Origin: a virus
Virus record (IMG/VR): IMGVR_UViG_3300005466_000024
Coordinates: 1 to 64,000 of that record
Reading direction: 5' to 3' (one strand)
DNA: 64,000 nucleotides
The notes under the pieces were generated by a model. The model saw only the letters and a list, made by a program, of their open reading frames with translations. It did not search any database and had not been told where the DNA came from. The translations under genes were made by a program, and so were the position numbers. This document shows, piece after piece, positions 1 through 64,000 of this stretch. The stretch's first letter is position 1. Each line of letters starts with the position of its first letter.

Positions 1-348
1 GGTGACCAGGTAGGCGCGCCGCTCCTCTTCCAGGGCGGCCGCCGACAGCACCTTGTTGTCGGCACCTCCCGCACGGTTCATCATGAACACACCACCGAAG
101 CTGCCCAGCATCATGATGGGGAGGAAAAGTCCCATCCCCATCATGGGGCCGCTGCGCATGGCCGGGTTGGAGAACCAGAACCCCATGACGGCCATCACGG
201 CGGCCACCATGATCACCGGGAAGACGACCTGGCCCTTGCTCAGCGGGAGTTTGCGAGGTGCAAGAGGGGGGTCGGGCACGAACGCCTCTCCCCCATCGAA
301 TTTCGGCGGGGTCGCCCGCCGCGCGGCATTGAATCGGATGGTCGACAC
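1..348 (-). CDS. eccC: EccC-like type VII secretion ATPase, N-terminal fragment cut by the window edge
   Basis: Only the first 116 codons are in the window; the gene continues past its left edge. It starts with GTG at 348, one base after the eccB stop, behind an AAGGGGGG ribosome site. The product begins MSTIRFNAARR, then has a proline-rich stretch (PPLAPRKLPLSKGQ, about residues 27-40) and two hydrophobic segments (about 41-60 and 68-90), the second rich in Met and Gly. This is the N-terminal layout of EccC, the membrane-anchored FtsK/SpoIIIE ATPase that recognises and drives export of WXG100 substrates in ESX systems. The ATPase domains are outside the window. The eccB-eccC order and tight spacing match known ESX loci. 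Confidence 0.85.
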   Translation of the reverse strand, partial: MSTIRFNAARRATPPKFDGGEAFVPDPPLAPRKLPLSKGQVVFPVIMVAAVMAVMGFWFSNPAMRSGPMMGMGLFLPIMMLGSFGGVFMMNRAGGADNKVLSAAALEEERRAYLVT

Positions 349-349
349 G

Positions 350-1840
350 TCATCCCCCCTTGGTCGTCTTGGTCGGCAGTACCGCGGTGTCCGCGGGACT
401 GTGCAGGGTCAGGGCGGCCTGCTTGGACAGTTCGGGACCGGCGGGCCACACCTGCAGCGCCCACCATGGGGCAGGCCGCACCGTCGAGGCCGTCAACCCC
501 AGGGCTGAGAGGCTGTCGTCGTCGAACGGCACTCCGTAGCGCGCCCCGCTGGGGGCGATGAGCCACATCGCGCCGCGAGCGGGTGAGTCCAGTGCCCCGC
601 CGGTGCTGGTGACGAACGTGGTCGCCTCTGCCCCGACGAGCACCTGGTCGGCCTGTACGCCGCCGCCCCCGCCCACCAGTTTCACCAGGCTGGCCTGCTG
701 GTCGGCGCCGATGGGCAGGCCCCGTCCCGATACCACGGTGAACCGGGCTTGCCGTTCGGTCTGGCTCCACTGCCAGGCCGCGCACGTCACGGGTCGACTG
801 GCCGGGTCGATGAGGTGTACCGGGTTGTGCGGGTAGTGGTCGATGTCGAGGTCGTGACGGGCGGGGATCTTGGCCAGCTGGTCGGGGGCGAGGTACGGCG
901 GCGCGGGCTGGCCGTAGGAGTCGTGTCCGCGCAGCATCGCTGCGGTCACCGGGGACACCTCCTGCACCCCGTCACCGAGGACGACGTAGAAGCGATCGGC
1001 TCCGGCGGCCACGTCGCGACCGGCGAGTACCGCACCGACGGGGACGTGCAGTCCGAATTCGGGCGGTGCGGGCTGACCCGCACCGGGTACGGTCGGCACG
1101 GTCAACGGATGTTCGGCGGGTAGCGCGTCGTACAGCGGTTGCGACATCGGCGGCACTGGGGCACCGGGGCGAATGCCCAGTGCGGTGGTGACCACGCCGT
1201 CGGTGAGGTCCACCGGCATCCGGACGCCGCCGATGACCAGGTAGGTCTGGGGTCCGTGGCCGGAGTCGTAGGCCAGCAGCAGGGCGTCGTCGGTGCCGAG
1301 TTCGCCTGCTGCGGCACTGAAGGTCAGCTGCCCGTCGATGCCGGTCACCTCGGGACCACCCCCGACGGTGGTGGGGGCGGTGTCGCACACCGCCCACCGG
1401 GATACCTGCGGCGACAACGTGGCGGGGGCCTCGATGGGTGCGCCGATGATGCCCACTGGCTCGCCCTTGGGCCATTTGGCGATCTCGCCGGGCGAGACGA
1501 AGGTGGGGGTGTCGGGGGAGCCTGCGATCAGCCGTGCGGACACCAGGTTCAGCGCTGGGTGCAGCCGGTGGTCGATGACGATGTAGAGGGCACCGGTGCT
1601 GCGGTCGGCGATGATCTTCGAGGAGTCCCCGATCACGCCGGCGGGCCGGAACCATCCGTAGACGAGCGCCCCGACCAGGGTCACGACGCCCAGCACCACC
1701 GACACCAGCAACATGGTGCGGTGCCAGTAGCTCGGGTTGGGGTCCATGCGCACGGATCGACGCAGGAACGCGAATGCGAGACGGCGACGCACGAACCAAT
1801 GCCCGGAAACCTGCGTCTTACTCGCCAAACGGAATGGCAC
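350..1840 (-). CDS. eccB: EccB, type VII (ESX) secretion core membrane protein
   Basis: This 496-residue protein has the usual EccB length. It begins with GTG and reads PFRLASKTQVSGHWFVRRR, the typical cytosolic EccB start, followed by one membrane segment (about residues 43-66) and a long periplasmic domain with the family motif ALYIVIDHRLHPALNLVSARL. EccB is part of the ESX inner-membrane complex with EccC, EccD and EccE. The stop is one base before the eccC start, so the two are translationally coupled. Upstream, 56 bases separate it from a phage-type nuclease gene read in the same direction. Whether it belongs to the phage element or to flanking host or plasmid DNA cannot be decided here. 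No frameshift was seen. Confidence 0.9.
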   Translation of the reverse strand: MPFRLASKTQVSGHWFVRRRLAFAFLRRSVRMDPNPSYWHRTMLLVSVVLGVVTLVGALVYGWFRPAGVIGDSSKIIADRSTGALYIVIDHRLHPALNLVSARLIAGSPDTPTFVSPGEIAKWPKGEPVGIIGAPIEAPATLSPQVSRWAVCDTAPTTVGGGPEVTGIDGQLTFSAAAGELGTDDALLLAYDSGHGPQTYLVIGGVRMPVDLTDGVVTTALGIRPGAPVPPMSQPLYDALPAEHPLTVPTVPGAGQPAPPEFGLHVPVGAVLAGRDVAAGADRFYVVLGDGVQEVSPVTAAMLRGHDSYGQPAPPYLAPDQLAKIPARHDLDIDHYPHNPVHLIDPASRPVTCAAWQWSQTERQARFTVVSGRGLPIGADQQASLVKLVGGGGGVQADQVLVGAEATTFVTSTGGALDSPARGAMWLIAPSGARYGVPFDDDSLSALGLTASTVRPAPWWALQVWPAGPELSKQAALTLHSPADTAVLPTKTTKGG

Positions 1841-1896
1841 GGTCCGACGGTACCCCTTGTCGCTGTAGGACCGCTATCTGACTCGCCGAAACTACC

Positions 1897-2328
1897 CTAA
1901 CGGTGTCTCGAGTGGTCGGTCCCGAGACGGCTCTGGTCACCTGGGCACCACTTTCCGTGGATCTCCTCGTCCGTCGGATGCCAATGTGGGTCCATCGCCG
2001 CCTTGAGTAGGGTGAGGAAGACACTGGCCGTCATCACCACATACTGGTCACCAGGTTGTCTCTTGCCCCTACGCTTGACCACCGCGATCCCGGCCAACGA
2101 GGCGTCGTTGACCGATTCCTTCTCGGCCTCACGAATCGCCTCGGCCAGGTCATAGCTCTTGAGGTTCTTGCACTCGATGGTCAGCGCGTGGCCGTGAATG
2201 TGAAAGTTGCCGATGTCACCACGGTCGCGCACGCCAGTCTTCACCCGGCGATCGATGAGGTGGGACCACTGATCCTTGAACCAGTCGGCCATTACCCGTT
2301 CGAAATCTGGACCCTTCCTATTGGTCAT
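1897..2328 (-). CDS. Predicted PD-(D/E)XK nuclease / Holliday junction resolvase-like protein
   Basis: 143 residues. I chose ATG at 2328 because it overlaps the stop of the preceding gene in an ATGA junction and has an AGAGG site. The N-terminus GPDFERVMADWFKDQW and the core D-(about 12)-ECKN, where IECKN follows a GDIGNF strand, fit the PD-(D/E)XK fold of small archaeal/phage-type Hjc resolvases or VRR nucleases. The C-terminal 30 residues look unstructured. It is the last gene of the recombination block and presumably processes recombination intermediates. The catalytic residues are inferred from spacing only. Confidence 0.6.
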   Translation of the reverse strand: MTNRKGPDFERVMADWFKDQWSHLIDRRVKTGVRDRGDIGNFHIHGHALTIECKNLKSYDLAEAIREAEKESVNDASLAGIAVVKRRGKRQPGDQYVVMTASVFLTLLKAAMDPHWHPTDEEIHGKWCPGDQSRLGTDHSRHR

Positions 2329-3365
2329 GAACCGACCTCTGGACGCAGCCAGCACTGGAACCGCGCGGGACACCGATTCATGGTGATCGAATCGGGTGAG
2401 CAGCAGTGTCTGGGCGGGGTGTCCCTGGCGATGCAGTCCATGACGTAATCGAATTTGGCGTAGGTTTCCTCGACCAGTGCGGTGTTCACCGGCTGATAGA
2501 ACTCCTTGAATTCGAACGGCATCCCCATACAGAACAACAGCAACACATAGTGGTCCTTGCCGTAGTTCACGGCCGCCAGGGATCCCTGGGCGTCCCACTC
2601 CGGTTTGACTTCGTTCTGGGTACGGAAGTTGTACGGGTTCTGGCCCTTCATCTCCACCACGAGTTGCCCAACCGTAGGGTGGTCGACGATGAAGTCGATG
2701 CGGCCCCGGATCTTGTGGATCTCATCGACGTAGGACCATTCGATGTTCTCCGGGCGCACTATCTTGGCCATCTCCATCTTGGTCTGCACGATCGCGTGCG
2801 CCGCCACGTGCATACTCAGCAGCATGTGGTCCTTGGCCAGCCGCCGTTCGGGCACCATCAAATCCCGGGTGGCGGGGTGCATGCGGTAGTACAGCTCTCG
2901 TGCCCCCATCAGGGGGTGCACCGACGGGTGGAAGTACCCAGGCCGTGGTGTGTGCTTCTTCGTGTTGACCCGGATGATGTATTCGTCCGGCCACTCGTCG
3001 GCGGTCAGTTCGTTTTCCAACATCGGCACGATCAGCTCGCGCCGTTCCATCCTCTTGAGGACGTTGCCCCAGGGTCCAGCCTCGACTGCGGTCACTGCGG
3101 TCCTCCTCGCCTCGATCGGCACAGCCCTCTCGCGCATGTGTCGCGCATGGGTTTTGAAGCTGCCGGGAACACCCGGCCACGTCCCCGCGTCCTCTGGGTC
3201 GGGCAGCTCGGGATGGGCCAGGGCCCACTCGTACAGGTCGACCAGCAGCATGCCTGCACCCTGGCTGCGGACGGTCCAGCTGCAGCAGCGCTGGCCACTC
3301 GTCACCGTCCAGCCGCTGCCACTGGGGACGACGGCCCATTTGCGGGTATGGATGGCGTTGCTCAC
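2325..3365 (-). CDS. Cas4/RecB-like exonuclease with C-terminal cysteine cluster
   Basis: 346 residues. The central part has GRIDFIVDH followed by LVVEMKGQN, the D...ExK signature of PD-(D/E)XK exonucleases of the RecB/Cas4 class. Near the C-terminus lie a CC pair and two further Cys (PPRHCC, then CPARFQC), a layout like the Fe-S cluster of Cas4 and AddB. Such proteins resect DNA ends and are common in actinophage replication modules. It overlaps both neighbours by four bases (ATGA), so the block is translated as a unit with the RecA-like gene. There are no cas1 or cas2 genes or CRISPR repeats nearby, so a role in phage recombination is more likely than spacer acquisition. Confidence 0.65.
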   Translation of the reverse strand: MSNAIHTRKWAVVPSGSGWTVTSGQRCCSWTVRSQGAGMLLVDLYEWALAHPELPDPEDAGTWPGVPGSFKTHARHMRERAVPIEARRTAVTAVEAGPWGNVLKRMERRELIVPMLENELTADEWPDEYIIRVNTKKHTPRPGYFHPSVHPLMGARELYYRMHPATRDLMVPERRLAKDHMLLSMHVAAHAIVQTKMEMAKIVRPENIEWSYVDEIHKIRGRIDFIVDHPTVGQLVVEMKGQNPYNFRTQNEVKPEWDAQGSLAAVNYGKDHYVLLLFCMGMPFEFKEFYQPVNTALVEETYAKFDYVMDCIARDTPPRHCCSPDSITMNRCPARFQCWLRPEVGS

Positions 3366-3715
3366 GGTGCGTCTTTCGCCCGTTGCACGATCTCCACGAA
3401 GTCATCCAACAGCAGGACTACGACATCCAGCGGCGACTCGCCGGACGGTTCCAGCCGAATCGGCATGACGAACCGCCGACCCGTGCCGGCCGCGGTGCGG
3501 GCCCACTGCCGCAGCAGCTTGGCTTGCAGTGGGAACGAGCCGTGCGTCGTGTGCTTGCACTCGGCCTGCAGCGGGAACCGGTTGTCGATGAGGTCGTTGT
3601 CGACGCAGTCACCGGGGGAGTGCCAGCGCGCCCCGGAGTTGGGGGTGGCGTCCAGGCCCAGGAGGGCCTGGACATCCTGCTCGAAGCGCTTCCAGGCCGC
3701 GATCCCGCCCTTCAC
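3362..3715 (-). CDS. Small predicted nuclease, endonuclease-fold
   Basis: 117 residues. It begins WKRFEQDVQALLGLDATPN and carries DNDLIDNRFPLQAECKHT, again an Asp followed by E-C-K as in restriction-endonuclease-fold resolvases. It overlaps the stop of the RecA-like gene (ATGA) and the start of the Cas4-like gene, making it the middle of a three-nuclease run. It is probably a structure-specific endonuclease acting with RecA; a regulatory partner of the larger nuclease is an alternative. The family was recognised only from motif order. Confidence 0.5.
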   Translation of the reverse strand: MKGGIAAWKRFEQDVQALLGLDATPNSGARWHSPGDCVDNDLIDNRFPLQAECKHTTHGSFPLQAKLLRQWARTAAGTGRRFVMPIRLEPSGESPLDVVVLLLDDFVEIVQRAKDAP

Positions 3716-4866
3716 GGGAGGGAGAGTTCTTCCATCGCGCGCTGCAGGACGTTGGGCCCGAACGGTGACCCATCGAGGTCGGTGACTGCATCGTCGGTGA
3801 CCGGGGCGATTACCGACATCGCCCGTTCGGTACGCAGCACCGCCGAGATCTCCTCGAAGAGGGCGCGATACACGACGGGATCGCTCCTGACCACCTCGAC
3901 GAGCCGATCCTTGCCCTGAACCTTGTGCTCGCCCTTCTTGTCGGGGCCGGGCAGGGCGCGGTGGTGATACCAGCCGCCACTGAACTTGATGACCTCGACA
4001 ATGATGCCCAGCCGCACGATTTCCTCGAGCTGGTCGATCCCGAACCCGTACTGTTCGGTCGCCACGGTGTACATCCGCCAGAAGGCCTCCCGGCCTTCGA
4101 TGCCCCCGACCTGATTCTTGACGACCCGGCCCACGACTTCGGTGCCGACTTCGACGGTTTCACCGTCGACCTTGGCCTGGAACTTCGCGGGCCGCTCCCT
4201 GATGAGAATGCGCAACGAGCAATGGTGCCGCCAGGCGTTGCCGCCCACGGTCACATAGCGGTGGTATCCGTCCTGATCGACCCGCAGTTGGTTGATCCCC
4301 ATCGTGCAGCACTCGTACCGGTTGGAATGATTGCCGGCCACGCGGGCGAACTCGCTGATCAGCCTCGCCGCGTCACGACCACCACCGGACACCTCGGCAC
4401 TGCGTTCGGTGACCCGTTTGGGGATGCCACCCGCAATCGAGTCGTACAGAACGAAGCAAACGTGCCCGGAACTTACGAACTCCCGGTAGGTGTCCGTGGC
4501 TTTTTCGATATCGGCCGGATAGTGCGGGATGAATCGCTCCATGCGCTCGGGCCCGAGGAGCTGCTCGACGCGGTCCATGGGGGTCTTGCCCTCCGTGTCG
4601 ATGTACAGGCCGTAACGGTCGGGATAGGCGTCCAGGAAGTTGCGCATCGCAGTCAGGGCCAGGGTCGTCTTGCCCGCGGATTCCGAACCGAACAACTCGA
4701 CCACCCGGTCGGCGGGTAGGCCGCCGCCGCCGATGGCCAGGTCCAGCGCGAGGGATCCCGAGGAGACGCGCGGGCGCTTCGGAACCTCGGCGGCGGTCAT
4801 GATGGATCCGGGGCCCTGCGCTTTCTGCACGGCCGCGATCAGCTTCGCCACGTCCTTGTTGGCCAT
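3712..4866 (-). CDS. RecA-like recombinase
   Basis: 384 residues. I use ATG at 4866, behind AAAGGAAAG and overlapping the dnaE stop, rather than a longer upstream extension that reads into dnaE. The Walker A motif is GSESAGKTT (residues 60-68) and the Walker B region is FVLYDSIAG (about 138-146). The preceding SGSLALDLAIGGGGLP matches RecA, whose fold binds ATP and pairs homologous strands. It lacks the long acidic tail of bacterial RecA and diverges strongly after the core, as expected of a phage UvsX/RecA homologue. It belongs to an operon with dnaE and three nucleases, suggesting recombination-dependent replication or repair. Confidence 0.85.
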   Translation of the reverse strand: MANKDVAKLIAAVQKAQGPGSIMTAAEVPKRPRVSSGSLALDLAIGGGGLPADRVVELFGSESAGKTTLALTAMRNFLDAYPDRYGLYIDTEGKTPMDRVEQLLGPERMERFIPHYPADIEKATDTYREFVSSGHVCFVLYDSIAGGIPKRVTERSAEVSGGGRDAARLISEFARVAGNHSNRYECCTMGINQLRVDQDGYHRYVTVGGNAWRHHCSLRILIRERPAKFQAKVDGETVEVGTEVVGRVVKNQVGGIEGREAFWRMYTVATEQYGFGIDQLEEIVRLGIIVEVIKFSGGWYHHRALPGPDKKGEHKVQGKDRLVEVVRSDPVVYRALFEEISAVLRTERAMSVIAPVTDDAVTDLDGSPFGPNVLQRAMEELSLP

Positions 4867-7800
4867 CACACTTTCCTTTTCGATGCCAGGTTGTCCAGGC
4901 GGACCAGCTCCACTAGCCGTGCCCCTCGCCCGTCCTTGCGGCACTCACACGCCACGGGCGCACCGAGGCTGATCATGCCCTTGACCTGGGTCCACTCGCG
5001 GGGGAAGGCGGTGAACTCGAAGTCCGATTCGGCAAACCTTACCGTCACGAACGCCATTTCCTGGCCAGCCTGGAACCCACTCTTGATGGCGTGTCGCGTC
5101 ACCTTGGTCACCTGCCCGGCGATGGTCAACCGGGCCCCGGTGTCGGCGTCATCGATGTCGGCGGGGTCGTAGATCACCTCTCCCTCGAGCAAGGACAGGT
5201 AGGACTCCAGCGGGTCCACTGTGATGTGCCGACCACACAGCTCCTGTTCGATCCCGTAGATGACGGCGGGGTCGGTGAAATCGGGTATCTCGATGTGGCT
5301 CCCCGGCATCGCCAGGCGTCGCTCCACGATCGCCGCCAGTTTCTCGGGATTGGTGCGGGTGCTCTCGGCGAGATCCCGGGTGACCATGTGGTACTCGTAC
5401 TGGCGCAACAGTTCGGCCCGGTCACCGAGGGAATCCAGTGCCCCCACCTTGATGAGGTTGACGATCACGGTCTTGTTGGCACCCTTGCCCGCAGTCGCCA
5501 GGTAGTCCTGCAGGGACCGGTAGGGGCGCCCCGCGACGATGTCGCGGGCGCTCGCCGCGGCGATGCCGCGCAACGCATCGAGTCCGTAGCGGATGGAGTC
5601 GTCGGTGATGGTGAACTTCTGTCCAGACAGGTTCACGTCGGGCGGCAGTACGGCCAGACCCATTCGCCGCGCCTCGCGAATGTACTCGGGGGTGTTGGCG
5701 GGATCGCTGACGAGCAACCCCATCACGAATTCTGCGGCATAGTGGTGCTTGGGCCAGATCTCCCAGTACCCGGTCATCGCATAGCCGGTGGCGTGTGCGT
5801 GGCCGAACGCGTAGCGTCCACTGGCTTCGATCGATGTCCAGATCTTCTCGATGACCTTCAGCGCCGCATCGCGTTGGAAGTCGCCGCCATCGGGTGGGCC
5901 ACCGAAGAGTGCAGTGAACTCGGTGTTGGCCAGACAGCCCGCGGCGAACTCCTCCCACATCGCCTTGATCTTGTCCATGTACTTCTTGCCCAGCGCCTTG
6001 CGCAGGTCGTCGGCCTCGTCGGCGGAGAATCCGGCCAGGTCACGGGAGGCCCGCATCATTTGTTCCTGATAGACCAGCACACCGTGGGTGTCGGCGGTGA
6101 TCGGCTCCATCAGCGGATGGTCGTAGGTGGTGGATTCCACGCCGGCCCGACGCCGCAGGAACCTTTCGGTCAGTCCCGCGTCCTTGACGCCGGGCCGGAT
6201 GATGCTGATCAGCAGCGCCAGGTCCTCGATGCTGGTGGGCTTGAGTTCGATGGCGGTGCGGGTGGTCCCCGCAGTCAGCTGGAAGATGCCGGTGGTGCGC
6301 CCGCGATGGATCTGGGGCCACACCGCCGGGTCGTGTTCGGGTAATGCCTCCCAGTCGATGTCGACTCCGTGTCGTTCCCGGATCAGGCGTTTCGTTACCT
6401 CGAGAGTGTCGAGGTTGCGCAGGCCGAGCAGGTCGAACTTCACCCCACCCAGCTCTTCGACCTCGAGCATGTCGAACTGGGTGGTGACGACCTCTTTCGC
6501 GGTTCCGTGGTGACGGGTGCGCATTGGGATCCGTCCCAGCAACGGATCCTTGTTCATCAACACCCCGGAGGGGTGCTTGCCGGACTGGCGGGCGATACCC
6601 ACCAGGAGGCCCAGCAGGCGGAACAGTTCGGCGTGTTTGTGCGCCCATGGGGCCAGATCGCCGCCCTTCTCCTGCAGGATCTCGTCCCACCGGACCTCGT
6701 CGCCCTTGTCGCCGGCATGCTCGCCGCGCGCCTCCATGGCACTGGCGGCCAACTTGGTGGCCTTGTCGATGATCTTGCTCATCGCTTCGACGTCCGCTTG
6801 TGGCACCTTCTGGCGCCCCATCGCACGGGCCAGGTCGCGCAACATGGCCTTGGGGGCGTTGCGGGTGATGGTGCCGATGGTGCAGACGTGGTCGTGGCCC
6901 CAGCGCGCTCCCAGGTACTTCACCATGTCACCCAGCCTCGACTGGGGGAAGTCGATGTCGATGTCGGGTGGGCTCTTCCGGGCGGGGGTCAGGAACCGCT
7001 CGAACAGCAGGCCATAACGGATCGGGTCGATGGCGGTGATACCGAGCAGCCAGGTCACCAGGGAACCACCTGCCGACCCGCGGCCGGGGCCGACCCCGAT
7101 CGGCTCTTTGTGTGGCCCCTTGACGTACTGTGCCCAGCTGCCGGTTTTGGCGGCCCTCACCATGTCTTCATCGACACAGAAGTAGCCGCAGTTATGGACC
7201 CGAATTCCCTCGGCGACATACGTCGGATCACCATCAACCGACAAGTTGTAAACCAACCCGCTGTAGTGACGACTCGTCACACCTTTGACCCGCACCCACC
7301 ACCTGTCACCATCACGACGGGCACCATATGGAGCCTTCTTGCGCTCTTCCTGCCAACAAACCCGATACTTCTGCCGATCCAGCCAACGGTAGGAGATTTC
7401 CGTCGCCCATATCCCCGTGCGCAGAAGAATCTGTCGTAACTGAAACGCCAGTACCGGATTGCAGGTGTCGACGATCTTCCTGCCGTTCGCTTTCGTTGTG
7501 CCGTCCCCGTCGAACCACCCATCGACAAACGCCCGCAACGACTCCGATGACAACGACATCAGCCATGGGCTGAGTCGTTTCTCGTAGACCCCCGTCCCAA
7601 CCACCTCTGACAGGAATAACGCCAACGGATGGTTTGTGACTATGTGCAGCAAGCCCTTGTGGTTTGGGGCTCCCGCCCATGTCTTAGCGTATGTACGCAG
7701 CTCGCCCATCCCCAATTCCCGCAGACAGGAGGCTAGTCGATCACGAATCGCCATTTCGTCACGATGAAGGGTCCACCCCACCTGACCTGGACATGTCGAT

Positions 7801-9428
7801 GAATCGGGGTCATACAGATGACCCTCTGCCACCCACAGACCGACCACGTACATGAGTGCTGGGGACGGCATCAATTTGTCGGGTGCCCAACCCTTGGATC
7901 GACGCGCGCTTTTCCACCGACCGAGGACCACCTTGGTGAACCCCTCGCCTGATGGCGATACCCACCATCCCCGATCTAACGCCAATCCGAGCAAATCGAA
8001 CGGGCTGTCGACGCCCTCAGGCGCATCAACAGCCACCTCATCGCCGCGCCTAAACCTCCCCAGTTCCTGCCATCCACTAGGAGTCAGGACAGGATGTTCT
8101 TTGGTGCCAGACAGTTTGCGATACGAACCTGCGACAGCTATTTCCGCCAACTGCTCCTCTACGGGCCTGCTGGACACTCGCGCAACTCGCTGCTGTCCCG
8201 CCCTGGTCTCCACGTAGTCACCCGGCCGGATCGTCCCTATCGCCCGCAGTCCCTGCGCTGTGCTGACCTGCGTGCCCGGTGGAAAACAGAAACCCTTGTC
8301 GATGATGAGCTGGCATTCGCTCTCCGCGCGCTGTAGGTAGCGTTCCTGATCGAGGCCACCATCGATCACCTTGCGTTTGAATCCTTCGGTGACGAGGTCG
8401 AGGAATTTCTCGATGTCGTCGTGGTCGTTGCCGGTGAAGCTGGGCATTCCCAGGGTGGGCCGGATTTCGGCCACGCAGGTCTGCGCGATCTGCCACGACA
8501 TGTCTATCGCCCGTTCCACGTGCGGGGCGTCGATGCCGTGCCGGCCCATCCAGTAGTAGAGCTCCTGGTCGCCCATCAGGTGGTCGGCCTTCTGGCCCTC
8601 GGGCAGCTGGTCACCCTTGTTGCCGGTGTTGATCCGCCACACCATGTCCTTGAGTTCCCACTCCTCCGGACGGGTGTGGTGGGCGTCGTTGACGACGACC
8701 TGCGGGATCCCCAGCTCGGTCGCCAACCGCAGCTTGGCCCGATTGAACTCGGATGCCAGCGCATTGGCTTGTGCGGTGCACATTTTGGTGTCGAGGAACT
8801 TGATCTCGTCGTCGGTGCGGGGGTTCATGAACTGCCAGGTGTGCAACTCGGAGAAAAACCGGTCACCGAACACGGCCAACAGCCGCCCGTAGATCTGGCG
8901 GGCCTCCTCCTCATCGCCGCGCACCAGGATCGCTCGCGCCAATTCCGTGAGCAAGCACCCGTCCGAAGCCCACAGGCCGTCGCGATAGTGCCGTAGCAGC
9001 TCGAGGTCGGCCAGTGGCTTCTTGTGGAAGTACTTGCGCTGGTAGGCCACCGACGACAGCGCCCACAGGTTGGCCAGTCCTTGCTGGGATGCGGCGATCA
9101 ACGTGATGTGGGAATTGGGGACTTCCTTTTTCTGCGCAATGTCATCGACGTAATATCCTTCCATCCCGAATATCGGGTGGACACCCTCGGCAATACAGGC
9201 TTTCTGGAATGCATAGTGTTGATTGCACTCACCGTGGTCGGACAAACCAATGGCCGCTTGCCCCAATTCCCGGGCACGCTTGGCGATCGAGGTGACGGGG
9301 GAGTACCCGTCCAGAAAGCTGCCCTCACTATGCACGTGATAGTTGACGAAATGGCTGGCCAGGGAAGCTTCTTCGCGCCTGCGCAGTTCCAGCGCAGCAT
9401 TGAAGTCGATGATTCTGGCATCGCCCAT
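4866..9428 (-). CDS. dnaE: DNA polymerase III alpha subunit (DnaE), intein-containing
   Basis: 1520 residues as translated, about 1154 after splicing. The PHP domain is N-terminal (YHVHSEGSF near residue 30; GLSDHGE near 61-67), with metal-binding His and Asp residues apparently intact, so proofreading is possible. The polymerase motif PDIDIDF lies at 821-827 after GRGSAGGS, and FDLLGLRNLDTLE follows. A 366-residue intein interrupts the conserved DKGF-CGYF segment between the PHP and catalytic parts. Having its own C-family polymerase means the element does not depend on the host enzyme for this step. No clamp or epsilon subunit gene was seen. The stop overlaps the start of the recA-like gene. 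Confidence 0.93.
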   Translation of the reverse strand: MGDARIIDFNAALELRRREEASLASHFVNYHVHSEGSFLDGYSPVTSIAKRARELGQAAIGLSDHGECNQHYAFQKACIAEGVHPIFGMEGYYVDDIAQKKEVPNSHITLIAASQQGLANLWALSSVAYQRKYFHKKPLADLELLRHYRDGLWASDGCLLTELARAILVRGDEEEARQIYGRLLAVFGDRFFSELHTWQFMNPRTDDEIKFLDTKMCTAQANALASEFNRAKLRLATELGIPQVVVNDAHHTRPEEWELKDMVWRINTGNKGDQLPEGQKADHLMGDQELYYWMGRHGIDAPHVERAIDMSWQIAQTCVAEIRPTLGMPSFTGNDHDDIEKFLDLVTEGFKRKVIDGGLDQERYLQRAESECQLIIDKGFCFPPGTQVSTAQGLRAIGTIRPGDYVETRAGQQRVARVSSRPVEEQLAEIAVAGSYRKLSGTKEHPVLTPSGWQELGRFRRGDEVAVDAPEGVDSPFDLLGLALDRGWWVSPSGEGFTKVVLGRWKSARRSKGWAPDKLMPSPALMYVVGLWVAEGHLYDPDSSTCPGQVGWTLHRDEMAIRDRLASCLRELGMGELRTYAKTWAGAPNHKGLLHIVTNHPLALFLSEVVGTGVYEKRLSPWLMSLSSESLRAFVDGWFDGDGTTKANGRKIVDTCNPVLAFQLRQILLRTGIWATEISYRWLDRQKYRVCWQEERKKAPYGARRDGDRWWVRVKGVTSRHYSGLVYNLSVDGDPTYVAEGIRVHNCGYFCVDEDMVRAAKTGSWAQYVKGPHKEPIGVGPGRGSAGGSLVTWLLGITAIDPIRYGLLFERFLTPARKSPPDIDIDFPQSRLGDMVKYLGARWGHDHVCTIGTITRNAPKAMLRDLARAMGRQKVPQADVEAMSKIIDKATKLAASAMEARGEHAGDKGDEVRWDEILQEKGGDLAPWAHKHAELFRLLGLLVGIARQSGKHPSGVLMNKDPLLGRIPMRTRHHGTAKEVVTTQFDMLEVEELGGVKFDLLGLRNLDTLEVTKRLIRERHGVDIDWEALPEHDPAVWPQIHRGRTTGIFQLTAGTTRTAIELKPTSIEDLALLISIIRPGVKDAGLTERFLRRRAGVESTTYDHPLMEPITADTHGVLVYQEQMMRASRDLAGFSADEADDLRKALGKKYMDKIKAMWEEFAAGCLANTEFTALFGGPPDGGDFQRDAALKVIEKIWTSIEASGRYAFGHAHATGYAMTGYWEIWPKHHYAAEFVMGLLVSDPANTPEYIREARRMGLAVLPPDVNLSGQKFTITDDSIRYGLDALRGIAAASARDIVAGRPYRSLQDYLATAGKGANKTVIVNLIKVGALDSLGDRAELLRQYEYHMVTRDLAESTRTNPEKLAAIVERRLAMPGSHIEIPDFTDPAVIYGIEQELCGRHITVDPLESYLSLLEGEVIYDPADIDDADTGARLTIAGQVTKVTRHAIKSGFQAGQEMAFVTVRFAESDFEFTAFPREWTQVKGMISLGAPVACECRKDGRGARLVELVRLDNLASKRKV
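7191..8288 (-). other. Intein with LAGLIDADG-type homing endonuclease inside dnaE
   Basis: This in-frame insert encodes DnaE residues 381-746. It begins CFPPGTQVST (block A, nucleophile Cys1), has a block B-like GTKEHPVLT at about intein residues 61-69, and ends GIRVHN followed by Cys, the classic block G His-Asn/Cys splice junction. Between the splicing blocks are YVVGLWVAEGHL and FVDGWFDGDGTT, two LAGLIDADG-like motifs spaced about 110 residues apart. All residues needed for splicing are visible, so an active self-splicing intein is expected. Its codon and base use look slightly less GC-rich than the exteins, consistent with separate acquisition. Confidence 0.92.
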
Positions 9429-9542
9429 GCGGCATCAAACCTTCGGTCCAAATCCGATTCCGGGGCCAAACATCCCACTTGGCCCCGGAATCAGCCTCGT
9501 AACGGGCATCGCCCGTGTCCCGGTGGGGTCGGGTAGGAGGTT

Positions 9543-10823
9543 CTACCCCTTCGCTCGGCTCTCCAACCGTTCCCTCAGTGTGCCGTATTCGGTCTTGCCC
9601 GGCCCTACCACCTGGGCCTCATTGGCCGGTGCGCCCGCAGTCGGTGCGGACGAGGCCGGTGCGGATGGCGGTGGTGCGGACGAGGCCGGTGGCGTGGTCA
9701 CTGGGTCGGGGTTGTGGGTGGTTGCGGCGTGGAACTCGCCGTAACCGGTGTTACCGAGCCCGGCGGGAGCGTTGCCGAACCCGCCAGCCACGGAACCGGC
9801 GGTAGCAACGGGAGCCACCACCGGTCCCGCGTACTGCGGCGGGGGTGCGTACTGGGGTGGCGGTGGTGGGGCGTACTGCTGCGGTGGCGGCGGTGGGGCG
9901 TACTGCTGTTGTGGGGCGTACTGCTGCGGCGGCGGTGGCGGCGCGTACTGCTGTTGTGGGGCGTACTGCGGCGGGGGTGCGTACTGCTGGGGGGCGCCTC
10001 CGGCCCCAGCGGGAATGTTGTCGAGGTTCAACCACTTCCTGATCCACTGCTCGCTGCCGAAATAGTCGGCCCAGTCGTCCAGCGTGCGCGGGCAGAAGAG
10101 GAACCGCTGAGGATCCTCGTTGTTCCACGGCGGCCGACTCTGGCCGGGGGGCACATGCTGATCACACTGATAGCCGTAGAACTGCTCGACGGTGCCAGGG
10201 TCGCGCAGCGCATCAATGGCCGGGAAGGGCACCATCGAATAGTCCTTCTGCCCGGTACGGATGATCTCTATGTCGTAGGTACACGGATCCCCGTAGCGAC
10301 GGGCAATACCCGCGATGTGCGACCAGAAGTTGCTCTCGGACTGCTGCACGAGTCCGAACAGTCGGGCTGGCAACTGCTGGTTCTCGACCGTCTCGTAGTA
10401 CTCGTCATCGACCACCTCCGTCTGCGCCCCGGTCGTCCCTGCAACGAGGCGTTCCTTGCGCACTACCGCGATACCAATGGTCTGTTCGCGCGTCTCCGGT
10501 TCCTTGAGTGCATTCGAACCGTATTCCCTCATCATGCCGATGGTGGAGCCAACGGCAGCGGCGGCGGCCCGGTACTTCGCGACAAGATCCCCCCTGCGCG
10601 GGTCGAAGATGAACGTACGGACGGACCCGTCGTTGCAGATGACGCCGTTGTAGAAGTGGGCGGTGATGAAGTGGTCGCTGTGATGCACGAAGCGGATGAT
10701 CTTCTTCTCGCCGGGCTTCCACTTCATGCCGCGCAGGGAACCGCCCCCGCCGGTGCCGACACTGGCCGCGCGCTCCTTACCGCGCTCCACGGCCTCCTGC
10801 ATTGCTGCCAAACCTGTCTTCAT
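9543..10823 (-). CDS. Putative single-stranded DNA-binding protein with Pro/Gln-rich tail
   Basis: 426 residues. The N-terminal 250 residues contain GMKWKPGEKKIIRFVHHS and a run of aromatic residues, reminiscent in order of T4 gp32-type ssDNA-binding proteins, but I recognise no definite family. Residues about 275-345 are a low-complexity region of QQYAPPPPP-type units, followed by a Gly/Ala/Pro linker and a short charged end (TLRERLESRAKG). A flexible tail with a conserved tip is usual for SSBs, which recruit replication partners through it. Its place between polymerase and primase supports that role. The ribosome site is AGAAGGA. A different replication accessory role is possible. Confidence 0.45.
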   Translation of the reverse strand: MKTGLAAMQEAVERGKERAASVGTGGGGSLRGMKWKPGEKKIIRFVHHSDHFITAHFYNGVICNDGSVRTFIFDPRRGDLVAKYRAAAAAVGSTIGMMREYGSNALKEPETREQTIGIAVVRKERLVAGTTGAQTEVVDDEYYETVENQQLPARLFGLVQQSESNFWSHIAGIARRYGDPCTYDIEIIRTGQKDYSMVPFPAIDALRDPGTVEQFYGYQCDQHVPPGQSRPPWNNEDPQRFLFCPRTLDDWADYFGSEQWIRKWLNLDNIPAGAGGAPQQYAPPPQYAPQQQYAPPPPPQQYAPQQQYAPPPPPQQYAPPPPPQYAPPPQYAGPVVAPVATAGSVAGGFGNAPAGLGNTGYGEFHAATTHNPDPVTTPPASSAPPPSAPASSAPTAGAPANEAQVVGPGKTEYGTLRERLESRAKG

Positions 10824-10840
10824 TTTTTGTTTTTCCTTCT

Positions 10841-10942
10841 GTGCTACCGGGATACAGGTGCTGGATTGATCTGGTGTGTGCTGTGCTACTGGGCTACAGG
10901 TGCTGGATTGATCTGGTGTGTGCTGTGCTACTTGCAGTGTAG
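10841..10942. repeat. 42-bp tandem direct repeat, about 2.4 copies
   Basis: Copies begin at 10841, 10883 and 10925, each with GTGCTAC then CTGGATTGATCTGGTGTGTG. The first two full 42-base units differ at only two positions and the third is partial. They fill the leader of the putative SSB gene, immediately upstream of its ribosome site. They could be repeated protein-binding sites, part of a replication origin or a slipped-strand duplication of a leader; no promoter hexamers stand out within them. Confidence 0.8.
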
Positions 10943-10981
10943 ATGCGATCTGCGCATTGTGACCTGATTATGGGTCCTGTT

Positions 10982-11242
10982 TTACACGCACCTCTTCTCT
11001 GCGGGGACGGCTGGGTGCCCGGTCAGACTGGCTCGTTTGGTGTCGAGTCGACGGCACTGGCACTCCTGTAGTTCTTGGTGGCGGACCCACCGGTCGCCCT
11101 GCTCTGCCTGTAGTTTCTCGCGCAGCGGGGACCTGTCGGCAAGGAGCACGACTTTACCCTGGGGGTGTGACGCGTCTGGCGCGAAACGCCGCACGTGATA
11201 GCCGTCCGGCAATGTCTCGATCACGGGGTCCGTCTCGCCCAT
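10982..11242 (-). CDS. Hypothetical protein, 86 residues
   Basis: Small protein beginning MGETDPVIETLPDGYHVRRF, with a charged C-terminal half containing CQCRR. No family is recognised. It lies 18 bases after the primase stop in the same direction and is probably cotranscribed with it. The start is ATG at 11242 with a GGGAGAAA-type site just upstream. Confidence 0.6.
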   Translation of the reverse strand: MGETDPVIETLPDGYHVRRFAPDASHPQGKVVLLADRSPLREKLQAEQGDRWVRHQELQECQCRRLDTKRASLTGHPAVPAEKRCV

Positions 11243-11260
11243 GGGGATTTCTCCCTCGAA

Positions 11261-12337
11261 CTACCGCCGATATCGTTCGGCTCGAGCATATTCTGCCATC
11301 CGGACGGTAGCCGGTATGGCTGACAGCAGTTTAGCCTGCACCTGCTCCGGCGCGTCGCAATCACCGAGGTCCCTGTCCGTGTCGGGGATGACGACTCCGA
11401 TGATGTCGGGCCCGCGTTGATAGAGCCGTTCCAGTAGCTGGCGCACACCCTTCTCGCCGGCGGGACCGGAATCGAACCACAGGATGATGTGCCGGAAACC
11501 GCGTCGCAGCAGCAGTTCGGCCTGTCGCGCACTGGTCTTGGCGCCCCACGTGGACACGGTGTTGGGGAATCCAAGGCTGACGGCCTTGGCCACGCTCATC
11601 GGGGACTCCACGACCACGACCCGGCCACCGGTCACGTTGTCGAGGTTGAAGATGGTTTCCGATTTCGGGAAACCCGCCGCGTTGAGGTACTTCGGGCCGG
11701 GCGGCACCGTGCCCGGCCACCGTCCGGGCCGATCGGGAATGGCACGCTTCTGCCAGCCCACCAGCCGCCCCTCGTGGAACGCGGGGAACACCACCCGGTT
11801 GGCCTGCGGATCGTAACCGATCCGCAGCCGCCGACAGGTTTCGGGATCGATCCCACGCTCCTCGTACAGATAGGGGTGGATCGCATCCCAGTTGTCGAGG
11901 ATGCGTTCGGAGTAGCACGCCATCTCAAGGGGGGCACCGGGCCCGGCGAGTATCCGTTCTGCCTTGGCCCGGAAGTCGTCGATGTCGGTGGCGGCAGCGG
12001 TGAAGAACTGCCCGACATGGGGCAACACGTCGGTCAGTTCCTGGTCGTGCAGCTTGGCCAGCAAGTGCAGCAGGTCACCACTCCACCCACCGGACCTGCA
12101 GTGATATAGCTTCTTCTCCAGGTTCAGCGACGCGCTCGGATGTGCGTCACCGTTGGTGTGGTGCGGTTCGACCCGGTCGATGAGGCAGGAGTGCCGGATC
12201 TCGGTGGTCCCGTCGTCGCCGAACCCCTCCGTACAGTTCTCGGCGTGGTACTTCTCGAGGATCGCGCGTCCGTCGATGTGTTGTAGGTATTGGCGATACA
12301 TGCTGCGGTGCAGCATGTCCTGTAGCCCGGTTTTCAT
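11261..12337 (-). CDS. DnaG-like DNA primase (Toprim domain)
   Basis: 358 residues. The N-terminal region has scattered Cys/His (C51, H59/H60, C80) resembling a degenerate CHC2 zinc finger. The middle (RIGYDPQANRVVFPAF, then GWQKRAI and GPKYLNA) matches the DnaG RNA polymerase core, and the Toprim motifs are VVVVESPMS (E244), LWFDSGPAGEKG (D289) and PDTDRDLGD (about 318-326). It would lay down RNA primers with the DnaB-like helicase two genes upstream in the same operon. It is shorter than bacterial DnaG because the helicase-binding domain is missing, which is common in phages. Confidence 0.85.
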   Translation of the reverse strand: MKTGLQDMLHRSMYRQYLQHIDGRAILEKYHAENCTEGFGDDGTTEIRHSCLIDRVEPHHTNGDAHPSASLNLEKKLYHCRSGGWSGDLLHLLAKLHDQELTDVLPHVGQFFTAAATDIDDFRAKAERILAGPGAPLEMACYSERILDNWDAIHPYLYEERGIDPETCRRLRIGYDPQANRVVFPAFHEGRLVGWQKRAIPDRPGRWPGTVPPGPKYLNAAGFPKSETIFNLDNVTGGRVVVVESPMSVAKAVSLGFPNTVSTWGAKTSARQAELLLRRGFRHIILWFDSGPAGEKGVRQLLERLYQRGPDIIGVVIPDTDRDLGDCDAPEQVQAKLLSAIPATVRMAEYARAERYRR

Positions 12338-12501
12338 GGTCCGGACAGCCTTTCCTTCAGTCTTTCGATGAGCATGTCGTTGAAGTGCGCCACCCGCTGG
12401 CCGGCGGTTTCAGCGTCCACCACACCCTCGGCCACGACGTCTTCGACGGCCTTCATCCCTGGGCAGGGCGCGCCTACTTCGACGAGATCGTCACTCGGCA
12501 C
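12334..12501 (-). CDS. Small hypothetical protein, 55 residues
   Basis: I choose GTG at 12501 because GGAGGTGAGGG precedes it and it starts just after the stop of the upstream gene; a longer reading would overlap that gene almost wholly. The product (PSDDLVEVGAPCPGMKAVED...) is acidic and predicted helical. It overlaps the primase start by four bases. No function is recognised; a replisome accessory peptide is a guess from position only. Confidence 0.55.
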   Translation of the reverse strand: MPSDDLVEVGAPCPGMKAVEDVVAEGVVDAETAGQRVAHFNDMLIERLKERLSGP

Positions 12502-12505
12502 GCCC

Positions 12506-13246
12506 TCACCTCCCTGGATAGCCGTCGGGGTAGAACGCGCAGGGCCCGCAGTGTCGGCGCCCTCCCGCATCGAACGTGTAGTAGTTGCCGCACCTGTTGC
12601 AGCACTTGCTGGCCACCATCGTGTTGGTCGTGACGGTGTACGTGTCGGTGGCGGCAATGGACAGTTGTGCATCGCCGCGGACTTCGATCCTGGCCACCGG
12701 GTCCATGTCCCGCCACACCGTCACCTCGGTCACCCTCGGTTCGATGAGGGGAAAGTAGGATCCGGCGGGCTGGGGGTTGGCGTTGAGCACGGCGGGGTAG
12801 TGCTGGTGCGGGGGGATGCCCCGGCCCTCGGCGGTGTAGCGGTGCATGAATACGTCGCAGTACATCCACATGTTCGCGTCGCCGGCGAAGGCCGTCCGCA
12901 TTTCCCGCCACACGTCGGGCACTGCGGCGATCAGCCGGGCATCGAATTTCACCAGTCCGAAGGGCGCGCAGCGGTCGGCGGCGCAGTCGATACCGGCGTC
13001 GTAGCCGAAGAAGCACCACGGTTCGCGGCAGGCCACCAGTTCCTCGATCGCTCCCGGCCAGGGCACGATGTCGTGTTCGAGGGAGATGAAGGTCTCCCCT
13101 TCGTCCCAGCGGGCCTGGAAGTACTCGGCGTAGGCCGCTCTGTCACCGGACACGTCCACGTAGTGGATGGGGTGTTTCTGGTGTGCCAGGAACACCCGTG
13201 TGGCCTCGCGCACATGGGTGTGCGGGACGTACACGGGTACCGTCAT
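12506..13246 (-). CDS. Glycosyltransferase-like protein with C-terminal zinc ribbon
   Basis: 246 residues, starting at ATG 13246 in an ATGA overlap with the helicase stop. It contains FISLEHDIVPWPGAIEEL, an acidic motif after hydrophobic strands like the metal-binding turn of GT-A glycosyltransferases, and resembles the FEHDMIPP motif in the two glycosyltransferase-like genes at 47.8-49.3 kb. The last 35 residues hold CCNRC and CGPC, a likely zinc ribbon. Its place inside the replication operon is odd: it might modify DNA bases or a protein rather than a cell-wall glycan. The family call is tentative. Confidence 0.45.
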   Translation of the reverse strand: MTVPVYVPHTHVREATRVFLAHQKHPIHYVDVSGDRAAYAEYFQARWDEGETFISLEHDIVPWPGAIEELVACREPWCFFGYDAGIDCAADRCAPFGLVKFDARLIAAVPDVWREMRTAFAGDANMWMYCDVFMHRYTAEGRGIPPHQHYPAVLNANPQPAGSYFPLIEPRVTEVTVWRDMDPVARIEVRGDAQLSIAATDTYTVTTNTMVASKCCNRCGNYYTFDAGGRRHCGPCAFYPDGYPGR

Positions 13247-14604
13247 CGCGAGTCGCCGGGGTAGATCCTGCCATCGATGGCCATCTGGGTCATGCCCCGC
13301 AGCTGCCACTTCAGCATCCATTTGGCGGTGGCGCAGCGGCGCGCCCCCAGGATGGTCATCCTCATCATCTCGTTGTCGTATTCCTGGTCGGTACGCGAAA
13401 TGCCGAGCAGAATGTCGGCTTCCCGTTCGACCTCGGCGGCGTCGGCGAACGATTCGATGGTCAGCTCGGTGTCCCCGCGACGGGCCTGTACCGCGAGGAA
13501 GCAGGGGATCTCCATGCCGGGTCGGCTGATCTCGTCGTGCAGGTTCTTCAGAATCGAGGCGTATTGTTCCTTGCGGTTGGGGGTGGTGTGCCCGGCCTCC
13601 ATGTGACTGAGCTGGTCGATGAGCATATAGTCGCAACCGGCCTGGCGTGCCCGTGCACACAGGTGCGCCGGTGTGCGCTCACCCCGTTCGGGCCGCTCGA
13701 TCAGCAGGCCCCCGCAGTCGCGCAGGATCTCCTGCGTCTCGTACAGCGTCTGTTCCTCGTCGGGAAACAGACGCCCCTTGGACAACCGATCGTAGGACAC
13801 CCCGGACAGAATCGCATCGGCACGGTCCTGCATGTCGCCCAGCGACACCTCCAGGCTGTAGACGATCGGTTTGTGCCCCTTGCTGACGGCGTTGAGTGCC
13901 GCGTTGAGCAGCATGAACGTCTTCCCTGTCTTTGCCATCGCCCCGACCACCGCCAGTTCGCCGGGCAGCAGGCTGCCGGTGTGAAAGTCCAACTCATCGA
14001 AGCCCAGCGTCACCCCCAGTCCCTGGGGGTTCTCCCGGCGCTTGGCGTAGCGTTCGCGGCGTTCGGCGATGGTGTCGGCCATGTTGACCCGGCTCAGCCG
14101 GGCCACCGTCGATTCCTTGAGCGCAAAACCAGCTGTCGTGAGGGTGTGCAGTGTGCCCTCGGGATCCTCGACCAGTGTGGTCAGTGACCCCATCACCACG
14201 TCCTGGAGTTGGCGTCGCAGGAACCGGCGTTTGATCTCCCCCGCAAGCCAGGTGGTGGACTCCTCGACGGCGGTCGGCAGCACCAGCCCAGAGAATTCGG
14301 TGGCCAGTACCAGTGCGGTGGGGGCGGCGGTCTTGGCGTTCTCCAGCCAGTAGGCCGTGGTGAAGTGGTACACGGCCTGGGTCAGCGGTTCGATGAAGTG
14401 CTCGGCGCGCAGTCCGATGTCCCAGGCCTTGCCGATCTCCTCGGGCACGAACAGCCGCCCCAGTAGGCACCGTTCGACATCGAGTGGTTGTTCGGTCAGG
14501 GGGCTGGCCCACACCTGCCCGGCAAGGTCGACCTGACCGGCGGCTGCCTCGACCGGCGCTCCATTCAGCGGCGGCGCCCCGAGGCGTCGCCCCAGCTCCG
14601 CCAC
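13243..14604 (-). CDS. DnaB-like replicative helicase
   Basis: 453 residues. An N-terminal helical region (QPLDVERCLLGRLF...) resembles the DnaB N-domain. The RecA-fold C-domain has Walker A GAMAKTGKT (221-229), Walker B YMLIDQLSH (D330) and a late Q/R-rich motif (CFLAVQARRG). This is the ring helicase unwinding DNA ahead of the polymerase and partnering the primase encoded downstream. Unlike typical DnaB the P-loop starts GAM rather than GRP. It overlaps the next gene by four bases. Confidence 0.85.
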   Translation of the reverse strand: MAELGRRLGAPPLNGAPVEAAAGQVDLAGQVWASPLTEQPLDVERCLLGRLFVPEEIGKAWDIGLRAEHFIEPLTQAVYHFTTAYWLENAKTAAPTALVLATEFSGLVLPTAVEESTTWLAGEIKRRFLRRQLQDVVMGSLTTLVEDPEGTLHTLTTAGFALKESTVARLSRVNMADTIAERRERYAKRRENPQGLGVTLGFDELDFHTGSLLPGELAVVGAMAKTGKTFMLLNAALNAVSKGHKPIVYSLEVSLGDMQDRADAILSGVSYDRLSKGRLFPDEEQTLYETQEILRDCGGLLIERPERGERTPAHLCARARQAGCDYMLIDQLSHMEAGHTTPNRKEQYASILKNLHDEISRPGMEIPCFLAVQARRGDTELTIESFADAAEVEREADILLGISRTDQEYDNEMMRMTILGARRCATAKWMLKWQLRGMTQMAIDGRIYPGDSR

Positions 14605-14610
14605 TGCGGA

Positions 14611-15048
14611 TCAGTCCGTGTCTCGTTTGTGCCGACTGGATGGCGGCGCGGGCAGCACGTGGTGCAACAGCTCGGTTTGGCCCCGCTCCACCCGGTCGAT
14701 GATTTCCAGGTAGGCCTTCATCTCAAGTTCGGTCAGGTCGTGACGGCGGTAGCGCGCCAGCGCAATGTCGCGAATGTCCTCAAGGGTGAACCGGCGTTCC
14801 TTGCGGGCCCCGTGCCGCTTGGGCGCGATGGCGCTGCCGTCGGCACGCGTCCACGGCGCCGCGACGAACACCCCATCGGAGCGCTGCTTCTTGCGCAGCC
14901 CCCAGTGCACCCACGTGGGAGCCCTGCCGAAGAACTCCGCCACTTCGGGAGTGGTGTAGGTCTTGACCAGATCCGCCGGCCACTCCCCTACGTCATGATC
15001 ATGAACGTCATGAATTTGTGCGCTCACCACACTCATCACCTCACCCAC
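14611..15048 (-). CDS. MerR-like helix-turn-helix DNA-binding protein
   Basis: 145 residues from GTG at 15048 (AAGGG five bases upstream); an internal ATG at 15036 is an alternative. YTTPEVAEFFGRAPTWVHWGL is a winged-helix type recognition unit and FTLEDIRDIALARY its second half, as in MerR/excisionase folds. The protein ends in a basic tail. It lies just upstream of the helicase gene, so it could be an origin-binding or helicase-loading protein or a regulator of the operon. It overlaps the NADAR gene by eight bases. Confidence 0.55.
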   Translation of the reverse strand: MGEVMSVVSAQIHDVHDHDVGEWPADLVKTYTTPEVAEFFGRAPTWVHWGLRKKQRSDGVFVAAPWTRADGSAIAPKRHGARKERRFTLEDIRDIALARYRRHDLTELEMKAYLEIIDRVERGQTELLHHVLPAPPSSRHKRDTD

Positions 15049-15520
15049 TAGACCCTTCTACCCCGTACTGCGTCTGCACGTGCACCCGCAGTTCCATGAG
15101 CAGTTTCCCGAGCCAGTTCTCCCCGGGGGTCGCCTGGTGTTCCGGACACCGGCAGTCGCCCCAGAACTGGTCGTGCCATGTGTTGCCCTCGATCAGTGTC
15201 GCGTCGCCGGTTTGCGCCAGTCGGCGGCCCAACTCCGGATGTTGTTCGAACTTGGCCCTCAGTACTTCTGCCATGGCGCGGGTGCGCATGTCCTCCCAGT
15301 CGCCCACCAACTTCACCTGCCGCCCGCGGCGCTTGGCCTCCCCGGCGCTGGGCGCCGACGCGATGTAGTGCTCGTCGGCGGCACTGGTGGCTTTCAGGCT
15401 CTGGAACGCATGCTCGGCGGTGGCGCAGACGAAGCCGTCGTCCAGCACCGTCAACGGGCTGGGATGGAAGTTGCTCAGGAACGCGTACGCCCCGCGGAAC
15501 TCATCGATCACAGTGGTCAC
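15041..15520 (-). CDS. NADAR domain protein (YbiA/DUF1768 family N-glycosidase)
   Basis: 159 residues covering the whole NADAR fold: EFRGAYAFLSNFHPSPL, the catalytic ATAEHAFQSLKA, KLVGDWEDMRTRAM, KFEQHPEL and WGDC...NWLGKLLMELR. Characterised members cleave N-glycosidic bonds in riboflavin intermediates (YbiA) or remove ADP-ribose from guanine in DNA opposite DarT1-type toxins. In a phage replication operon it could protect phage DNA from a host ADP-ribosyltransferase defence or act in NAD salvage. It overlaps its neighbours by four to eight bases, so it is an integral operon member. The family call is firm; the substrate is inferred. Confidence 0.85.
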   Translation of the reverse strand: MTTVIDEFRGAYAFLSNFHPSPLTVLDDGFVCATAEHAFQSLKATSAADEHYIASAPSAGEAKRRGRQVKLVGDWEDMRTRAMAEVLRAKFEQHPELGRRLAQTGDATLIEGNTWHDQFWGDCRCPEHQATPGENWLGKLLMELRVHVQTQYGVEGSSG

Positions 15521-16251
15521 GTCTGCTCTTGGGCCGGGTAGTAGTTGTGCACGGCGAGCTTGGGGGTCTTCGTCTCGCCGGGGATCAGGCAGTCGGCCCC
15601 CACGTCCAGCAGTGCGGGATCACGCCGGGCCAGTGCGAAGAACTTGTCCAGGTTGAAGACGTATTCCCGGTGGGCGGGCACCGGCGGGGGTGTGTACTCC
15701 TCGTACTCGATGACGTCGCAGACCTGTTCCCAGCGCTCCCCCAGGGCCTGCGCCAGCATCTCCTCGTCGAAGTGCGGCGTGGTGCGCCCGCAGCCCTGCC
15801 GGGCGAATCGCTTGCCCAGCGCCGGGGCCGGCAGGTCGCCGTTGGTGTTCTCCGGATCCTTGACACCCTGCTCGCGCAGCTTTGTGGTGATGGCGGCGAA
15901 CAGCACCTCACGAACCATTTCGGCGCGGGCCTTGAGCAGTGCATCGAGGTTGGCGCGGCCGAGGTGCTCGCGCATCAGTGCCTCGATGCGTTCGTCGGTC
16001 AGCTCGGGGTCGTCGGGGGTGACCTGGTTCTTGAAGATCAGGTCGATGAGTTCGACTGCCTCTTCCTGCAGGTCCATGAACGCCGCCTGGTCGAGCGTTT
16101 CGATGGTCTTGCGGTGGGCGGCCTTGCGAGCGGCGGCGGTGTCGGTGCGACCGGCGGCGACCTGCTTGACTGCGCGCTCCTCCAGCAGCGCCAGCATCGT
16201 CTCGCGCTTCTCGTCCGTCACCAGCTCGAACGACTCGCTCATGGCGTCCAT
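15517..16251 (-). CDS. Hypothetical protein, about 244 residues
   Basis: Acidic, helix-rich protein starting MDAMSESFEL (either the first or fourth codon could be the start). It has a long helical N-terminal half with alternating charged residues, then a region with YEEYTPPPVPAHREYVFN. No known motif was seen. Coexpression with the NADAR gene is certain from the four-base overlap; a structural or adaptor role is possible. A short AT-rich gap (16252-16323) upstream may hold a weak promoter. Confidence 0.6.
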   Translation of the reverse strand: MDAMSESFELVTDEKRETMLALLEERAVKQVAAGRTDTAAARKAAHRKTIETLDQAAFMDLQEEAVELIDLIFKNQVTPDDPELTDERIEALMREHLGRANLDALLKARAEMVREVLFAAITTKLREQGVKDPENTNGDLPAPALGKRFARQGCGRTTPHFDEEMLAQALGERWEQVCDVIEYEEYTPPPVPAHREYVFNLDKFFALARRDPALLDVGADCLIPGETKTPKLAVHNYYPAQEQT

Positions 16252-16323
16252 CTCCCTTCGGATACTTATCCTACAGCATAGCTATAGTAACCGATGAGAT
16301 CGGGTCTTGGGCGTGTCGCGGCA

Positions 16324-16620
16324 TCACTCGCCGCGGCGGGCCTGCTCCAGCCTCTCGCGCGACTTGCAGATCAGATCCTCCAGGACGCTGTTCCCGACCA
16401 CCGTCATCGCCCCGTAGCGCAATACGACCTCGTCCTCGCTGGGGACCCCGTTCCAGGTGGCGCTGACCTCGGTGCCCAGTTTCAGCCAGTCGGTCGTCTG
16501 GCCGGTGGCGGGATCGATCACGCTGATGGTGCCCCCCACCCGGATACTCAGTTGGAACTTCTCGACTTCCGGCTCGGCCCGCACTTCGGGTACCCGTGGC
16601 CCATCATCATAGCTGCTCAT
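16324..16620 (-). CDS. Hypothetical protein, 98 residues
   Basis: Starts MSSYDDGPRVPEVRAEPE and continues with a beta-rich middle (FQLSIRVGGTISVID...) and a charged helical end (CKSRERLEQARRGE). No family is recognised. It overlaps the stop of the upstream gene by 14 bases, indicating translational coupling. Confidence 0.55.
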   Translation of the reverse strand: MSSYDDGPRVPEVRAEPEVEKFQLSIRVGGTISVIDPATGQTTDWLKLGTEVSATWNGVPSEDEVVLRYGAMTVVGNSVLEDLICKSRERLEQARRGE

Positions 16621-16987
16621 TCCGTACCGCCGCGCTTTCCTGGAGTTCGCCGATCTTCAAGAGAAGCGAGTCCTCCATGAGTCGTCGCTCGATGGGTGTT
16701 AATCGCTCCTGTAATTCCCGCCCATAATACCAGTGCTCAATGAGCACGACGAGCATCTGTCCCAGGAAGTGCGCGGTTATCCGGCCCCACCGTTCCTCCG
16801 TCGTAGCCAGCGCCGCCCGCAGTGCTTCATCGACGGCGGCATCCCCGCCCATCTGCCGTTCGGCGTGCTCTGCCCAGGTTTCGAGGAACGCCCGAAACGC
16901 TGCATTGCGCGCCGCGGCGAGTTCGGTGTCCCCGCCACTCAGCTCGGCGCACAGCTGCTGCCACGATTCCTCCGAGGCGACCCTCAC
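16607..16987 (-). CDS. Hypothetical helical protein, 126 residues
   Basis: Almost wholly alpha-helical by composition, rich in Glu, Ala and Trp (EESWQQLCAEL, FLETWAEHAERQM, LIEHWYYGREL). No motif is recognised. It overlaps its upstream neighbour by four bases and its downstream neighbour by fourteen. Confidence 0.55.
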   Translation of the reverse strand: MRVASEESWQQLCAELSGGDTELAAARNAAFRAFLETWAEHAERQMGGDAAVDEALRAALATTEERWGRITAHFLGQMLVVLIEHWYYGRELQERLTPIERRLMEDSLLLKIGELQESAAVRNEQL

Positions 16988-17211
16988 CGACCCCGCTCCC
17001 GCTCACGCCGCCACCGCTCCTGCAGGTCGCACGCCTCGACCATGTCGTTCCATATCCCCTGGGCATGCCCCAGCCCGATCCCGCTGCACGCCAGTGAGGC
17101 CAGCACGAACCCCACCACGACCCACTGCAGGCCGAAACCGTTGCCCACGGCGGCCACACTGGCCAGCGCCACCGCGCACCAGCTCCATTTCTGGATGCCG
17201 CCGTCGTCCAT
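16984..17211 (-). CDS. Small membrane protein, 75 residues
   Basis: Two hydrophobic helices (about residues 10-23 and 29-46) separated by a short turn, then a basic tail (LQERWRRERERGR). It is predicted to sit in the cytoplasmic membrane with the basic end inside. The ATGA overlap with the next gene and the adjacent upstream stop place it in the same operon. It could be a superinfection-exclusion or holin-like protein, but nothing specific supports either. Confidence 0.55.
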   Translation of the reverse strand: MDDGGIQKWSWCAVALASVAAVGNGFGLQWVVVGFVLASLACSGIGLGHAQGIWNDMVEACDLQERWRRERERGR

Positions 17212-17448
17212 CTAGAGCTCGCCGACCCCGTCCCACGCCTGCGCCGCCAGCACCGCGTTGACGAACGCCTGTTCCATGCTGGTGCCGCTGTGGCCGAAGT
17301 AGCAGAACGCAGCATCGATGCACTGGTGTGCCCGGTCCGACCGCACCACCCGCCAGTTGTATACCATCCGCAGCACGTCGATACAGCGGTGTCCGCCGTC
17401 ACAGTCCCTGACGTGGAAACCGCCGTCGATCGGCTCCAGGTTCCTCAA
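17212..17448 (-). CDS. Hypothetical protein, 78 residues
   Basis: Cys/His-containing protein (FHVRDCDGGHRCIDVLRM; AHQCIDAAFCYFGHSG). The spaced Cys and His could bind a metal. It overlaps the preceding gene by four bases. No family is recognised. Confidence 0.5.
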   Translation of the reverse strand: MRNLEPIDGGFHVRDCDGGHRCIDVLRMVYNWRVVRSDRAHQCIDAAFCYFGHSGTSMEQAFVNAVLAAQAWDGVGEL

Positions 17449-17675
17449 CCGTAGGTGCCCGTGATGTACGCCACGATATTCCTCGTCAGACTGCGCTGAC
17501 GCGCCGATGCCTCTCGACGCAGTAGTTCATCGACGTCTTCGCCGATGCCCCGCCGGTGCTCCCACTCGATGATCCGGCACTGCCGCGCGCGTTCCTGTTC
17601 ATCGAGCTCCTCGGACTCCAGCACCGCCAACCGGTTCGTCCTGAGCTGTTCCCGATCCGCCAGACTGCGATCCAT
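17445..17675 (-). CDS. Hypothetical helical protein, 76 residues; first gene of the leftward early operon
   Basis: ATG at 17675 is preferred (GCGAGGGG upstream); a longer frame extending to 17852 has no good site. The product is a charged helix (LADREQLRTNRLAVLE; ELDEQERARQCRIIEWEHRRG), probably a coiled coil. It is the first gene of the run leading into the replication block, so its upstream region should hold the operon promoter. Confidence 0.5.
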   Translation of the reverse strand: MDRSLADREQLRTNRLAVLESEELDEQERARQCRIIEWEHRRGIGEDVDELLRREASARQRSLTRNIVAYITGTYG

Positions 17676-18079
17676 GACCCCTCGCCGACTCCGATGACTT
17701 CTCGCTGCCGGGCACACCCCTGCGGGGGTGCCCGCCGCCCCAGTCTGACAGACCCGCCGTGAAATCGGCTCGGGACCCTCCGGCGTGCTGCGGACAGAGA
17801 TCGGGCCTTGCCGGAAATGACCTCCCGGCCCGACCTCCCTTTTGCCTCCCACCGCGTGTCATCCCCGCGCCTTGTGACCCCCTGTCTTACTGCGACAAGG
17901 GGCTTCGGTCACCTTGACCCATGCCTCGCGAGGCCCACGGGTGGCTGCCGGTTCAGCGCTTGACGGTAGTGGTAGTCCAACCAGGCCGTGCCAGGTACCT
18001 GGCCAGTGCATACCGGAGGCAGTTGGTTTTCGACGGATTGCCCAAAGAACGTCGTCCATTACCAAACGTCATCAGGGTC

Positions 18080-18109
18080 TTGTGTAGCGCTTCCTTATGC
18101 CGCTACAAT
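18080..18109 (+). promoter_or_regulatory. Promoter-like pair overlapped by a 25-bp palindromic operator
   Basis: TTGTGT (18080-18085) and TACAAT (18104-18109) are 18 bases apart. The perfect inverted repeat TGTAGCG (18083-18089) / CGCTACA (18101-18107), with an 11-base spacer, overlaps both elements. A dimeric repressor bound there would block the promoter. Transcription would start near 18116 and meet the stem-loop at 18155-18178. On the opposite strand TTGTAG and TACACA are 16 apart, so the site might also fire leftwards. Confidence 0.5.
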
Positions 18110-18154
18110 TCGATAAAACAGTAGGTGGTTCCGACCCTGATGGTCTGTGATGGA

Positions 18155-18178
18155 AAGCCCCGGCGGCAACCGGGGCTT
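18155..18178 (+). terminator. Stem-loop terminator
   Basis: A nine-base perfect stem AAGCCCCGG / CCGGGGCTT with loop CGGCAA, followed on the plus strand by CTTCTTC. The flanks (GATGGAAAGCCCC before, GGGGCTTCTTC after) are nearly the same as the terminator at 50138-50168. It would stop transcripts from the promoter-like site at 18080 before the helicase gene. Confidence 0.65.
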
Positions 18179-18184
18179 CTTCAG

Positions 18185-18212
18185 TTGTAAGGAAAAATCA
18201 CACCACTGTGAT
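18185..18212 (+). promoter_or_regulatory. Helicase promoter candidate with ATCACA/TGTGAT operator
   Basis: TTGTAA (18185-18190) and TGTGAT (18207-18212) are 16 bases apart. The inverted repeat ATCACA (18197-18202) - CCAC - TGTGAT places its right arm on the -10 element. A similar repeat (TATCACA-N5-TGTGATA) lies just upstream of the HNH gene at 51371. It is suggested to be a repressor-controlled promoter for the rightward helicase gene, with a leader of about 85 bases. Confidence 0.4.
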
Positions 18213-18303
18213 CCTCGCCATGTCAAGAAATGCCGTGTCCCGCCCGGCCCGTGTCCGACCCGGTCGTTAAGCTGGCCTCGACGACCAGCGGAAAGGCTCG
18301 CGG

Positions 18304-20175
18304 ATGGTGGCACCGACGCCGACACGCGAAGCGTTGTCGGCGGTCGGCAATCTCGAATCCGCCCTCGCCGGCGTCGATCTCGACACCCTGGTCGTCGTCG
18401 AGCAATCCCCGTACTTCCCCGGCGTGCTGGTGTTCCAGCCGCCCGGCGAGGTGTGGGGTGCTCAGGCGTTCCTGCGTCGCTACGGTCACGATCCCGCCTG
18501 GGTCAGTCGGTTCCTGGTGCTCAACGAGGCGTTCATGCTCAGGGCCTTCGTCGATGTCCTCGAACGTGACGGTTGGACGGTGGTGTTCGGCCCTTCGGCC
18601 GCCCCGATCCTCGCCGCCTACGAGCGCTGGGACCGCCCCATCGACATCGAGGGATTCCGCTGCCCCCATGACGGCCAGCTGCATCCGTTCCAGCATTTCA
18701 TGGTGCGCCGCGCGTTGGAGCGCGCCGAGGCCGACACTACCGCCGGACGGCTCACGGTGCCGGGTTGGTGCGCGGGCGCGGGGAAGACGGCGGTGTTCGC
18801 TCCCGCTGGCGCTCAGGAGTTGGCCAATCGCGGCCAAATCGATCTGGTGCTGGCCTTCACCCTGATGCACCACAAGGTCAACCTGGTGCGCTACTTCACC
18901 GAAGCCACCACACTGACGGCGGTCGTCAACGACGGCGACAAGAAGCGTCGCCGCGCCGGCTACCGGCAGGCGCGGACCGCTGCCGGCGAGGTCGACGTCT
19001 TCAGCTTGAACTACGACAAGGCCCGCCACGACTACGACGAACTCAGCGAGATCACCCGCGGTCGGCGCGTGTTGTTCGTGTTCGATGAGGTTCAGTACGT
19101 GCTCAACGCCGAGGTCGAGAACCGTTCCCGGCTGGCGCTCAACGACCTGATCGCCGGATGTCACGCCATCGTCTGGCCCATGACGGCCTCGATCGTGGAC
19201 TCCAGTCCGTTGCGCTACCACAACCTGTTCGACCTCGCCCAGGGCGACAACCCCCTGGGTGGGCGCAACGACTTCATCGCCCGCTACGCCCGGTCGGTGA
19301 AGACCCGCGACGTGAAGCCCAAACGCGGCGGCAACTACACGGTCATCGACTACGACTGGGATTTCCCCACCCTGCACGAGGTGCGCCACCGCGTCGCCGA
19401 TCGGGTCCAGAACGCCCGCAAGTCCGATCCCGGTGTGCGCGAGGTGTTCCCGCCGTTGCAGGTGGAGTGGGTGCCCATCCAGATGAGTCCCGAGGATCGT
19501 GAACTCTACGAGGCCGTGGACCATCTCGCCGAGCTGGCCAAGGAGGCCGAGGAGGACACCGGCCCCTACACGCTCATGCGGCGCTACATCTGCAACACCC
19601 CCGAGGCCTTGTTGCATTCGTGCTCCCCGGTGGCCGCCGCGCTGCGGGACGCCTATCCGCACCTCGTGACCAGTGCCCACAGCGCCAAGCTGGCGTACTT
19701 CCTCGATCAGGTGGAGTCGATCGCCGAGGCCGGGGACAAGGTGGTCGCCTTTACCAAGTGGACGAACCTCGGGCTGCAAATGGTGCATCGCGAACTCGAG
19801 CGCCGCAAGATCCGCCACGTCGTGCACTTCGGGGCCGGCCAGAGTTCGCGCGAACGCCAGTGGGCCCAGGACCGGTTCAAGGGCGACGACAAGATCACCT
19901 TGTTCCTGTCGAGCGACGCCGGTGCCGAGGCCCTCAATCTCCAGGAGGCCCGATACTGCATCAATTACGAGCCGCCGTACTCGTATCAGAAGCTGATGCA
20001 ACGTATCAATCGGATCCACCGCGCCGACTCCCAGCATGCGGGACTGACGGCCTACGTCTACTGCACCGAGAACAGCATCGAAGAGCGTGCCCGCGATGTG
20101 TGCGAGGAGCGCCGCCAGCTGGCCGAGGCGACGCTGGGCACGAGTGAAACGCTGGAGCTGGCCGAACACCTCTGA
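18304..20175 (+). CDS. SF2/SNF2-like DNA helicase
   Basis: 623 residues on the plus strand. Walker A is GWCAGAGKTAV (about 154-164), Walker B VLFVFDEVQYV (DEVQ), motif III-like WPMTASI and motif VI QRINRIHRAD, all in the order of two-RecA-domain SF2 helicases. The C-terminal lobe has VVAFTKWTNLGL and LFLSSDAGAEALNL, typical of the SNF2 subgroup. About 130 extra N-terminal residues precede the core. It probably remodels replication forks or protein-DNA complexes. It is expressed separately from the leftward genes and its TGA overlaps the reverse-strand stop in the palindrome TGATCA. Confidence 0.85.
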   Translation: MVAPTPTREALSAVGNLESALAGVDLDTLVVVEQSPYFPGVLVFQPPGEVWGAQAFLRRYGHDPAWVSRFLVLNEAFMLRAFVDVLERDGWTVVFGPSAAPILAAYERWDRPIDIEGFRCPHDGQLHPFQHFMVRRALERAEADTTAGRLTVPGWCAGAGKTAVFAPAGAQELANRGQIDLVLAFTLMHHKVNLVRYFTEATTLTAVVNDGDKKRRRAGYRQARTAAGEVDVFSLNYDKARHDYDELSEITRGRRVLFVFDEVQYVLNAEVENRSRLALNDLIAGCHAIVWPMTASIVDSSPLRYHNLFDLAQGDNPLGGRNDFIARYARSVKTRDVKPKRGGNYTVIDYDWDFPTLHEVRHRVADRVQNARKSDPGVREVFPPLQVEWVPIQMSPEDRELYEAVDHLAELAKEAEEDTGPYTLMRRYICNTPEALLHSCSPVAAALRDAYPHLVTSAHSAKLAYFLDQVESIAEAGDKVVAFTKWTNLGLQMVHRELERRKIRHVVHFGAGQSSRERQWAQDRFKGDDKITLFLSSDAGAEALNLQEARYCINYEPPYSYQKLMQRINRIHRADSQHAGLTAYVYCTENSIEERARDVCEERRQLAEATLGTSETLELAEHL

Positions 20176-20562
20176 TCAGCGCGCAGCCGCCAGTTCTTCA
20201 TTCAGTTCGTCCTCGTACTGGCCGTTTTCGTCGTCCAGCAGTCGCCGGTAGATCTCATCGACCCTGGCCCGGAAGGTGGCAGGATCACCGGAGCGTAGTT
20301 CCGGTGATCGCCCATCGATCACCTCGGTGGCCAACTGGGCCAGTCGCAGTCGGCGCTGACGCCGTTCTTCCTGCGTCTCTGGTTGCCACAGCAGCAGTGC
20401 CGATAGCGGCACGAGGGCGGCCTGGTACATGACGTGGCTGCCTGCCTGCGCCCAGCCGAGGTCGAATTTTTCCATGGCCCCCGCCGAGCCCCCGGCCTTG
20501 ATGATGGCCCCGCACGGCAGTGCCTCCAGCTGGTCGAGCCTGGTGATCTCGATGTACTTCAT
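20176..20562 (-). CDS. Hypothetical protein, 128 residues
   Basis: Starts at ATG 20562, overlapping the upstream gene by four bases; the longer frame would cover that gene. It begins MKYIEITRLDQLEALPCGAI and has a central hydrophobic stretch (VMYQAALVPLSALLLW) that could be a membrane segment or a buried helix, then a charged helical tail ending EDELNEELAAAR. No family is recognised. Confidence 0.55.
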   Translation of the reverse strand: MKYIEITRLDQLEALPCGAIIKAGGSAGAMEKFDLGWAQAGSHVMYQAALVPLSALLLWQPETQEERRQRRLRLAQLATEVIDGRSPELRSGDPATFRARVDEIYRRLLDDENGQYEDELNEELAAAR

Positions 20563-20810
20563 CCTTCGTCCTTCACGTAGACGTGGTCCACCGTCCTGCG
20601 GAACAGCTCCCAGCCGTCGGACTCCGTCCCGGGGCGTCCGCGCGCTACCCACACCTGGTGTTCGCGATCCCACTTGCCGGGTTTCTGCAGGTAGTAGAAG
20701 ATGTCGTCCCCGTACTCCTCGTCGGGGTTGACCAGTAGACCGGCCCGATAGAGTACCTCGCCGAACGCGACGATCTCCTGGTAGTCGGTGGTCCATGATG
20801 TCTCGGTCAT
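20559..20810 (-). CDS. Hypothetical protein, 83 residues
   Basis: Acidic, aromatic-rich protein (YQEIVAFGEVLYRAG; DDIFYYLQKPGKW; DGWELFRRTVDHVYV). It looks like a compact single domain with no known motif. The start ATG at 20810 lies 12 bases from the stop of the upstream membrane-protein gene. Confidence 0.55.
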   Translation of the reverse strand: MTETSWTTDYQEIVAFGEVLYRAGLLVNPDEEYGDDIFYYLQKPGKWDREHQVWVARGRPGTESDGWELFRRTVDHVYVKDEG

Positions 20811-20822
20811 GATCGCGTCTCC

Positions 20823-21194
20823 TCACTTGTCCAGATAGGCCAGGCAGCCGTCGCGCACGGCATCCGGATCCCACCACGACGGCTCGTTGTCGTGATTCGT
20901 ACCCCAATCGATCAGCCAGTACTGCGCGGCCCCGTCGCATTCCTGCACCTCGGACAGATCCCACCGCGCCGTCCAATCGGGTGCCCATGACGTGGGCGGC
21001 AGTATCACGTGCGCCCAGTCCCAGGCGTGGGGTCCGATCTCGTTGTAGCCCGTCTGATAGGACTGGGAGTCGTGGTAGCTACTCGCCATGTGGAGGTTGA
21101 CGAGACCGGCGACGGCCGTGATGGCGAGTGCGGCCGTCGCCACCAGTGTGATGACCAGTGTGCGTGCTGAATGCTCGGGCTTCATGGTGGTCAT
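20823..21194 (-). CDS. Membrane-anchored or secreted small protein, 123 residues
   Basis: The N-terminus has one strong hydrophobic segment (TLVITLVATAALAITAVAGL, about residues 12-31) preceded by a short charged start, followed by an external domain rich in Trp, Asp and Tyr with two Cys (QECDGAAQYW; RDGCLAYLDK) that could form a disulfide. There is no clear signal-peptidase site, so a membrane anchor is more likely. GGAAAGGTAG precedes the ATG. It is the first gene of a three-gene leftward unit divergent from the UvrD-like gene. Confidence 0.55.
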   Translation of the reverse strand: MTTMKPEHSARTLVITLVATAALAITAVAGLVNLHMASSYHDSQSYQTGYNEIGPHAWDWAHVILPPTSWAPDWTARWDLSEVQECDGAAQYWLIDWGTNHDNEPSWWDPDAVRDGCLAYLDK

Positions 21195-21304
21195 TGTCTA
21201 CCTTTCCACTTACTGCAACACACTTGCTCACGCAATTGTTTCCTACCCCTTATACCCCCTGGTTATCTCCTCCCTGTACTGGTTTGCGTGATAGAGTTCC
21301 CGAC
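21195..21304. promoter_or_regulatory. 110-bp divergent intergenic region
   Basis: It lies between the leftward membrane-protein gene and the rightward UvrD-like gene and must hold promoters for both, unless each depends on distant ones. It is noticeably AT-richer than its surroundings (CAATTGTTTCC, CTTATACCCC). I could not assign convincing -35/-10 pairs. For the rightward gene only about ten bases separate GATAGAG from the ATG, so a leaderless transcript is possible. Confidence 0.35.
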
Positions 21305-22762
21305 ATGCTCTCCGGTATCGGAAACCCGAAGCCCACCGATGAACAGCAGGCCATTATCGAGGCCGCCCGTGAGGGCGGCCACGTGGCCATCCAGGCCGGC
21401 GCGGGTACGGGCAAGACGTCCACCTTGCAGATGGTGGCCGATGCGCTGCCCACCGATGCCCTTTACGTGGCCTACAACCGCGCCATCGCCGATGACGCGG
21501 CGATGCGGTTCCCACGCCACGTGACTTGCCGCACCGCCCATTCGCTCGCGATGCGCGAGGTCGGCAAGGACTACCGCCACCGCCTCAACGGCCCGCGGCG
21601 CACCAATCGGGAGATCGCCCAGATGATGGGCCTGCGCTGGCTCGAGGTGACCTCCGACATCAGGTTGTCGCCTGCGCAGGTGGCCCGCATCGTCATGGAC
21701 ACCGTTCGCCGGTTCTGTTTCTCCGCCGACGAGCACCTGTCCGATTTCCACGTGCCGCTGCAACCCAAGATCACCGGCACCGCTCATCGCGCCATGGCGA
21801 AGGCCGTGGCACCGCTGGCCACCAAGTACTGGAACGACGTGATCGACCACAACGGCACGCTGCCCTATACCCACGATTTTTATCTCAAGACCTGGGCCTT
21901 GACGAAACCTATCCTGCCGGTCGACGTGATCTTTTTGGATGAGGGCCAAGACGCTAACCCAGTGATTGCTGCCCTGGTCGAAAACCAGTCGCACGCTCAG
22001 CAAATCGTTGTTGGTGACGCCTGCCAGCAACTCTATAGCTGGCGAGGGGCCTCCGATGTGTTGTCGACCTGGCCGGGGGCCCGCCAACTCTACCTGTCGC
22101 AGTCCTGGCGCTTTGGGGAGGCCATCGCAGAAGAGGCCAACAAGTGGCTGTCCCTGCTGCCCACGTCGCTGGAGTTGACCGGCAATCCGGCCATCACGTC
22201 GCGCCTGGCGGTTCTGGAAACTCCCACTGCGGTGTTGTGCCGTACCAACGCGGGGGCGATGGACATGGTGATGGCGTTCCTGGACGCCGGGGAGAAGGTG
22301 GCCATGGTGGGCGGCGGAACTGCCTTGTGCCAGCTGGCCGAGGCCGCGAAGACGTTGATGGCCGGGCAGCGTACCGGTCATCCGGAGCTGTACACCTTCC
22401 GCAGCTGGGAGGACGTCCGCGACTATGTCGGTACCGACGGCTCCGGCGATGACCTGCGGGCGTTCGTCAACCTGATCGAAACGCACGGCCCCGACGCGAT
22501 CATCCGCGCCACCAAGGCCCTGACCGATGAGTTCCACGCCACCACGGTGGTGTCGACGGTTCATCGCGCGAAAGGGCGTCAGTGGCCCACTGTGTGTGTG
22601 GGTGACGATTTCTTTGGCCCTGATGACGATGGCCACCTGTCCTCGGCCGAGACGATGGTGGGTTATGTCGCGGTCACCCGGGCGCAGGAGGTTCTCGACC
22701 GAACCGGGCTGGCCTGGATCGACGATTACGTCGACCGTCTCACCTCAGATACGACGGAGTGA
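21305..22762 (+). CDS. UvrD/Rep-type superfamily 1 helicase
   Basis: 485 residues from ATG at 21305; a longer frame back to 21158 overlaps the divergent gene and is rejected. The Q-motif region PTDEQQAIIEAA precedes Walker A QAGAGTGKTST (about 30-40). Walker B is VIFLDEGQDANP and motif III GDACQQLYSWRG. Late motifs include VSTVHRAKGRQW and VGYVAVTRAQEVL, matching UvrD/FBH1-like helicases. It is likely to dismantle recombination or replication intermediates. The last 23 bases overlap the 3' end of the convergent tail gene, so neither can have a conventional terminator between them. Confidence 0.88.
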   Translation: MLSGIGNPKPTDEQQAIIEAAREGGHVAIQAGAGTGKTSTLQMVADALPTDALYVAYNRAIADDAAMRFPRHVTCRTAHSLAMREVGKDYRHRLNGPRRTNREIAQMMGLRWLEVTSDIRLSPAQVARIVMDTVRRFCFSADEHLSDFHVPLQPKITGTAHRAMAKAVAPLATKYWNDVIDHNGTLPYTHDFYLKTWALTKPILPVDVIFLDEGQDANPVIAALVENQSHAQQIVVGDACQQLYSWRGASDVLSTWPGARQLYLSQSWRFGEAIAEEANKWLSLLPTSLELTGNPAITSRLAVLETPTAVLCRTNAGAMDMVMAFLDAGEKVAMVGGGTALCQLAEAAKTLMAGQRTGHPELYTFRSWEDVRDYVGTDGSGDDLRAFVNLIETHGPDAIIRATKALTDEFHATTVVSTVHRAKGRQWPTVCVGDDFFGPDDDGHLSSAETMVGYVAVTRAQEVLDRTGLAWIDDYVDRLTSDTTE

Positions 22763-25700
22763 GCTGGCACGAGTACACCCAGACCTTGGGCGACAGGATC
22801 CTGGCCTGGACGACCATCTCGTTGACCGGGGCCGTGGTGGACACGATGGCGGCGGCCTGCGACGAGTAGGCCAGGGGGGTGACGTCGTGCAGGAACGCGC
22901 TGGCGCCACCGAGTTGGATGAAGTAGCGCACGTGGGCCACCTCGCACCATAGGTCGGAGAGATACAGCTCGTCGACGTCGTCGCCCGAGAGCACCAGCTC
23001 CACGGTGTAAACCTGGTTGGACGAGTCGGGGATCTCGAACCAGTTGCTGCTGGCCTGCTGCCAGTAACCGACGGCCGGCGCGAGACTCTGTTCGTAGATG
23101 TACACTCCGTCGAACATGCGACGCAGCCGCAGGGTGATCTGGTTGTCATTGGCGAGAGGTTTGAGCCAGGTCGCATTGATGCGCGCCAGCCCGTTGGAGA
23201 TGAAGTTCGTCCACTGCCGAACCTTGACACCGGCTTCCTCACCGCCGACCGCCCGCCGGAAGTGCAGTACCCGCTGACCCTGGTAGGTGCGGTTGGGGTC
23301 GACGTCGATGGCGACCAGCTGGCGTCGCTCACCCCAGGCGGTGGCGGCATCGCCCCACGTGGCGAAGGTGTCGCCCCATGTTCCGCTGGGAATGGAGTCG
23401 GGAATGGTGGTGGTGTAGTAGGCCAGGGCGCTCGAGGAGATGTTGGTGTCGGCCGGGTCGAGCTGCGCCCACATCGAGTCGGAGCGCACGCTGCCCGAAT
23501 CGGATAGCGCCGCGGTGACCTTGGTGAAGGTGGACGTGGTGATGAAGTCCTTGTAGATGGTGGCGTCCACGGTGTCCCCGGAATTCATCCTCAGGAAGTC
23601 GAACCATGCCGTACCCGAGGTGGCGTGACTGCTGACGATGAACGCCACCTGGGCGCCGTCCACCCCGTCGGGCACCGTCCAGGTGCCCGACATGGTGACG
23701 TAGTCGTTCTGGCTGCTGGAGCTGGATGTGGGGGTTCCGCCGGTCGTCAGCGCGCCCTTTCCCGACAGGGTGGTGCCCATCTTGAACTGCTTGGCGACTG
23801 CGCTCACCGTCAGTCTGCCCCGTCCGGCCGCTGCATCGGCGACCCCGAATTGCGGTTTGGCCACGGCGCTCAATGCGCCGTGGCCAGCCGTGTAAATGGG
23901 TACGTTCCACGCGCCCGATCCGGCGCGCCACGATCTGATGGTGGTCAGCTGTCCGTGGCCGCCGACCGTGGCGGGTAGCCGATATTGGGTGATGACGGCG
24001 GTGGCGGTGAGGACGCCTCGGCCGCCGAGGGCTGCGGTCACCTCGTTCATGGTCATGGGGATCCCGGCGCGTATCAGCATCGGGGGTGCCATCGAACTGT
24101 CCGAGATCACGGTGGTGCGCACCACGGTGTCCCCGGACAGTTCGACGACTGCCATCTGCAGGGCCTGCTGGCCGGTGTCGACGACCAGGTCTTCCCAGCG
24201 CACCGCTGCGGTGAAGTCGATTACGTCACCAGGGGTTAGATCCTGGCTGGCTCCGACTGCGACGATGTGCGGGGAGACCAGGACGGCCTGCGTCCCGTTG
24301 GCGGTGGCCTTCGCGGCGCCGGGGTACATGTAACCACTGAACTGTGAGCCGTCCCAGCTCCAGTCCCCGGATGCTACTGTCCAGTCCCCCAGCCCGAGAT
24401 CGAAGTCGGCGTTGTCCATCGAGAAGATTTTGCCGGCCGTGGAGATCGGGCCGGTGTCGAGTGTCCGGATGTTGTCGAACACCCACTGCGAGGGGTCGTA
24501 GCTGCTGAAGATGAAGCTGACGGGGTCCTGGTTGGCGATGTAGGTGGTGGCCAGTGCCTGGATTTCGCGCACCCCGGCGAAGTAGGCCAGGCCTGCGTCC
24601 ACTGTCACGGTGCGGGTGTCGTAGCGGTGGATGCTGGTGGTGGTGAACCGGTACCGGGTTTCGAGTGTGCGCTTGCGGGCGGTCACCACCTGGGTGGCGG
24701 CGGTGATGCCGTTCATCACCGCGGCCGCCATTTTCAGGGTGCCACCGGGGAACACCCACCAATCCTGACCCTGGATCGGCAGTGACGGCGGGATCGCGGT
24801 GGCGGTGCCCAGCGGTCCGGTGGGGAACGAGGCGCTCAGCGCCCCACTGACCGGGTCAAGTACCGAGGATACGTTCTGCACGACCGTCGTCCGGTTGATC
24901 TCGTTGATCGCGTGGTTGGCCAGTGTGCCCGCGTCCATCATGGGTCGCCGGTACACCCACGGCGAGCCGGCCTCGGTGCGGGTGGAGGTGGTGATCGAGG
25001 TTTGTGCCGTGCCCGGCAGCGATCCGGTTACGAATCCCTGCCCGGCGGTCACCGTGACGGTTTGGGTAACCGGGGTGAATGCGGTGGACAGTGCCCGCTG
25101 CACGGTGGACGGGTTGAGCCAGTTGACGCTGCCGCTGCCGATGCCCTGCAGCACCCCCGCCCCCACGTTCAACAGTCCCGACACGATGCCGAGCAGGCCG
25201 GGGTTGGCCCTGGCCTGCAGGGTGGCCTGCGCGGTCACCGTCATCGGGAACACGAGGTAGGACGTCGTGATGCCGGTGTCGTACACCGGGTAGGGTTCCT
25301 CGGTCAGGTTCGAGAATTCGCATTTGAGGTATTTCATGCGGATGGCTTGCGGCAAGAACAACCGGCCCTTCTGGGTGACGTAGTTCACCCATACCGGCGT
25401 CCAGGTCTTGGTCTCGTAGATCGATTCGTGGGTGCCCCCGGTGCCGTACTGCTGCAGTGTCCACGCGGAGGCGTAGATCGCGTTGTCCAGCGTGGTGGAG
25501 GGGATGGTGCCGTCCGGGTTCGGGATCACCGGCGCGGGGAACGTGTACACGGTCGGGTTGGCCTGAAAGGCCGTTTGCCCCGCCGCGACGTCCTCCATCT
25601 TGATGATGTGGGCACTGAAGGTGCCACGGAAGTCGGTGAACCCTGCCTCCCCATCGAGGGTGATCAGTGCCGGCAGGTCGTCGGGGGTCGCCGTCAGCGA

Positions 25701-27620
25701 CCCCACGACGGTGCCGTCGCGGGTGGTCACTGACATGGTCACGGTGTCCTCGTCGATCACGCCGGAGGCGGCGTAACTCCAGCCGACCACGATGCGCAGC
25801 GTCCGGTACTGCTGGAACGGCGGCGACAGCGGTACCGAATAGGTTTGCGTCGCAGTCCCATTGGTGAGTTCCAGGGTGATTTCGCCCGCCCCGGCGTCGT
25901 AGAAGATCTTCGGCCAGTACTGGTCCTCGGACGGCGGGTGTGCGGTGCCGGTGGTGACGATTCCGACCTTGACGGTGGGAGCCGGATCGGTGCCGGTCAG
26001 TGCGCTGATTCCCGACATCACCGGGATCGGCTGCTGGCCGAGTGCGCCGCGGAAGGTTACCGTCCACGGCCCGCCGTCGTCACCGACGACCAGGACGTCA
26101 CCCACCCCGATACCGGGGAGGGCCTCCAGCGCGGCGACCATGTCGGCGCTGGAGGCGTCGTGGGCCAGGGCAGCGGTGATCTCGCCCTCGAAGTCCAGTG
26201 CGAAGGTGCCGCCGGTGGCGTCACCGACGATGGTGACGCTCTGCACGGCGTCCACGCCGGGGGTGACGCCGAACAGGACGGGGTTCTGCGGGGGTGCACC
26301 ACCCTGGCCACCGGCGCTGACGGTGTCCACGGTCACGGTGCCGCCCGACGACAGCGACGCGGCTGCCCCCATGGTGGCCAACTCCAGCCCACCCAGGCTG
26401 TTCTGGAAGGTCACCACCCAGGTGCCACCGGCGCCGCCCTGTACGCGTACGTTTCCGGCCCCGATGGCGGGCAGCGCCTCGAGCGCGCTCTGTACCTGGG
26501 CGGCGGTGGCCAGACGGGCGATGGGGTCGGTGACCTCACTGGCGTAGGTGAGGGTGAAGGTGCCGGTGGCGTTGGCAGGGGACACTGCGACGGTCTGTAC
26601 GGCGTTGGTGGCGACTGCAGCGAAATCCGGCGTCCATTCGATGCCGATCCACAGGTTCTGGCTCACCATGGGCCCCAGCGCCAGCGGGAACTGGTAGCTG
26701 CAGGTGCCACCGAAATCACTGGTGTCGATCAGCCCGACGCCCGACGTCCAGCGGGTGTCGTCCTCGAAGTCCGGGGCCAACGATTGCGGGGACAATTTGA
26801 GTGACCCGACGGTGTCGTCGTTGCTGTAGTAGAGGTTCAACGTCTGGTTGACGTAGACCGGGTCGAGATAGAAGGCGTCCACCAGTTGCGGGTCGCCGTC
26901 CATGGTGCGCAGGTCGAGGTAGAGGTTGACCACGGCGGCCGGATCGGGCTGCGGGGCGCTGCGCCAGAACGTGTTGGGGTTGTCATCGATGGCCTTGGCG
27001 GCGTTCCAGTCCTTGATGTAGGCGCTGATGACGTTGCCGAGGGTGTCCTGGGTGTCGACCAGCGGCATCTTGCCGTTGGCCCGGTCGTAGACGTCGCGGC
27101 GCAGCAGCAGGTTCTGCACCCCGACCACGTACGGTGCGGTGCCCACGGTGGGGTCGTAGATCCGGGTGAACCGTAGTTGTACACCCTTGGCGATGATCGG
27201 GTAGATCTGGCTCCGGTAGGTATACCAGCTCCCTTGCGTGGACGTGGACAGGGTGACGCTGACCGGCATGCGCGCGGTGTTGAGCATCTGGCACCAGTTG
27301 TTCTGCGGATCCTGATACCACGCTTCGATGCGGCAGGACACCCGCAACGCCATGAAGCTCAGCTGCGACAGCGACAACGGCTGCTTGAAGATCGCGGTGA
27401 GCACCTCGGTGGTGCCGTCGTTGCCGGGCCGCGGCTGGGAGAACCACTGCCGGTTAGTGGCGCTGCCGCCGGACACGATCGGCTGGTTGGGGGCGCCGGG
27501 GTGCGCGACGATGACTTCTTCGATGAGGTTGGCCAGGCCCAGCGGGATGGAGAAGTCGTAGTACATTCCCGTGACGGCGTTCGTCCGGGTGGAGCCAACG
27601 GCGGTGAACGGCGAGGTCAC
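22740..27620 (-). CDS. Large tail/baseplate or fibre protein, 1626 residues
   Basis: Starts GTG at 27620 behind GGAAAGGGT. The N-terminal third (residues 1-330) looks like a beta-rich virion platform with a carbohydrate-binding-like region (KDWNAAKAIDDNPNTFW). Two copies of a roughly 100-residue domain follow (about 340-435 and 458-556), each with the core SALEALPAIGAGN; a third copy is in the protein at 60665-61390. Further on, at about 23740-24060, are five copies of a 20-residue GxGxLT repeat shared with two other proteins. It is the most downstream tail gene, a position often used by receptor-binding proteins. The exact role is unknown. Confidence 0.7.
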   Translation of the reverse strand: MTSPFTAVGSTRTNAVTGMYYDFSIPLGLANLIEEVIVAHPGAPNQPIVSGGSATNRQWFSQPRPGNDGTTEVLTAIFKQPLSLSQLSFMALRVSCRIEAWYQDPQNNWCQMLNTARMPVSVTLSTSTQGSWYTYRSQIYPIIAKGVQLRFTRIYDPTVGTAPYVVGVQNLLLRRDVYDRANGKMPLVDTQDTLGNVISAYIKDWNAAKAIDDNPNTFWRSAPQPDPAAVVNLYLDLRTMDGDPQLVDAFYLDPVYVNQTLNLYYSNDDTVGSLKLSPQSLAPDFEDDTRWTSGVGLIDTSDFGGTCSYQFPLALGPMVSQNLWIGIEWTPDFAAVATNAVQTVAVSPANATGTFTLTYASEVTDPIARLATAAQVQSALEALPAIGAGNVRVQGGAGGTWVVTFQNSLGGLELATMGAAASLSSGGTVTVDTVSAGGQGGAPPQNPVLFGVTPGVDAVQSVTIVGDATGGTFALDFEGEITAALAHDASSADMVAALEALPGIGVGDVLVVGDDGGPWTVTFRGALGQQPIPVMSGISALTGTDPAPTVKVGIVTTGTAHPPSEDQYWPKIFYDAGAGEITLELTNGTATQTYSVPLSPPFQQYRTLRIVVGWSYAASGVIDEDTVTMSVTTRDGTVVGSLTATPDDLPALITLDGEAGFTDFRGTFSAHIIKMEDVAAGQTAFQANPTVYTFPAPVIPNPDGTIPSTTLDNAIYASAWTLQQYGTGGTHESIYETKTWTPVWVNYVTQKGRLFLPQAIRMKYLKCEFSNLTEEPYPVYDTGITTSYLVFPMTVTAQATLQARANPGLLGIVSGLLNVGAGVLQGIGSGSVNWLNPSTVQRALSTAFTPVTQTVTVTAGQGFVTGSLPGTAQTSITTSTRTEAGSPWVYRRPMMDAGTLANHAINEINRTTVVQNVSSVLDPVSGALSASFPTGPLGTATAIPPSLPIQGQDWWVFPGGTLKMAAAVMNGITAATQVVTARKRTLETRYRFTTTSIHRYDTRTVTVDAGLAYFAGVREIQALATTYIANQDPVSFIFSSYDPSQWVFDNIRTLDTGPISTAGKIFSMDNADFDLGLGDWTVASGDWSWDGSQFSGYMYPGAAKATANGTQAVLVSPHIVAVGASQDLTPGDVIDFTAAVRWEDLVVDTGQQALQMAVVELSGDTVVRTTVISDSSMAPPMLIRAGIPMTMNEVTAALGGRGVLTATAVITQYRLPATVGGHGQLTTIRSWRAGSGAWNVPIYTAGHGALSAVAKPQFGVADAAAGRGRLTVSAVAKQFKMGTTLSGKGALTTGGTPTSSSSSQNDYVTMSGTWTVPDGVDGAQVAFIVSSHATSGTAWFDFLRMNSGDTVDATIYKDFITTSTFTKVTAALSDSGSVRSDSMWAQLDPADTNISSSALAYYTTTIPDSIPSGTWGDTFATWGDAATAWGERRQLVAIDVDPNRTYQGQRVLHFRRAVGGEEAGVKVRQWTNFISNGLARINATWLKPLANDNQITLRLRRMFDGVYIYEQSLAPAVGYWQQASSNWFEIPDSSNQVYTVELVLSGDDVDELYLSDLWCEVAHVRYFIQLGGASAFLHDVTPLAYSSQAAAIVSTTAPVNEMVVQARILSPKVWVYSCQLTPSYLR

Positions 27621-27649
27621 ACCCTTTCCGCCGCCGCCCTCTGCTTAGC

Positions 27650-28996
27650 TCACCTTACGAATATGTGCGGATCCCTCAGGTTGAACGTGTTGGGGCGTTG
27701 CCGACGCCGGGTGAGCGAGGTGCTGACGGTGGAGTCCCGGGCCGGCGCGGTGGTGGCTACCGCGTAGTCGGGGTAGAAGGTGAACATCACCTGGCTGGGG
27801 GCGCTCACCGGCAATTTGTAGTGGAAGGCATCGGCGATGCCGCCGATGCCGAGGATCCGTTCGATCTCGTGGGTGATCCACTCGAGCTGGGAATCCCACG
27901 CGAAGTGGTAGGGGGTGCCGTCGGGGTTCAGGGCCGGCGCCTGGGCCGGATGAATGCCGTACTTGCCGCCGGGGAAATTGCCGGGGCAGTCGCACAGCTC
28001 GTAGGTTTTCCATTCGGTGTACTGCTCGAAGGTCTGGTACACCGAATAGTTCTGTTCGGTCTTCACCGTGCCGTCTGGTTGCAGGGTGCCGTAGGTCACG
28101 GCATCGATCTGCGAGCGCGGATCCCCATACAGGTAGTACTGGCTGTACTCCTGGGTAGCGTTGAACGCCGCCGTGGGCGCCACCTGTGGTGTGGTCTGCG
28201 CGCGGAACAGCCATTGCTCACTGGGCAGTAGGTCGATCGGCAATAGCTGCGGCGGCGGCATCTGGGAGAGCACCGGGGTGGCGGTGACCAGTCGTTCCAC
28301 CTGGAAGTAGGTGGAGTCCGCTGTCGCGGTGGCTACCGGGACCGGTGTCTGTACCGCCAGCCCCTGCGTGTCCACGGTGATGATGGCGTCGATCGGGCTC
28401 ATCCGGTCGAGCATGTCGCGCAGCAGCCGCATCTCGATGGGCTCGAGGGTTTCCTTGTGTGGTTTGACGACGATTTCGTTACGCGCGCTGACCGGCGCGC
28501 GCCCCAGGTTCGCGCCGAGGCCCCAGTTGTCGGTGTAGCGCCATATCTCGAACAGGTCGCAGTCCACCGCGATGGCGGCGTTGACGCAGGTGCGGATCCC
28601 GGTGGGGGTGCCGCCCTGCGAGCAGGCGATGAAGTACTGCTTGACCCGGTCGCGGTACCAGGCGTCCTTGACGCGGACTTCGTCCCACTGATCGCTGGTG
28701 AGCAGGTCGACGGTCGGGTTGTAGGGGTAGGACTCGGCGGGACTGCGTGACAGGAAGCCGATCTGCCCGAAGATGTAGTCGAGGTCGTGGAAGTACAGTG
28801 TCTCCATCGCCCCGGCCATCCGCGCCAACAGGATCTCGTTGATCAGCGCGCCGGCCCCGGTGGTGCCGCACAAGGCGTCCACGATCTTGTAGAGGATGGT
28901 GCCCGCCGTGCCGGTGTACACCGAGGGGTCGCAGTGCGCGAGGCGCTGCGTCGTCGACATCGGCGGGATGAGCGGGAAGGGGCTTTGATCAGCCAC
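27650..28996 (-). CDS. Tail protein, baseplate-associated (tail protein I position)
   Basis: 448 residues. It follows baseplate J and a small gene, where P2/Mu-type phages encode tail protein I, and begins with the large helical/turn-rich pattern of such plug proteins (GALINEILLARMAGAMETLYFHDLDYIFGQIGF). The C-terminal half contains a Cys pair (ELCDCPGNFPGGKYG) and beta-strands. It probably links the baseplate to the fibres. The start overlaps the preceding ADP-ribosyltransferase-like gene by eight bases. Assignment is by position and general look, not by a specific motif. Confidence 0.55.
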   Translation of the reverse strand: MADQSPFPLIPPMSTTQRLAHCDPSVYTGTAGTILYKIVDALCGTTGAGALINEILLARMAGAMETLYFHDLDYIFGQIGFLSRSPAESYPYNPTVDLLTSDQWDEVRVKDAWYRDRVKQYFIACSQGGTPTGIRTCVNAAIAVDCDLFEIWRYTDNWGLGANLGRAPVSARNEIVVKPHKETLEPIEMRLLRDMLDRMSPIDAIITVDTQGLAVQTPVPVATATADSTYFQVERLVTATPVLSQMPPPQLLPIDLLPSEQWLFRAQTTPQVAPTAAFNATQEYSQYYLYGDPRSQIDAVTYGTLQPDGTVKTEQNYSVYQTFEQYTEWKTYELCDCPGNFPGGKYGIHPAQAPALNPDGTPYHFAWDSQLEWITHEIERILGIGGIADAFHYKLPVSAPSQVMFTFYPDYAVATTAPARDSTVSTSLTRRRQRPNTFNLRDPHIFVR

Positions 28997-29378
28997 GACT
29001 TATCCCCCCTGCCGCCGCGGGACGGTAAATGTACTCATCACCCTCCCAGTCATCGGGATCGGCGACGACATGGCTGTGGGGCACACTCCGTTGCAGCACC
29101 CTGCCCGTTCCGGCGTAGTCCTTCGCGAGCTGTTTGTTCGTGGTGACGAAATCGCCCGGAACGATCCCCTTCTGACCCCACGGTGCGCCCCGATAAATGA
29201 CGACCGGCTCGTCGGCCTGGACGCCACGCAGTTTGTCCAGCGTGAGTAGGTGCGGACTGATCGGGCCCGTCCGCGAGGATGGGTCGTAGTCGACGAATAG
29301 GCCACCCGTCGGATTGACGCTTTCCAATGTTGGATGCCACGCGGCCACTCGTTCGCGGGCCGTCAGGATCCTGCGCAT
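28989..29378 (-). CDS. ADP-ribosyltransferase-like protein, 129 residues, with MRRILTARERVA header
   Basis: Begins MRRILTARERVAAWHP, the same header as the 331-residue protein at 57633-58628. The rest follows the R-S-E order of mono-ADP-ribosyltransferases: VVIYRGAPWG (Arg on the first strand), DFVTTNKQLAKDYA (the STS-like strand and helix) and EGDEYIYRP at about residues 112-120 for the catalytic Glu region. It would transfer ADP-ribose from NAD+ to a host target. It is wedged between baseplate J (TGATG overlap) and the next tail gene, suggesting virion delivery like T4 Alt. It is short for the fold, and STS is replaced by TTN, so activity needs testing. Confidence 0.6.
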   Translation of the reverse strand: MRRILTARERVAAWHPTLESVNPTGGLFVDYDPSSRTGPISPHLLTLDKLRGVQADEPVVIYRGAPWGQKGIVPGDFVTTNKQLAKDYAGTGRVLQRSVPHSHVVADPDDWEGDEYIYRPAAAGGISRG

Positions 29379-31135
29379 CAGGGTGCTGCCTTGCGGGTGA
29401 TGATGACGTCCTGGAACACGGCCAGCGCATTGTCGGAGACCTTGAAGTCGTCGGTTTCGATGGTTTGCGGGGACGGGTCTGTGGGGTTGGCGAACACTTC
29501 GATGCCGTAGTCGGTGGAGTCGTCGGCCGAGGTGGTCAGCCGCACGTCGAGCACGCCGAGCACCTGCTGCACCGCCAGACAGATCCCGGCGACCTTGAGC
29601 TGGGGTCCGAACCCCAGGCCTTGGAAGTAGGTTTGCAGCTGGGTGCGGATCGCCGAGTTGGTGATCGCCACCGAGTAGGAGCGGTCGTATTCGACGCACA
29701 GGCAGACCACCAGGTACGACCAGGCCGCCTGGTGGACCATCACGTCGGTGCAGACCTGTTTGGAGGTGTCGACGATCGCCTGCAGCAGTTCCGGCACCTG
29801 GTTGTAGGTGTAGGTCAGGGTCAGTTCGGTGCCGTTGGCCGGGCCGGCGCCCGTCCATTCGATGCCGGAGGTTTCCGCTGGGCCACCGGCGAGCAGGGTG
29901 GTGTCGGCGAGCAGGAAATAGTGTGTGCCCTGGGCGTAGACGGTGACGCCGCTGGTGATGGTGGCCGGGAAGCTGACTATCGGCACCGAACCCAGCCGCA
30001 TGAACCGGTTGGTGGCCGAGGGGGTGCCCGCCGACCCGACCCGGCGAAACTTGCCGGTGTAGTAGGGCGACGCCGAGGAGGCCGACAGCGCCGTGGAGGT
30101 CACCACGGTTTGTTCGGTGACGGTGACCGGGGTGACACCGTCGGTGAACACGTCGACCTTGTTGGTGATGCCGTTGGGCGGGTCGTTGCGGGAGCTGCGG
30201 GTGGTGTAGGAAAATTCGAGGTCGACGACCTGGCCGACCATGTTGGCCAGCGCACCGGTGGAGATGGTGGTGAACACCGGGGACACCCCGGCGGACAGGT
30301 TGTAGTCGTCGATGTCGGAGTAGAACACCTCGCTTTCCTGTCCCAGGTCGGTGAAGCAGCTGCTCATCCCGCCCCACGCGTATTTCACGTCCTGGGTGAC
30401 CGGCAGCGTCAGGGTGGTGGCGGGTACTTCGATCTGGGTGGTGTACAGCGTGGTGGGCCCGAACACGGTGACCCGGCTGACGGTGTTGTTCTGCAGCGCA
30501 ATCGCCCGGTACCAGTCACTGGTCCCGGCGATGTTGCGCAGCAGGGTGGCCTTGAAGCGCATCCGCAGTTCGGCGTCGGTTTCCACGTCGACCCCTCCGC
30601 TCATGGCGGCGAGGTTGGTGACGGTGGCCGTCGCCAGGGTGGAGCCCAGCGAGGTGATGGAGCCCGGCGGCACATTGCCGACGGTGCCCACTGTGGTGCA
30701 CTGCACGGGGATGTCGATCGAATAGGATCCGGCGGTCAGCACCACCGCCTGGGTGGAGGCGAAGTACAGGGCGGCGCTGGCGCCGGGGACGGCGGTGTTG
30801 GTGTAGAACTGGGTGCCCAGGGACACGTTCTGGTCGCTCGCCGAGGTGGTGGACAGCGTCATTCGCACGACACCTTTGGCGGCCTTTCCCGCCAATCTTC
30901 CGTACCCGAATATCCCGACGAATTGTTCCAGCTCCAATCCGGACTTGTTCTCGATATCCAGTAGCGATCCCACCAGGTATTGGTCGACGTAGGCCGCACT
31001 GATTGCCTCTGCACAGGCATCGATGATTTTTCGTTCGGGGGTGCCCAATTCGCAGGACAGCCCTGGACAGGTGGTGGCCAGGGTGGCGATGATCTGGGAG
31101 GAGATTTCTGCCGGGGTCTTGCTCGACCTACTCAC
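29378..31135 (-). CDS. Baseplate J-like protein
   Basis: 585 residues. The N-terminus (ELGTPERKIIDACAEAISAAYVDQYL), the region VSLGTQFYTNT and the later AELRMRFKATLLRNIAGTS with AIALQNNTVSRVTVFGPT are the usual landmarks of the Baseplate_J (gp47-like) family, which joins the tube to the wedge ring in contractile tails. It directly follows the gp25-like gene, as in P2-like and Mu-like phages. Start is GTG with the ribosome site GGGAGG abutting it; three overlapping hairpins precede it (see 31135-31188). Confidence 0.85.
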   Translation of the reverse strand: MSRSSKTPAEISSQIIATLATTCPGLSCELGTPERKIIDACAEAISAAYVDQYLVGSLLDIENKSGLELEQFVGIFGYGRLAGKAAKGVVRMTLSTTSASDQNVSLGTQFYTNTAVPGASAALYFASTQAVVLTAGSYSIDIPVQCTTVGTVGNVPPGSITSLGSTLATATVTNLAAMSGGVDVETDAELRMRFKATLLRNIAGTSDWYRAIALQNNTVSRVTVFGPTTLYTTQIEVPATTLTLPVTQDVKYAWGGMSSCFTDLGQESEVFYSDIDDYNLSAGVSPVFTTISTGALANMVGQVVDLEFSYTTRSSRNDPPNGITNKVDVFTDGVTPVTVTEQTVVTSTALSASSASPYYTGKFRRVGSAGTPSATNRFMRLGSVPIVSFPATITSGVTVYAQGTHYFLLADTTLLAGGPAETSGIEWTGAGPANGTELTLTYTYNQVPELLQAIVDTSKQVCTDVMVHQAAWSYLVVCLCVEYDRSYSVAITNSAIRTQLQTYFQGLGFGPQLKVAGICLAVQQVLGVLDVRLTTSADDSTDYGIEVFANPTDPSPQTIETDDFKVSDNALAVFQDVIITRKAAP

Positions 31136-31188
31136 CTCCCTCTGTGGGAGGAGTCCCTATGGGACTCCTCGCCTTTTTAGGGGCGAGG
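31135..31188 (-). promoter_or_regulatory. Three overlapping, mutually exclusive hairpins at the baseplate J start
   Basis: In the leftward transcript, hairpin A pairs 31182-31188 with 31167-31173 (CCTCGCC/GGCGAGG), B pairs 31161-31170 with 31148-31157 (ten base pairs, GAGGAGTCCC/GGGACTCCTC) and C pairs 31146-31151 with 31135-31140 (CCTCCC/GGGAGG), covering the ribosome site and the first base of the GTG start. A and B share 31167-31170; B and C share 31148-31151. A ribosome reaching the gp25 stop at 31192 would cover arm A. On the plus strand B is followed by GCCTTTTTA, so it also reads as a terminator against antisense transcription. Confidence 0.55.
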
Positions 31189-31191
31189 GGT

Positions 31192-31620
31192 TCAGGCGGT
31201 GCTCTGGCTGGCGGTCACGGTGGCCTGCTGGCCGGCGGCGCTGGTCACCGACACCGCCGCAGTCACCGTGTCGTAGCTGATGGTGGCGCTGACGTCGTTG
31301 ATCGAGTACAGCAGTTCGGCGAGGCTGTAGAGCTGCGGGTTCGCGGTGAAGCCCAGCTGTTGCACCCGCTGGTAGTTCGCCAGCACCCGCAGCACCTCGT
31401 TCTGCATGGTGACGGAGGTGGCCGGGTTGATGACGGAGCCGATGTAGGCTTCCAGGGTGCTTCCCATGGCGGGGTGGAAGCGGTCCCCGCCGTAGCTCTC
31501 CAAAATCCACAGCTGTAGATCCTGGGCCAATTTGGGTGTGCCGGAGACGATCGCCAACTGCGAACCCAGCAGGCTGAGATCCCCGTTCTGCACGGCGAGT
31601 GAGAAGGTCACGTGCACCAC
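31192..31620 (-). CDS. gp25-like baseplate wedge protein
   Basis: 142 residues. It contains KLAQDLQLWILESYGGDRFHPAMGS, the core of the gp25/GpW wedge family, followed by a helix (NEVLRVLANYQRVQQ) and a final strand pair. It is adjacent to baseplate J as in other contractile tails. The first codons are GTG GTG, either of which could initiate; the site GAAACGG is weak. The wedge forms part of the ring around the tube that triggers sheath contraction. Confidence 0.75.
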   Translation of the reverse strand: MVHVTFSLAVQNGDLSLLGSQLAIVSGTPKLAQDLQLWILESYGGDRFHPAMGSTLEAYIGSVINPATSVTMQNEVLRVLANYQRVQQLGFTANPQLYSLAELLYSINDVSATISYDTVTAAVSVTSAAGQQATVTASQSTA

Positions 31621-31645
31621 CGTTTCGTGTTGTGCGTGTCACCCT

Positions 31646-32953
31646 TTACTGCCACTGCAGCAGCGTGTACCCGGCTCCGCCGTTGCTGCCCTGGCCATTG
31701 GAGTCGCCTCCGGCGCCGCCACCGCCCCCGGCCCCGGCGGTGGCCCCGTCACCTCCGGGGGCGCCCGCATTGCCGCCGCCGGGTTGACCGGCCGCCCCGG
31801 AGCCGCCGCCGCCGGCGTTTCCCAGCGCCGCCGCGCCACCGGCGGCACCGTTACCACTGCCGCCGGTTTGCTGTGCTCCACCAGTGGCGGTGGCCGAGTC
31901 GCCGCCCGCGCCACTGGTGTTCAAGTTGTGGGCACCGCTGGAGTCGCGACCGCCCCCACCACCACCGCCGGGGCCCTCCAGGCCGAGGCTGTCGAAGCCC
32001 GCCACCCCGCTGCCGTTGGTGCCGTTGGTGTTGTTGCCACCGGCCCCACCGGCCCTGCCGTTGGTGGCCGTGTCGGCGGTGAATCCGGTTGCCGTGGTGG
32101 TGCCTCCGGCACCACCGGCCGGTCGGGTGGCGGTGTTCGTTCCGGCGGTGCCGTGGCCGCCGCCACCGGCCGTGGCCACGATGGTGCCCGAGGTGAATGA
32201 GCTGTTGCCGCCGTTGGTGGTGGCCGTCCCCGCAGTCCCGACGGTTACCGAGTACGTCGAGCCGAGCAGGCTCACGCTCTCCCATCCGGTGTCGAGATAG
32301 GCGCCACCACCCCCGCCGGCACCGCCCGCTTCGGCGTTGAAGGCTGCCGCGCCACCTGCTCCACCGCCCCCGCCACCGCCGATGGCGACGAACCGCCACA
32401 GCGTCGCCCCGGCGGGCACGGTGACATTGGTGCGGGAGGTGTTGATCTCGCTGCGTATTACGGTCACTCTGCCGGTACCGGTCAGTGACGCGGCCCGGGT
32501 GAACTTGGCGAATGCCGCGACGGTGAGTCGTCCGGCCCCTGCCCTGGACGCGGTCACGGAGAACCGTGCGTAGCTGGCGGGGGTGAGGGTTCCGTGTCCA
32601 CTCGCCGCTCCCGGCAACCGGAACTGTGTCGCCACGGCGGTGGCGGTGAGTCGGCCCGTACCGATGGTGGTGCTGTTCGCACCGGCCCCCAGCACACACC
32701 GGCCACCCAGGGCCGCGGATACGAACCGGACGGCGCGTGTCGTTGCCATGATCGTTCCCCGGCCACGCAGGACAGGGGTGATCCGTATCAGGCTCATGTA
32801 CGCACTCGCCGTCAGGGTTCCCTCGCCCGTACACGTCCCGGCCACTGCCGAACCCGAGGGCCACACCTGGATGTCGCCCAGGTAGATCGCGAACACGACG
32901 GTTTCGCCCAGGTAGGCCGCAGTGATCGGGACGGCCCCGTCGTAGGCGCCCAT
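31646..32953 (-). CDS. Glycine-rich tail fibre-like protein with GxGxLT repeats
   Basis: 435 residues, ATG behind AGAAAGGGC. After a short N-terminal segment (AIYLGDIQVWPSG) come about seven copies of a 20-residue repeat (consensus GTGRLTATA..A.F....A.L.). Then follows TNVTVPAGATLWRF and a 250-residue glycine-rich domain (GGGGGGGAGG) ending GAGYTLLQWQ. The same glycine-rich domain, ending GAAYTLMQWM, starts the 1152-residue protein at 52829-56287, where the repeat order is reversed. Glycine-rich tips of this type occur at the ends of phage fibres and often bind receptors; that role is inferred. Confidence 0.7.
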   Translation of the reverse strand: MGAYDGAVPITAAYLGETVVFAIYLGDIQVWPSGSAVAGTCTGEGTLTASAYMSLIRITPVLRGRGTIMATTRAVRFVSAALGGRCVLGAGANSTTIGTGRLTATAVATQFRLPGAASGHGTLTPASYARFSVTASRAGAGRLTVAAFAKFTRAASLTGTGRVTVIRSEINTSRTNVTVPAGATLWRFVAIGGGGGGGAGGAAAFNAEAGGAGGGGGAYLDTGWESVSLLGSTYSVTVGTAGTATTNGGNSSFTSGTIVATAGGGGHGTAGTNTATRPAGGAGGTTTATGFTADTATNGRAGGAGGNNTNGTNGSGVAGFDSLGLEGPGGGGGGGRDSSGAHNLNTSGAGGDSATATGGAQQTGGSGNGAAGGAAALGNAGGGGSGAAGQPGGGNAGAPGGDGATAGAGGGGGAGGDSNGQGSNGGAGYTLLQWQ

Positions 32954-32961
32954 GCCCTTTC

Positions 32962-33486
32962 TCAGGTCACGATGTAGAGGGTGTCGGGATCCTTGGGGTC
33001 GATGGCCGTGTATTGCGCTGCGCTGCCCCGCCAGATGCGCAGCCGGCCCGTGGTGGTGATGACACCGCGCCAGGCGACCCCGTCGCTGACGACGGGGTCG
33101 CCGTCGTACGCCAGCGCCCCGGCATCGACGGTGGCGGGATTGGGCAGGTCGGCGGGCAGCCGCAGCGGGGCGTTGGCGTTGACCTGTGTGCCGTTGAGTT
33201 CCAGCGGGCCGGAGGAGCCGACGTGCACCTGGCCCTGCACGGCGTCGGTGAGTAGTTCGGGGGCGTTGGTCTGCAGTTTGCGGTCCAGCCGGTAGAAGCC
33301 CATGTCGGCGCGCTCGATCATCCAGCTTTCGCCCACCGCCGGGGTGATGACGCTGGCCCCGATGTGGTAGGACAGGTCGATCGGCACCGTGACATGGGTG
33401 CGGGTCATGCCGTCGGCCTTGCGGTTGGCCAGGTCTACTGCGGTGATCTGCACCACCCGCGCGGTTTGGGGGGTGGGCATGCTCAT
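32962..33486 (-). CDS. Baseplate/spike-region virion protein, 174 residues
   Basis: Starts at ATG 33486, just after the stop of the hub gene (an alternative ATG is six bases in). The middle (PAVGESWMIERADMGFYRLDRKL) resembles the OB-fold of gp5/GpV-type spike proteins, and the C-terminal part is a Thr/Val-rich beta region. Position between a hydrolase-bearing hub protein and the fibre gene supports a puncturing or hub-cap role. No firm family match. Confidence 0.5.
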   Translation of the reverse strand: MSMPTPQTARVVQITAVDLANRKADGMTRTHVTVPIDLSYHIGASVITPAVGESWMIERADMGFYRLDRKLQTNAPELLTDAVQGQVHVGSSGPLELNGTQVNANAPLRLPADLPNPATVDAGALAYDGDPVVSDGVAWRGVITTTGRLRIWRGSAAQYTAIDPKDPDTLYIVT

Positions 33487-33487
33487 G

Positions 33488-36454
33488 TCACTGCCCGCCC
33501 ATCGTGACGGTGCTGGAGGTGCCCGCGTTGTCGAAGCCACCCAGCCCGGCCATGATGTTGGTCTGGTCGGGATTGAGCAGCCCGGTACCGGTGTTGGCCA
33601 TCCTGTTCAGCGCACCGGGCACCGAGGGCGCCATGATCACCGCGTCGGTGGTGAAGCCGTGCTCGTAATCGAAGGTATGCGTCACCTCGCTGACGTATAC
33701 CTGCAGGTTGTGATTTTTCAACACCACCCGCATACCGGGGAACAATTCCGGCAAGAATGTGAATTGGACGGCAGTCTGGAATTGTTGTGCCCATTTCTCC
33801 ATGAAGATCTGGCAGGCCAACAGGAACTCGAGTTCGTGACTGCCGGCGAGCATGGAGGTGTCGGTGAAGGGCCGCACCCCGAATCGAGCCTCGATCTGCG
33901 CCGCGGTCATCTGCCCGATGTCGAGGGTGGGCAGGATCTTGGTGAGCCGCTCGAACAGCCAGGTCTGTTCGATGGTGGCCACCCCTGCGGTGTCCAGCCA
34001 GCCCAGCAGCGGATCCCAGTTCGACACCACCGGCGCCGGGTAGCCGTTGACGTAGACGTGGGTGGTGAGCTGGTCGTCGGACAGATCGAGGTGGACGTCC
34101 TTGAGTTCGATGTCCTCCAGGGAAACCACGGCGGGTTTGCCGTCGATGCCGAAGTAGTCCGGGTAGTACGCGATGAACGAGCCGTCGGGACCGGACGCGA
34201 AGTTGCGCAGCGAACCGCGGCAGACCCGGTTGACCATGCTCATCAGTGGTTGGCAGTCGATGTATTCCTTGAACGGCTCGGCGGCCAGCAGCGGCGCGAT
34301 CTCGTCGGCGAAGGATCCCGGCACGAACTCGTAGTAGAACAGGTTGGTGGCGATCGGTTCGTTGTTGGTGCCGCCCACCCCGGTGGCGCCCGAGCCGGGC
34401 GGCAGACCCGGCCCGGCCAGCATCGGGTCGGTCCGCGGGGAAGCGGGGTTGGGGCCACCGTTCTGGGCGACCTGGCAGATCGCGCACGCGTTGAGATCCC
34501 AGTACAGCGTGTTCACGTGCACCCCGGCCCCAGCCTGCCCACCCGATTCGATGATCTGTCCCCCGCCGAGCCACATCACCACGTGGTCGCGGGCGGGGCT
34601 GACGATCAAGTCCCCGCGGCGGATGTTCGACGGCGGCACCAGCGGCAGGCTGCTGGCCATCGCCTGAGTGGTGCGTGGCAGGGCGATCCCGATGGACCGG
34701 TAGGCGTACACCATCAGTCCACTACAGTCAAAGCTGTTGGGGCCGGTGGCCCCCCACACATAGGGTTTGCCGATCTGGGCCATCGCGGTCTGTACCGCGC
34801 CCTCGGAGTCCGGGTTGGGTTTGACGCCCAGGTCGGCGCCGCCGGTGGAGATCGTCGCCGCAGCGCTGCCGCCGATGCTGGGCACGCCCAGGCCGCCGGG
34901 GCTCAGTGAGCCGGGGTTCACCGACACCGGTGAGTTGGCGGCGGGTCCGATCACGCTGCTGGGCAGTCCCGCCGCACCGGCCACGCTGGACACCGCGGAG
35001 GACACCGGGTTGGCGGCGACCGTGGAGGCGGCGGCGTTCTGCGGGGCGCGGATCGCCTGAACCTGCTGGGTGGCCCACGGGATGGCGGCATCGACTTTGG
35101 CGGCGTAGCCGGTGGGGTCGCTGGCCCGCTGGACCGTCCAGGCCGCCATCCCCGGATCGGAGTTGCGCCAGTCGACCGTGGCGAGCCGGTCGAAGAACAT
35201 GCCCGCCGCCTGTTTGGGGTTCATCCTCTGGCTTACCGTCCCCCAGTTGGCGCCGTTGATTTGCTGGAAGATGCCGCAGCTGGTGCCGTCGAAGCCGGGG
35301 CCGTCGTTGGGCAGGAAGTTGGCCGAGTCGGGGACGGCGGGGTTGTAGAGGTTGCGGATGGTGACACCGCCGCCGGTTTCCACCGCGGCGGTGGCCACCC
35401 CGATGATGGCGGCATCGTTGTGCTGGACGAACGTGTTGTAGTTGACCTGCGTTTGCTGCGCGTTTTGGGCCATCTGCCGGGTGGCGGCGTCACGGGAGGC
35501 CAGGCCCTCGGTGCCGCCCTGCGCCAGGTTCGAGGACAGGGTGAGGTCGACGGTGGTGGGGCCCAGACCCCGTTCGTCGCAGGCCGCGACGATCTGCTGC
35601 ACGTAGAACGGTGACCCGATGCCGGGCGGCCCGGGATCCCCGGCCGCACTCGAATAGCCCGCGTACTGCTGGGGCGGCCCGGAGGTGTTGCCCACCCCCA
35701 TCAGGTTCTTGAATGCGTTCACCTGGGCCTGATTGGCGCTGCTCTGCGATTCCACCTGTGACTGCAGGAACGTCAGGAAGGTGATCGGGAAGTTCTGGAT
35801 GTGGACATCGCTTCGGTTCCACCCACCCACCTTCATGAGGAGCGCCTGCAGCAGCGATCCCAGCCCACTGTCGAAGGGGGTTTGCCCGTCTCCGGCGACC
35901 AGGGTGCCGGGGGTGAACTGGTTGAAGATGGCCTGGCTTTGTGGCAGTGACGGGTTCCACTGGGTGAACATCAGCCGCTTGAGTGTGCAGGTCGCCTTGA
36001 ACTGCGCCATGCCCTGGTAGAGGTGCTGGTAGGGCACGTTGTCGAGGTAGCCGGAGAACACCTGTTGCCAGGTGATCCGTTTGAGGAACACGGTGACCCG
36101 GTCCATGCGCTCGAACATCCCGTTGTAGCGCAGATCCTTGTTGGCCAGCATGAAGAACAGCGTCGAGGCGCTGTTCTCCTTGCGGATGACCTGGCCACGG
36201 ACCACGTCCTTGGAGACGTCGTACTGGGCGCTGCCGTGCGCGATGAGGATGCGCACGGCCGGCGCGTACACCAGTGTCTGCATGTTCTGCGGCGGGGTGA
36301 GCGCGTTGATGCCGAAGTTGGGGGTGGTCATCCCGGTGCTGCTCGGGTTGGCCGACCTGATGGTGGGGCCTCCCGCACCAGGGCCGATGAGCGGCCCGCC
36401 TTGCGGATTGGGGGTGGTTCCCAGCCCCCCTGCTCCTGGTCCGAAGATCGTCAC
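33488..36454 (-). CDS. Baseplate hub protein with lytic transglycosylase-like and NlpC/P60 domains
   Basis: 988 residues. Residues about 60-250 form a beta-rich hub-like region (VFLKRITWQQVFSGYLDNVPY). Residues about 335-465 resemble a lysozyme/transglycosylase fold with AAVETGGG (E359) and CGIFQQING. Residues about 550-655 are an NlpC/P60 peptidase: GKPYVWGATGPNSFDCSGL (Cys577) and DHVVMWLGGG (His624). The C-terminal part has FPGMRVVLKNHNLQVYVSEV, like gp27-type hub domains. It would open glycan strands and peptide cross-links during DNA entry. Carrying two peptidoglycan-cutting activities suits a thick mycolic cell wall. Confidence 0.8.
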   Translation of the reverse strand: MTIFGPGAGGLGTTPNPQGGPLIGPGAGGPTIRSANPSSTGMTTPNFGINALTPPQNMQTLVYAPAVRILIAHGSAQYDVSKDVVRGQVIRKENSASTLFFMLANKDLRYNGMFERMDRVTVFLKRITWQQVFSGYLDNVPYQHLYQGMAQFKATCTLKRLMFTQWNPSLPQSQAIFNQFTPGTLVAGDGQTPFDSGLGSLLQALLMKVGGWNRSDVHIQNFPITFLTFLQSQVESQSSANQAQVNAFKNLMGVGNTSGPPQQYAGYSSAAGDPGPPGIGSPFYVQQIVAACDERGLGPTTVDLTLSSNLAQGGTEGLASRDAATRQMAQNAQQTQVNYNTFVQHNDAAIIGVATAAVETGGGVTIRNLYNPAVPDSANFLPNDGPGFDGTSCGIFQQINGANWGTVSQRMNPKQAAGMFFDRLATVDWRNSDPGMAAWTVQRASDPTGYAAKVDAAIPWATQQVQAIRAPQNAAASTVAANPVSSAVSSVAGAAGLPSSVIGPAANSPVSVNPGSLSPGGLGVPSIGGSAAATISTGGADLGVKPNPDSEGAVQTAMAQIGKPYVWGATGPNSFDCSGLMVYAYRSIGIALPRTTQAMASSLPLVPPSNIRRGDLIVSPARDHVVMWLGGGQIIESGGQAGAGVHVNTLYWDLNACAICQVAQNGGPNPASPRTDPMLAGPGLPPGSGATGVGGTNNEPIATNLFYYEFVPGSFADEIAPLLAAEPFKEYIDCQPLMSMVNRVCRGSLRNFASGPDGSFIAYYPDYFGIDGKPAVVSLEDIELKDVHLDLSDDQLTTHVYVNGYPAPVVSNWDPLLGWLDTAGVATIEQTWLFERLTKILPTLDIGQMTAAQIEARFGVRPFTDTSMLAGSHELEFLLACQIFMEKWAQQFQTAVQFTFLPELFPGMRVVLKNHNLQVYVSEVTHTFDYEHGFTTDAVIMAPSVPGALNRMANTGTGLLNPDQTNIMAGLGGFDNAGTSSTVTMGGQ

Positions 36455-36456
36455 CG

Positions 36457-37095
36457 CTATCCTCCGGGCCCGAAGATGGATCCCTGCGGCTGGGGCACCC
36501 CGATCGGCACGAGGCCTGCCCCTGCCGGTCCGATCAGTGGTGCACCCGGGGGAAGTGGTGTCGCCGGCAGCGAGGCGCCGTTGCCGAACAGGTTGAGCAG
36601 GCCGTCGAGTATCCCCAGGGGTGCGCTGAGCACCCCGTCGGGCATGCCCAGCCCGAAGATCGTCATCCAGTTGCTGGCGATGGAGGCGATGTTGGTGGTG
36701 GTGGCGACCATCGAGGACAGCAGGCTGATCTCGAGTTTGGCGCGGGGCGCGACGTTGGCCCGCTGCCCGCCGGCCCGGAACGTTTTGATGGTGCCGGTCC
36801 AGTTCATGATGTTGCGTTCCGGCCAGTACAACACCACACCCACCGAGGTGCTGTCGGCGGATTGGGCGGCGATCTGGTTGGCCCGGGCGAATTGCTGGAA
36901 GTGCTCGAAGTCGTTTTCGTTGGCGAAGACGATGTCGAATTCGGCTTCGGGCTGGTTGACCTTGACTGGGAAGTGCTGTGTCAGTGTGCGGGTCTGCACG
37001 CTGGTGATGCTCGCCGCGATGGGGGCGGTGAACGCGGTGCAGTTCAGCGCGTAGGTGGTGCCCAGCTCCCGGCTGGTCACCCGTAATTTACTCAT
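36457..37095 (-). CDS. Tail/baseplate protein, 212 residues
   Basis: Starts MSKLRVTSRELG in an ATGA overlap with the short upstream gene. It is beta-rich (ITSVQTRTLTQHFPVKVNQPEAEFDIVF; VGVVLYWPERNIMNWTGTIKTF) with a Pro/Gly tail (PPGAPLIGPAGAG) similar in composition to the N-terminus of the hub gene (GPGAGG repeats). Position between tape measure and hub points to a tail-tip or LysM-like adaptor protein; the family is not certain. Confidence 0.5.
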   Translation of the reverse strand: MSKLRVTSRELGTTYALNCTAFTAPIAASITSVQTRTLTQHFPVKVNQPEAEFDIVFANENDFEHFQQFARANQIAAQSADSTSVGVVLYWPERNIMNWTGTIKTFRAGGQRANVAPRAKLEISLLSSMVATTTNIASIASNWMTIFGLGMPDGVLSAPLGILDGLLNLFGNGASLPATPLPPGAPLIGPAGAGLVPIGVPQPQGSIFGPGG

Positions 37096-37274
37096 GGTGC
37101 CTGCGGTGACGGTCCGGGTGAGGACGGCAGCTGCAGTGGCACCACCGTTTCGGGTGGGTTGTACACCAGTCCCCACTGGTAGGAGAAGCACAACCCGTTC
37201 ATGTCGACCTCGGGGGTGACGCCGCGCAGTTTGATCGGCATGGAGATGGGTCCGTTGCTTACGAAATCGGTCAT
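37092..37274 (-). CDS. Small tail-module protein, 60 residues
   Basis: ATG at 37274 follows AAAAGGGTGAGGAGG; another in-frame start lies 15 bases upstream without a site. The product (MTDFVSNGPISMPIKLRG) has a short beta segment and a Pro-rich tail (PSSPGPSPQAP). It shares a four-base overlap with the next gene. Function unknown. Confidence 0.55.
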   Translation of the reverse strand: MTDFVSNGPISMPIKLRGVTPEVDMNGLCFSYQWGLVYNPPETVVPLQLPSSPGPSPQAP

Positions 37275-37302
37275 CGCTGGCCTCCTCACCCTTTTCCTGG
37301 GT

Positions 37303-38094
37303 TCAGATGAAGCCGCCGATCACTGGGATGGTGTTGAGGGCGGTGCCGAGTCCTCCGAGTCCGGAGGAGTTCAGCAGGCTGCCCAGCCCGGTGGGGCTGA
37401 TGACCCCGGCGCCGCCGCTGATGATGTTGTCCAGTCCGGGGATGGAGGACACCATGTTGGTGATGTTGGCGGGGACGTCGGTCGGTGACATCCAGGTGGG
37501 CGACTGGTGGGCGGCGCCGTCGCCGGGCAGGCTCTTGCGGTAGGTGGTGGCGGCGGTGCCCACGTCGCGGGCCAGGGTGGCGAGTTCGTTGGCGATGGAC
37601 AGCGCGCTCATCGTCCCAGACACGTCTTCCTGCACTTTGAATGTCAGGGCGATTTCCCGGACGGTGCTGTTGAATCCGTCGGCGAACGGCACGGACTGGG
37701 CGAACACGGCCATTCGCCAGTTGCGGGTGGTGTAGGTGAAGTTGCCGGGTTTGCCGTTGCGCTGCGCGATCATGAAGTCCTTCATGAACTCCACCACCTG
37801 CTGGTAGTACGGCCAGCGTCCGCGCCCGCAGTCGACCTTGATGACCAGGTCGTCGATGCGGGTGCCCAGGATCTGCACCACCCGGCCTCCGTAGGTTTGT
37901 TCGACGTTGGTCAGCAGCGTGTAGGACCACCACACCGAGTTGGGATTCGTGCGGAACACCAGGGTGTTGCCCCCGTAGGACAGGCTGGCCAGGCCGCGGT
38001 GGCTGTTGGGGGAGAGCTGGTTGGCCTGGCTGGCGCCCGCCGACCGTGGGGTCGCGGGGACGGCCGTGGAGTAGCCCTGGATGCCGGCGGTCAT
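37303..38094 (-). CDS. Tail virion protein, 263 residues
   Basis: Starts ATG 38094 in an ATGA overlap with the tape measure gene. The central part (LVFRTNPNSVWWSYTLLTNVEQTYGG; ILGTRIDDLVIKVDCGRG) is beta-rich, and the C-terminus is Gly/Ser/Leu rich. Genes directly downstream of tape measure usually encode distal tail or tail-tip proteins, the likely role here. Confidence 0.55.
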   Translation of the reverse strand: MTAGIQGYSTAVPATPRSAGASQANQLSPNSHRGLASLSYGGNTLVFRTNPNSVWWSYTLLTNVEQTYGGRVVQILGTRIDDLVIKVDCGRGRWPYYQQVVEFMKDFMIAQRNGKPGNFTYTTRNWRMAVFAQSVPFADGFNSTVREIALTFKVQEDVSGTMSALSIANELATLARDVGTAATTYRKSLPGDGAAHQSPTWMSPTDVPANITNMVSSIPGLDNIISGGAGVISPTGLGSLLNSSGLGGLGTALNTIPVIGGFI

Positions 38095-40298
38095 CGTCGC
38101 GGTCCCCCGTAGCCGGGCGGCGGGTTGTTGGGGGCCATCACGTTGCCGTTGCCGTCGGTGGCGCCCGCGTTGGCGGCCTGTTCGTGCGGAGTGAGCTGGA
38201 TCGTCTGCGGGGTGCTCAGCAGTTTGCGTGCTTCCGGTGTGAGCCCGATGGTGACCTGCCCGGACACGTTGGTGGTGCCGCCCGCTGCGCTGCTCGGGGC
38301 CGTTGGTCCTTCGGCCAGTGTGTAGCCGCGGCCGTCCTTCTGGGTGGCAGGGCGCCACGTGTACTGGTTGTTGATGAGTTTTTCGACCTGGTCACGATTC
38401 TTGCGGTCGAACTTGATCGGTTTGCCGGATTCATCGAGGACGGTGATGCCGCCCTTGTCGTCGTAAGCCGCCAGTACCTGGTCGAGCGCCGCGTTGTGGT
38501 AGCCGACCTGTTCGTCCTGCGAGGATCCCAGTCCCAGCAGCCCGGGGATCTTTTTCAGTTCGTCCCACACCGTCGGCCCCGAATCGCGTTGTGCGGCACT
38601 GACCCGCGAGGTGGGGGCCCGGTATTCCAGTTTTTGCTGCTGCTTTTGGGTGTCCTGGATGCCCTGGGTAAAGGGGTCGGTGCCCTCGATGGTGTACTGG
38701 TGGAAATAGGCCTTCACCTGGGCGGCGTCGTTCGCCCAGGGCACTCCTTGGGCGCGCAGTCGCATCTGCCACAGCACCAGCGCGTTGTAGTAGGCCGCCG
38801 TCCCTTCGGCGGGGCGCCCGGCCTGGGTCCAGTATTGTGTCGCCCAGCCTTTGATGACGTTGGACGAGGCTTGCACCATGTCCGTGCCGCCGACCATGAA
38901 CGGCAGTGCCCCCGGCAGCACGCCCGGCGGCACCTGCAGCCCTCCCTGGTATTGCAGGAAGGGTAGGTTCTGTGGTTGCAGCATGGATTGGACGAGCTGC
39001 TGGCCGGTGCCCTGCAGTCCTTGCACGTTGTTGACGTTGGCCGCCGCCATCGCCATCTGGGCGGCCTGCGCCCCGGGCATTCCGGCGTTGATCCCCGCCG
39101 CCGAGGTGGCCGCGAACCCCTTGATGAGGTCGGGCAGGCTGGTGGCCCCGGCTTTCGACAGTTCCTGCAGGTCGCGCAGGTTGGTGTTGAGTCCGTTCAG
39201 CGACTGGCCGCCCTCGTTGACGTTCTTGCGCAGCAGCTCGAACGACGACGAGATGTCCATGTTCATGTCCTTGAGGTTCTGCGCGACGAACCCGGTGATC
39301 GTGTCGAATTCCCGGCCCGTGTAGCCTTCCCGCAGCCCCTGCTGGACGATTTGCCGGGCCTGTTCGTTGGTGATGAACGGGTTGGCGGCCATGGCGCGGA
39401 TCGACGTCTCGTAGCCGAGACCTTCCCCGACGCCGCCGCCGCGGATCGACCCCATCGCGCGGGCACCTTGGATGGCTTCGCCGGTGCGCTGGAACAGGCC
39501 GTAGCCCAGCGCCGCCGCGCCGAGTCCCGTCCCGATGGGCCCCAGCGCCTTCATCACCCCGCCGAGACCCCCGCCGAAGCCCAGGGCGTCGATGAGTCCA
39601 CCGCCGCCGCCTTCCGCCCCGCCGGGAACTCGTCCCGCAGCCCGGCGGGTGGCCTGTTCGGCGGGCCCCACCGCCTGCTGGGTCGCCGGCGACATTCCCG
39701 AGACGGCGCGTCGCGCCGTCTCCCCTTCGGCACCCCCGTATTCGCTGAGTACCTGTTCTGCGATGCCGCGGCCCCCGAGCTGCCCGCGCAGCGCCTGTTC
39801 GCGGTTGCTGATCCGCTGGGTCGCCGCGGTCAGACCTTCCTCGGTGGGGGTGGTAACGTCGCCGCTGCGCACCCATCCGGATGCCGCCATCTTGTTGATG
39901 TAGGCCCGCGGGTTGGTCTCGCGCAGTTCGTTGAGCATTTCCTGGGCTTCGGGGGCGGAGGCGGGTGTGCGGCCCATTCCCATCCCGGCGGTGGTTCCGG
40001 CGAATGGGCTGACGTACTGGGGTGGGGCGTTGAGCTGCGGCTGGCCCGTCGTCTGGGCGGCACTGAGGTTGCGTATGGCGGCGGCGGCTCGGTCGGCGGC
40101 GCCGGCCTGGGCCTCCAGCATTTTCACGAAGCTGTCCTGGGACCGGCTGGCGGCCTCGGTGGAGGTCCGCAGCAGGTTGACCTCCTGGACGAGGGTCCGG
40201 ATCCCGGTGACGGCGTCGCCGGGGATGTCCATCGACAGCCGCAACGTGACGAAGTCGTCCCCCTGTTGGAAGGGGCTGCTGCCTCCGGGGGTGGTCAA
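38091..40298 (-). CDS. Tape measure protein
   Basis: 735 residues, largely alpha-helical with long Ala/Gln/Met stretches, a membrane-like glycine-rich central segment (GGGLGGVMKALGPIGTGLGAAALGYGLF, given in two parts: GGGLGGVMKALGPIG and TGLGAAALGYGLF) and an N-terminal coiled coil. It directly follows the two frameshifted chaperone frames, the standard place for tape measure. At about 0.15 nm per residue it predicts a tail of roughly 110 nm. It is short compared with many actinophage tape measures but fits a contractile tail. Confidence 0.75.
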   Translation of the reverse strand: MTTPGGSSPFQQGDDFVTLRLSMDIPGDAVTGIRTLVQEVNLLRTSTEAASRSQDSFVKMLEAQAGAADRAAAAIRNLSAAQTTGQPQLNAPPQYVSPFAGTTAGMGMGRTPASAPEAQEMLNELRETNPRAYINKMAASGWVRSGDVTTPTEEGLTAATQRISNREQALRGQLGGRGIAEQVLSEYGGAEGETARRAVSGMSPATQQAVGPAEQATRRAAGRVPGGAEGGGGGLIDALGFGGGLGGVMKALGPIGTGLGAAALGYGLFQRTGEAIQGARAMGSIRGGGVGEGLGYETSIRAMAANPFITNEQARQIVQQGLREGYTGREFDTITGFVAQNLKDMNMDISSSFELLRKNVNEGGQSLNGLNTNLRDLQELSKAGATSLPDLIKGFAATSAAGINAGMPGAQAAQMAMAAANVNNVQGLQGTGQQLVQSMLQPQNLPFLQYQGGLQVPPGVLPGALPFMVGGTDMVQASSNVIKGWATQYWTQAGRPAEGTAAYYNALVLWQMRLRAQGVPWANDAAQVKAYFHQYTIEGTDPFTQGIQDTQKQQQKLEYRAPTSRVSAAQRDSGPTVWDELKKIPGLLGLGSSQDEQVGYHNAALDQVLAAYDDKGGITVLDESGKPIKFDRKNRDQVEKLINNQYTWRPATQKDGRGYTLAEGPTAPSSAAGGTTNVSGQVTIGLTPEARKLLSTPQTIQLTPHEQAANAGATDGNGNVMAPNNPPPGYGGPRR

Positions 40299-40336
40299 CG
40301 CGGTCTCCTCGCTGGGTCACCTATTCCAGCGGGGAT

Positions 40337-41265
40337 TTACTGCCAGGGGCTCCAGTCCTGCCAGTACTCCCCCGCGCCGCCCGGCATGGCGCCCCCGTTG
40401 GCGGTGTGTTTCTCACCGTGGACCACCGCTGACGCGTACCACTGGTCGAGCGATTCGACGTTGGTGACCGGCCGGTCGCGTCCTTCTGCCCCTTCCAGGC
40501 CGAGCGCGGCGCGCATTTCGCCCTCGTAGAGTTGCGCCCAGCGTTCCGGGGACAGGTGGAAGGCCTGGTCCTTGACTTCCTCGCGGCGATCGGTCTGTTG
40601 GATGCGCCGGTCCATGTAGATCCAGTACAGCAGCGCCCAGCGTTGGAATCGGTTGAGGCTGCGTTGGTGCAGGAGGCCCTGTTCGTGGGCCAGACGGACC
40701 AGGACTTCGCTGACCTCGTCTAGCCGTCGGCTTTTCCCAGTTTCTGGGCCAGTTCGTAGAATTCGGCGTCGAGCTTGAGGATTTCGCCGTAGATCTGGGT
40801 GATGACCACCGGGTAGTAGCGCCGCAGCGCGGCGACCTTCTCGGCGTAGAGCTCGTCGTCGGTGAGTTGGCGCAGCGGGGTGACCAGGTCGGTGCCGTCG
40901 ATGCTGCGCACCCCGGCCGCGCACACCGCCAGTTGGTAGGCACGCTGCTCGGCGGGCGGGGCACCGAGAAATTCCTTGCAGAACAACCCGACCCGCAGGT
41001 CGTCGTCGGTGGTGAGGTTGGTGATGGCCACGGTGTGGCCCATCACCGAGATCGTTTTGTTGCGCCGCCCCACGGTGAGCAGGGTGTTGAACAGCGTCCG
41101 TTCCTCGTCGGTGAGTTCGGTGATGCCGTCGTCCCGGGTTTCCTCGTCCTGCGTTTCGCTGTCCGCAATGCGCCGGCGGGTTTCGGTGACCGGCGCCGGG
41201 GCGATCAGCGGGGGGTCTTCCCCTAGGTCGGGGTCGGCTACGATGATGCGCTGTTGCGGCATCAT
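40337..41265 (-). CDS. Tail assembly chaperone, long form made by -1 frameshift (about 309 residues)
   Basis: The upstream frame (40720-41265) and a downstream frame to 40337 join at the slippery heptamer G_GGA_AAA at 40732-40738. A -1 slip after Lys178 continues as SRRLDEVSEVLVRLAHEQGL to a stop at 40337, adding 131 residues. This is the conserved G/GT arrangement of tailed phages, just upstream of tape measure. The short and long forms coat the tape measure during tail assembly. The downstream frame has no credible independent start. Confidence 0.85.
40720..41265 (-). CDS. Tail assembly chaperone, short form
   Basis: 181 residues from ATG at 41265, overlapping the previous stop by four bases. 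The domain TDEERTLFNTLLTVGRRNKTISVMG and the helical end (AEFYELAQKLGKADG) resemble tail chaperone G proteins. Translation ends at TAG 40720-40722, ten bases after the slippery site. Most ribosomes should make this form. Confidence 0.8.
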   Translation of the reverse strand: MMPQQRIIVADPDLGEDPPLIAPAPVTETRRRIADSETQDEETRDDGITELTDEERTLFNTLLTVGRRNKTISVMGHTVAITNLTTDDDLRVGLFCKEFLGAPPAEQRAYQLAVCAAGVRSIDGTDLVTPLRQLTDDELYAEKVAALRRYYPVVITQIYGEILKLDAEFYELAQKLGKADG

Positions 41266-41945
41266 GGGCGCTGCTCGCGGTGTGCGCTCCGGTGGTGCCC
41301 GGGTCGGCCGCAGTGGCCGCACACCTCGTGGGAGGCCACCGTCTGGCGTTCCTCGGGGGGCAGCATGTTCGGGTTGCTGACCTGCTGGCTGGGCGGTGTT
41401 TTCTCCCGGGGTGGCGCCAGTTTCCTGGGGACTTTGTCCTTGGCCTCCTGCGCCACGTCGACGATCTGGTCGCCGGGCAGTTGGCCGGGCCACCCCGCCC
41501 AGGGATCCACGATGGCCTCGAGCCGGCGCGCCTCGTGGAATTCGTCGTCACCGCGGCCCGGGAGGTAGATCGGGGTGCCGAACGGGTGCGGGGCGTCGCC
41601 GTGGAAGTCGGGGTGCGGGCCGGGTTCCTCGCCGGGGTCGTGTTCGGGGGGTGGTCCCCAGTTGTAGCCGGATTCCTCGTCCTCGAGTGCCCGCTCGTGC
41701 TGCTCGTCGTCTTCCGGGGCGTATTCGTACTCGCGCAGCCATTCGTTCCAGTCGCCGTGGCCCCTGCTGGGTTCGCGGTGGTAGGCGGTGTCGTTCGGGT
41801 CGGCCGCCGCCCAGTTCAGCAGTCCGGCGTGGATCCGTTTACCGCCCAGCAGGGCATCGAACTCGGGGCTCGGGGCCCCGGTCATGCTGCGGGGATTCTG
41901 GTCGGGGGCACCCCACCATTGTTCGGCTTGCCGCTGCACGCGCAT
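41262..41945 (-). CDS. Hypothetical protein with C-terminal zinc knuckle, 227 residues
   Basis: ATG at 41945 behind GGAAGGAG. It is very acidic and Pro/Gly/His-rich in the middle (GPPPEHDPGEEPGPHPDFHG), so largely disordered, and ends with CGHCGRPGHHRSAH, a CCHH or CCHC-type knuckle. It lies between the glycan-modification fusion and the tail chaperones. Function unknown; it may be a scaffold or chaperone. Confidence 0.55.
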   Translation of the reverse strand: MRVQRQAEQWWGAPDQNPRSMTGAPSPEFDALLGGKRIHAGLLNWAAADPNDTAYHREPSRGHGDWNEWLREYEYAPEDDEQHERALEDEESGYNWGPPPEHDPGEEPGPHPDFHGDAPHPFGTPIYLPGRGDDEFHEARRLEAIVDPWAGWPGQLPGDQIVDVAQEAKDKVPRKLAPPREKTPPSQQVSNPNMLPPEERQTVASHEVCGHCGRPGHHRSAHREQRP

Positions 41946-41969
41946 CTGCGGCTCCTTCCCTTCACCCCT

Positions 41970-43538
41970 TCAGATTCGCCGTGCATATCGGGGGGACAGT
42001 GGGACGGGCTGTGCGCGTTCCTCGACGACCGCACGCATGAATCCGGCCTCTCCGGATGCCACTGAATACCGTTGGGCCAGCCGGGAGTTGGTACGCCCGG
42101 CACCCTGCCCGATCCAGCGCCGGGTCTTCCAGTTGCGTCCGGGCCGCAGATGCCACAGATGACAGATGTCGTTGGAGGTCACCTCGTGCAAAGCGTATAG
42201 CGTGTCCAATGATTTGAGGAACGAGATGTCCTCCCCGCCCCATCCCGAAAAGCGGGGGTCCATTCCGCCGGTCAGCCAGAATGCTTCGGCGGGCATCATC
42301 TGTGCCAGTGCCCCATACAGGTAGCCGTAATTCACGGTGGCCGTTCCGCCGGGTTCCAGCCACTCCTGCCGGGGTGGGGAGGGGACGGCGTACGGCTGGG
42401 CCGGGTCGGTGGTCAGTAAGTCGATGGTGTACTCCTCGGAGAGGCGGTAGAGCCGCCGGTAGGGGACGTACCAGAGTTTGCGCCCGGCGGCCAGGGCCTC
42501 CTCGATGCTGTCCGCGCATTGCTGGATGACATGGGCATCGAGGTAGGCGTCGGCGTCGAGGATGAGCAGGATCCTCCCCCGGGCGCGTTCAGCGGCCCAG
42601 TTCACTGATCGGCACTTGCTGTAGGGCCAGGAGCCGTCGTGGCCGACGATGATCTCCGCATGGGGTAGTTGCTGCTGCCAGTGCTGCGACAGCCATGCCC
42701 ATACTCGTTCGCGGTGCTCGGTGTCCTCCTTGTCGTGCCGGTAGGGTACGAGCACCGACAGTTGCGGGCGCCGGCCCTTCTTGCGGGGCGGCAGGATCGT
42801 TGGGGGTTCGATGGTGGCGCGTGGTGGTGTCGTGCCGGTCGCGGTGGCCAGCGCGGCGCGCAGTTGTTCGCGGACCTCCTCGACGCGCGCGTAGGGGGCA
42901 CGCCAGAACTCCCCGAAGCTGGGGTCGGTGTCGTAGATCGAGGCGTAGTCGCGGTACTTGAAGTCGCCGCCCTCCTTGTCCGCACTGGGGAACAGTTCGG
43001 CGCGGCGTGGGATGCCGAAGGAGTCCGCGACGACGAGGCCGTGCAGGCTGGAGGACACGACTCGTTTACAGCTGGCGATCTCGGTGATCACCTCCCCCGG
43101 GGGTCGGCGCACGTCGATGATGTGGCCGTAGGGGAAGCGTTGCGCGAGTTTCTGGTCGCTCCAGTGTGGGATCACGCCGAGGTCGTATTTGGCCACGGTC
43201 TGCGGCACCCACTTGGAAGCGAGTAGGCCGGGATCCCCGAGTACCACCGAGGTGGGGACACCGCGCACGCGGGCGGCCGACAGCCGCCCGCGCAGTGCGA
43301 TCACGTTGGCCGCCGACAGGTCGACCTCGGAGTTCTCCCGCAGTTTGCCGGCTCCGCACACGGTGCCCGTCCAGCCCGGCGGGAGGTGTTCGAGGACCGA
43401 GCCGACGAGTACCAGGTCGGCCTGCGCGGGCGGCGCCCAGGTGCACTCGACGCCGAGGCGGGCCAGGATCCAGTTGTTCAGCTCGTCACCGAAGTTGTGC
43501 AGCGGAGGCCGCCGCCACCCGTAAACAGCACGGGGCAT
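41970..43538 (-). CDS. Polysaccharide pyruvyltransferase-glycosyltransferase fusion
   Basis: 522 residues. Residues 1-235 follow the WcaK/CsaB pyruvyltransferase fold (HNFGDELNNWIL at 14-25; SSSLHGLVVADSFGIP with the catalytic-type HG at 166-167). Residues about 255-500 are a GT-A glycosyltransferase: QLSVLVPYRHDKED, the DxD at 328-330 (LILDADAYLD) and DPRFSGWGGEDISF near 430. A pyruvyl ketal donor joined to a transferase suggests addition of a decorated sugar to virion proteins or to the host envelope. It sits in the tail operon just after the tail tube gene, behind a promoter-like sequence. Confidence 0.75.
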   Translation of the reverse strand: MPRAVYGWRRPPLHNFGDELNNWILARLGVECTWAPPAQADLVLVGSVLEHLPPGWTGTVCGAGKLRENSEVDLSAANVIALRGRLSAARVRGVPTSVVLGDPGLLASKWVPQTVAKYDLGVIPHWSDQKLAQRFPYGHIIDVRRPPGEVITEIASCKRVVSSSLHGLVVADSFGIPRRAELFPSADKEGGDFKYRDYASIYDTDPSFGEFWRAPYARVEEVREQLRAALATATGTTPPRATIEPPTILPPRKKGRRPQLSVLVPYRHDKEDTEHRERVWAWLSQHWQQQLPHAEIIVGHDGSWPYSKCRSVNWAAERARGRILLILDADAYLDAHVIQQCADSIEEALAAGRKLWYVPYRRLYRLSEEYTIDLLTTDPAQPYAVPSPPRQEWLEPGGTATVNYGYLYGALAQMMPAEAFWLTGGMDPRFSGWGGEDISFLKSLDTLYALHEVTSNDICHLWHLRPGRNWKTRRWIGQGAGRTNSRLAQRYSVASGEAGFMRAVVEERAQPVPLSPRYARRI

Positions 43539-43570
43539 GTCACCCCCTTCAAAGATGGGCTTGAAGCCTC

Positions 43571-43585
43571 ACCCCTTTAGGGGGC
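43571..43585 (-). promoter_or_regulatory. Short GGG/CCC junction hairpin
   Basis: In the leftward transcript this reads CCCCCTAAAGGGGTG, a four- to five-base stem with a TAAA-type loop. The same design recurs at many junctions in this window, usually with the 3' arm forming an AAAGGG ribosome site; here it lies about 35 bases before the actual start. Possibly an RNA-processing or translation-related element. Confidence 0.4.
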
Positions 43586-43681
43586 CGGAACTCGCCTCCT
43601 GTTATGGCTTGCGGTACCCCTTGCACAGGAATCCCATAGCTAACTCCCGTGGGTCTCTTTTGGAAGTCCTAGCAAACCTCT

Positions 43682-43710
43682 ATTATACCTATTTGTGCTG
43701 CTCAGACCCT
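43682..43710 (-). promoter_or_regulatory. Leftward promoter candidate with perfect TATAAT
   Basis: TATAAT on the minus strand (43682-43687) sits in an AT-rich patch between the tail tube stop (43710) and the fusion gene start (43538). No clear TTGACA-type -35 lies 16-18 bases upstream, so it could act as an extended -10. It could boost expression of the glycan-modification gene and the downstream tail genes. Confidence 0.45.
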
Positions 43711-44180
43711 CAGACTGGAGTAGTGTAGCAATACTGTACCGTAATGGTTTTGGGCAGTGTCAGGGTACCGATATTGATGTTTTCACCGGCATCGATATCG
43801 GTAATTACGACGTTGTGATAAACCACGGCGCGCATGATTCCAGTGGGGGACTGGATGACCTTTTGCATGGTGACGGTGCCCATGTTCACCTGGGCTTTGA
43901 GCACATCCAGAAGATTGGATGTGCCGGCGAGGCCGGGCAGCCGTGCCCACACCGGTTCGTTCCACAGTTCGTAGAAGGTCAGGCGCAGCGTACCCACCCC
44001 GACCGCCATGGCGGTGACGATCTCGAGGGGCACGGGTTCGTCGATGGGCTGTACGGCCTGGGCGGTGGCTACGGGGGTGGGTGGGGTGTCCTGGATGACC
44101 TGCAGGTAGGCCAGTCGGATGCCCTGGAACAGCATCGTCGTGAATCCGGATCCCCCTACGCGAGTGGCTGATGCGACCAC
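43710..44180 (-). CDS. Tail tube protein
   Basis: 156 residues from GTG 44180 with GGGAGGTGAG upstream. Its size, beta-rich content (QVNMGTVTMQKVIQSPTGIMRAVVYHNVVITD) and position directly downstream of the sheath gene fit the T4 gp19-type tube protein of contractile tails. It would form stacked hexamers around the DNA channel. No specific motif distinguishes it from other small tail proteins. Confidence 0.65.
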   Translation of the reverse strand: MVASATRVGGSGFTTMLFQGIRLAYLQVIQDTPPTPVATAQAVQPIDEPVPLEIVTAMAVGVGTLRLTFYELWNEPVWARLPGLAGTSNLLDVLKAQVNMGTVTMQKVIQSPTGIMRAVVYHNVVITDIDAGENINIGTLTLPKTITVQYCYTTPV

Positions 44181-44250
44181 TGGCGCTCACCTCCCTACGC
44201 TCGGGGGGAGGGGCCTGACCCGCCCCGCTCACCCCTTTTGGGCGCAGGGC

Positions 44251-44523
44251 TTATGTGGGTCGCAGGTAGGCGACGGTGCTGGAGCCGGTGGCGACGATGC
44301 CGTAGAGCGACTCGTTGGATCCGGCCGAACCGGGGACACTGAGGGGGGTGGTCATACTGGCGGGCAGTGACGGGCCGCCGGTGGCGCCGGTGGCGGTGAC
44401 CTTGGGGCCACCGAGTACCACGGCGGTCGAGCCGGTGTTCTGGACGAGCACCCCGTAACCCTCGGCTCCCATGTGGCAGATGAGTGTCGGGGTGGTGGTG
44501 ACGGTGACGACGCCGGAGATCAC
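44251..44523 (-). CDS. Small beta-rich virion protein, 90 residues
   Basis: Starts GTG inside a perfect hairpin (CACACC-GAAAG-GGTGTG) whose loop carries the GAAAGG ribosome site. The protein (TLICHMGAEGYGVLVQNTGSTAVVLGGP) looks like a short beta-sandwich such as a decoration or carbohydrate-binding domain. It lies between tail tube and sheath, where a small accessory tail protein is unusual. Family unknown. Confidence 0.55.
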   Translation of the reverse strand: MISGVVTVTTTPTLICHMGAEGYGVLVQNTGSTAVVLGGPKVTATGATGGPSLPASMTTPLSVPGSAGSNESLYGIVATGSSTVAYLRPT

Positions 44524-44543
44524 ACCCTTTCGGTGTGGGGTTC

Positions 44544-46127
44544 CTAGATCGTCGACCTCAACGTGTTCGCGCTACCACCGAAATCGTTCACCGAACTGCT
44601 GGTCGGCGCGGTGATGGTGCCGGATGTCGTGGCGGTGACCTGTCCGGCGTTGGTGATGTTGGCGACGTTGCCGGTGTTGCCCTGGGTGCGGGTGTCGCCG
44701 GTGGTGAGGTCGATGGCGAAGGTGCACACGATGTAGTTCAGCGGCATCGCGGGCAGCCACCCGAACGAGGCCTCCAGTACGTCGGGGTTGGTGAGCAGCT
44801 GGCGCACTTTGAGGCCCTGGTAGTCGACGATCAGTCCGTCGCGGATGAGGCTCTGCAGGGCGGCCTCGACCGTGGATTTGACGTTGACCAGGGTGAATGG
44901 GTAGATGGGCTGCCCGATGAGACCGGCGGCATCGAGGTAGTCCCGCAGCCGGTACACCATGGCGTCCTGCTGACCGATGATGGACCATTCCCGGTGCAGC
45001 AGGTCGGTGGGGTCGGTGGTGACACCGTGGCGCATCCGGATCTGCAGTCGCCGGGTGACCTCGACGACGGCCAATCCGTTCTGGGACTCGAGGTTCTTCT
45101 CGCCCTCGTCCTGGACGACGCCGACACCGGTCCAGCCGGTGGGGCGTTTGTAGGTGAGCGGCTGCGCCCAACTCATGGCCATCACCATGCCGGCATAGCT
45201 GGCGGCCATGAATTGGCCGCCCAGCTGGATGGAGTTGTTCAGTTCGGGGGCGTAGTAGGTGAAGGTGTCCGGACTGATCAGCATGACGCGCTGGTCGGCG
45301 AGTTCCTCGGCGTCGATGATGCGCTGGCTGGACGGTACCGGGGTGGTGGTGCCGTCGAGACCCAGGATGGCGCGGCGTTCGTAGCGGTTGGCGCTCTGGG
45401 CGTTGACGTGCTCGTCGACGAGTTGCTGCAGCGGCTGCATGGAGCCGTTGGCGGGCACCACGATCGCCACCTGTGCCTGGTTGGCGAGTTTGTCCAGGGC
45501 GTTGGAGTAGTCCAGGACGGTGGGGCTGGACGGGTTGGCCGGGTTGACGGCCACACAGACGACCTGGTAGGCCCCGTTGAGGAAGCAGAACTTGGCGGCC
45601 AGGGTGAGTTCGCTCTGGATTTGGCCGGTGGTGGTGTTGAACGGTGCCCCGTAGGCGGCCTGGACGTCGGCGTAGTCGTAGAAGATGTACGGGTTGAAGT
45701 AGTCGGACGGGGTGTACTGGTACTGGGTTTGCACGGTGTCGCCGGGTTCGATGTGCCCGCCGTCGATGACCCGGCTGAGCGCGTACAGCGCGGTGTTGGC
45801 GATGACCGAGCCGCCCACCTGCACGACGGTGTAGTCGGTGCCCTCGGCATAGAGCGCCCCGGTGTTGGGGTTGACCACGATCAGGGTGTCGGTGTTGATG
45901 CCCGGCTGGCTCAGGGTGCGGTTGACCGCCGGGGTGGTCAGCGACGTGTCGGGGTTGATCAGTACCGACTCGACGAATTTGCGGTATCCGATCGTCATCC
46001 CGAACAGTCCGACCGCGGTGGGTTGGCTGGAGTTGACGACCAGCAGCGGCCCCTGGATGGCCTGGGTGTAGACCCCGGGCGGCAGGTACTTGGAGAAGTC
46101 GATCGCCTGAACGCTGCTGCTTGCCAT
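44544..46127 (-). CDS. Contractile tail sheath protein
   Basis: 527 residues from ATG 46127, with CAGGAGGAAACC upstream (an earlier in-frame ATG lacks a site). The start FSKYLPPGVYTQAIQGPLLVV is typical of tail sheath proteins, as is the C-terminal block (GVTTDPTDLLHREWSIIGQQDAMVYRLRDYL, given as two parts: GVTTDPTDLLHREW and QQDAMVYRLRDYL). The sheath contracts to push the tube through the cell envelope. This defines the element as a myovirus type. Confidence 0.92.
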   Translation of the reverse strand: MASSSVQAIDFSKYLPPGVYTQAIQGPLLVVNSSQPTAVGLFGMTIGYRKFVESVLINPDTSLTTPAVNRTLSQPGINTDTLIVVNPNTGALYAEGTDYTVVQVGGSVIANTALYALSRVIDGGHIEPGDTVQTQYQYTPSDYFNPYIFYDYADVQAAYGAPFNTTTGQIQSELTLAAKFCFLNGAYQVVCVAVNPANPSSPTVLDYSNALDKLANQAQVAIVVPANGSMQPLQQLVDEHVNAQSANRYERRAILGLDGTTTPVPSSQRIIDAEELADQRVMLISPDTFTYYAPELNNSIQLGGQFMAASYAGMVMAMSWAQPLTYKRPTGWTGVGVVQDEGEKNLESQNGLAVVEVTRRLQIRMRHGVTTDPTDLLHREWSIIGQQDAMVYRLRDYLDAAGLIGQPIYPFTLVNVKSTVEAALQSLIRDGLIVDYQGLKVRQLLTNPDVLEASFGWLPAMPLNYIVCTFAIDLTTGDTRTQGNTGNVANITNAGQVTATTSGTITAPTSSSVNDFGGSANTLRSTI

Positions 46128-46175
46128 GGTTTCCTCCTGCACCGCGCCCTCTGCCCCTTCTGGGGGCGGCGCGGA

Positions 46176-46997
46176 TCACAGGGGCCGGGGATTCGTGGCG
46201 GGCGGGTCGTTCGGGAGGCGGTACGGGTTGCTGCTCGAGCCGGCCGGGATCGCGGGCAGTGTCTCCCGGTCGAGGTCGATGTGGGCGAGCTCGTAGTACC
46301 CCTCGTGCGTGAACTTGACGTTGAACTGTCCGAGCAGGTCGAAGCTGTAGGAATCCTCGTAGGCGAGCACGTCGGGCTGCCACGGCACCCCGGGGGTGAC
46401 GTTCTGGCCGCCCGGGTAGATGGTGTCGTGCAGCAGAGTCATCTTCACGTAGGGGTTCTCGTCGAGCGCGTTCATCAGGGTGCGGTAGCGGCGGGTGTCC
46501 TGGCCGGGTTGGGTGACGATGTAGGCGTCGGGGGTGCGGGCGAACGCCAGGTTCATGATGATCGCGTCGGCGAGCCGGTCGCGGGCCAGGCTGCTCAGGG
46601 CGACGATCGCCAACGTCACCCGGCCCTGGAAGGTCCATTCCTGGATCGGGCACCAGGCGCCGTTCTCCTTGACCATCAGTTCCTGGCCGATGCCGGCGCG
46701 GCCCAGGCTCGACGGCGAGAACTGCACCCACACCCCGGGGTACTGGCTTTCCTGCAGCGGATATTCGAGGTCGATGTAGACGGCCTGGCCGTCGATGCGC
46801 AGGTCCATTCCGGATAGGGCGTCGCGCAGCGCAGTGACCACGGCGCGTTTCACCGACTCGATCAGGCCGCCCTCGGATTTGGGCAGTGTCTGGGTGATGT
46901 CGTAGGCCGGGTTGGGGTCGCCGGGTTCGAAGAACCCGTCGGCGGCGGTCGGTTCGCCGGTGTGCTCCCCGACGGTGAGGAACGGTTCGTCGGTCAT
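46176..46997 (-). CDS. Tail terminator / head-tail completion protein candidate, 273 residues
   Basis: ATG 46997 overlaps the previous stop. It is located immediately upstream of the sheath, where tail-terminator proteins sit. The sequence has a helical start (GGLIESVKRAVVTALRDAL) and beta strands (QAVYIDLEYPLQESQYPGVWVQF). Assignment is from gene order. Confidence 0.5.
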   Translation of the reverse strand: MTDEPFLTVGEHTGEPTAADGFFEPGDPNPAYDITQTLPKSEGGLIESVKRAVVTALRDALSGMDLRIDGQAVYIDLEYPLQESQYPGVWVQFSPSSLGRAGIGQELMVKENGAWCPIQEWTFQGRVTLAIVALSSLARDRLADAIIMNLAFARTPDAYIVTQPGQDTRRYRTLMNALDENPYVKMTLLHDTIYPGGQNVTPGVPWQPDVLAYEDSYSFDLLGQFNVKFTHEGYYELAHIDLDRETLPAIPAGSSSNPYRLPNDPPATNPRPL

Positions 46998-47458
46998 TCG
47001 ATGGCACCCTGCCGCAGCATGGCGACCACCTGCTGTTTGAGTTGCGGCTGCAGCTCCTCGACGGCCTGGATGATGGCTTTCTCCATGAAGCCGCGCGCCG
47101 GTAGCCCGGGGTGGCGCCATTTCTGATCACGCCACACCCGCCCGACATGCGGGATGTTCACCCAGCCGGGTTGACCGGGTTCCTTTCCGCGCCGAATATG
47201 TGGCCCGTCGCCTTGCTTACAGGAAAGTGGAATGACCCGGCCCTCTACCCACCACATGATGAACGGTTTGATACCGCGCTCTTGATGCAGCAGGTATTTC
47301 TGGGAGGTTTTGATGCCGACGCGGCCTTCGCCGGGCAGTGGGGACAGCGCCGACAGCGATTTGTCGGACCACCCGAAGTTTCTCATGGACTCGTTCGCCA
47401 GCTGCACGGCGCGGGCCGAGATCCGTGCACACATGTCGGCCGGGACGGAAACCTTCAT
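46994..47458 (-). CDS. Neck / tail completion protein candidate, 154 residues
   Basis: ATG directly behind GAAAGGGTGAG, with a CACC/GGTG hairpin over it. It has a helical N-terminus (ARISARAVQLANESMRNFG), a Trp-rich middle (KPFIMWWVEGRVIPL) and a helical end (QLKQQVVAMLRQ), the layout of HK97 gp10-like proteins that close the tail. Position before the sheath supports this. Confidence 0.5.
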   Translation of the reverse strand: MKVSVPADMCARISARAVQLANESMRNFGWSDKSLSALSPLPGEGRVGIKTSQKYLLHQERGIKPFIMWWVEGRVIPLSCKQGDGPHIRRGKEPGQPGWVNIPHVGRVWRDQKWRHPGLPARGFMEKAIIQAVEELQPQLKQQVVAMLRQGAIE

Positions 47459-47467
47459 CTCACCCTT

Positions 47468-47848
47468 TCAGGTGGGCCGGCGCGGCAGCGCGGCCGACCG
47501 CGGCAGGTAACTCACGTTCTGAATTGGTTCCACGTCGATGAGTCCGGCCCGGTCGAACACGATGGGCTGGTCGAGCTTGGTCGCACCCATCATCATGTGC
47601 CGGATCGGCCCGTGGCAGAACACGAACCAGGTGTAGACGCCCTTGGGGGCGAACACCTGCGCGCTGCCCACGATTTCCCCGTCGGGTTGGGCTGTCCACC
47701 AGATCTGCCCGCGGCTGTAGTTGACGTCCTCGTAGGGTTCGTGCTCGGGCACCGGGCCGGGCCCGGGATCGTCGCTGGCCACGCCGACGTACGTGGGCCA
47801 TACCAGGGCACCCAACACACCCTGCAGGCCGGGAATCGGTTCACTCAC
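47468..47848 (-). CDS. Virion-region hypothetical protein, 126 residues
   Basis: Starts MSEPIPGLQGVLGALVW with a probable beta-rich core (QIWWTAQPDGEIVGSAQVF; GVYTWFVFCHGPIRHM). It is separated from the next gene by nine bases. It is likely a head-tail joining protein by position; no motif recognised. Confidence 0.5.
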   Translation of the reverse strand: MSEPIPGLQGVLGALVWPTYVGVASDDPGPGPVPEHEPYEDVNYSRGQIWWTAQPDGEIVGSAQVFAPKGVYTWFVFCHGPIRHMMMGATKLDQPIVFDRAGLIDVEPIQNVSYLPRSAALPRRPT

Positions 47849-48543
47849 ATGACCTGCACCTCATCGGGGAGTTCCCCGTTGCGCATGGCCTGCTCCCAGG
47901 TGAGGGGTTCGTTCTCGGCGAGTGCCTCTTGACTGTGCGGGTATCCGATCGGAGTGAGGGTGAGGTGCCCGCACCCGATGCCAGAGTCCACCCAGATGGA
48001 GAATCCCTGCTTCTTCGCCTCGTTGCAGAAGTGCAGGTCGTGCCCCACGAACGGGGGCAGTGGGTTCCACATCGGGATGTCGGGATCCCAGTTCTCGAAG
48101 ACGCGCCGGTGGATGCTGGTCAACCCCATCGCGACCCCGTCGACCGGGTAGAGCGCGGGGTGTTCCACCATGTTCTTGACGATGTCGCGGGTCAGTGGGG
48201 AGAACCGTGGCTTATCGACCTGCATCCACGCCATGACGTGGTGGGGCCAGTCGTGTTTGAAGTACAGGGAGCCGACGATGTCGAGGTCGTCACTGTAGTC
48301 GGCGATCCGGGTGAACGCATTTACCGGGGCGATCATGTCCTGCTCGAAGAACACCAGCCGATCCCATTCCGGGCAGTGCTGGAACGCCATGCTGACCAGG
48401 GTCTGCATGGCGACCGGCAGGTAGACCCCTTCGGTGGCGACGTTGCCGACCAAGGGGGCCTTGTCCATCTTGAGCCAGTTGAAAAAGAAACTCACAGGAA
48501 TGTGCCGGTACATGGGGAAGGCAACGACCAGCTTGTTACTCAT
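47845..48543 (-). CDS. Glycosyltransferase-like protein A, 232 residues
   Basis: A close paralogue of the next gene. Landmarks are VVAFPMYRHIPVSFFFNW, LVFFEQDMIAPVNAFTRI, DIVGSLYFKHDWPHHV and DSGIGCGHLTLTPIGYP. The strand followed by an E-x-D-M turn resembles the nucleotide-sugar/metal site of GT-A glycosyltransferases, and HDLHFCNEAKKQGF the acceptor-side motif. It probably glycosylates a virion or host surface molecule. It overlaps its neighbours by four to eight bases. Confidence 0.6.
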   Translation of the reverse strand: MSNKLVVAFPMYRHIPVSFFFNWLKMDKAPLVGNVATEGVYLPVAMQTLVSMAFQHCPEWDRLVFFEQDMIAPVNAFTRIADYSDDLDIVGSLYFKHDWPHHVMAWMQVDKPRFSPLTRDIVKNMVEHPALYPVDGVAMGLTSIHRRVFENWDPDIPMWNPLPPFVGHDLHFCNEAKKQGFSIWVDSGIGCGHLTLTPIGYPHSQEALAENEPLTWEQAMRNGELPDEVQVM

Positions 48544-49282
48544 GGTAGGTGCACTCCAGGTTGGTGTCGGCGCCCGCCCAGGCGGGCGCCGGCTCGGCGG
48601 TCACCGTGGCCCGCGCCAGGTGCTCGGTGATGGCCCGCTCCCAGGTGGGTGGCTCCACCTCGGCCAGTGCCCGCTGGCTGTCCTCGTAGCCGATCGACAC
48701 CTGGGTCAGGTGTCCGCAGCCGATTCCGCTGTCCACGAACACGTGCCAGCCCTGCAGCTTGGCCTGGTGGCAGAAGTGCATGTCGTGGGCGACGTGCGGG
48801 GGCTGCGGCATCCACATCTGCACTGCGGGATCCCAGTCCTCGAGGACGTGGCGGGCGATGCTGGTGAAACCAGTGGACACCCCGTCGACCTCGTAGAGGC
48901 CGGGGTTCTCCTTGAGCATGCGGACCGCGGCGGCGGTCAGCGGGGAGAAGTTCGGGTAGCCGACCTGCATGCACACGTTCACGTGGTGCGGGGGTTCGTG
49001 CCCGAAGTACAGCGAGCCGACGATGTCGTGTTCGTGGCCGTAGGCCGCAATCCGGGTGAAGGCATTGACCGGTGGGATCATGTCGTGTTCGAAGATGACC
49101 ACTCGGTCCCACTCGTCGTTCTGCAGCGCCTCCTTGGTCATCATCTCCAGCGCCAGCGGCAGGTAGGCCCCGTCGGTTTCCAGGTGCCCGACGACCGGCT
49201 CCTTCTCCATGGCCAGGAAGTTGAAGAACCATGCCACCGGTAGCTGCCGGTAGAACGGGAAAAGCACCAACAATTTCTGCAT
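48536..49282 (-). CDS. Glycosyltransferase-like protein B, 248 residues
   Basis: Starts MQKLLVLFPFYRQLPV behind GGGGGTAG and shares with protein A the series VIFEHDMIPPVNAFTRIAAY, DIVGSLYFGHEPPHHV, VAHDMHFCHQAK and DSGIGCGHLTQVSIGY. The two likely arose by tandem duplication. The C-terminal 30 residues differ and are Ala/Thr/Glu-rich. A third, shorter relative is in the replication operon at 12506-13246. Confidence 0.6.
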   Translation of the reverse strand: MQKLLVLFPFYRQLPVAWFFNFLAMEKEPVVGHLETDGAYLPLALEMMTKEALQNDEWDRVVIFEHDMIPPVNAFTRIAAYGHEHDIVGSLYFGHEPPHHVNVCMQVGYPNFSPLTAAAVRMLKENPGLYEVDGVSTGFTSIARHVLEDWDPAVQMWMPQPPHVAHDMHFCHQAKLQGWHVFVDSGIGCGHLTQVSIGYEDSQRALAEVEPPTWERAITEHLARATVTAEPAPAWAGADTNLECTYHE

Positions 49283-49370
49283 AACTACCCCCTGATAGTC
49301 GTTCGAGAACGCAGCGTGAACACGTCCACACCCTTTAGGCTCTTCAGCGAGACACGGAAGAGAGCCCCCT

Positions 49371-49532
49371 ATGACGTCAGCTGGCAAGCCGGTGCGCTGC
49401 GAAGTCAGCGCCGAGGACCACACCTGGTGCCTGACGCACAACTGCAAGGTCACCGACCCGCAGCATCCGAGGGACTTCGAGGGCTATGTGCGTCGCACCG
49501 GCTATGTGCGTCGCACCGATAACCACACCTGA
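49371..49532 (+). CDS. Small plus-strand protein, 53 residues, with duplicated GYVRRT
   Basis: ATG at 49371 follows GGAAGAGAG. The product begins MTSAGKPVRCEVSAEDHTWC, contains three Cys and ends with a direct six-residue duplication (GYVRRTGYVRRT). It is the first gene of a short rightward island. The length is marginal, so it may not be real; there is no family match. Confidence 0.4.
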   Translation: MTSAGKPVRCEVSAEDHTWCLTHNCKVTDPQHPRDFEGYVRRTGYVRRTDNHT

Positions 49533-49628
49533 GATGCACCCGTAATCAGGCACGGTAAATGCCCCTTGACTACTGGATTGGGGGGGTAGCGTCAGTTCGG
49601 CACAGCCGTTCGAGGAAAGGACCCCACC
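49533..49628 (+). promoter_or_regulatory. Promoter region of the secreted-protein gene
   Basis: TTGACT at 49566-49571 is a good -35, but a GC-rich G7 run follows and only TAGCGT (49587-49592) lies near the -10 position, 15 bases away. The leader CGAGGAAAGGACC supplies the ribosome site eight bases before the ATG. With the terminator at 50138 this makes a self-contained expression unit. Confidence 0.4.
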
Positions 49629-50120
49629 ATGACACAGTCCACTACCCTCCTGGTTACTCCCGCCATCGCTGGAGCCGCACTTGCTGCACTGGTCGGGCTG
49701 GGCACGCCCACCGCCTCGGCCGCGCCAGGGGCCGCCGTCAACGTCAGCGGTATCGGTGTGAGCGTGGGTGACGCCACCGCCAATGCCAGCTTCGGCAATG
49801 CCGCTGCGGCGTTCAACGGCGGCAACGCCAGCGCGACCGGCGGCCTCGGCAACGTCGCACTCGCCAGTGGCACGAAGAGCGTGTCCACGATCAACGGTGG
49901 CTTCTTCAACGCCGCCGTCGCCAGTGGCGACAACAGCACGGCCCGTGTGGACGGCGGCAGCGGCAATGTTGTATTCGCGGGCCGGAACTCCGGTAGTGAG
50001 GTCGCCAAGGGAGCCAGTCTCAACGCCATCGCCAACTTCTGCAACAACGGCTCCAATATCGTGAGTGCGCAGTCCGCGCGCATCATCGTCAGCCCCGGCA
50101 CCACTGCCTGCAAACCCTAG
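49629..50120 (+). CDS. Secreted beta-roll-like repeat protein (moron candidate)
   Basis: 163 residues. A signal peptide spans about residues 1-32 (hydrophobic AIAGAALAALVGLG, cleavage after TASA before AP). The mature part has short Gly/Asn/Ala repeats (FGNAAAAFNGG; LGNVALASG; FFNAAVASG; SGNVVFAG), the pattern of left-handed beta-rolls, then two Cys near the C-terminus (NFCNNG; TTACKP) for a disulfide. Proteins like this are common in mycobacterial-group genomes. It has its own promoter-like region and terminator and is read opposite to the tail operon, so it may be expressed independently, for example by a lysogen. Confidence 0.65.
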   Translation: MTQSTTLLVTPAIAGAALAALVGLGTPTASAAPGAAVNVSGIGVSVGDATANASFGNAAAAFNGGNASATGGLGNVALASGTKSVSTINGGFFNAAVASGDNSTARVDGGSGNVVFAGRNSGSEVAKGASLNAIANFCNNGSNIVSAQSARIIVSPGTTACKP

Positions 50121-50137
50121 GATCCCTCCCCGATGGA

Positions 50138-50168
50138 AAGCCCCAGGCTGGAGACCAGCCTGGGGCTT
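50138..50168 (+). terminator. Strong bidirectional stem-loop terminator
   Basis: A 14-base perfect stem AAGCCCCAGGCTGG / CCAGCCTGGGGCTT with a three-base loop (AGA), followed by CTTCTTCCC. It lies between the secreted-protein stop (50120) and the convergent HNH gene stop (50186) and would serve both. Flanks match those of the 18155-18178 terminator. Confidence 0.8.
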
Positions 50169-50185
50169 CTTCCCATGGCCGGTAG

Positions 50186-51358
50186 CTATGCTGCGACGGG
50201 TGGTCGCCAGTCGGCCAGGTTGCCGCTGGCGGCGCGGCTCTTGTTGCAGGACTGGCAGCTGGGCACCAGGTTCTCCCGGCAGTTGTTCGAGGGGTCGCCG
50301 TCGATGTGGTCGACGTGGATGCCCGTGATGCCACCCCAGGTCAGGGTCGCCTCCCCGCCGTGCCAGTGGCACGCGTGGGGACCGGGCCCGATGGCATCGT
50401 AGAGCACCATACGGTGCTCTGGAATCTGGCCGGACTTGTCGGCTATGGGATGATTCGGCCGATAGAGGTAGATGTAGGCATACCGATACTTCTTTTGGCG
50501 ATGCAATGCCCGCAAGCAGGTTCGACATTGCCGCCATCCTGTGTTGGGATTGACGTACGTGTTCTCGGCCGTATATTCGTGGCCCTGTGCGCATTGTGTT
50601 TTGGCGGCATTACCGCCGTCCGTCCCACCACGATAACCATTGATGGCCTGGGTCACCGCCTCTAGGTGCCGCGGGTTCACGCACCGTTTGTTCTTGCAGA
50701 GGTGATCGAGCACCATCCCCTTCGGAATCGGACCAACGATCTGCTCCCACACGAAGCGATGCGCCATGTAGCGCTTGTCTGCCCCGTCCTGGATGAACCC
50801 GTGGCCCTGCCTCTTGTAGATCGGGCCGGTCCAGTTCCAGCACGGCGTGTCGAAGCCCTCAGGGATCGCGCCGACGACATAGCTGCCTTTCCATCGCTCG
50901 GCGGCTGGCGTGTGGTCCTTCAACGCCACCGTCACGTCGCCGTGCCGACGCATCCTTGCCCGATGCTTCTCGCAGTACAGCTTGCTGGTCTTGCGCTCCT
51001 CGCTGCACCCCTCGACTGTGCAGAATCGTCCCGGCTGCGGCCCCGGATGTGGTGTGACGACGGTGGGATCGCCGTAGGCCTTCCACCGCTGGTAGTGCTT
51101 GGTGCAATAGCCCTTTGCCCGCGCTTCGCGCGGGCAGGGCTCATCCTCACCCTCTTCGATAACCCCGCAGAACACCTTGACACTCTCGGTGGGTTCCAGA
51201 GGTGACCAGCCGGCTACCACCTTGCTGATCAAGGCCTGGCTGACACCGAACTGTGCGGCGAGCGCCGTCTGTCGCGTCCCCTGGGCATACAGTCGACGAA
51301 CTTCGTCGGTTTGCTCTCGACTTAGCTTGGCACGGCTCCGACGCCCCTCAGTCTCCAT
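50186..51358 (-). CDS. Two-domain HNH endonuclease with helix-turn-helix
   Basis: 390 residues. An N-terminal HTH (SREQTDEVRRLYAQGTRQ) is followed by Cys-rich segments (CSEERKTSKLYCEKHR), then an HNH_3-type domain (MAHRFVWEQIVGPIP with LDHLCKNKRCVNPRHL), then another HNH domain (EHRMVLYDAIG with VDHIDGDPSNNCRENL and SCQSCNKSR). Two nuclease modules in one chain are unusual; free-standing HNH proteins in phages are generally homing endonucleases. Its promoter-like site at 51371-51389 has an operator. It may target a gene in rival phages that lack it. Confidence 0.8.
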   Translation of the reverse strand: METEGRRSRAKLSREQTDEVRRLYAQGTRQTALAAQFGVSQALISKVVAGWSPLEPTESVKVFCGVIEEGEDEPCPREARAKGYCTKHYQRWKAYGDPTVVTPHPGPQPGRFCTVEGCSEERKTSKLYCEKHRARMRRHGDVTVALKDHTPAAERWKGSYVVGAIPEGFDTPCWNWTGPIYKRQGHGFIQDGADKRYMAHRFVWEQIVGPIPKGMVLDHLCKNKRCVNPRHLEAVTQAINGYRGGTDGGNAAKTQCAQGHEYTAENTYVNPNTGWRQCRTCLRALHRQKKYRYAYIYLYRPNHPIADKSGQIPEHRMVLYDAIGPGPHACHWHGGEATLTWGGITGIHVDHIDGDPSNNCRENLVPSCQSCNKSRAASGNLADWRPPVAA

Positions 51359-51370
51359 GCAGCCGAGACT

Positions 51371-51389
51371 ATCACACTTGCTGTGATAC
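51371..51389 (-). promoter_or_regulatory. Palindromic operator upstream of the HNH gene
   Basis: TATCACA (51371-51377) - CTTGC - TGTGATA (51383-51389), a seven-base inverted repeat 12 bases before the HNH start at 51358. In the leftward direction TTGAAC lies just upstream and GATAGT overlaps the far arm, giving a plausible promoter under the palindrome. The arm sequence matches the ATCACA/TGTGAT site at 18197-18212. Confidence 0.5.
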
Positions 51390-51413
51390 GTTCAACTAAC
51401 TATGAATTGCCTG

Positions 51414-51761
51414 CTAGGTCATCGTGAAGGTCGGTGTGACCACGATTTGACCTTGGGCCCCCATGACCACTGAGGTGATGGTGTTGTTGTCGTAGTGGTT
51501 GTTGCCGGAGCTGGCTGAGGCGAGTAGCACGTAGGTGTAGGTGGCGGCGGCGACGTCGATGGTGACGGCCGAGCCGTTGACCACTCCGCCGGAGGCGGAG
51601 CCCCAGGTGGTGTTCTTCCTTGCGTATGCGGGGGAGCCGCCGGTGGCTTCGTTGGATGGTGTGGAGCTGGTGCCGGGGTTGCCGGTGGCCAGGCCGACCC
51701 ACGATCCGTAGCCCTTGTACGTGGTGGCCATGTTGTTGAGGGTGTCGGTTTCGATGACCAT
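51414..51761 (-). CDS. Virion decoration / fibre-type protein, 115 residues
   Basis: ATG 51761 behind GGGAGAGGAATCCC. The sequence (GYGSWVGLATGNPGTSST; NEATGGSPAYARKNTTWGSA; GQIVVTPTFTMT) resembles the short beta-sandwich proteins often annotated as tail fibre or head decoration in actinophages. It stands alone between the HNH gene and the divergent methyltransferase pair. Confidence 0.6.
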   Translation of the reverse strand: MVIETDTLNNMATTYKGYGSWVGLATGNPGTSSTPSNEATGGSPAYARKNTTWGSASGGVVNGSAVTIDVAAATYTYVLLASASSGNNHYDNNTITSVVMGAQGQIVVTPTFTMT

Positions 51762-51805
51762 GGGATTCCTCTCCCGAAGCGCGCGGGGACCTTCTCCCTT
51801 TAGGG

Positions 51806-52090
51806 GTGCGATACGATCCGGGCGTGTCTCCGCAGGATTTGCAGCGGCTTGCGCCGGTTGCCGCTCAGTTCGTCACCGGTGCCCCCGATGCCGCCGCGCA
51901 GATGGTGGGTTTGACGATCAACGTGCCCGGTTACGCGCAGCTGGCGCTGCAGGTTCTCGATCAGTCTCAGGTGGCCGAGACGGGGGTGAGTGTGCAGCTC
52001 ACCATCGATCAGATCTCCTTGGCCGATATGGCTGGTCTGCGCGATTCGATCAGCGCGGAGATCGCCCGGCTGACCACCGGGCAGGGGTGA
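51806..52090 (+). CDS. Small plus-strand protein, 94 residues
   Basis: GTG at 51806 (or a second in-frame GTG at 51824). The protein (LQRLAPVAAQFVTGAPDAA; TGVSVQLTIDQISLADMAGL) is helical at both ends with no motif. Its TGA overlaps the methyltransferase ATG (TGATG), so the two are cotranslated. The ribosome site is weak. Function unknown. Confidence 0.45.
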   Translation: MRYDPGVSPQDLQRLAPVAAQFVTGAPDAAAQMVGLTINVPGYAQLALQVLDQSQVAETGVSVQLTIDQISLADMAGLRDSISAEIARLTTGQG

Positions 52091-52824
52091 TGGCGCGCGA
52101 CTCGCTCAACGAGATCGCGTTGCGCCGTCACACGGACAAGAGTTCGGCCGGCCACAATTACTGTCCGATCTACGAGCGGTTGTTCGCCCATCTGCGGGAT
52201 AAACCGGTGGCCCTGCTCGAGTTGGGGGTGTTCGAGGGCGCCAGTCTGCGGACCTGGGCCGAGTACTTCACCCACCCGGACACCAGGATCGTCGGTATCG
52301 ATATCGACCTGGGTGTCGGCAACCATGCCGCGCAGCCGTTGTGGGGCCGCTACTACGGTTCCTATCAGCCGTTGCGCCAGTGCTACGGCCCACCACCGCC
52401 GGGTATCGCCACCTATCTGGGGGATCAGGCGGCGGTGCCCGCCGGGTTGACCGGCTGGCATCCCGACATCGTCATCGACGATGCCTCCCATGTTTCGTCC
52501 AAGACGATCGCTTCGTTCAAGACCTGGTTCCCGCTCCTGCGTCCTGGCGGCCTGTACGCCGTGGAGGATGTGAACACCTCCTACGACGTGCGGTGGGGGG
52601 CCGACGAGTCCAGTGCGGATCCGGACCGCCCGCCGCGGCCCGGCGGCCAGACGGCCATGCAGTTCCTGCGTCGGCTGGCCGATGAGGTGCAGGCCCAGAT
52701 ACCACAATCGGAGCATGTCGACCTCATTCGTCTTGCCCCGGAATACCATCTGGGATTCGATATCGACCGGTTGTGCTTTTATCCGAACATGGTTGTCGCC
52801 CACAAACGAGACACTGGTATTTGA
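52090..52824 (+). CDS. Class I SAM-dependent methyltransferase, sugar O-methyltransferase-like
   Basis: 244 residues. TDKSSAGHNYCPIYERLF (15-32), LLELGVFEGASLRTWAEYF (42-60), IVGIDIDL and DIVIDDASH (126-134) give the SAM-binding layout of macrocin/rhamnosyl O-methyltransferases. It probably methylates a sugar hydroxyl, which fits the pyruvyltransferase and glycosyltransferase genes in the same phage. It converges on the giant repeat gene, with only five bases between stops. An alternative target is a host glycopeptidolipid-type glycan. Confidence 0.7.
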   Translation: MARDSLNEIALRRHTDKSSAGHNYCPIYERLFAHLRDKPVALLELGVFEGASLRTWAEYFTHPDTRIVGIDIDLGVGNHAAQPLWGRYYGSYQPLRQCYGPPPPGIATYLGDQAAVPAGLTGWHPDIVIDDASHVSSKTIASFKTWFPLLRPGGLYAVEDVNTSYDVRWGADESSADPDRPPRPGGQTAMQFLRRLADEVQAQIPQSEHVDLIRLAPEYHLGFDIDRLCFYPNMVVAHKRDTGI

Positions 52825-52828
52825 GTTA

Positions 52829-55474
52829 TCAGAACATCGCGAAGAACTGTCCGGACAGCGCGAGTACCCTTTCGTCGGCCAGGGCCGACAGGGTACCGGT
52901 ACCCGACAGTGTGCCCGCGCTGGCGGCGCCGAGGCTGGCGACGGCCACCAGGGTGCCCGTGCCGCCGATGACGGTGACACAGACGTACCTGGGGATGGGG
53001 ATGGCGGTCAGGGTGCCCGCGCCGAGGACGGTTGCCGCGGTGGTGGTGATCGCCGCTACGGTGGCGCTGAGCCCGCCGGTGCCGGACAGGTCGGCCGATT
53101 GGGCAACGGAGGCGGCCGTCGAGGCCGTCAGTGTGCCGTGGCCCTGCCATTGGCCCGTTTGCAGGATTCTGGCGACCGTGTTCGCCGTCAGTTGACCGGT
53201 TCCGTCCAGCGCAGCGGTTTCCGGGAATTTCGCGCTCGCGGACGCAGTCAGGGTGCCCGTGCCGGTGGTGGCTGCTGTGGTGTGGATGGAGAACATCCGG
53301 GCGGTGCCCGTCAGGGCACCGTGTCCGGTGAATTGGCCGGTGGTTCCCGAGGAACCCAGGGTGGCTGCTGTCAGGGCACCGTTGCCGCGCAGCACGGCCG
53401 ACCTGGTGAACTGGGCCGACCCGGTGGCGGTGAGCCTGCCGGTGCCGGACAGCGATGCGGGCGCAGTGATGCTGTAGAGCGTGGCGGTGGCGGTCAGTGC
53501 GCCCCGGCCGCTCAGGGTCGCTGGGCGCAGGTACCGTTCGTTCCCGGTGGCCGTCAGTTTTCCGGTGCCGGAGAGCGTCGCGGCAACCCGGATCTGGAAC
53601 ATCGTGGCCGTGGCGGTCAGTGTGCCGCGGCCCCCGAGTGCTGCGGTCCTGGCGAGCCGGGCGAACGCGGTGGCCGTCAGCTCCCCGTCGCCGCCGAATG
53701 CTGCGGTGGCCTGGATCTGGAACATTTGTGCGGTCGCGGTCAACGCGCCGTGGCCTGCGGGGGTGCACACCCGGTTGAATCCCGACTGGACCAGGTTCGT
53801 GAACGTGCCGCGACCGCTCAGTGGGGCAGCGAGGGTGAATTTGGTGGCGGCGGCCGTTACCGTCAGGGTGCCGTGTCCGGTGACGGCTGCGGTGACGGCG
53901 AACTTGCTCGAGGTCGTCGCCGTGAGTGTTCCGGTGCCCTGCAACGTGACAGTTGCGCGGATCTGGTACATCCGTGCGGTCGCGGTCAGCTGGCCGGTGC
54001 CGGGCAGTCCTGCCGTCCGGGAGTATTTCGGGTAGGCCGCTGCGGTTAGGGCACCGTTGCCGCGCAGCGGTGCGGTGATCGTGAATCGGGTGGCTGCTGC
54101 CGCCGCCGTTAGGGCACCGTTGCCGTTCGGTGCGAAGGTTCGCGTGAAGCTGGCATGGGCCGTCGCGGTCAGTCGTCCGGTTCCCGGGAGCACCGCCGCC
54201 GACTGGATCCGATACATGACGGCGGTCGCCGTGAACTGTCCGGTGCCCTTGATCCCCGCTGCGGCGGGGATCTTGGCGTAGACCGTTGCCGTGAGTCTGC
54301 CGATGCCGGTCAGGGGTGCTGTGACCAGGAATTTGGCGGTACCGGTCGCGGTCAACGTCCCGCGTCCGGCCAGCGCCGCCGCCAGCGTGAACTGTTTGGC
54401 CACCGCTGTCGCGGTCAGCCGGCCCGTGCCGGCGAACATGGCGGCGACCGCGAATCGGGCGGTGGCCGTGGCGGTCAGCGTGCCGCGGCCGGTCAGTGGT
54501 GCGTTCAGTGTGAACTTGGTGGCGGCGGCGGTGACCGTCAACCGGCCCGTACCGGCCAGCGTGGCAGTCGCAGCGAACTTGGCGGTAGCGGTCGCGGTGA
54601 GCCGCCCGGTGCCCTTCAACGGCGCGGTAAGGGTGAACTTGGTGGCGGTGGCGGCGGCAGCGAGTCGCCCGATACCGGTGGTGGGTGCGGTGCTGGCGAA
54701 CTTCGCGAACGCCGTGGAGGTGAGTCGCCCCGTCCCCTTCAGTGGCGTGGTGAGGACGAACTGTGTGGCTGCTGCCGTAGCGGTCAGCGTGCCTCGACCG
54801 TTCAACGCGGCAGTACGGGCGAATTTCGGTGCGGTGGTTGCCGACAGGATCCCTGTTCCTCGCAGGTTGCCGGTGACCGCAAAGATCTGTTTGGTGGTGG
54901 CGCTCAGTACGCCGTGACCGGTCGGGTTGCCGGTCGCGAATTCGCGTTCGATGACGGTCGCGGTGAGTCTGCCGGTGCCTGCCAGGGATGCGGCGACCGC
55001 GAATCGGGCGGTAGCCGTGGCGGTGAGGATTCCGCGCCCGCCCAGTGCTGCCGTGAGTGTGAACCTGGTGGCCGCCGCGGTCGCGGTCAATCGGCCCGTA
55101 CCGGCCAGTGCGGCGGTCCTGGTGAACTTGGCGGTGGCCGTAGCGGTCAGTGCACCGGTACCCCTCAGTGGTGCGCTGAAAGTGAATTTGGTGGCCACCG
55201 CGGTCGCGGTGAGCCTGCCGGTGCCCTTCAGGGCAACGGTCGCAGCGAACTTGGCGGTACCGGTTGCGGTGAGCCGCCCGGTGCCGGACAGCGGCGCGGT
55301 AAGGGTGAACTTGGTGGCCGTGGCGGTGGCCGTCAACCGGCCCGTACCAGCCAGCGTGGCGGTCGCCGCGAACTTGGCCAGTGTGGTGGCAGTCAAGCCG
55401 CCGGTGCCGGTGAAGCTCGCGGTGCGTGATGCGGGCCCCCCGGCCGACGCCGTCGCGGTGAGCTGGCCGTGGCC
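52829..55474 (-). repeat. About 43 coding repeats of 60-63 bp
   Basis: The DNA repeats mirror the protein repeats. On the plus strand the unit reads GCGGTCAGCGTGCCGCGGCC-like, with neighbouring copies differing at many silent positions but keeping codon-level structure. Unit lengths switch between 60 and 63 bases (20 or 21 residues). Only some pairs, for example repeats 3-5 with 14-16, are nearly alike, indicating duplication of blocks by recombination. Confidence 0.75.
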
Positions 55475-56287
55475 GACCATGTCGCCCGCGAACATCCACT
55501 GCATGAGCGTGTATGCGGCGCCGCCCGTGCCGCCCGCAGTGGTGGCAGAGGTATTGCCGCCACCACCGCCTGCGCCAGCTCCTTGGGCGCCGCCATTGCC
55601 ACCTGTGCCTCCTGTGCCGCCGTTGCGGCCGCCACCACCGCCACCGCCGCCACCGGGATTGCCGGAGCTGGCCGTGGTACCGGCACCACCATTGGTTCCG
55701 CTGGTGGTACCGCCGGTGCCACCGCCCGCCACGGAGGACGCGCCACCGTTCGCGCCGGCGCCCGCGGTACCGAGCTGCTGTCCACCACCGCCGCCACCAC
55801 CGGCGGCTTGCTGCCCGGTGGCGGCGGACGGCACGGTCGGCAAACTACTGCTGCCGCCGAAACCGGCGGTACCGGAGACCCCGGTTGTCGTGGTGGCGCC
55901 ACTGATGCCACTGGCCGTCGCCGTGCCCCCAGTGCCCGCCGTACCGGCCACATTGGAGGCGCCGTTGCCGCCCTTGTTGCCGCCGTTGGCGGTGATGGTC
56001 ACCGACCCGCTGGTGAATCGCGACAACGCGCCGTTGGTTTGCGACGCGCCGCCGCTGCCCACCGTCACCGAGTACGTGGACCCGAGCGTCGACACCGACT
56101 GCCAGCCGGTGTCGACGTATCCGGCGCCGCCGCCACCGCCACCACCGCAGCAGTTGCCGACACCGAGGTTGATGCCCGTACCGCCACCCCCGCCGCCGCC
56201 GTACGCGGTGAATCGCCATTGCAGGGCCCCCGTAGGAACCGCGACGTTGCTGCGAGTGACGTTGACTTCGCTGGTGGTGACCGTCAT
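52829..56287 (-). CDS. Giant fibre-like repeat protein, 1152 residues
   Basis: Residues 1-271 form a glycine-rich domain starting EVNVTRSNVAVPTGALQWRF and ending GAAYTLMQWMF, paralogous to the C-terminal domain of the 31646-32953 protein. Residues 272-1152 are about 43 tandem copies of a 20-21-residue repeat, consensus GTGRLTATA.A.F....A.L., with invariant Gly1 and nearly invariant Gly3. The chain ends LALSGQFFAMF with no other domain. The regular spacing suggests a beta-solenoid or fibrous rod. It is likely a receptor-contacting fibre; secretion motifs are absent. Confidence 0.75.
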   Translation of the reverse strand: MTVTTSEVNVTRSNVAVPTGALQWRFTAYGGGGGGGTGINLGVGNCCGGGGGGGAGYVDTGWQSVSTLGSTYSVTVGSGGASQTNGALSRFTSGSVTITANGGNKGGNGASNVAGTAGTGGTATASGISGATTTTGVSGTAGFGGSSSLPTVPSAATGQQAAGGGGGGGQQLGTAGAGANGGASSVAGGGTGGTTSGTNGGAGTTASSGNPGGGGGGGGGRNGGTGGTGGNGGAQGAGAGGGGGNTSATTAGGTGGAAYTLMQWMFAGDMVGHGQLTATASAGGPASRTASFTGTGGLTATTLAKFAATATLAGTGRLTATATATKFTLTAPLSGTGRLTATGTAKFAATVALKGTGRLTATAVATKFTFSAPLRGTGALTATATAKFTRTAALAGTGRLTATAAATRFTLTAALGGRGILTATATARFAVAASLAGTGRLTATVIEREFATGNPTGHGVLSATTKQIFAVTGNLRGTGILSATTAPKFARTAALNGRGTLTATAAATQFVLTTPLKGTGRLTSTAFAKFASTAPTTGIGRLAAAATATKFTLTAPLKGTGRLTATATAKFAATATLAGTGRLTVTAAATKFTLNAPLTGRGTLTATATARFAVAAMFAGTGRLTATAVAKQFTLAAALAGRGTLTATGTAKFLVTAPLTGIGRLTATVYAKIPAAAGIKGTGQFTATAVMYRIQSAAVLPGTGRLTATAHASFTRTFAPNGNGALTAAAAATRFTITAPLRGNGALTAAAYPKYSRTAGLPGTGQLTATARMYQIRATVTLQGTGTLTATTSSKFAVTAAVTGHGTLTVTAAATKFTLAAPLSGRGTFTNLVQSGFNRVCTPAGHGALTATAQMFQIQATAAFGGDGELTATAFARLARTAALGGRGTLTATATMFQIRVAATLSGTGKLTATGNERYLRPATLSGRGALTATATLYSITAPASLSGTGRLTATGSAQFTRSAVLRGNGALTAATLGSSGTTGQFTGHGALTGTARMFSIHTTAATTGTGTLTASASAKFPETAALDGTGQLTANTVARILQTGQWQGHGTLTASTAASVAQSADLSGTGGLSATVAAITTTAATVLGAGTLTAIPIPRYVCVTVIGGTGTLVAVASLGAASAGTLSGTGTLSALADERVLALSGQFFAMF

Positions 56288-56294
56288 CTACGGG

Positions 56295-56768
56295 TCACCC
56301 CACTGACGGGCGGATCGCCCCCACGGGGTCCACGGCCAGGCAGAAGAACACCGACTCGGCCGCATCGAACACCAGCCCGACGTGGTGGATCCTGCCGGGG
56401 CGGGTGACCCCCAGCAGTTGGGCCACCCCGGAGTCGCGGAACCACACGGGATCCCAGGTGATCTGCTGGGGGCTGCCGTTGTCGCTGATGCGCATCATCA
56501 ACCGGTGGTGGTCGGGGGGACTGCCGGTGGCCGACACGTACATGGCGGTGTCCTGGTTGGTGACGTTGAATGCGTCGTAGGCGCCGGCGTCGATGGTCAG
56601 GGTCGGTGTGCTGCGTTCTTCCCCCACCCGGGAGGTGGGGGCGAACAGCTCGAGGAGGGCCTCGATCCAGCCTCGAGTGGCGGCGTCGTCGTCGTGGGTG
56701 GGGTCGGCGACGTGCTGGGCGCGCCCACCCACCAGATCCACGCCCCCGTAGATCTTCTTCGCCGCCAT
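56295..56768 (-). CDS. Virion protein, 157 residues
   Basis: Starts MAAKKIYGGVDLVGGRAQ. The beta-rich middle (TLTIDAGAYDAFNVTNQDTAMYV; RLMMRISDNGSPQQITW) resembles tail-fibre-associated proteins found before fibre genes. Eight bases separate its stop from the giant repeat gene. Likely a fibre attachment or adaptor protein. Confidence 0.5.
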   Translation of the reverse strand: MAAKKIYGGVDLVGGRAQHVADPTHDDDAATRGWIEALLELFAPTSRVGEERSTPTLTIDAGAYDAFNVTNQDTAMYVSATGSPPDHHRLMMRISDNGSPQQITWDPVWFRDSGVAQLLGVTRPGRIHHVGLVFDAAESVFFCLAVDPVGAIRPSVG

Positions 56769-56793
56769 CGTGTCCTCCCTCGATGGGAGGCAC

Positions 56794-57633
56794 CTAGACC
56801 AGTTCGGCCCTTCCTGCCACCGGCTGCCCGAATGTGACCACCACCGTGTCGGGGGCCGGGTAGGACACCGGTGCCTCCACCCCTTCTCCGTTCACGATCA
56901 GGGCCACCGACGGGTAGTGGTCGAGGGGGTGCACGATGATCCACGGGTCGGCGGGGGTGGGCTGCTCGAAGGTGTAGCTGTCCGGCTCGGTGGCCCCCGC
57001 CGGTACCAGTACCACCCGCTGATCGGGCGGCACGACGACGACTGGGCCGGTGATGTTCACGGGTGTGCTGAAGTCCACCCCGAGCACCGGGTACGAGCAG
57101 ATCGGCAGGGTGGGGGCCAGTTTGCTGATGATGGCGCGCTGACCGATGACGTCCCAGCGTTCCTGCCCGAACCGGGTGCCGGTGCGCAGGCTGTCGCGGG
57201 TGACGGCCTGCACCCCGTAGAACCCCTCGAGTTCGGTGGCCCGCCCATTGGCGTCCCACTGCCGTACCCGGATGATGAAGTCGTGTTCGACGAGCAGCGG
57301 GTACCACTCGAACTGCGCTTCGCGGGAATCGGCCGCCCATATGCCCTGTTTGAGGAACTGCTCGGAGACGATGTGGTCGGCGAACAGGCCGTGGACCCGG
57401 CGCACATCCTTGATCGGCGGGTACATGGTGGTGCCGTAGCAGACCGAACATTCCCCGTCGGTGCTGGAGTACACGTCATCGTTACAGGCCGGGCAGCGCG
57501 GCGTGTCCTTGTCGATCTCGGGACGGGCCATGGACAGCAGTACGCACTGCTCGCCGGCCATCACCAGGGAGTCACGCACGTCCTGGCGGGTCGTCCGAAT
57601 ACAATAATCCTCAACCGATTTGATGGCGGTCAT
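56794..57633 (-). CDS. Virion protein with zinc-ribbon-like motif, 279 residues
   Basis: ATG 57633 shares the TGATG junction with the ART gene. It carries CPACNDDVYSSTDGECSVCYG, a CxxC...CxxC zinc ribbon near residues 50-70, then a beta-rich domain (FEWYPLLVEHDFIIRVRQW) and a C-terminal Ig-like region (APDTVVVTFGQPVAGRAE). Cotranslated with the ART gene. Function unknown. Confidence 0.55.
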   Translation of the reverse strand: MTAIKSVEDYCIRTTRQDVRDSLVMAGEQCVLLSMARPEIDKDTPRCPACNDDVYSSTDGECSVCYGTTMYPPIKDVRRVHGLFADHIVSEQFLKQGIWAADSREAQFEWYPLLVEHDFIIRVRQWDANGRATELEGFYGVQAVTRDSLRTGTRFGQERWDVIGQRAIISKLAPTLPICSYPVLGVDFSTPVNITGPVVVVPPDQRVVLVPAGATEPDSYTFEQPTPADPWIIVHPLDHYPSVALIVNGEGVEAPVSYPAPDTVVVTFGQPVAGRAELV

Positions 57634-58628
57634 CAGCCCTCCCCCGCCGAGCGGATCTTCTCCACGATGCGGGCTTTGTCGGTCACCCAACCCTCCCGGG
57701 CGTCGCCGTTCCAGGGCCACGGCCCGCGGTGGGGCTCGACCCGGTACAGGAAAGCCTGTCCGTGATCCCTCACGAGGTACTTCATCCAGTCGTCCGAATG
57801 CGTGAGGTCATGCTCGACCCACGTCCAGTGAGCCCGGTTGTCCAATCCGCCGTGGTACGGCGCATCGAGCCATGGCGCCTTGCCCTTGCGGGCGTCCAGT
57901 ACGGTACCGACCGGCAGGTCGTGGAAAGTAGCGTGATACCAGTCCACACCGACCGGGGTCGGGTCCGGGGGGTGGTCGCGGTAGCGTTGCTGCCAGCCAC
58001 GCTCGTCGTAGGCGTCCTGCGGGCCCAGGAAGTGGCCCTCGGACCCCTCGGGGTCGGTGCGATCGTCGAGGAGGAAGCCGGGTTCGCGCCACACGTCGGG
58101 GTCGCGGGGTGCGGCTACTCGGTGCGCGTGCCACGCGGCGACCCTCTCCCCGGCGATCGGAATTTCCAGCCAATCGTCGGGATGCTGCCGACGTATCCGA
58201 ATCGACTGGGGATTGACCCCATCCTTGCCCCTGAATCGGTAGTACTGACCCATCCATGGCTCGGCAGCGCTCGTATCACCGTCACCGGAAACAATCACCT
58301 GGTAGTGGGCCTTGGGATCCACGTTATTAGGGCCGACACCATAGGTGAGCTTATGGGTCGAGAACCTCTCGGCAGATTTGGGATCGGGAGTCCACCACTC
58401 CCCTAATCCCTTAGTTCCCAAATGGTTGAGTAGGTTCGGAGCCAAGGACAGATCCGACTTCCCGCCAAGAGCCGACTCCAATTGAGCAACGAGGTTGGGG
58501 GGCATATCTTCTCGCCGCAAAGCAATACCGCGATGCAAACGAGTAGGTGGACCACCATCCGGAACGAGTTGAGACATCCCCTGATGCCACACCGCCACCC
58601 TCTCGCGGGCCGTGAGGATGCGTCTCAT
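57633..58628 (-). CDS. Two-domain ADP-ribosyltransferase-like protein, 331 residues
   Basis: Begins MRRILTARERVAVWHQ, matching the header of the 129-residue gene at 28989. Domain 1 (about 28-157) has RLHRGIALRRED (R33), GEWWTPDPKSAERFS (76-90) and HPDDWLEIPI (E155), the R-S-E order. A second header-like AGERVAAWHAHRVA follows (159-172). Domain 2 (about 228-331) resembles rifampicin-type (Arr) ADP-ribosyltransferases: VDWYHATFHDLPVGTVLDA, WVEHDLTHSDDW, QAFLYRVEPHRGPW and VTDKARIVEKI. It sits between virion genes with four-base overlaps. Targets are unknown; antibiotic inactivation is possible but less likely than host takeover. Confidence 0.7.
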   Translation of the reverse strand: MRRILTARERVAVWHQGMSQLVPDGGPPTRLHRGIALRREDMPPNLVAQLESALGGKSDLSLAPNLLNHLGTKGLGEWWTPDPKSAERFSTHKLTYGVGPNNVDPKAHYQVIVSGDGDTSAAEPWMGQYYRFRGKDGVNPQSIRIRRQHPDDWLEIPIAGERVAAWHAHRVAAPRDPDVWREPGFLLDDRTDPEGSEGHFLGPQDAYDERGWQQRYRDHPPDPTPVGVDWYHATFHDLPVGTVLDARKGKAPWLDAPYHGGLDNRAHWTWVEHDLTHSDDWMKYLVRDHGQAFLYRVEPHRGPWPWNGDAREGWVTDKARIVEKIRSAGEG

Positions 58629-59605
58629 CGGGGCCACTGCGATCCCCAGCTGATGGCCGGTGCCGCCGGGTAGAACCGCCACGCGCGGACAGCCGATGCG
58701 TAAGTTCCGCTGACGAACAGACCACGGGCGCCGCCGCCGTAGATGCCGCCGGCCACCAGCAGTGAGCCGCGTCCCATGCCGAGCAGTTTGCGCTTGGCCA
58801 TCTTGACCATCTTGACCCACTCCGGATATTCCTGGGCCAGGATTTGCGCCCACCGCTGCGAGTAGGCGGTGCGGTCGGTGTAGGTGACGTTCATGTTGGG
58901 GCGGGCCGGGATTTCGACGTAGGAGTCGCGCAGATGCCGGATCACCTCCAGGTAGGTGCCGACCACCTCGAGGCCCGCGAAGCTCGACGGTGGCGGGTTG
59001 GTGAGGTTCCAGTCCATGACGGGGAAGCCGGTGACGCTCATCCGGGTGGTGGCGATGCCCATCAGTTGGCTGATGCGTTCGCTGTCGAAGTGGGTTTGGA
59101 ACTCGTCCATCAGGTGGGGGCCACCCTCGGCGCTGTCGTAGAGATCGCCGAACATCCAGTTGACCTGCTCGACGACGAGCTTGTGCGCGTCGTCGAGGGT
59201 GTCGTAGATCGGCATCTGGTTGAGCACCTGCAGGTGGTCCAGGAAGGTCAGCAGCGTGCCGTTGACCTGGTAGGTCCATTGGGCGGTGAGCACGCCGCGC
59301 TGTCCGGTGAACTGGGGGCCGATCGGCATGTCGTACATGCCGGTGTCGACCCGGTTGATGCCGTCGGTGGTGTCGAGTACCAGGGTGCCCAGTGGGTCGT
59401 TGGTGGGTTGTACCTCCAGGGTGGGGTCCAGGTAGTACAGCTGGACGCGCAGGGTGCCGGGGTCGGCGTCCACCGCGGTGCCGTCGGGTTTGCGGATGTT
59501 CAGGGCGATGTATCCGTACCCGTTTTGGGATACGAATTTCCGCACCACGGATTGATCTTTGATCTTGGGAGAAAACACACCGATCCCAGACGGCTCAATT
59601 GCCAT
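58625..59605 (-). CDS. Baseplate/tail virion protein, 326 residues
   Basis: Starts MAIEPSGIGVFSPKIKDQ. Beta-rich N-terminal part (LNIRKPDGTAVDADPGTLRV; FTGQRGVLTAQWTYQVNG) then a helical middle (HKLVVEQVNWMFGDLYDS) and a C-terminal stretch with KMAKRKLLGMGRGSLLVAGG that looks like a loop or membrane-contact segment. Position suggests a baseplate or fibre-linked protein; not matched to a family. Confidence 0.5.
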   Translation of the reverse strand: MAIEPSGIGVFSPKIKDQSVVRKFVSQNGYGYIALNIRKPDGTAVDADPGTLRVQLYYLDPTLEVQPTNDPLGTLVLDTTDGINRVDTGMYDMPIGPQFTGQRGVLTAQWTYQVNGTLLTFLDHLQVLNQMPIYDTLDDAHKLVVEQVNWMFGDLYDSAEGGPHLMDEFQTHFDSERISQLMGIATTRMSVTGFPVMDWNLTNPPPSSFAGLEVVGTYLEVIRHLRDSYVEIPARPNMNVTYTDRTAYSQRWAQILAQEYPEWVKMVKMAKRKLLGMGRGSLLVAGGIYGGGARGLFVSGTYASAVRAWRFYPAAPAISWGSQWPR

Positions 59606-59626
59606 GTCGAATCACCGGCCTACTTG

Positions 59627-60601
59627 TCACGGGCACAGGAACACCAATTCCAGGTGGTTGATCTGCTTCTCGGCAGAACTGGTGTCGTACCACAGCCAGG
59701 ACGGGTTGGAGCCGTTGTGCTTGGTGGTCAGCCGCAGGACGTCGTTGGCCTGGAAGCGGTACCAGAAGTTGATGTTGTTGCTCTGGGCGAAACCGGGGGT
59801 GTAGGAGAAGCCGCGCACGAATTCCCAGTCGTTGCGGGCCACGTCGGTGCCGTTGACGGTGATCCCGATCATCGAGTGGTCGTGGAAGGTGCGGGCGGGA
59901 TCCCAGTGGATGCGGGCCTGCAGGTGGTAGAGCCCCGGTTCGTCGATGACGATGTCGGTGTTGTTGACGGTGAAGTCCACCCGCGGGAAGAACAGTCTTT
60001 CCAGCAGGTTGGTGAACCAGCAGGTGTATCGGGTGTTGACCGGAACCTGCTGCACGGCCCGCGACTCTGCCCGCAGAATCGGCACGCTGGTGAGCGGTAC
60101 CAGCTGCCAGAACAGTCCGGTGGCCCCGGGCGGGTCCATCCACATCCTGGTGGCCAGGGTGTCGGTTTCGAAGATCAGCATGCCGGGGAACGGGCTGGCG
60201 GGACGGGTGGTGGATGTGCAGATGATGTAGGGGCGGTGCAGGATGTCGGGGCGGGTGGCGTTCCAGTCCAGTTGCAGATCCCCGGGCGCGGCCTGGTTGG
60301 AGTTGCGCCCAAGGGTGTGGTGCAGCGCGCCTTGCCCGGTGTCGGTGTCGGGGGATTGGTGGGTGTTGGCCTGCGCCAGTTTGGCGGTGGGCCACAGCCC
60401 CAGCCCGGAGGGGTCGGTGCCGGAGTGGTCGTGGGCCAGCGGGGCGGTGTGGGTCTCCAGTGCCATGACCGCCGCGCCGATGTCCTCGTGGCTTTCGTCG
60501 TGGTTGCGGTCGGAGTCGCCGGCCTCCGACAGTGAGGTGAACTCCGGCGCGCTCGGGGTGCTGAAGGTGTCGATCCCCGAACCGGGATACACGATGCCCA
60601 T
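59627..60601 (-). CDS. Fibre/spike-like protein with jelly-roll C-terminus, 324 residues
   Basis: Starts MGIVYPGSGIDTF. Its last 150 residues (LERLFFPRVDFTVNNTDIVI; GLYHLQARIHWDPARTFHDH; FWYRFQANDVLRLTTKHNG) read like a C1q/TNF or jelly-roll receptor-binding domain. The N-terminal part has a His/Asp-rich stretch (HTAPLAHDHSGTDPSG). A candidate receptor-binding protein. Confidence 0.55.
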   Translation of the reverse strand: MGIVYPGSGIDTFSTPSAPEFTSLSEAGDSDRNHDESHEDIGAAVMALETHTAPLAHDHSGTDPSGLGLWPTAKLAQANTHQSPDTDTGQGALHHTLGRNSNQAAPGDLQLDWNATRPDILHRPYIICTSTTRPASPFPGMLIFETDTLATRMWMDPPGATGLFWQLVPLTSVPILRAESRAVQQVPVNTRYTCWFTNLLERLFFPRVDFTVNNTDIVIDEPGLYHLQARIHWDPARTFHDHSMIGITVNGTDVARNDWEFVRGFSYTPGFAQSNNINFWYRFQANDVLRLTTKHNGSNPSWLWYDTSSAEKQINHLELVFLCP

Positions 60602-60623
60602 GGGTCCGCCTTGCTGTCGCCGG

Positions 60624-60649
60624 GGGACCCGCGGCGGGCCGCGGGTCCC
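60624..60649. promoter_or_regulatory. Strong intercistronic hairpin
   Basis: An 11-base perfect stem GGGACCCGCGG / CCGCGGGTCCC with loop CGGG between the 60665-61390 and 59627-60601 genes. No U-rich tract follows on either strand, so it is probably an RNA-stability or processing element rather than a terminator. Confidence 0.55.
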
Positions 60650-60664
60650 TCTCCGATTCCTCCC

Positions 60665-61390
60665 TTACGGGGTCGGCAGCACGCCGCCCCATGCGGTACC
60701 GGGCGTCTTGGGGCCGACTGCCGTCGAGTCGTAGAAGTCCTTCACCGGGTCGAAGTTCTTGGTGGTGGGGCACACCAGGGCTCCGACGGTGCCCTTGGTG
60801 GAGGCGCCGGTGTTGACGGCTACCTGCGGGCTCAGTGCCCCCAGCGCCGGGTTCCCGCTCGTGGTCACCGCGACGTCGATGGAGGGGTCGGTGCCGCCGG
60901 TCAGGCCGGTGGAGCCGACGAACGTGTTGGGCAGCCAGTCGGCGGCGATGGGGATGGTGATGACGCTGTTGGCCAGCGAGCCGGCGAAGGTCACGATCCA
61001 GGGGCCGCCGTTGGGGCCGCTGACCGTGACACCGCTGGAGCCGATGGCGGGCAGCGCGCGCAGCGCGCTCTGCATCGATGCGTTGCTGGCGTTGTAGGAC
61101 AGCGGGGTGGTGGCAGCGTCACCGAACACCAGGTAGAACTGACCGCCGGTGGGCGAACCCTTGACGGTGATGGTTTCGACCTCGCTCTGGGCGGCCACGT
61201 TGGTCCAGCCGACGGCATGGGCGTCGGCGGTGACGGCGTTCTCGGCGCTGATGCCGGTGGCCGGCGGGGTGGCCAGCACGTCGAGCACGGTGTTGTTCTC
61301 GTTGCCGCTGATGTTGGCTCCGAAGCCTGGCGGCGCACCCGCACTGTAATGCCGCGTCTGGAAGCTGCCGGAGAAGATAGGGCTGGTCAT
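60665..61390 (-). CDS. Virion protein with 100-residue repeat domain, 241 residues
   Basis: Starts MTSPIFSGSFQTRHYSAG. An early motif TVLDVLATPPATGISAENAV recurs in the protein at 61823-62068. Residues about 68-178 hold a copy of the domain found twice in the 1626-residue tail protein (SMQSALRALPAIGSSGVTV; WIVTFAGSLANS). The C-terminus is Gly/Ala/Pro-rich. Likely a capsid or tail decoration protein; the family is not identified. Confidence 0.55.
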   Translation of the reverse strand: MTSPIFSGSFQTRHYSAGAPPGFGANISGNENNTVLDVLATPPATGISAENAVTADAHAVGWTNVAAQSEVETITVKGSPTGGQFYLVFGDAATTPLSYNASNASMQSALRALPAIGSSGVTVSGPNGGPWIVTFAGSLANSVITIPIAADWLPNTFVGSTGLTGGTDPSIDVAVTTSGNPALGALSPQVAVNTGASTKGTVGALVCPTTKNFDPVKDFYDSTAVGPKTPGTAWGGVLPTP

Positions 61391-61421
61391 GTGGGTTTCC
61401 TCTCAGTGCTGGTCGGCGCGC

Positions 61422-61643
61422 TTACAGTCCCCACGGGGTGGGTCCGGATTGCCACCGCGACCCCGATCCGGTCTGGGCGCTGGGGGTCGGGGCGTAGTTG
61501 GGGGGCACCGCCATACCCTTCAGCGCGCTGCTGACGGTGGGGTCGAAGCCGGGGGTGCCCACCGGGAGGTTGTGCTGGCGGGTCTGGCCGAGGAGTTTCC
61601 ACCACGCGTTGTGCTGCGGGGTGACCGGCAGTGGTGCAGTCAT
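61422..61643 (-). CDS. Small hypothetical virion-region protein, 73 residues
   Basis: Starts MTAPLPVTPQHNAWWKLL with Pro/Gln-rich segments (PPNYAPTPSAQTGSGSRW) and a final WGL. The ribosome site is AAGGAGAAACG. No family is recognised; it lies in a run of small genes. Confidence 0.55.
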   Translation of the reverse strand: MTAPLPVTPQHNAWWKLLGQTRQHNLPVGTPGFDPTVSSALKGMAVPPNYAPTPSAQTGSGSRWQSGPTPWGL

Positions 61644-61658
61644 GATCGTTTCTCCTTG

Positions 61659-61823
61659 TCAGCTCGGTTTGATGGCCATGCAGTCGAGCACGGTGAATTT
61701 GCTGGGATCGAAGTACCTGGAGCCCGGTTCGATGTTGGGTTGCCGTATCAGGCAGCCGTTCTGGTACATCGTGACCATGTCGTCGGTCATCCAGTCCGTT
61801 CCCCACCGCAGCGCAGCGGCCAT
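61659..61823 (-). CDS. Small hypothetical protein, 54 residues
   Basis: ATG 61823 overlaps the stop of the next gene (TGATG). The product begins MAAALRWGTDWMTDDMVTMY and ends MAIKPS, with DPSKFTVLDC near the end. Amino-acid use looks natural and it fills an otherwise empty gap between two genes. No family. Confidence 0.55.
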   Translation of the reverse strand: MAAALRWGTDWMTDDMVTMYQNGCLIRQPNIEPGSRYFDPSKFTVLDCMAIKPS

Positions 61824-62068
61824 CAGTCGACCCAGCCGTTGACGGGTTCGGGGTACACCCAGGTGCCCGCTGCTGCGGCGTTGCTGAACGCGTCGATGGC
61901 GTTCTCGGCGACGATGCCGCCCGCAGGCGGGTTGGCCAGGTAGTCCAGCGGCGTGGTGTGTCCGACGAACAGCCGGTCCGGAGGCCAGCCACCCATGAAT
62001 TGGCGCTTCTGCTGGGCTGCGGTGTACCAGACGGGGAGCGGGCCCGCGACGGGCGGGGTGTCGGCCAT
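61823..62068 (-). CDS. Small virion-region protein, 81 residues
   Basis: ATG 62068 in a TGATG overlap. Contains TTPLDYLANPPAGGIVAENA, matching the N-terminal motif of the 241-residue protein (TVLDVLATPPATGISAENAV), so the two share a domain of about 35 residues. It is probably an ancillary virion part. Confidence 0.6.
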   Translation of the reverse strand: MADTPPVAGPLPVWYTAAQQKRQFMGGWPPDRLFVGHTTPLDYLANPPAGGIVAENAIDAFSNAAAAGTWVYPEPVNGWVD

Positions 62069-62727
62069 CAGCTGATTCCCTTCTGCGGTGTGTTCACCTG
62101 AGGCTTGGTGAACCTCCAGGTGCTGGTGCCGTCCGGGGCGACGTCCTGGGTGGCCACGAACAGGTGGGTCATGTCGACGTGTTCGTCGCACAGCGGCGGC
62201 ACGCCGCCGCGGTCGTCGGTGGCGGACTGGATGACCCGGCCACCGATGATCACCCCGGTCTTGGGATCCACCCGGCCGCACTGCAGGCAGGGCTTCTCGA
62301 CGAGTGCCCTGCTGACGTTGGAGGTGTTGACCGTGATGGTCGGTTCGACCGGCTTGCCCTCGTTGTTGATCGGGCGCCCGGAGTTCATGATCTCCACCAA
62401 CCGGTCTTCGGGGGCCTTGACGTGCTGGTTCATCAGCAGCGTGATCTCGTCCTCCATCCCCGGGTCGGCGGACACCGTCAGGGCCTGGCGCATCCACAGC
62501 CGTTGGAAGCCGCGCACCTCCAGGCATTCCTTGGGCAGGGAGGCGATGGAGTCCATCTCGCCGGCCGGGGCGAGTTCCAGGCTGATGCGGGTGGCCATCG
62601 GTCCGGCGCCGATGACGGTGTGGATGTGCACCTGGTTGCGCGTGTTGTTGCGCACGAACAGCGGCCCGTCGTGGCGGCGCAGTTCGGGCAGCGTCTGGGG
62701 ATTGGAGGTCTTCTCCGGCACGGTCAT
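62068..62727 (-). CDS. Virion-region hypothetical protein, 219 residues
   Basis: ATG 62727 (AAAGGGTGGTCGCG before it); an earlier GTG lacks spacing. The beginning (TSNPQTLPELRRHDGPLFVRN) and helical middle look like an adaptor, and there is a Cys4/His-type motif (KPCLQCGRVDP; PPLCDEH). First gene of the run downstream of the 62819-62863 hairpin. Family unknown. Confidence 0.5.
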   Translation of the reverse strand: MTVPEKTSNPQTLPELRRHDGPLFVRNNTRNQVHIHTVIGAGPMATRISLELAPAGEMDSIASLPKECLEVRGFQRLWMRQALTVSADPGMEDEITLLMNQHVKAPEDRLVEIMNSGRPINNEGKPVEPTITVNTSNVSRALVEKPCLQCGRVDPKTGVIIGGRVIQSATDDRGGVPPLCDEHVDMTHLFVATQDVAPDGTSTWRFTKPQVNTPQKGIS

Positions 62728-62818
62728 CGCGACCACCCTTTGTTGGCGGCGCTCACGCTGCGGGGTTCCCTTCCCGGCTACAGCGCGCTACCTACCCTTT
62801 ACGGGGGCCGGGCAAAGG

Positions 62819-62863
62819 GGAACCCCGCCACTACAGCTAGGGAGGCTAAAGCGGCGGGGTTCC
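62819..62863 (-). promoter_or_regulatory. Long stem-loop between transcription segments
   Basis: An 11-base stem GGAACCCCGCC (62819-62829) / GGCGGGGTTCC (62853-62863) with a 23-base loop in which AGC and GCT can pair further. It lies between two leftward genes, and a short CCCCTTT follows the stem in the leftward sense. It could be a weak terminator, attenuator or processing site separating the promoter-proximal gene from the virion genes. Confidence 0.5.
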
Positions 62864-62873
62864 GATCAGGGGG

Positions 62874-63143
62874 TTATTCGCCCGCGGGCTCGAGGAGGGG
62901 GACGTGCTCGGCCCCGTGGGCATCGATGTGGACTACAACGGGGTTGGTGAGTCGCAGGCCGGGGTCGGCGAGCACCTCGTCCAGGAACGATTCCAGGCAC
63001 AGGGGGCAGCACTGCACGATGATCCGCTGGGTGCGGTCGGCATCGAGTACTGCCATCAGGGGCATGTCCAACGCCTCGGCGAACGCCTCGGCCCCCCTGA
63101 CCGCTTCGCGTTCGGCCAGCGTCACCAGATAACTGTTCATCAT
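62874..63143 (-). CDS. Small Cys-containing hypothetical protein, 89 residues
   Basis: Starts MMNSYLVTLAEREAVRGAE behind GGGAGGGAG. Has VQCCPLCLESFLDEVLADP, a CCxxC motif that could bind zinc, and a beta end (NPVVVHIDAHGAEHV). Directly downstream of the strong promoter at 63193-63221. Function unknown, possibly a regulator. Confidence 0.6.
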   Translation of the reverse strand: MMNSYLVTLAEREAVRGAEAFAEALDMPLMAVLDADRTQRIIVQCCPLCLESFLDEVLADPGLRLTNPVVVHIDAHGAEHVPLLEPAGE

Positions 63144-63192
63144 TTCGTCTCCCTCCCTTCCCCGGTCAGTTGAAATCGACAGCGTCACAACA

Positions 63193-63221
63193 ATTCTAGG
63201 GATCAGGCCCCGGAAAATCAA
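63193..63221 (-). promoter_or_regulatory. Strong leftward promoter
   Basis: In the leftward sense TTGATT (63216-63221) and TAGAAT (63193-63198) are 17 bases apart, a near-consensus sigma-70-type pair. The hairpin at 63228-63250 lies just upstream. It likely drives the 62874-63143 gene and perhaps the virion operon. Confidence 0.65.
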
Positions 63222-63227
63222 AGATGG

Positions 63228-63250
63228 GGCTGTGATATTCCCCCACAGCC
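63228..63250 (-). terminator. Stem-loop terminator after the small gene at 63272
   Basis: A seven-base stem GGCTGTG / CACAGCC with a nine-base loop, followed in the leftward sense by CCATCTTTGATTTT. Placed between the 57-residue gene stop (63272) and the promoter at 63193-63221, it would end transcription from the lsr2 promoter. Confidence 0.5.
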
Positions 63251-63271
63251 TTTCCCGATTAAACGCCCCGA

Positions 63272-63445
63272 TTACCCCTGATCGGTGCGTATCTGCGGTT
63301 GGTGGCCGGGCGCCGGATACACCTGGACCGTCATCTGGTCGTCGCCGGTGACGTTCACGCACACCTCACTGGTGGTTCCGTCGCGGTGCAGTGCCGAGGT
63401 CCACTGGCTCTCGCCGGACCGGATCACCCGGGTCTCATGCGTCAT
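63272..63445 (-). CDS. Small hypothetical protein, 57 residues
   Basis: ATG 63445 behind AAGGGA. The product begins MTHETRVIRSGESQWTSALH, beta-rich with VTGDDQMTVQVYPAPG and a short end. It is 28 bases from the lsr2 stop, so it is probably cotranscribed with lsr2. No family. Confidence 0.5.
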   Translation of the reverse strand: MTHETRVIRSGESQWTSALHRDGTTSEVCVNVTGDDQMTVQVYPAPGHQPQIRTDQG

Positions 63446-63473
63446 TGCCCGGGATCCCTTACTGCGTGGTCCA

Positions 63474-63800
63474 TCAGCCGACTGCGACCACGGGCTGGCG
63501 TTGCGCCGCCTCGTAGGCGTCGTTCACCTGCTTGGGGATGCGCCCCCGGTTGCGCACGATGTACCCGTTCTTCCTGGCCCATTCGCGGACCACGTCGAGG
63601 TCCACCTTGTCGGCGGCGGCTTTCTTGTCGCTCTTGCCGACGACGCGCGAGTGCCGCAGCCACTTCTCCATGTCCTTGTCGAAGAGTGCCTTGTTGGCGT
63701 TCGTCAGGTCGATCTCGCGACGTTCACCGTCGTAGGTGAATCGCCAGGTGCCGTCGGCGAGGTTGCCGTCGATATCGTCGATCAGCATCTTTTGTTCCAT
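63474..63800 (-). CDS. Lsr2-like nucleoid-associated protein
   Basis: 108 residues. The N-terminal dimerisation half contains LIDDIDGNLADGTWRFTYDG, and the C-terminal DNA-binding half ends VREWARKNGYIVRNRGRIP, where the RGR motif inserts into the AT-rich minor groove. Phage Lsr2 copies can silence or counter-silence AT-rich genes. A conventional promoter lies 38-66 bases upstream. ATG at 63800 is preferred; an adjacent GTG could also start. Confidence 0.9.
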   Translation of the reverse strand: MEQKMLIDDIDGNLADGTWRFTYDGERREIDLTNANKALFDKDMEKWLRHSRVVGKSDKKAAADKVDLDVVREWARKNGYIVRNRGRIPKQVNDAYEAAQRQPVVAVG

Positions 63801-63837
63801 CACGGCCTCTCGGTTGCGTTATCCGCTATTTGGGACA

Positions 63838-63866
63838 ATGATATAGAGCCGGGGATTGGGGATCAA
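63838..63866 (-). promoter_or_regulatory. Promoter of lsr2
   Basis: In the leftward sense TTGATC (63861-63866) and TATCAT (63838-63843), exactly 17 bases apart, with GAGAGG ahead of the start about 30 bases on. The surrounding DNA is AT-richer than average, as expected for an Lsr2-binding promoter, so autoregulation is plausible. Confidence 0.6.
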
Positions 63867-64000
63867 GCTGACCGCCACACCCACACCCTATTTCCACAAT
63901 CATAGATTCGCACATACCCCAACAGGTGCATGATCCTCGGGTTCATTCTTCATTTTGGGTTTGGTAACGGGTCGGTACTTCTGCCTCGTTGGCCCTGACC

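What the first reader, a model, noticed from the sequence alone, without database searches (positions are those of the whole stretch)
28989..58628. Two tail-operon genes encoding three ADP-ribosyltransferase-like domains
The 129-residue gene and the two-domain 331-residue gene both read as ART folds with R / STS-like / Glu landmarks, and the last domain resembles rifampicin ADP-ribosyltransferase. Both are embedded by 1-8 base overlaps in virion operons, which suggests packaging and injection, as with T4 Alt. The two domains in the longer protein may modify different targets.
Basis: partly seen in the sequence, partly recalled or inferred. Interest (0 to 1): 0.85.

Follow-up and report, generated by a model that had tools for sequence, protein, structure and literature searches.

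The report
Shared address tag on phage effectors
A large soil phage carries genes for likely host-modifying (ADP-ribosylating) enzymes inside the operon that builds its particle, and each starts with the same short peptide that dozens of otherwise unrelated proteins of related phages also carry at their start, as if it were a shipping label for loading enzymes into the particle.

Summary
Both genes are real: A (28989-29378) and B (57633-58628), minus strand, in the virion operon of a 180.7-kb Myrna/Phrappuccino-like myophage. A is probably an ART (AF2 core pLDDT about 95; top PDB folds are ARTs, weak E; R63/T79/E115 invariant). B's last domain is Arr-like, shown through relatives that hit PF12120. 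B's first domain derives from an R-S-E ART family but lacks the ExE glutamates, so is probably inactive. The stronger result: A and B share an N-terminal peptide, MRRILTARERVA(A/V)WH. Two more genes of this genome carry it, three carry variants, and B has a second copy between its domains. In all IMG/VR contigs a pattern for this tag hits 36 places, 36/36 at N-termini, on many unrelated bodies (ARTs, GNATs, DUF7178, SprT-like, glutaredoxin). A consensus tag finds 409 places in 201 of 50,697 phage records and none in plasmids; 257 Gb of cellular genomes gives 5 hits, none a credible tagged gene. Tag codons differ synonymously, so the peptide is selected. Best explanation: a T4/P1-like capsid-targeting sequence on interchangeable injected effectors. 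Packaging, injection and catalysis are inferred, not shown.

The parts
28989..29378 (-). Gene A, 129 aa, tagged ART-like protein
   Evidence: ORF; 10 relatives; AF2 and Foldseek; tagged full-length relatives L074 62% and L061 51%
29334..29378 (-). N-terminal tag of A, MRRILTARERVAAWH
29016..29231 (-). ART core of A (about residues 50-121) with R63, T79, E115
   Evidence: invariant columns; pLDDT about 95
57633..58628 (-). Gene B, 331 aa, tag - R-S-E-type ART-derived domain - internal tag copy - Arr-like domain
   Evidence: ORF; homologies
58584..58628 (-). N-terminal tag of B, MRRILTARERVAVWH
58155..58547 (-). B domain 1 (about residues 28-158): R and T kept, ExE absent
   Evidence: 40% identity over 93 residues to L070 protein; alignment; AF2 pLDDT about 50-85
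58128..58169 (-). Internal tag copy in B, IPIAGERVAAWH (residues 154-167), at the junction before domain 2
57636..57962 (-). B domain 2, Arr-like (WYHAT...)
   Evidence: 27% to Phrappuccino gp68; relatives hit PF12120 at E 0.0015-0.0018; AF2 model of this part is poor
41262..41945 (-). Gene G, 227 aa, variant tag MRVQRQAEQWWG; weak DUF7251 match; lies between tube and tape measure genes
58625..59605 (-). Conserved gene before the cargo slot (phrog_2791, Phrappuccino gp66)
56794..57636 (-). Conserved gene after the cargo slot (phrog_2806, Phrappuccino gp69)

Best explanation
A and B are cargo effectors of the virion. Each begins with a peptide of about 15 residues (common form R-I-V-T-A-R-E-Q-x-E-M-L-x-P-W; here R-R-I-L-T-A-R-E-R-V-A-x-W-H) that acts like the capsid-targeting sequences of T4 and P1: it brings whatever protein carries it into the assembling head. 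The cargo is then injected with the DNA and acts early in the host. A (R63/T79/E115) and B's Arr-like C-terminal domain would ADP-ribosylate a host molecule. B's first domain is an ART relative without ExE and is more likely a non-catalytic remnant. B looks like a fusion of two separately tagged cargo genes, which explains its internal tag copy. Shown here: the shared tag, its N-terminal placement, its conservation as a peptide, the exchange of bodies in one slot, the domain homologies. Inferred: packaging in the head, injection, catalysis and targets.
For: Tag: four best six-frame matches in 180.7 kb are the N-termini of A, B, C, D; recovered by a profile from other genomes only. 36 of 36 IMG/VR pattern matches lie at N-termini on unrelated bodies; 409 places in 201 phage records, none in plasmids, 5 non-credible hits in 257 Gb of cellular genomes. 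Peptide-level selection: A versus B 6 identical, 6 synonymous, 1 changed codon; in other contigs codons after the tag are unrelated. Slot: every cargo found between the gp66 and gp69 homologues is tagged, though bodies differ; empty in Willis, filled in the close relative Colt. Internal tag copies at domain junctions in B and Phrappuccino gp57. ART. Precedent: 30 N-terminal residues of P1 DarB suffice for head targeting (PMC9024508); T4 CTS of 10-20 residues (PMC5694885).
Against: No proteomics of any of these virions was found. Where the tag goes (head, tail, chaperone) is not shown. Genes A and G lie among tail genes rather than head genes. Foldseek E-values are about 0.4-0.5, not significant alone. 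B and its domain 2 have no direct Pfam hit. Some ART-containing proteins of the same phages (Willis gp84, Myrna gp78) carry no evident tag.
Confidence: 0.62

Rival explanations
1. The tag is a docking peptide, not a packaging signal: it binds a phage chaperone or inhibitor that keeps the effectors inactive in the producing cell, or tethers them to tail or baseplate parts.
For: Genes A and G lie among tail and baseplate genes; the tag is predicted as a short helix before a disordered linker, a form that suits docking as well as targeting.
Against: Several tagged genes lie near the capsid gene or terminase (ScoobyDoobyDoo gp94 and gp97; C and D here); many tagged bodies (GNAT, glutaredoxin, DUF7178) are not obviously toxic.
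Confidence: 0.22
2. A and B are late intracellular enzymes that act in the producing cell, like T4 ModA/ModB in place of action, and are not in the virion.
For: No direct virion evidence exists; late operon expression alone would allow action in the producing cell.
Against: Common peptide on unrelated proteins and its restriction to this phage group; precedent of head-packaged ARTs (PMC9503650).
Confidence: 0.12
3. The tag is a DNA-level feature: a recombination joint, promoter or translation-start element copied in front of many genes.
For: A shared 5' end would help genes to be exchanged in one slot.
Against: Codons differ synonymously while the peptide stays; internal in-frame copies at domain junctions.
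Confidence: 0.04
4. Gene A is not an ART but a small domain that resembles one by chance.
For: No Pfam ART hit for A or its 10 relatives; Foldseek E-values not significant.
Against: The four best of 54 PDB matches come from ART2.2, ExoS and CNFy, with PARPs, KptA and iota toxin lower down; R63, T79, E115 invariant.
Confidence: 0.2

Closest known systems
T4 capsid targeting sequence (CTS) of internal proteins and Alt
   Same: Short N-terminal peptide on injected proteins, one of them an ART; operon near head and baseplate genes (PMC5694885, PMC9503650).
   Different: Tag sequence unrelated as far as seen; here the cargo list is far wider and exchangeable; cleavage of the tag untested.
P1 DarB N-terminal packaging signal
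   Same: N-terminal 30 residues sufficient for head targeting of an anti-restriction protein (PMC9024508).
Polyvalent proteins and phage ARTs near virion genes (Iyer et al. 2017, 2022)
   Same: Same domain types: ARTs, GNATs, ParB, peptidases; late-operon context; predicted injection. Gene A's domain occurs inside such giant proteins.
   Different: Here the domains are mostly separate small proteins, each with its own tag; the tag is not mentioned in the passages of either paper that I read or searched.
Rifampin ADP-ribosyltransferase Arr (PF12120)
   Same: Relatives of B domain 2 hit it at E 0.0015-0.0018.
   Different: Scores below the curated cut-off; B itself has no hit; substrate unknown.
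ParB C-terminal-domain proteins of mycobacteriophages (phrog_2579)
   Same: Contain gene A-type and R-S-E-type ART domains.
   Different: Annotated as ParB; several carry no tag and lie outside the B slot.

Membership tests
Capsid-targeting sequence (T4/P1 kind) | Short peptide at the N-terminus of several different virion-bound proteins | tested here: met
   36/36 N-terminal on many unrelated bodies; virion-bound itself not shown
Capsid-targeting sequence (T4/P1 kind) | Sufficient to bring a foreign protein into the head | not testable with these tools
   needs a reporter fusion
Capsid-targeting sequence (T4/P1 kind) | Removed by the prohead protease in T4 | tested here: inconclusive
   phages encode a prohead-protease-like protein; many tags contain A-R-E, variants do not; no peptide data
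R-S-E clade ART | Arg in strand 1, S/T in strand 2, catalytic Glu | tested here: met
   gene A: R63, T79, E115 invariant
R-S-E clade ART | Arg, S/T and ExE in B domain 1 | tested here: not met
   ExE replaced by GQYYRF; ancestry kept, activity doubtful
R-S-E clade ART | ART fold | tested here: inconclusive
   top matches are ARTs but E 0.4-0.5
Arr / PF12120 | Score above the family cut-off | tested here: not met
   B domain 2 no hit; relatives 18.9-19.1 bits against cut-off 25
Arr / PF12120 | ADP-ribosylation of rifampicin | not testable with these tools
   needs enzyme assay
T4 Alt-like packaged ART | Present in the virion and injected | not testable with these tools
   inferred from tag and operon only
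Polyvalent protein | Two or more effector domains in one polypeptide near virion genes | tested here: inconclusive
   B has two ART-derived domains, one probably inactive; A has one domain and does not qualify

The most novel reading that the evidence does not exclude
A general protein-loading address of large actinobacterial myophages: any enzyme given the tag enters the head, so these phages swap effectors in and out of fixed slots. The tag imitates the N-terminal arm of their own major capsid protein (RKLSAREKQAKL beside RIVTAREQxEML), so cargo is loaded through the same contacts as shell subunits.
Probability: 0.25. Interest if true: 0.9.

Novelty: new variant of a known kind. Interest (0 to 1): 0.78.

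Why it matters
Phages are known to inject host-modifying proteins, but which proteins are injected can rarely be read from sequence, and in P1 no shared targeting consensus was found. A recognisable tag turns that into a search: it marks about two genes per genome in about 200 isolates that grow on the laboratory host M. smegmatis, and more in metagenomic relatives. It nominates ARTs, acetyltransferases, DUF7178 proteins and a Zeta-type kinase as injected effectors, most of them now annotated as hypothetical, and gives a direct experimental handle.

Tried and rejected
Direct Pfam/PHROG identification of A and B: no ART family. PDB sequence search: no meaningful match; ciliary, NCOA7, barnase and ferritin hits rejected. 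DNA pattern for the ERVAxWH form of the tag in IMG/VR: only near-identical contigs of this phage plus one portal-gene chance hit, L027. Domain-level searches for B in IMG/VR gave few relatives. The first alignment for the B model (A6) laid the end of domain 1 onto domain 2; it was replaced by a trimmed one (A7), so the last strand of domain 1 was modelled without relatives. DNA-level explanation of the tag rejected because of synonymous variation. Literature searches for the tag by sequence or description found nothing, but subscription papers and preprints are not held.

Full report
The window is bases 1-64000 of G000, a 180,705-bp virus record. Its tail sheath is about 59% identical to those of Mycobacterium phages Phrappuccino, ScoobyDoobyDoo and Myrna, and the head-tail operon is colinear on the minus strand with Phrappuccino gp44-gp88: portal at 78.0-75.6 kb, prohead-protease-like protein at 68.5-65.7 kb, major capsid protein at 65.1-64.1 kb, then sheath, tape measure and baseplate. 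The two genes of the finding exist as described.

Gene A. Ten related domains, 40-50% identical to A, lie in viral contigs, mostly inside multidomain proteins of several hundred to 2,800 residues. R63, T79 and E115 are invariant. AlphaFold2 gives a confident core (residues 50-118) and a low-confidence N-terminal helix followed by a disordered linker. The best PDB matches are CNFy (which, from my own knowledge, has an ART-like domain in the fragment matched), ART2.2 and ExoS, but with E about 0.5. I take A to be an ART with about 80% confidence. Two tagged relatives are 62% and 51% identical over A's length (L074, L061).

Gene B. Domain 1 is 40% identical over 93 residues to part of another tagged protein (L070) and aligns with the R-S-E-type domains of Phrappuccino gp57 and of about 190 'ParB-like' mycobacteriophage proteins. 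Those have ExE; B has GQYYRF at that place. An insertion could hide a displaced glutamate, so 'inactive' is probable, not certain. Domain 2 is related to Phrappuccino gp68 (27%), to ScoobyDoobyDoo gp94 and to an L070 protein; the latter two hit Arr-ms below the curated cut-off. The AF2 model is fair for domain 1 and poor for domain 2, and its best PDB match is PARP16 at E 0.36.

The slot. B lies between the homologues of Phrappuccino gp66 and gp69. In relatives the same place holds gp67 and gp68 (Phrappuccino), gp173 (Skog), gp109 (Pupper), gp114 (Colt) or gp114 (ScoobyDoobyDoo), and nothing in Willis, a close relative of Colt. Each occupant starts with the same kind of peptide: ILKQAQQFSWR and ILKQAEQYSWR, IRTAREQVATLAPW, VVTAREQVATLAPW, IVTAREQYEMLAPW, FLTAREQAECLSPW; here ILTARERVAVWH.

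The tag. In this genome the four best six-frame matches to the motif are the N-termini of A, B, C (G000 94498-95679, DUF7178) and D (94121-94501). With a profile trained only on other genomes, A, B, a gene at 88691-89011 (E) and D fill the first four places. A wider profile, trained with them included, adds F (114668-115660) and G (41262-41945) as variants. A degenerate DNA pattern for the TAREQ...L.PW form gave 36 matches in the whole of IMG/VR, all 36 within seven codons of a start codon. Their bodies, together with the isolate proteins, fall into 16 single-linkage clusters: gene A-type, Arr-like and R-S-E ARTs, acetyltransferases, DUF7178, SprT-like, ParB, glutaredoxin, and a Zeta toxin domain in gp57. 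One contig carries five tagged genes, another three in 25.6 kb. The same pattern in 257 Gb of bacterial and archaeal genomes gave 5 matches, none a credible tagged gene. A 22-residue consensus found 409 places in 201 of 50,697 phage records; 200 of the 201 are Mycobacterium, Mycolicibacterium or Gordonia phages. It found none in 72,556 plasmids. Within genomes the tag codons are mostly identical or synonymous, while in other contigs the 20 codons after the tag are unrelated; so selection acts on the peptide. Internal copies precede the second effector domain in B and in gp57, as expected if tagged genes fused.

How it probably works. T4 and P1 use short N-terminal sequences to bring injected proteins into the head (PMC5694885; PMC9024508). 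The tag fits that role and the operon position. What it binds is unknown. The capsid protein's N-terminal arm contains a similar stretch in all five phages compared (RKLS/T-[AT]-x-EKQ). By tag score it ranks third of 154,561 windows in Willis and fifth of 187,635 in Skog, but only about fortieth of 295,368 here. The profile includes tags from close relatives of Willis and from Skog itself, and the capsid proteins are homologous, so this is a lead only. Many tags contain A-R-E, matching the AXE cleavage motif of SPN3US, but the variants do not, so cleavage is open.

Known and new. ARTs near virion genes, and their likely injection, have been proposed (PMC5512222; PMC9503650), and solo acetyltransferases of mycobacteriophages were already suggested to be in the capsid (PMC5512222). 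I found no mention of the shared tag, within the limits of the searches; the P1 paper notes no consensus among Dar N-termini. The ARTs are new members of a known kind; the tag system is a new variant of capsid targeting with wide, exchangeable cargo, provided packaging is confirmed.

Noticed in passing
L026:18601-21867 (Phrappuccino gp57): 1088-aa protein: tag, R-S-E-type ART, second internal tag copy, then a Zeta toxin kinase domain (PF06414, E 4e-17).
   Followed up: partly
major capsid proteins, e.g. L040:24653-25654 and G000 64111-65091: Conserved N-terminal arm RKLSAREKQAKL resembles the tag; third-best window in Willis by tag score. Possible mimicry or a shared protease site.
   Followed up: partly
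L021:13668-14660 (-), Willis gp107, Skog gp166: Tagged family of unknown function (phrog_3170) with a conserved FRxVHDxFGHAATG...SETxGQN core, also present in the L008 multidomain protein that holds a gene A-type ART.
   Followed up: partly
L070:3449-6511: Tagged 1021-aa protein: Arr-like domain, SprT-like domain and several GNAT domains, a tagged polyvalent protein.
   Followed up: partly
52829-56287 (-): 1152-aa protein made largely of short repeats (LTATAxATKFTLxAPLxGTGR) after a glycine-rich part; related repeats in 31646-32953.
   Followed up: no
41970-43538 (-): Polysaccharide pyruvyl transferase plus glycosyltransferase domains in one protein inside the tail operon.
   Followed up: no
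49629-50120 and 51715-52824 (+): Plus-strand ORFs inside the minus-strand tail operon: one looks like a small secreted protein (signal-peptide-like start), one contains a stretch that looks methyltransferase-like by eye.
   Followed up: no
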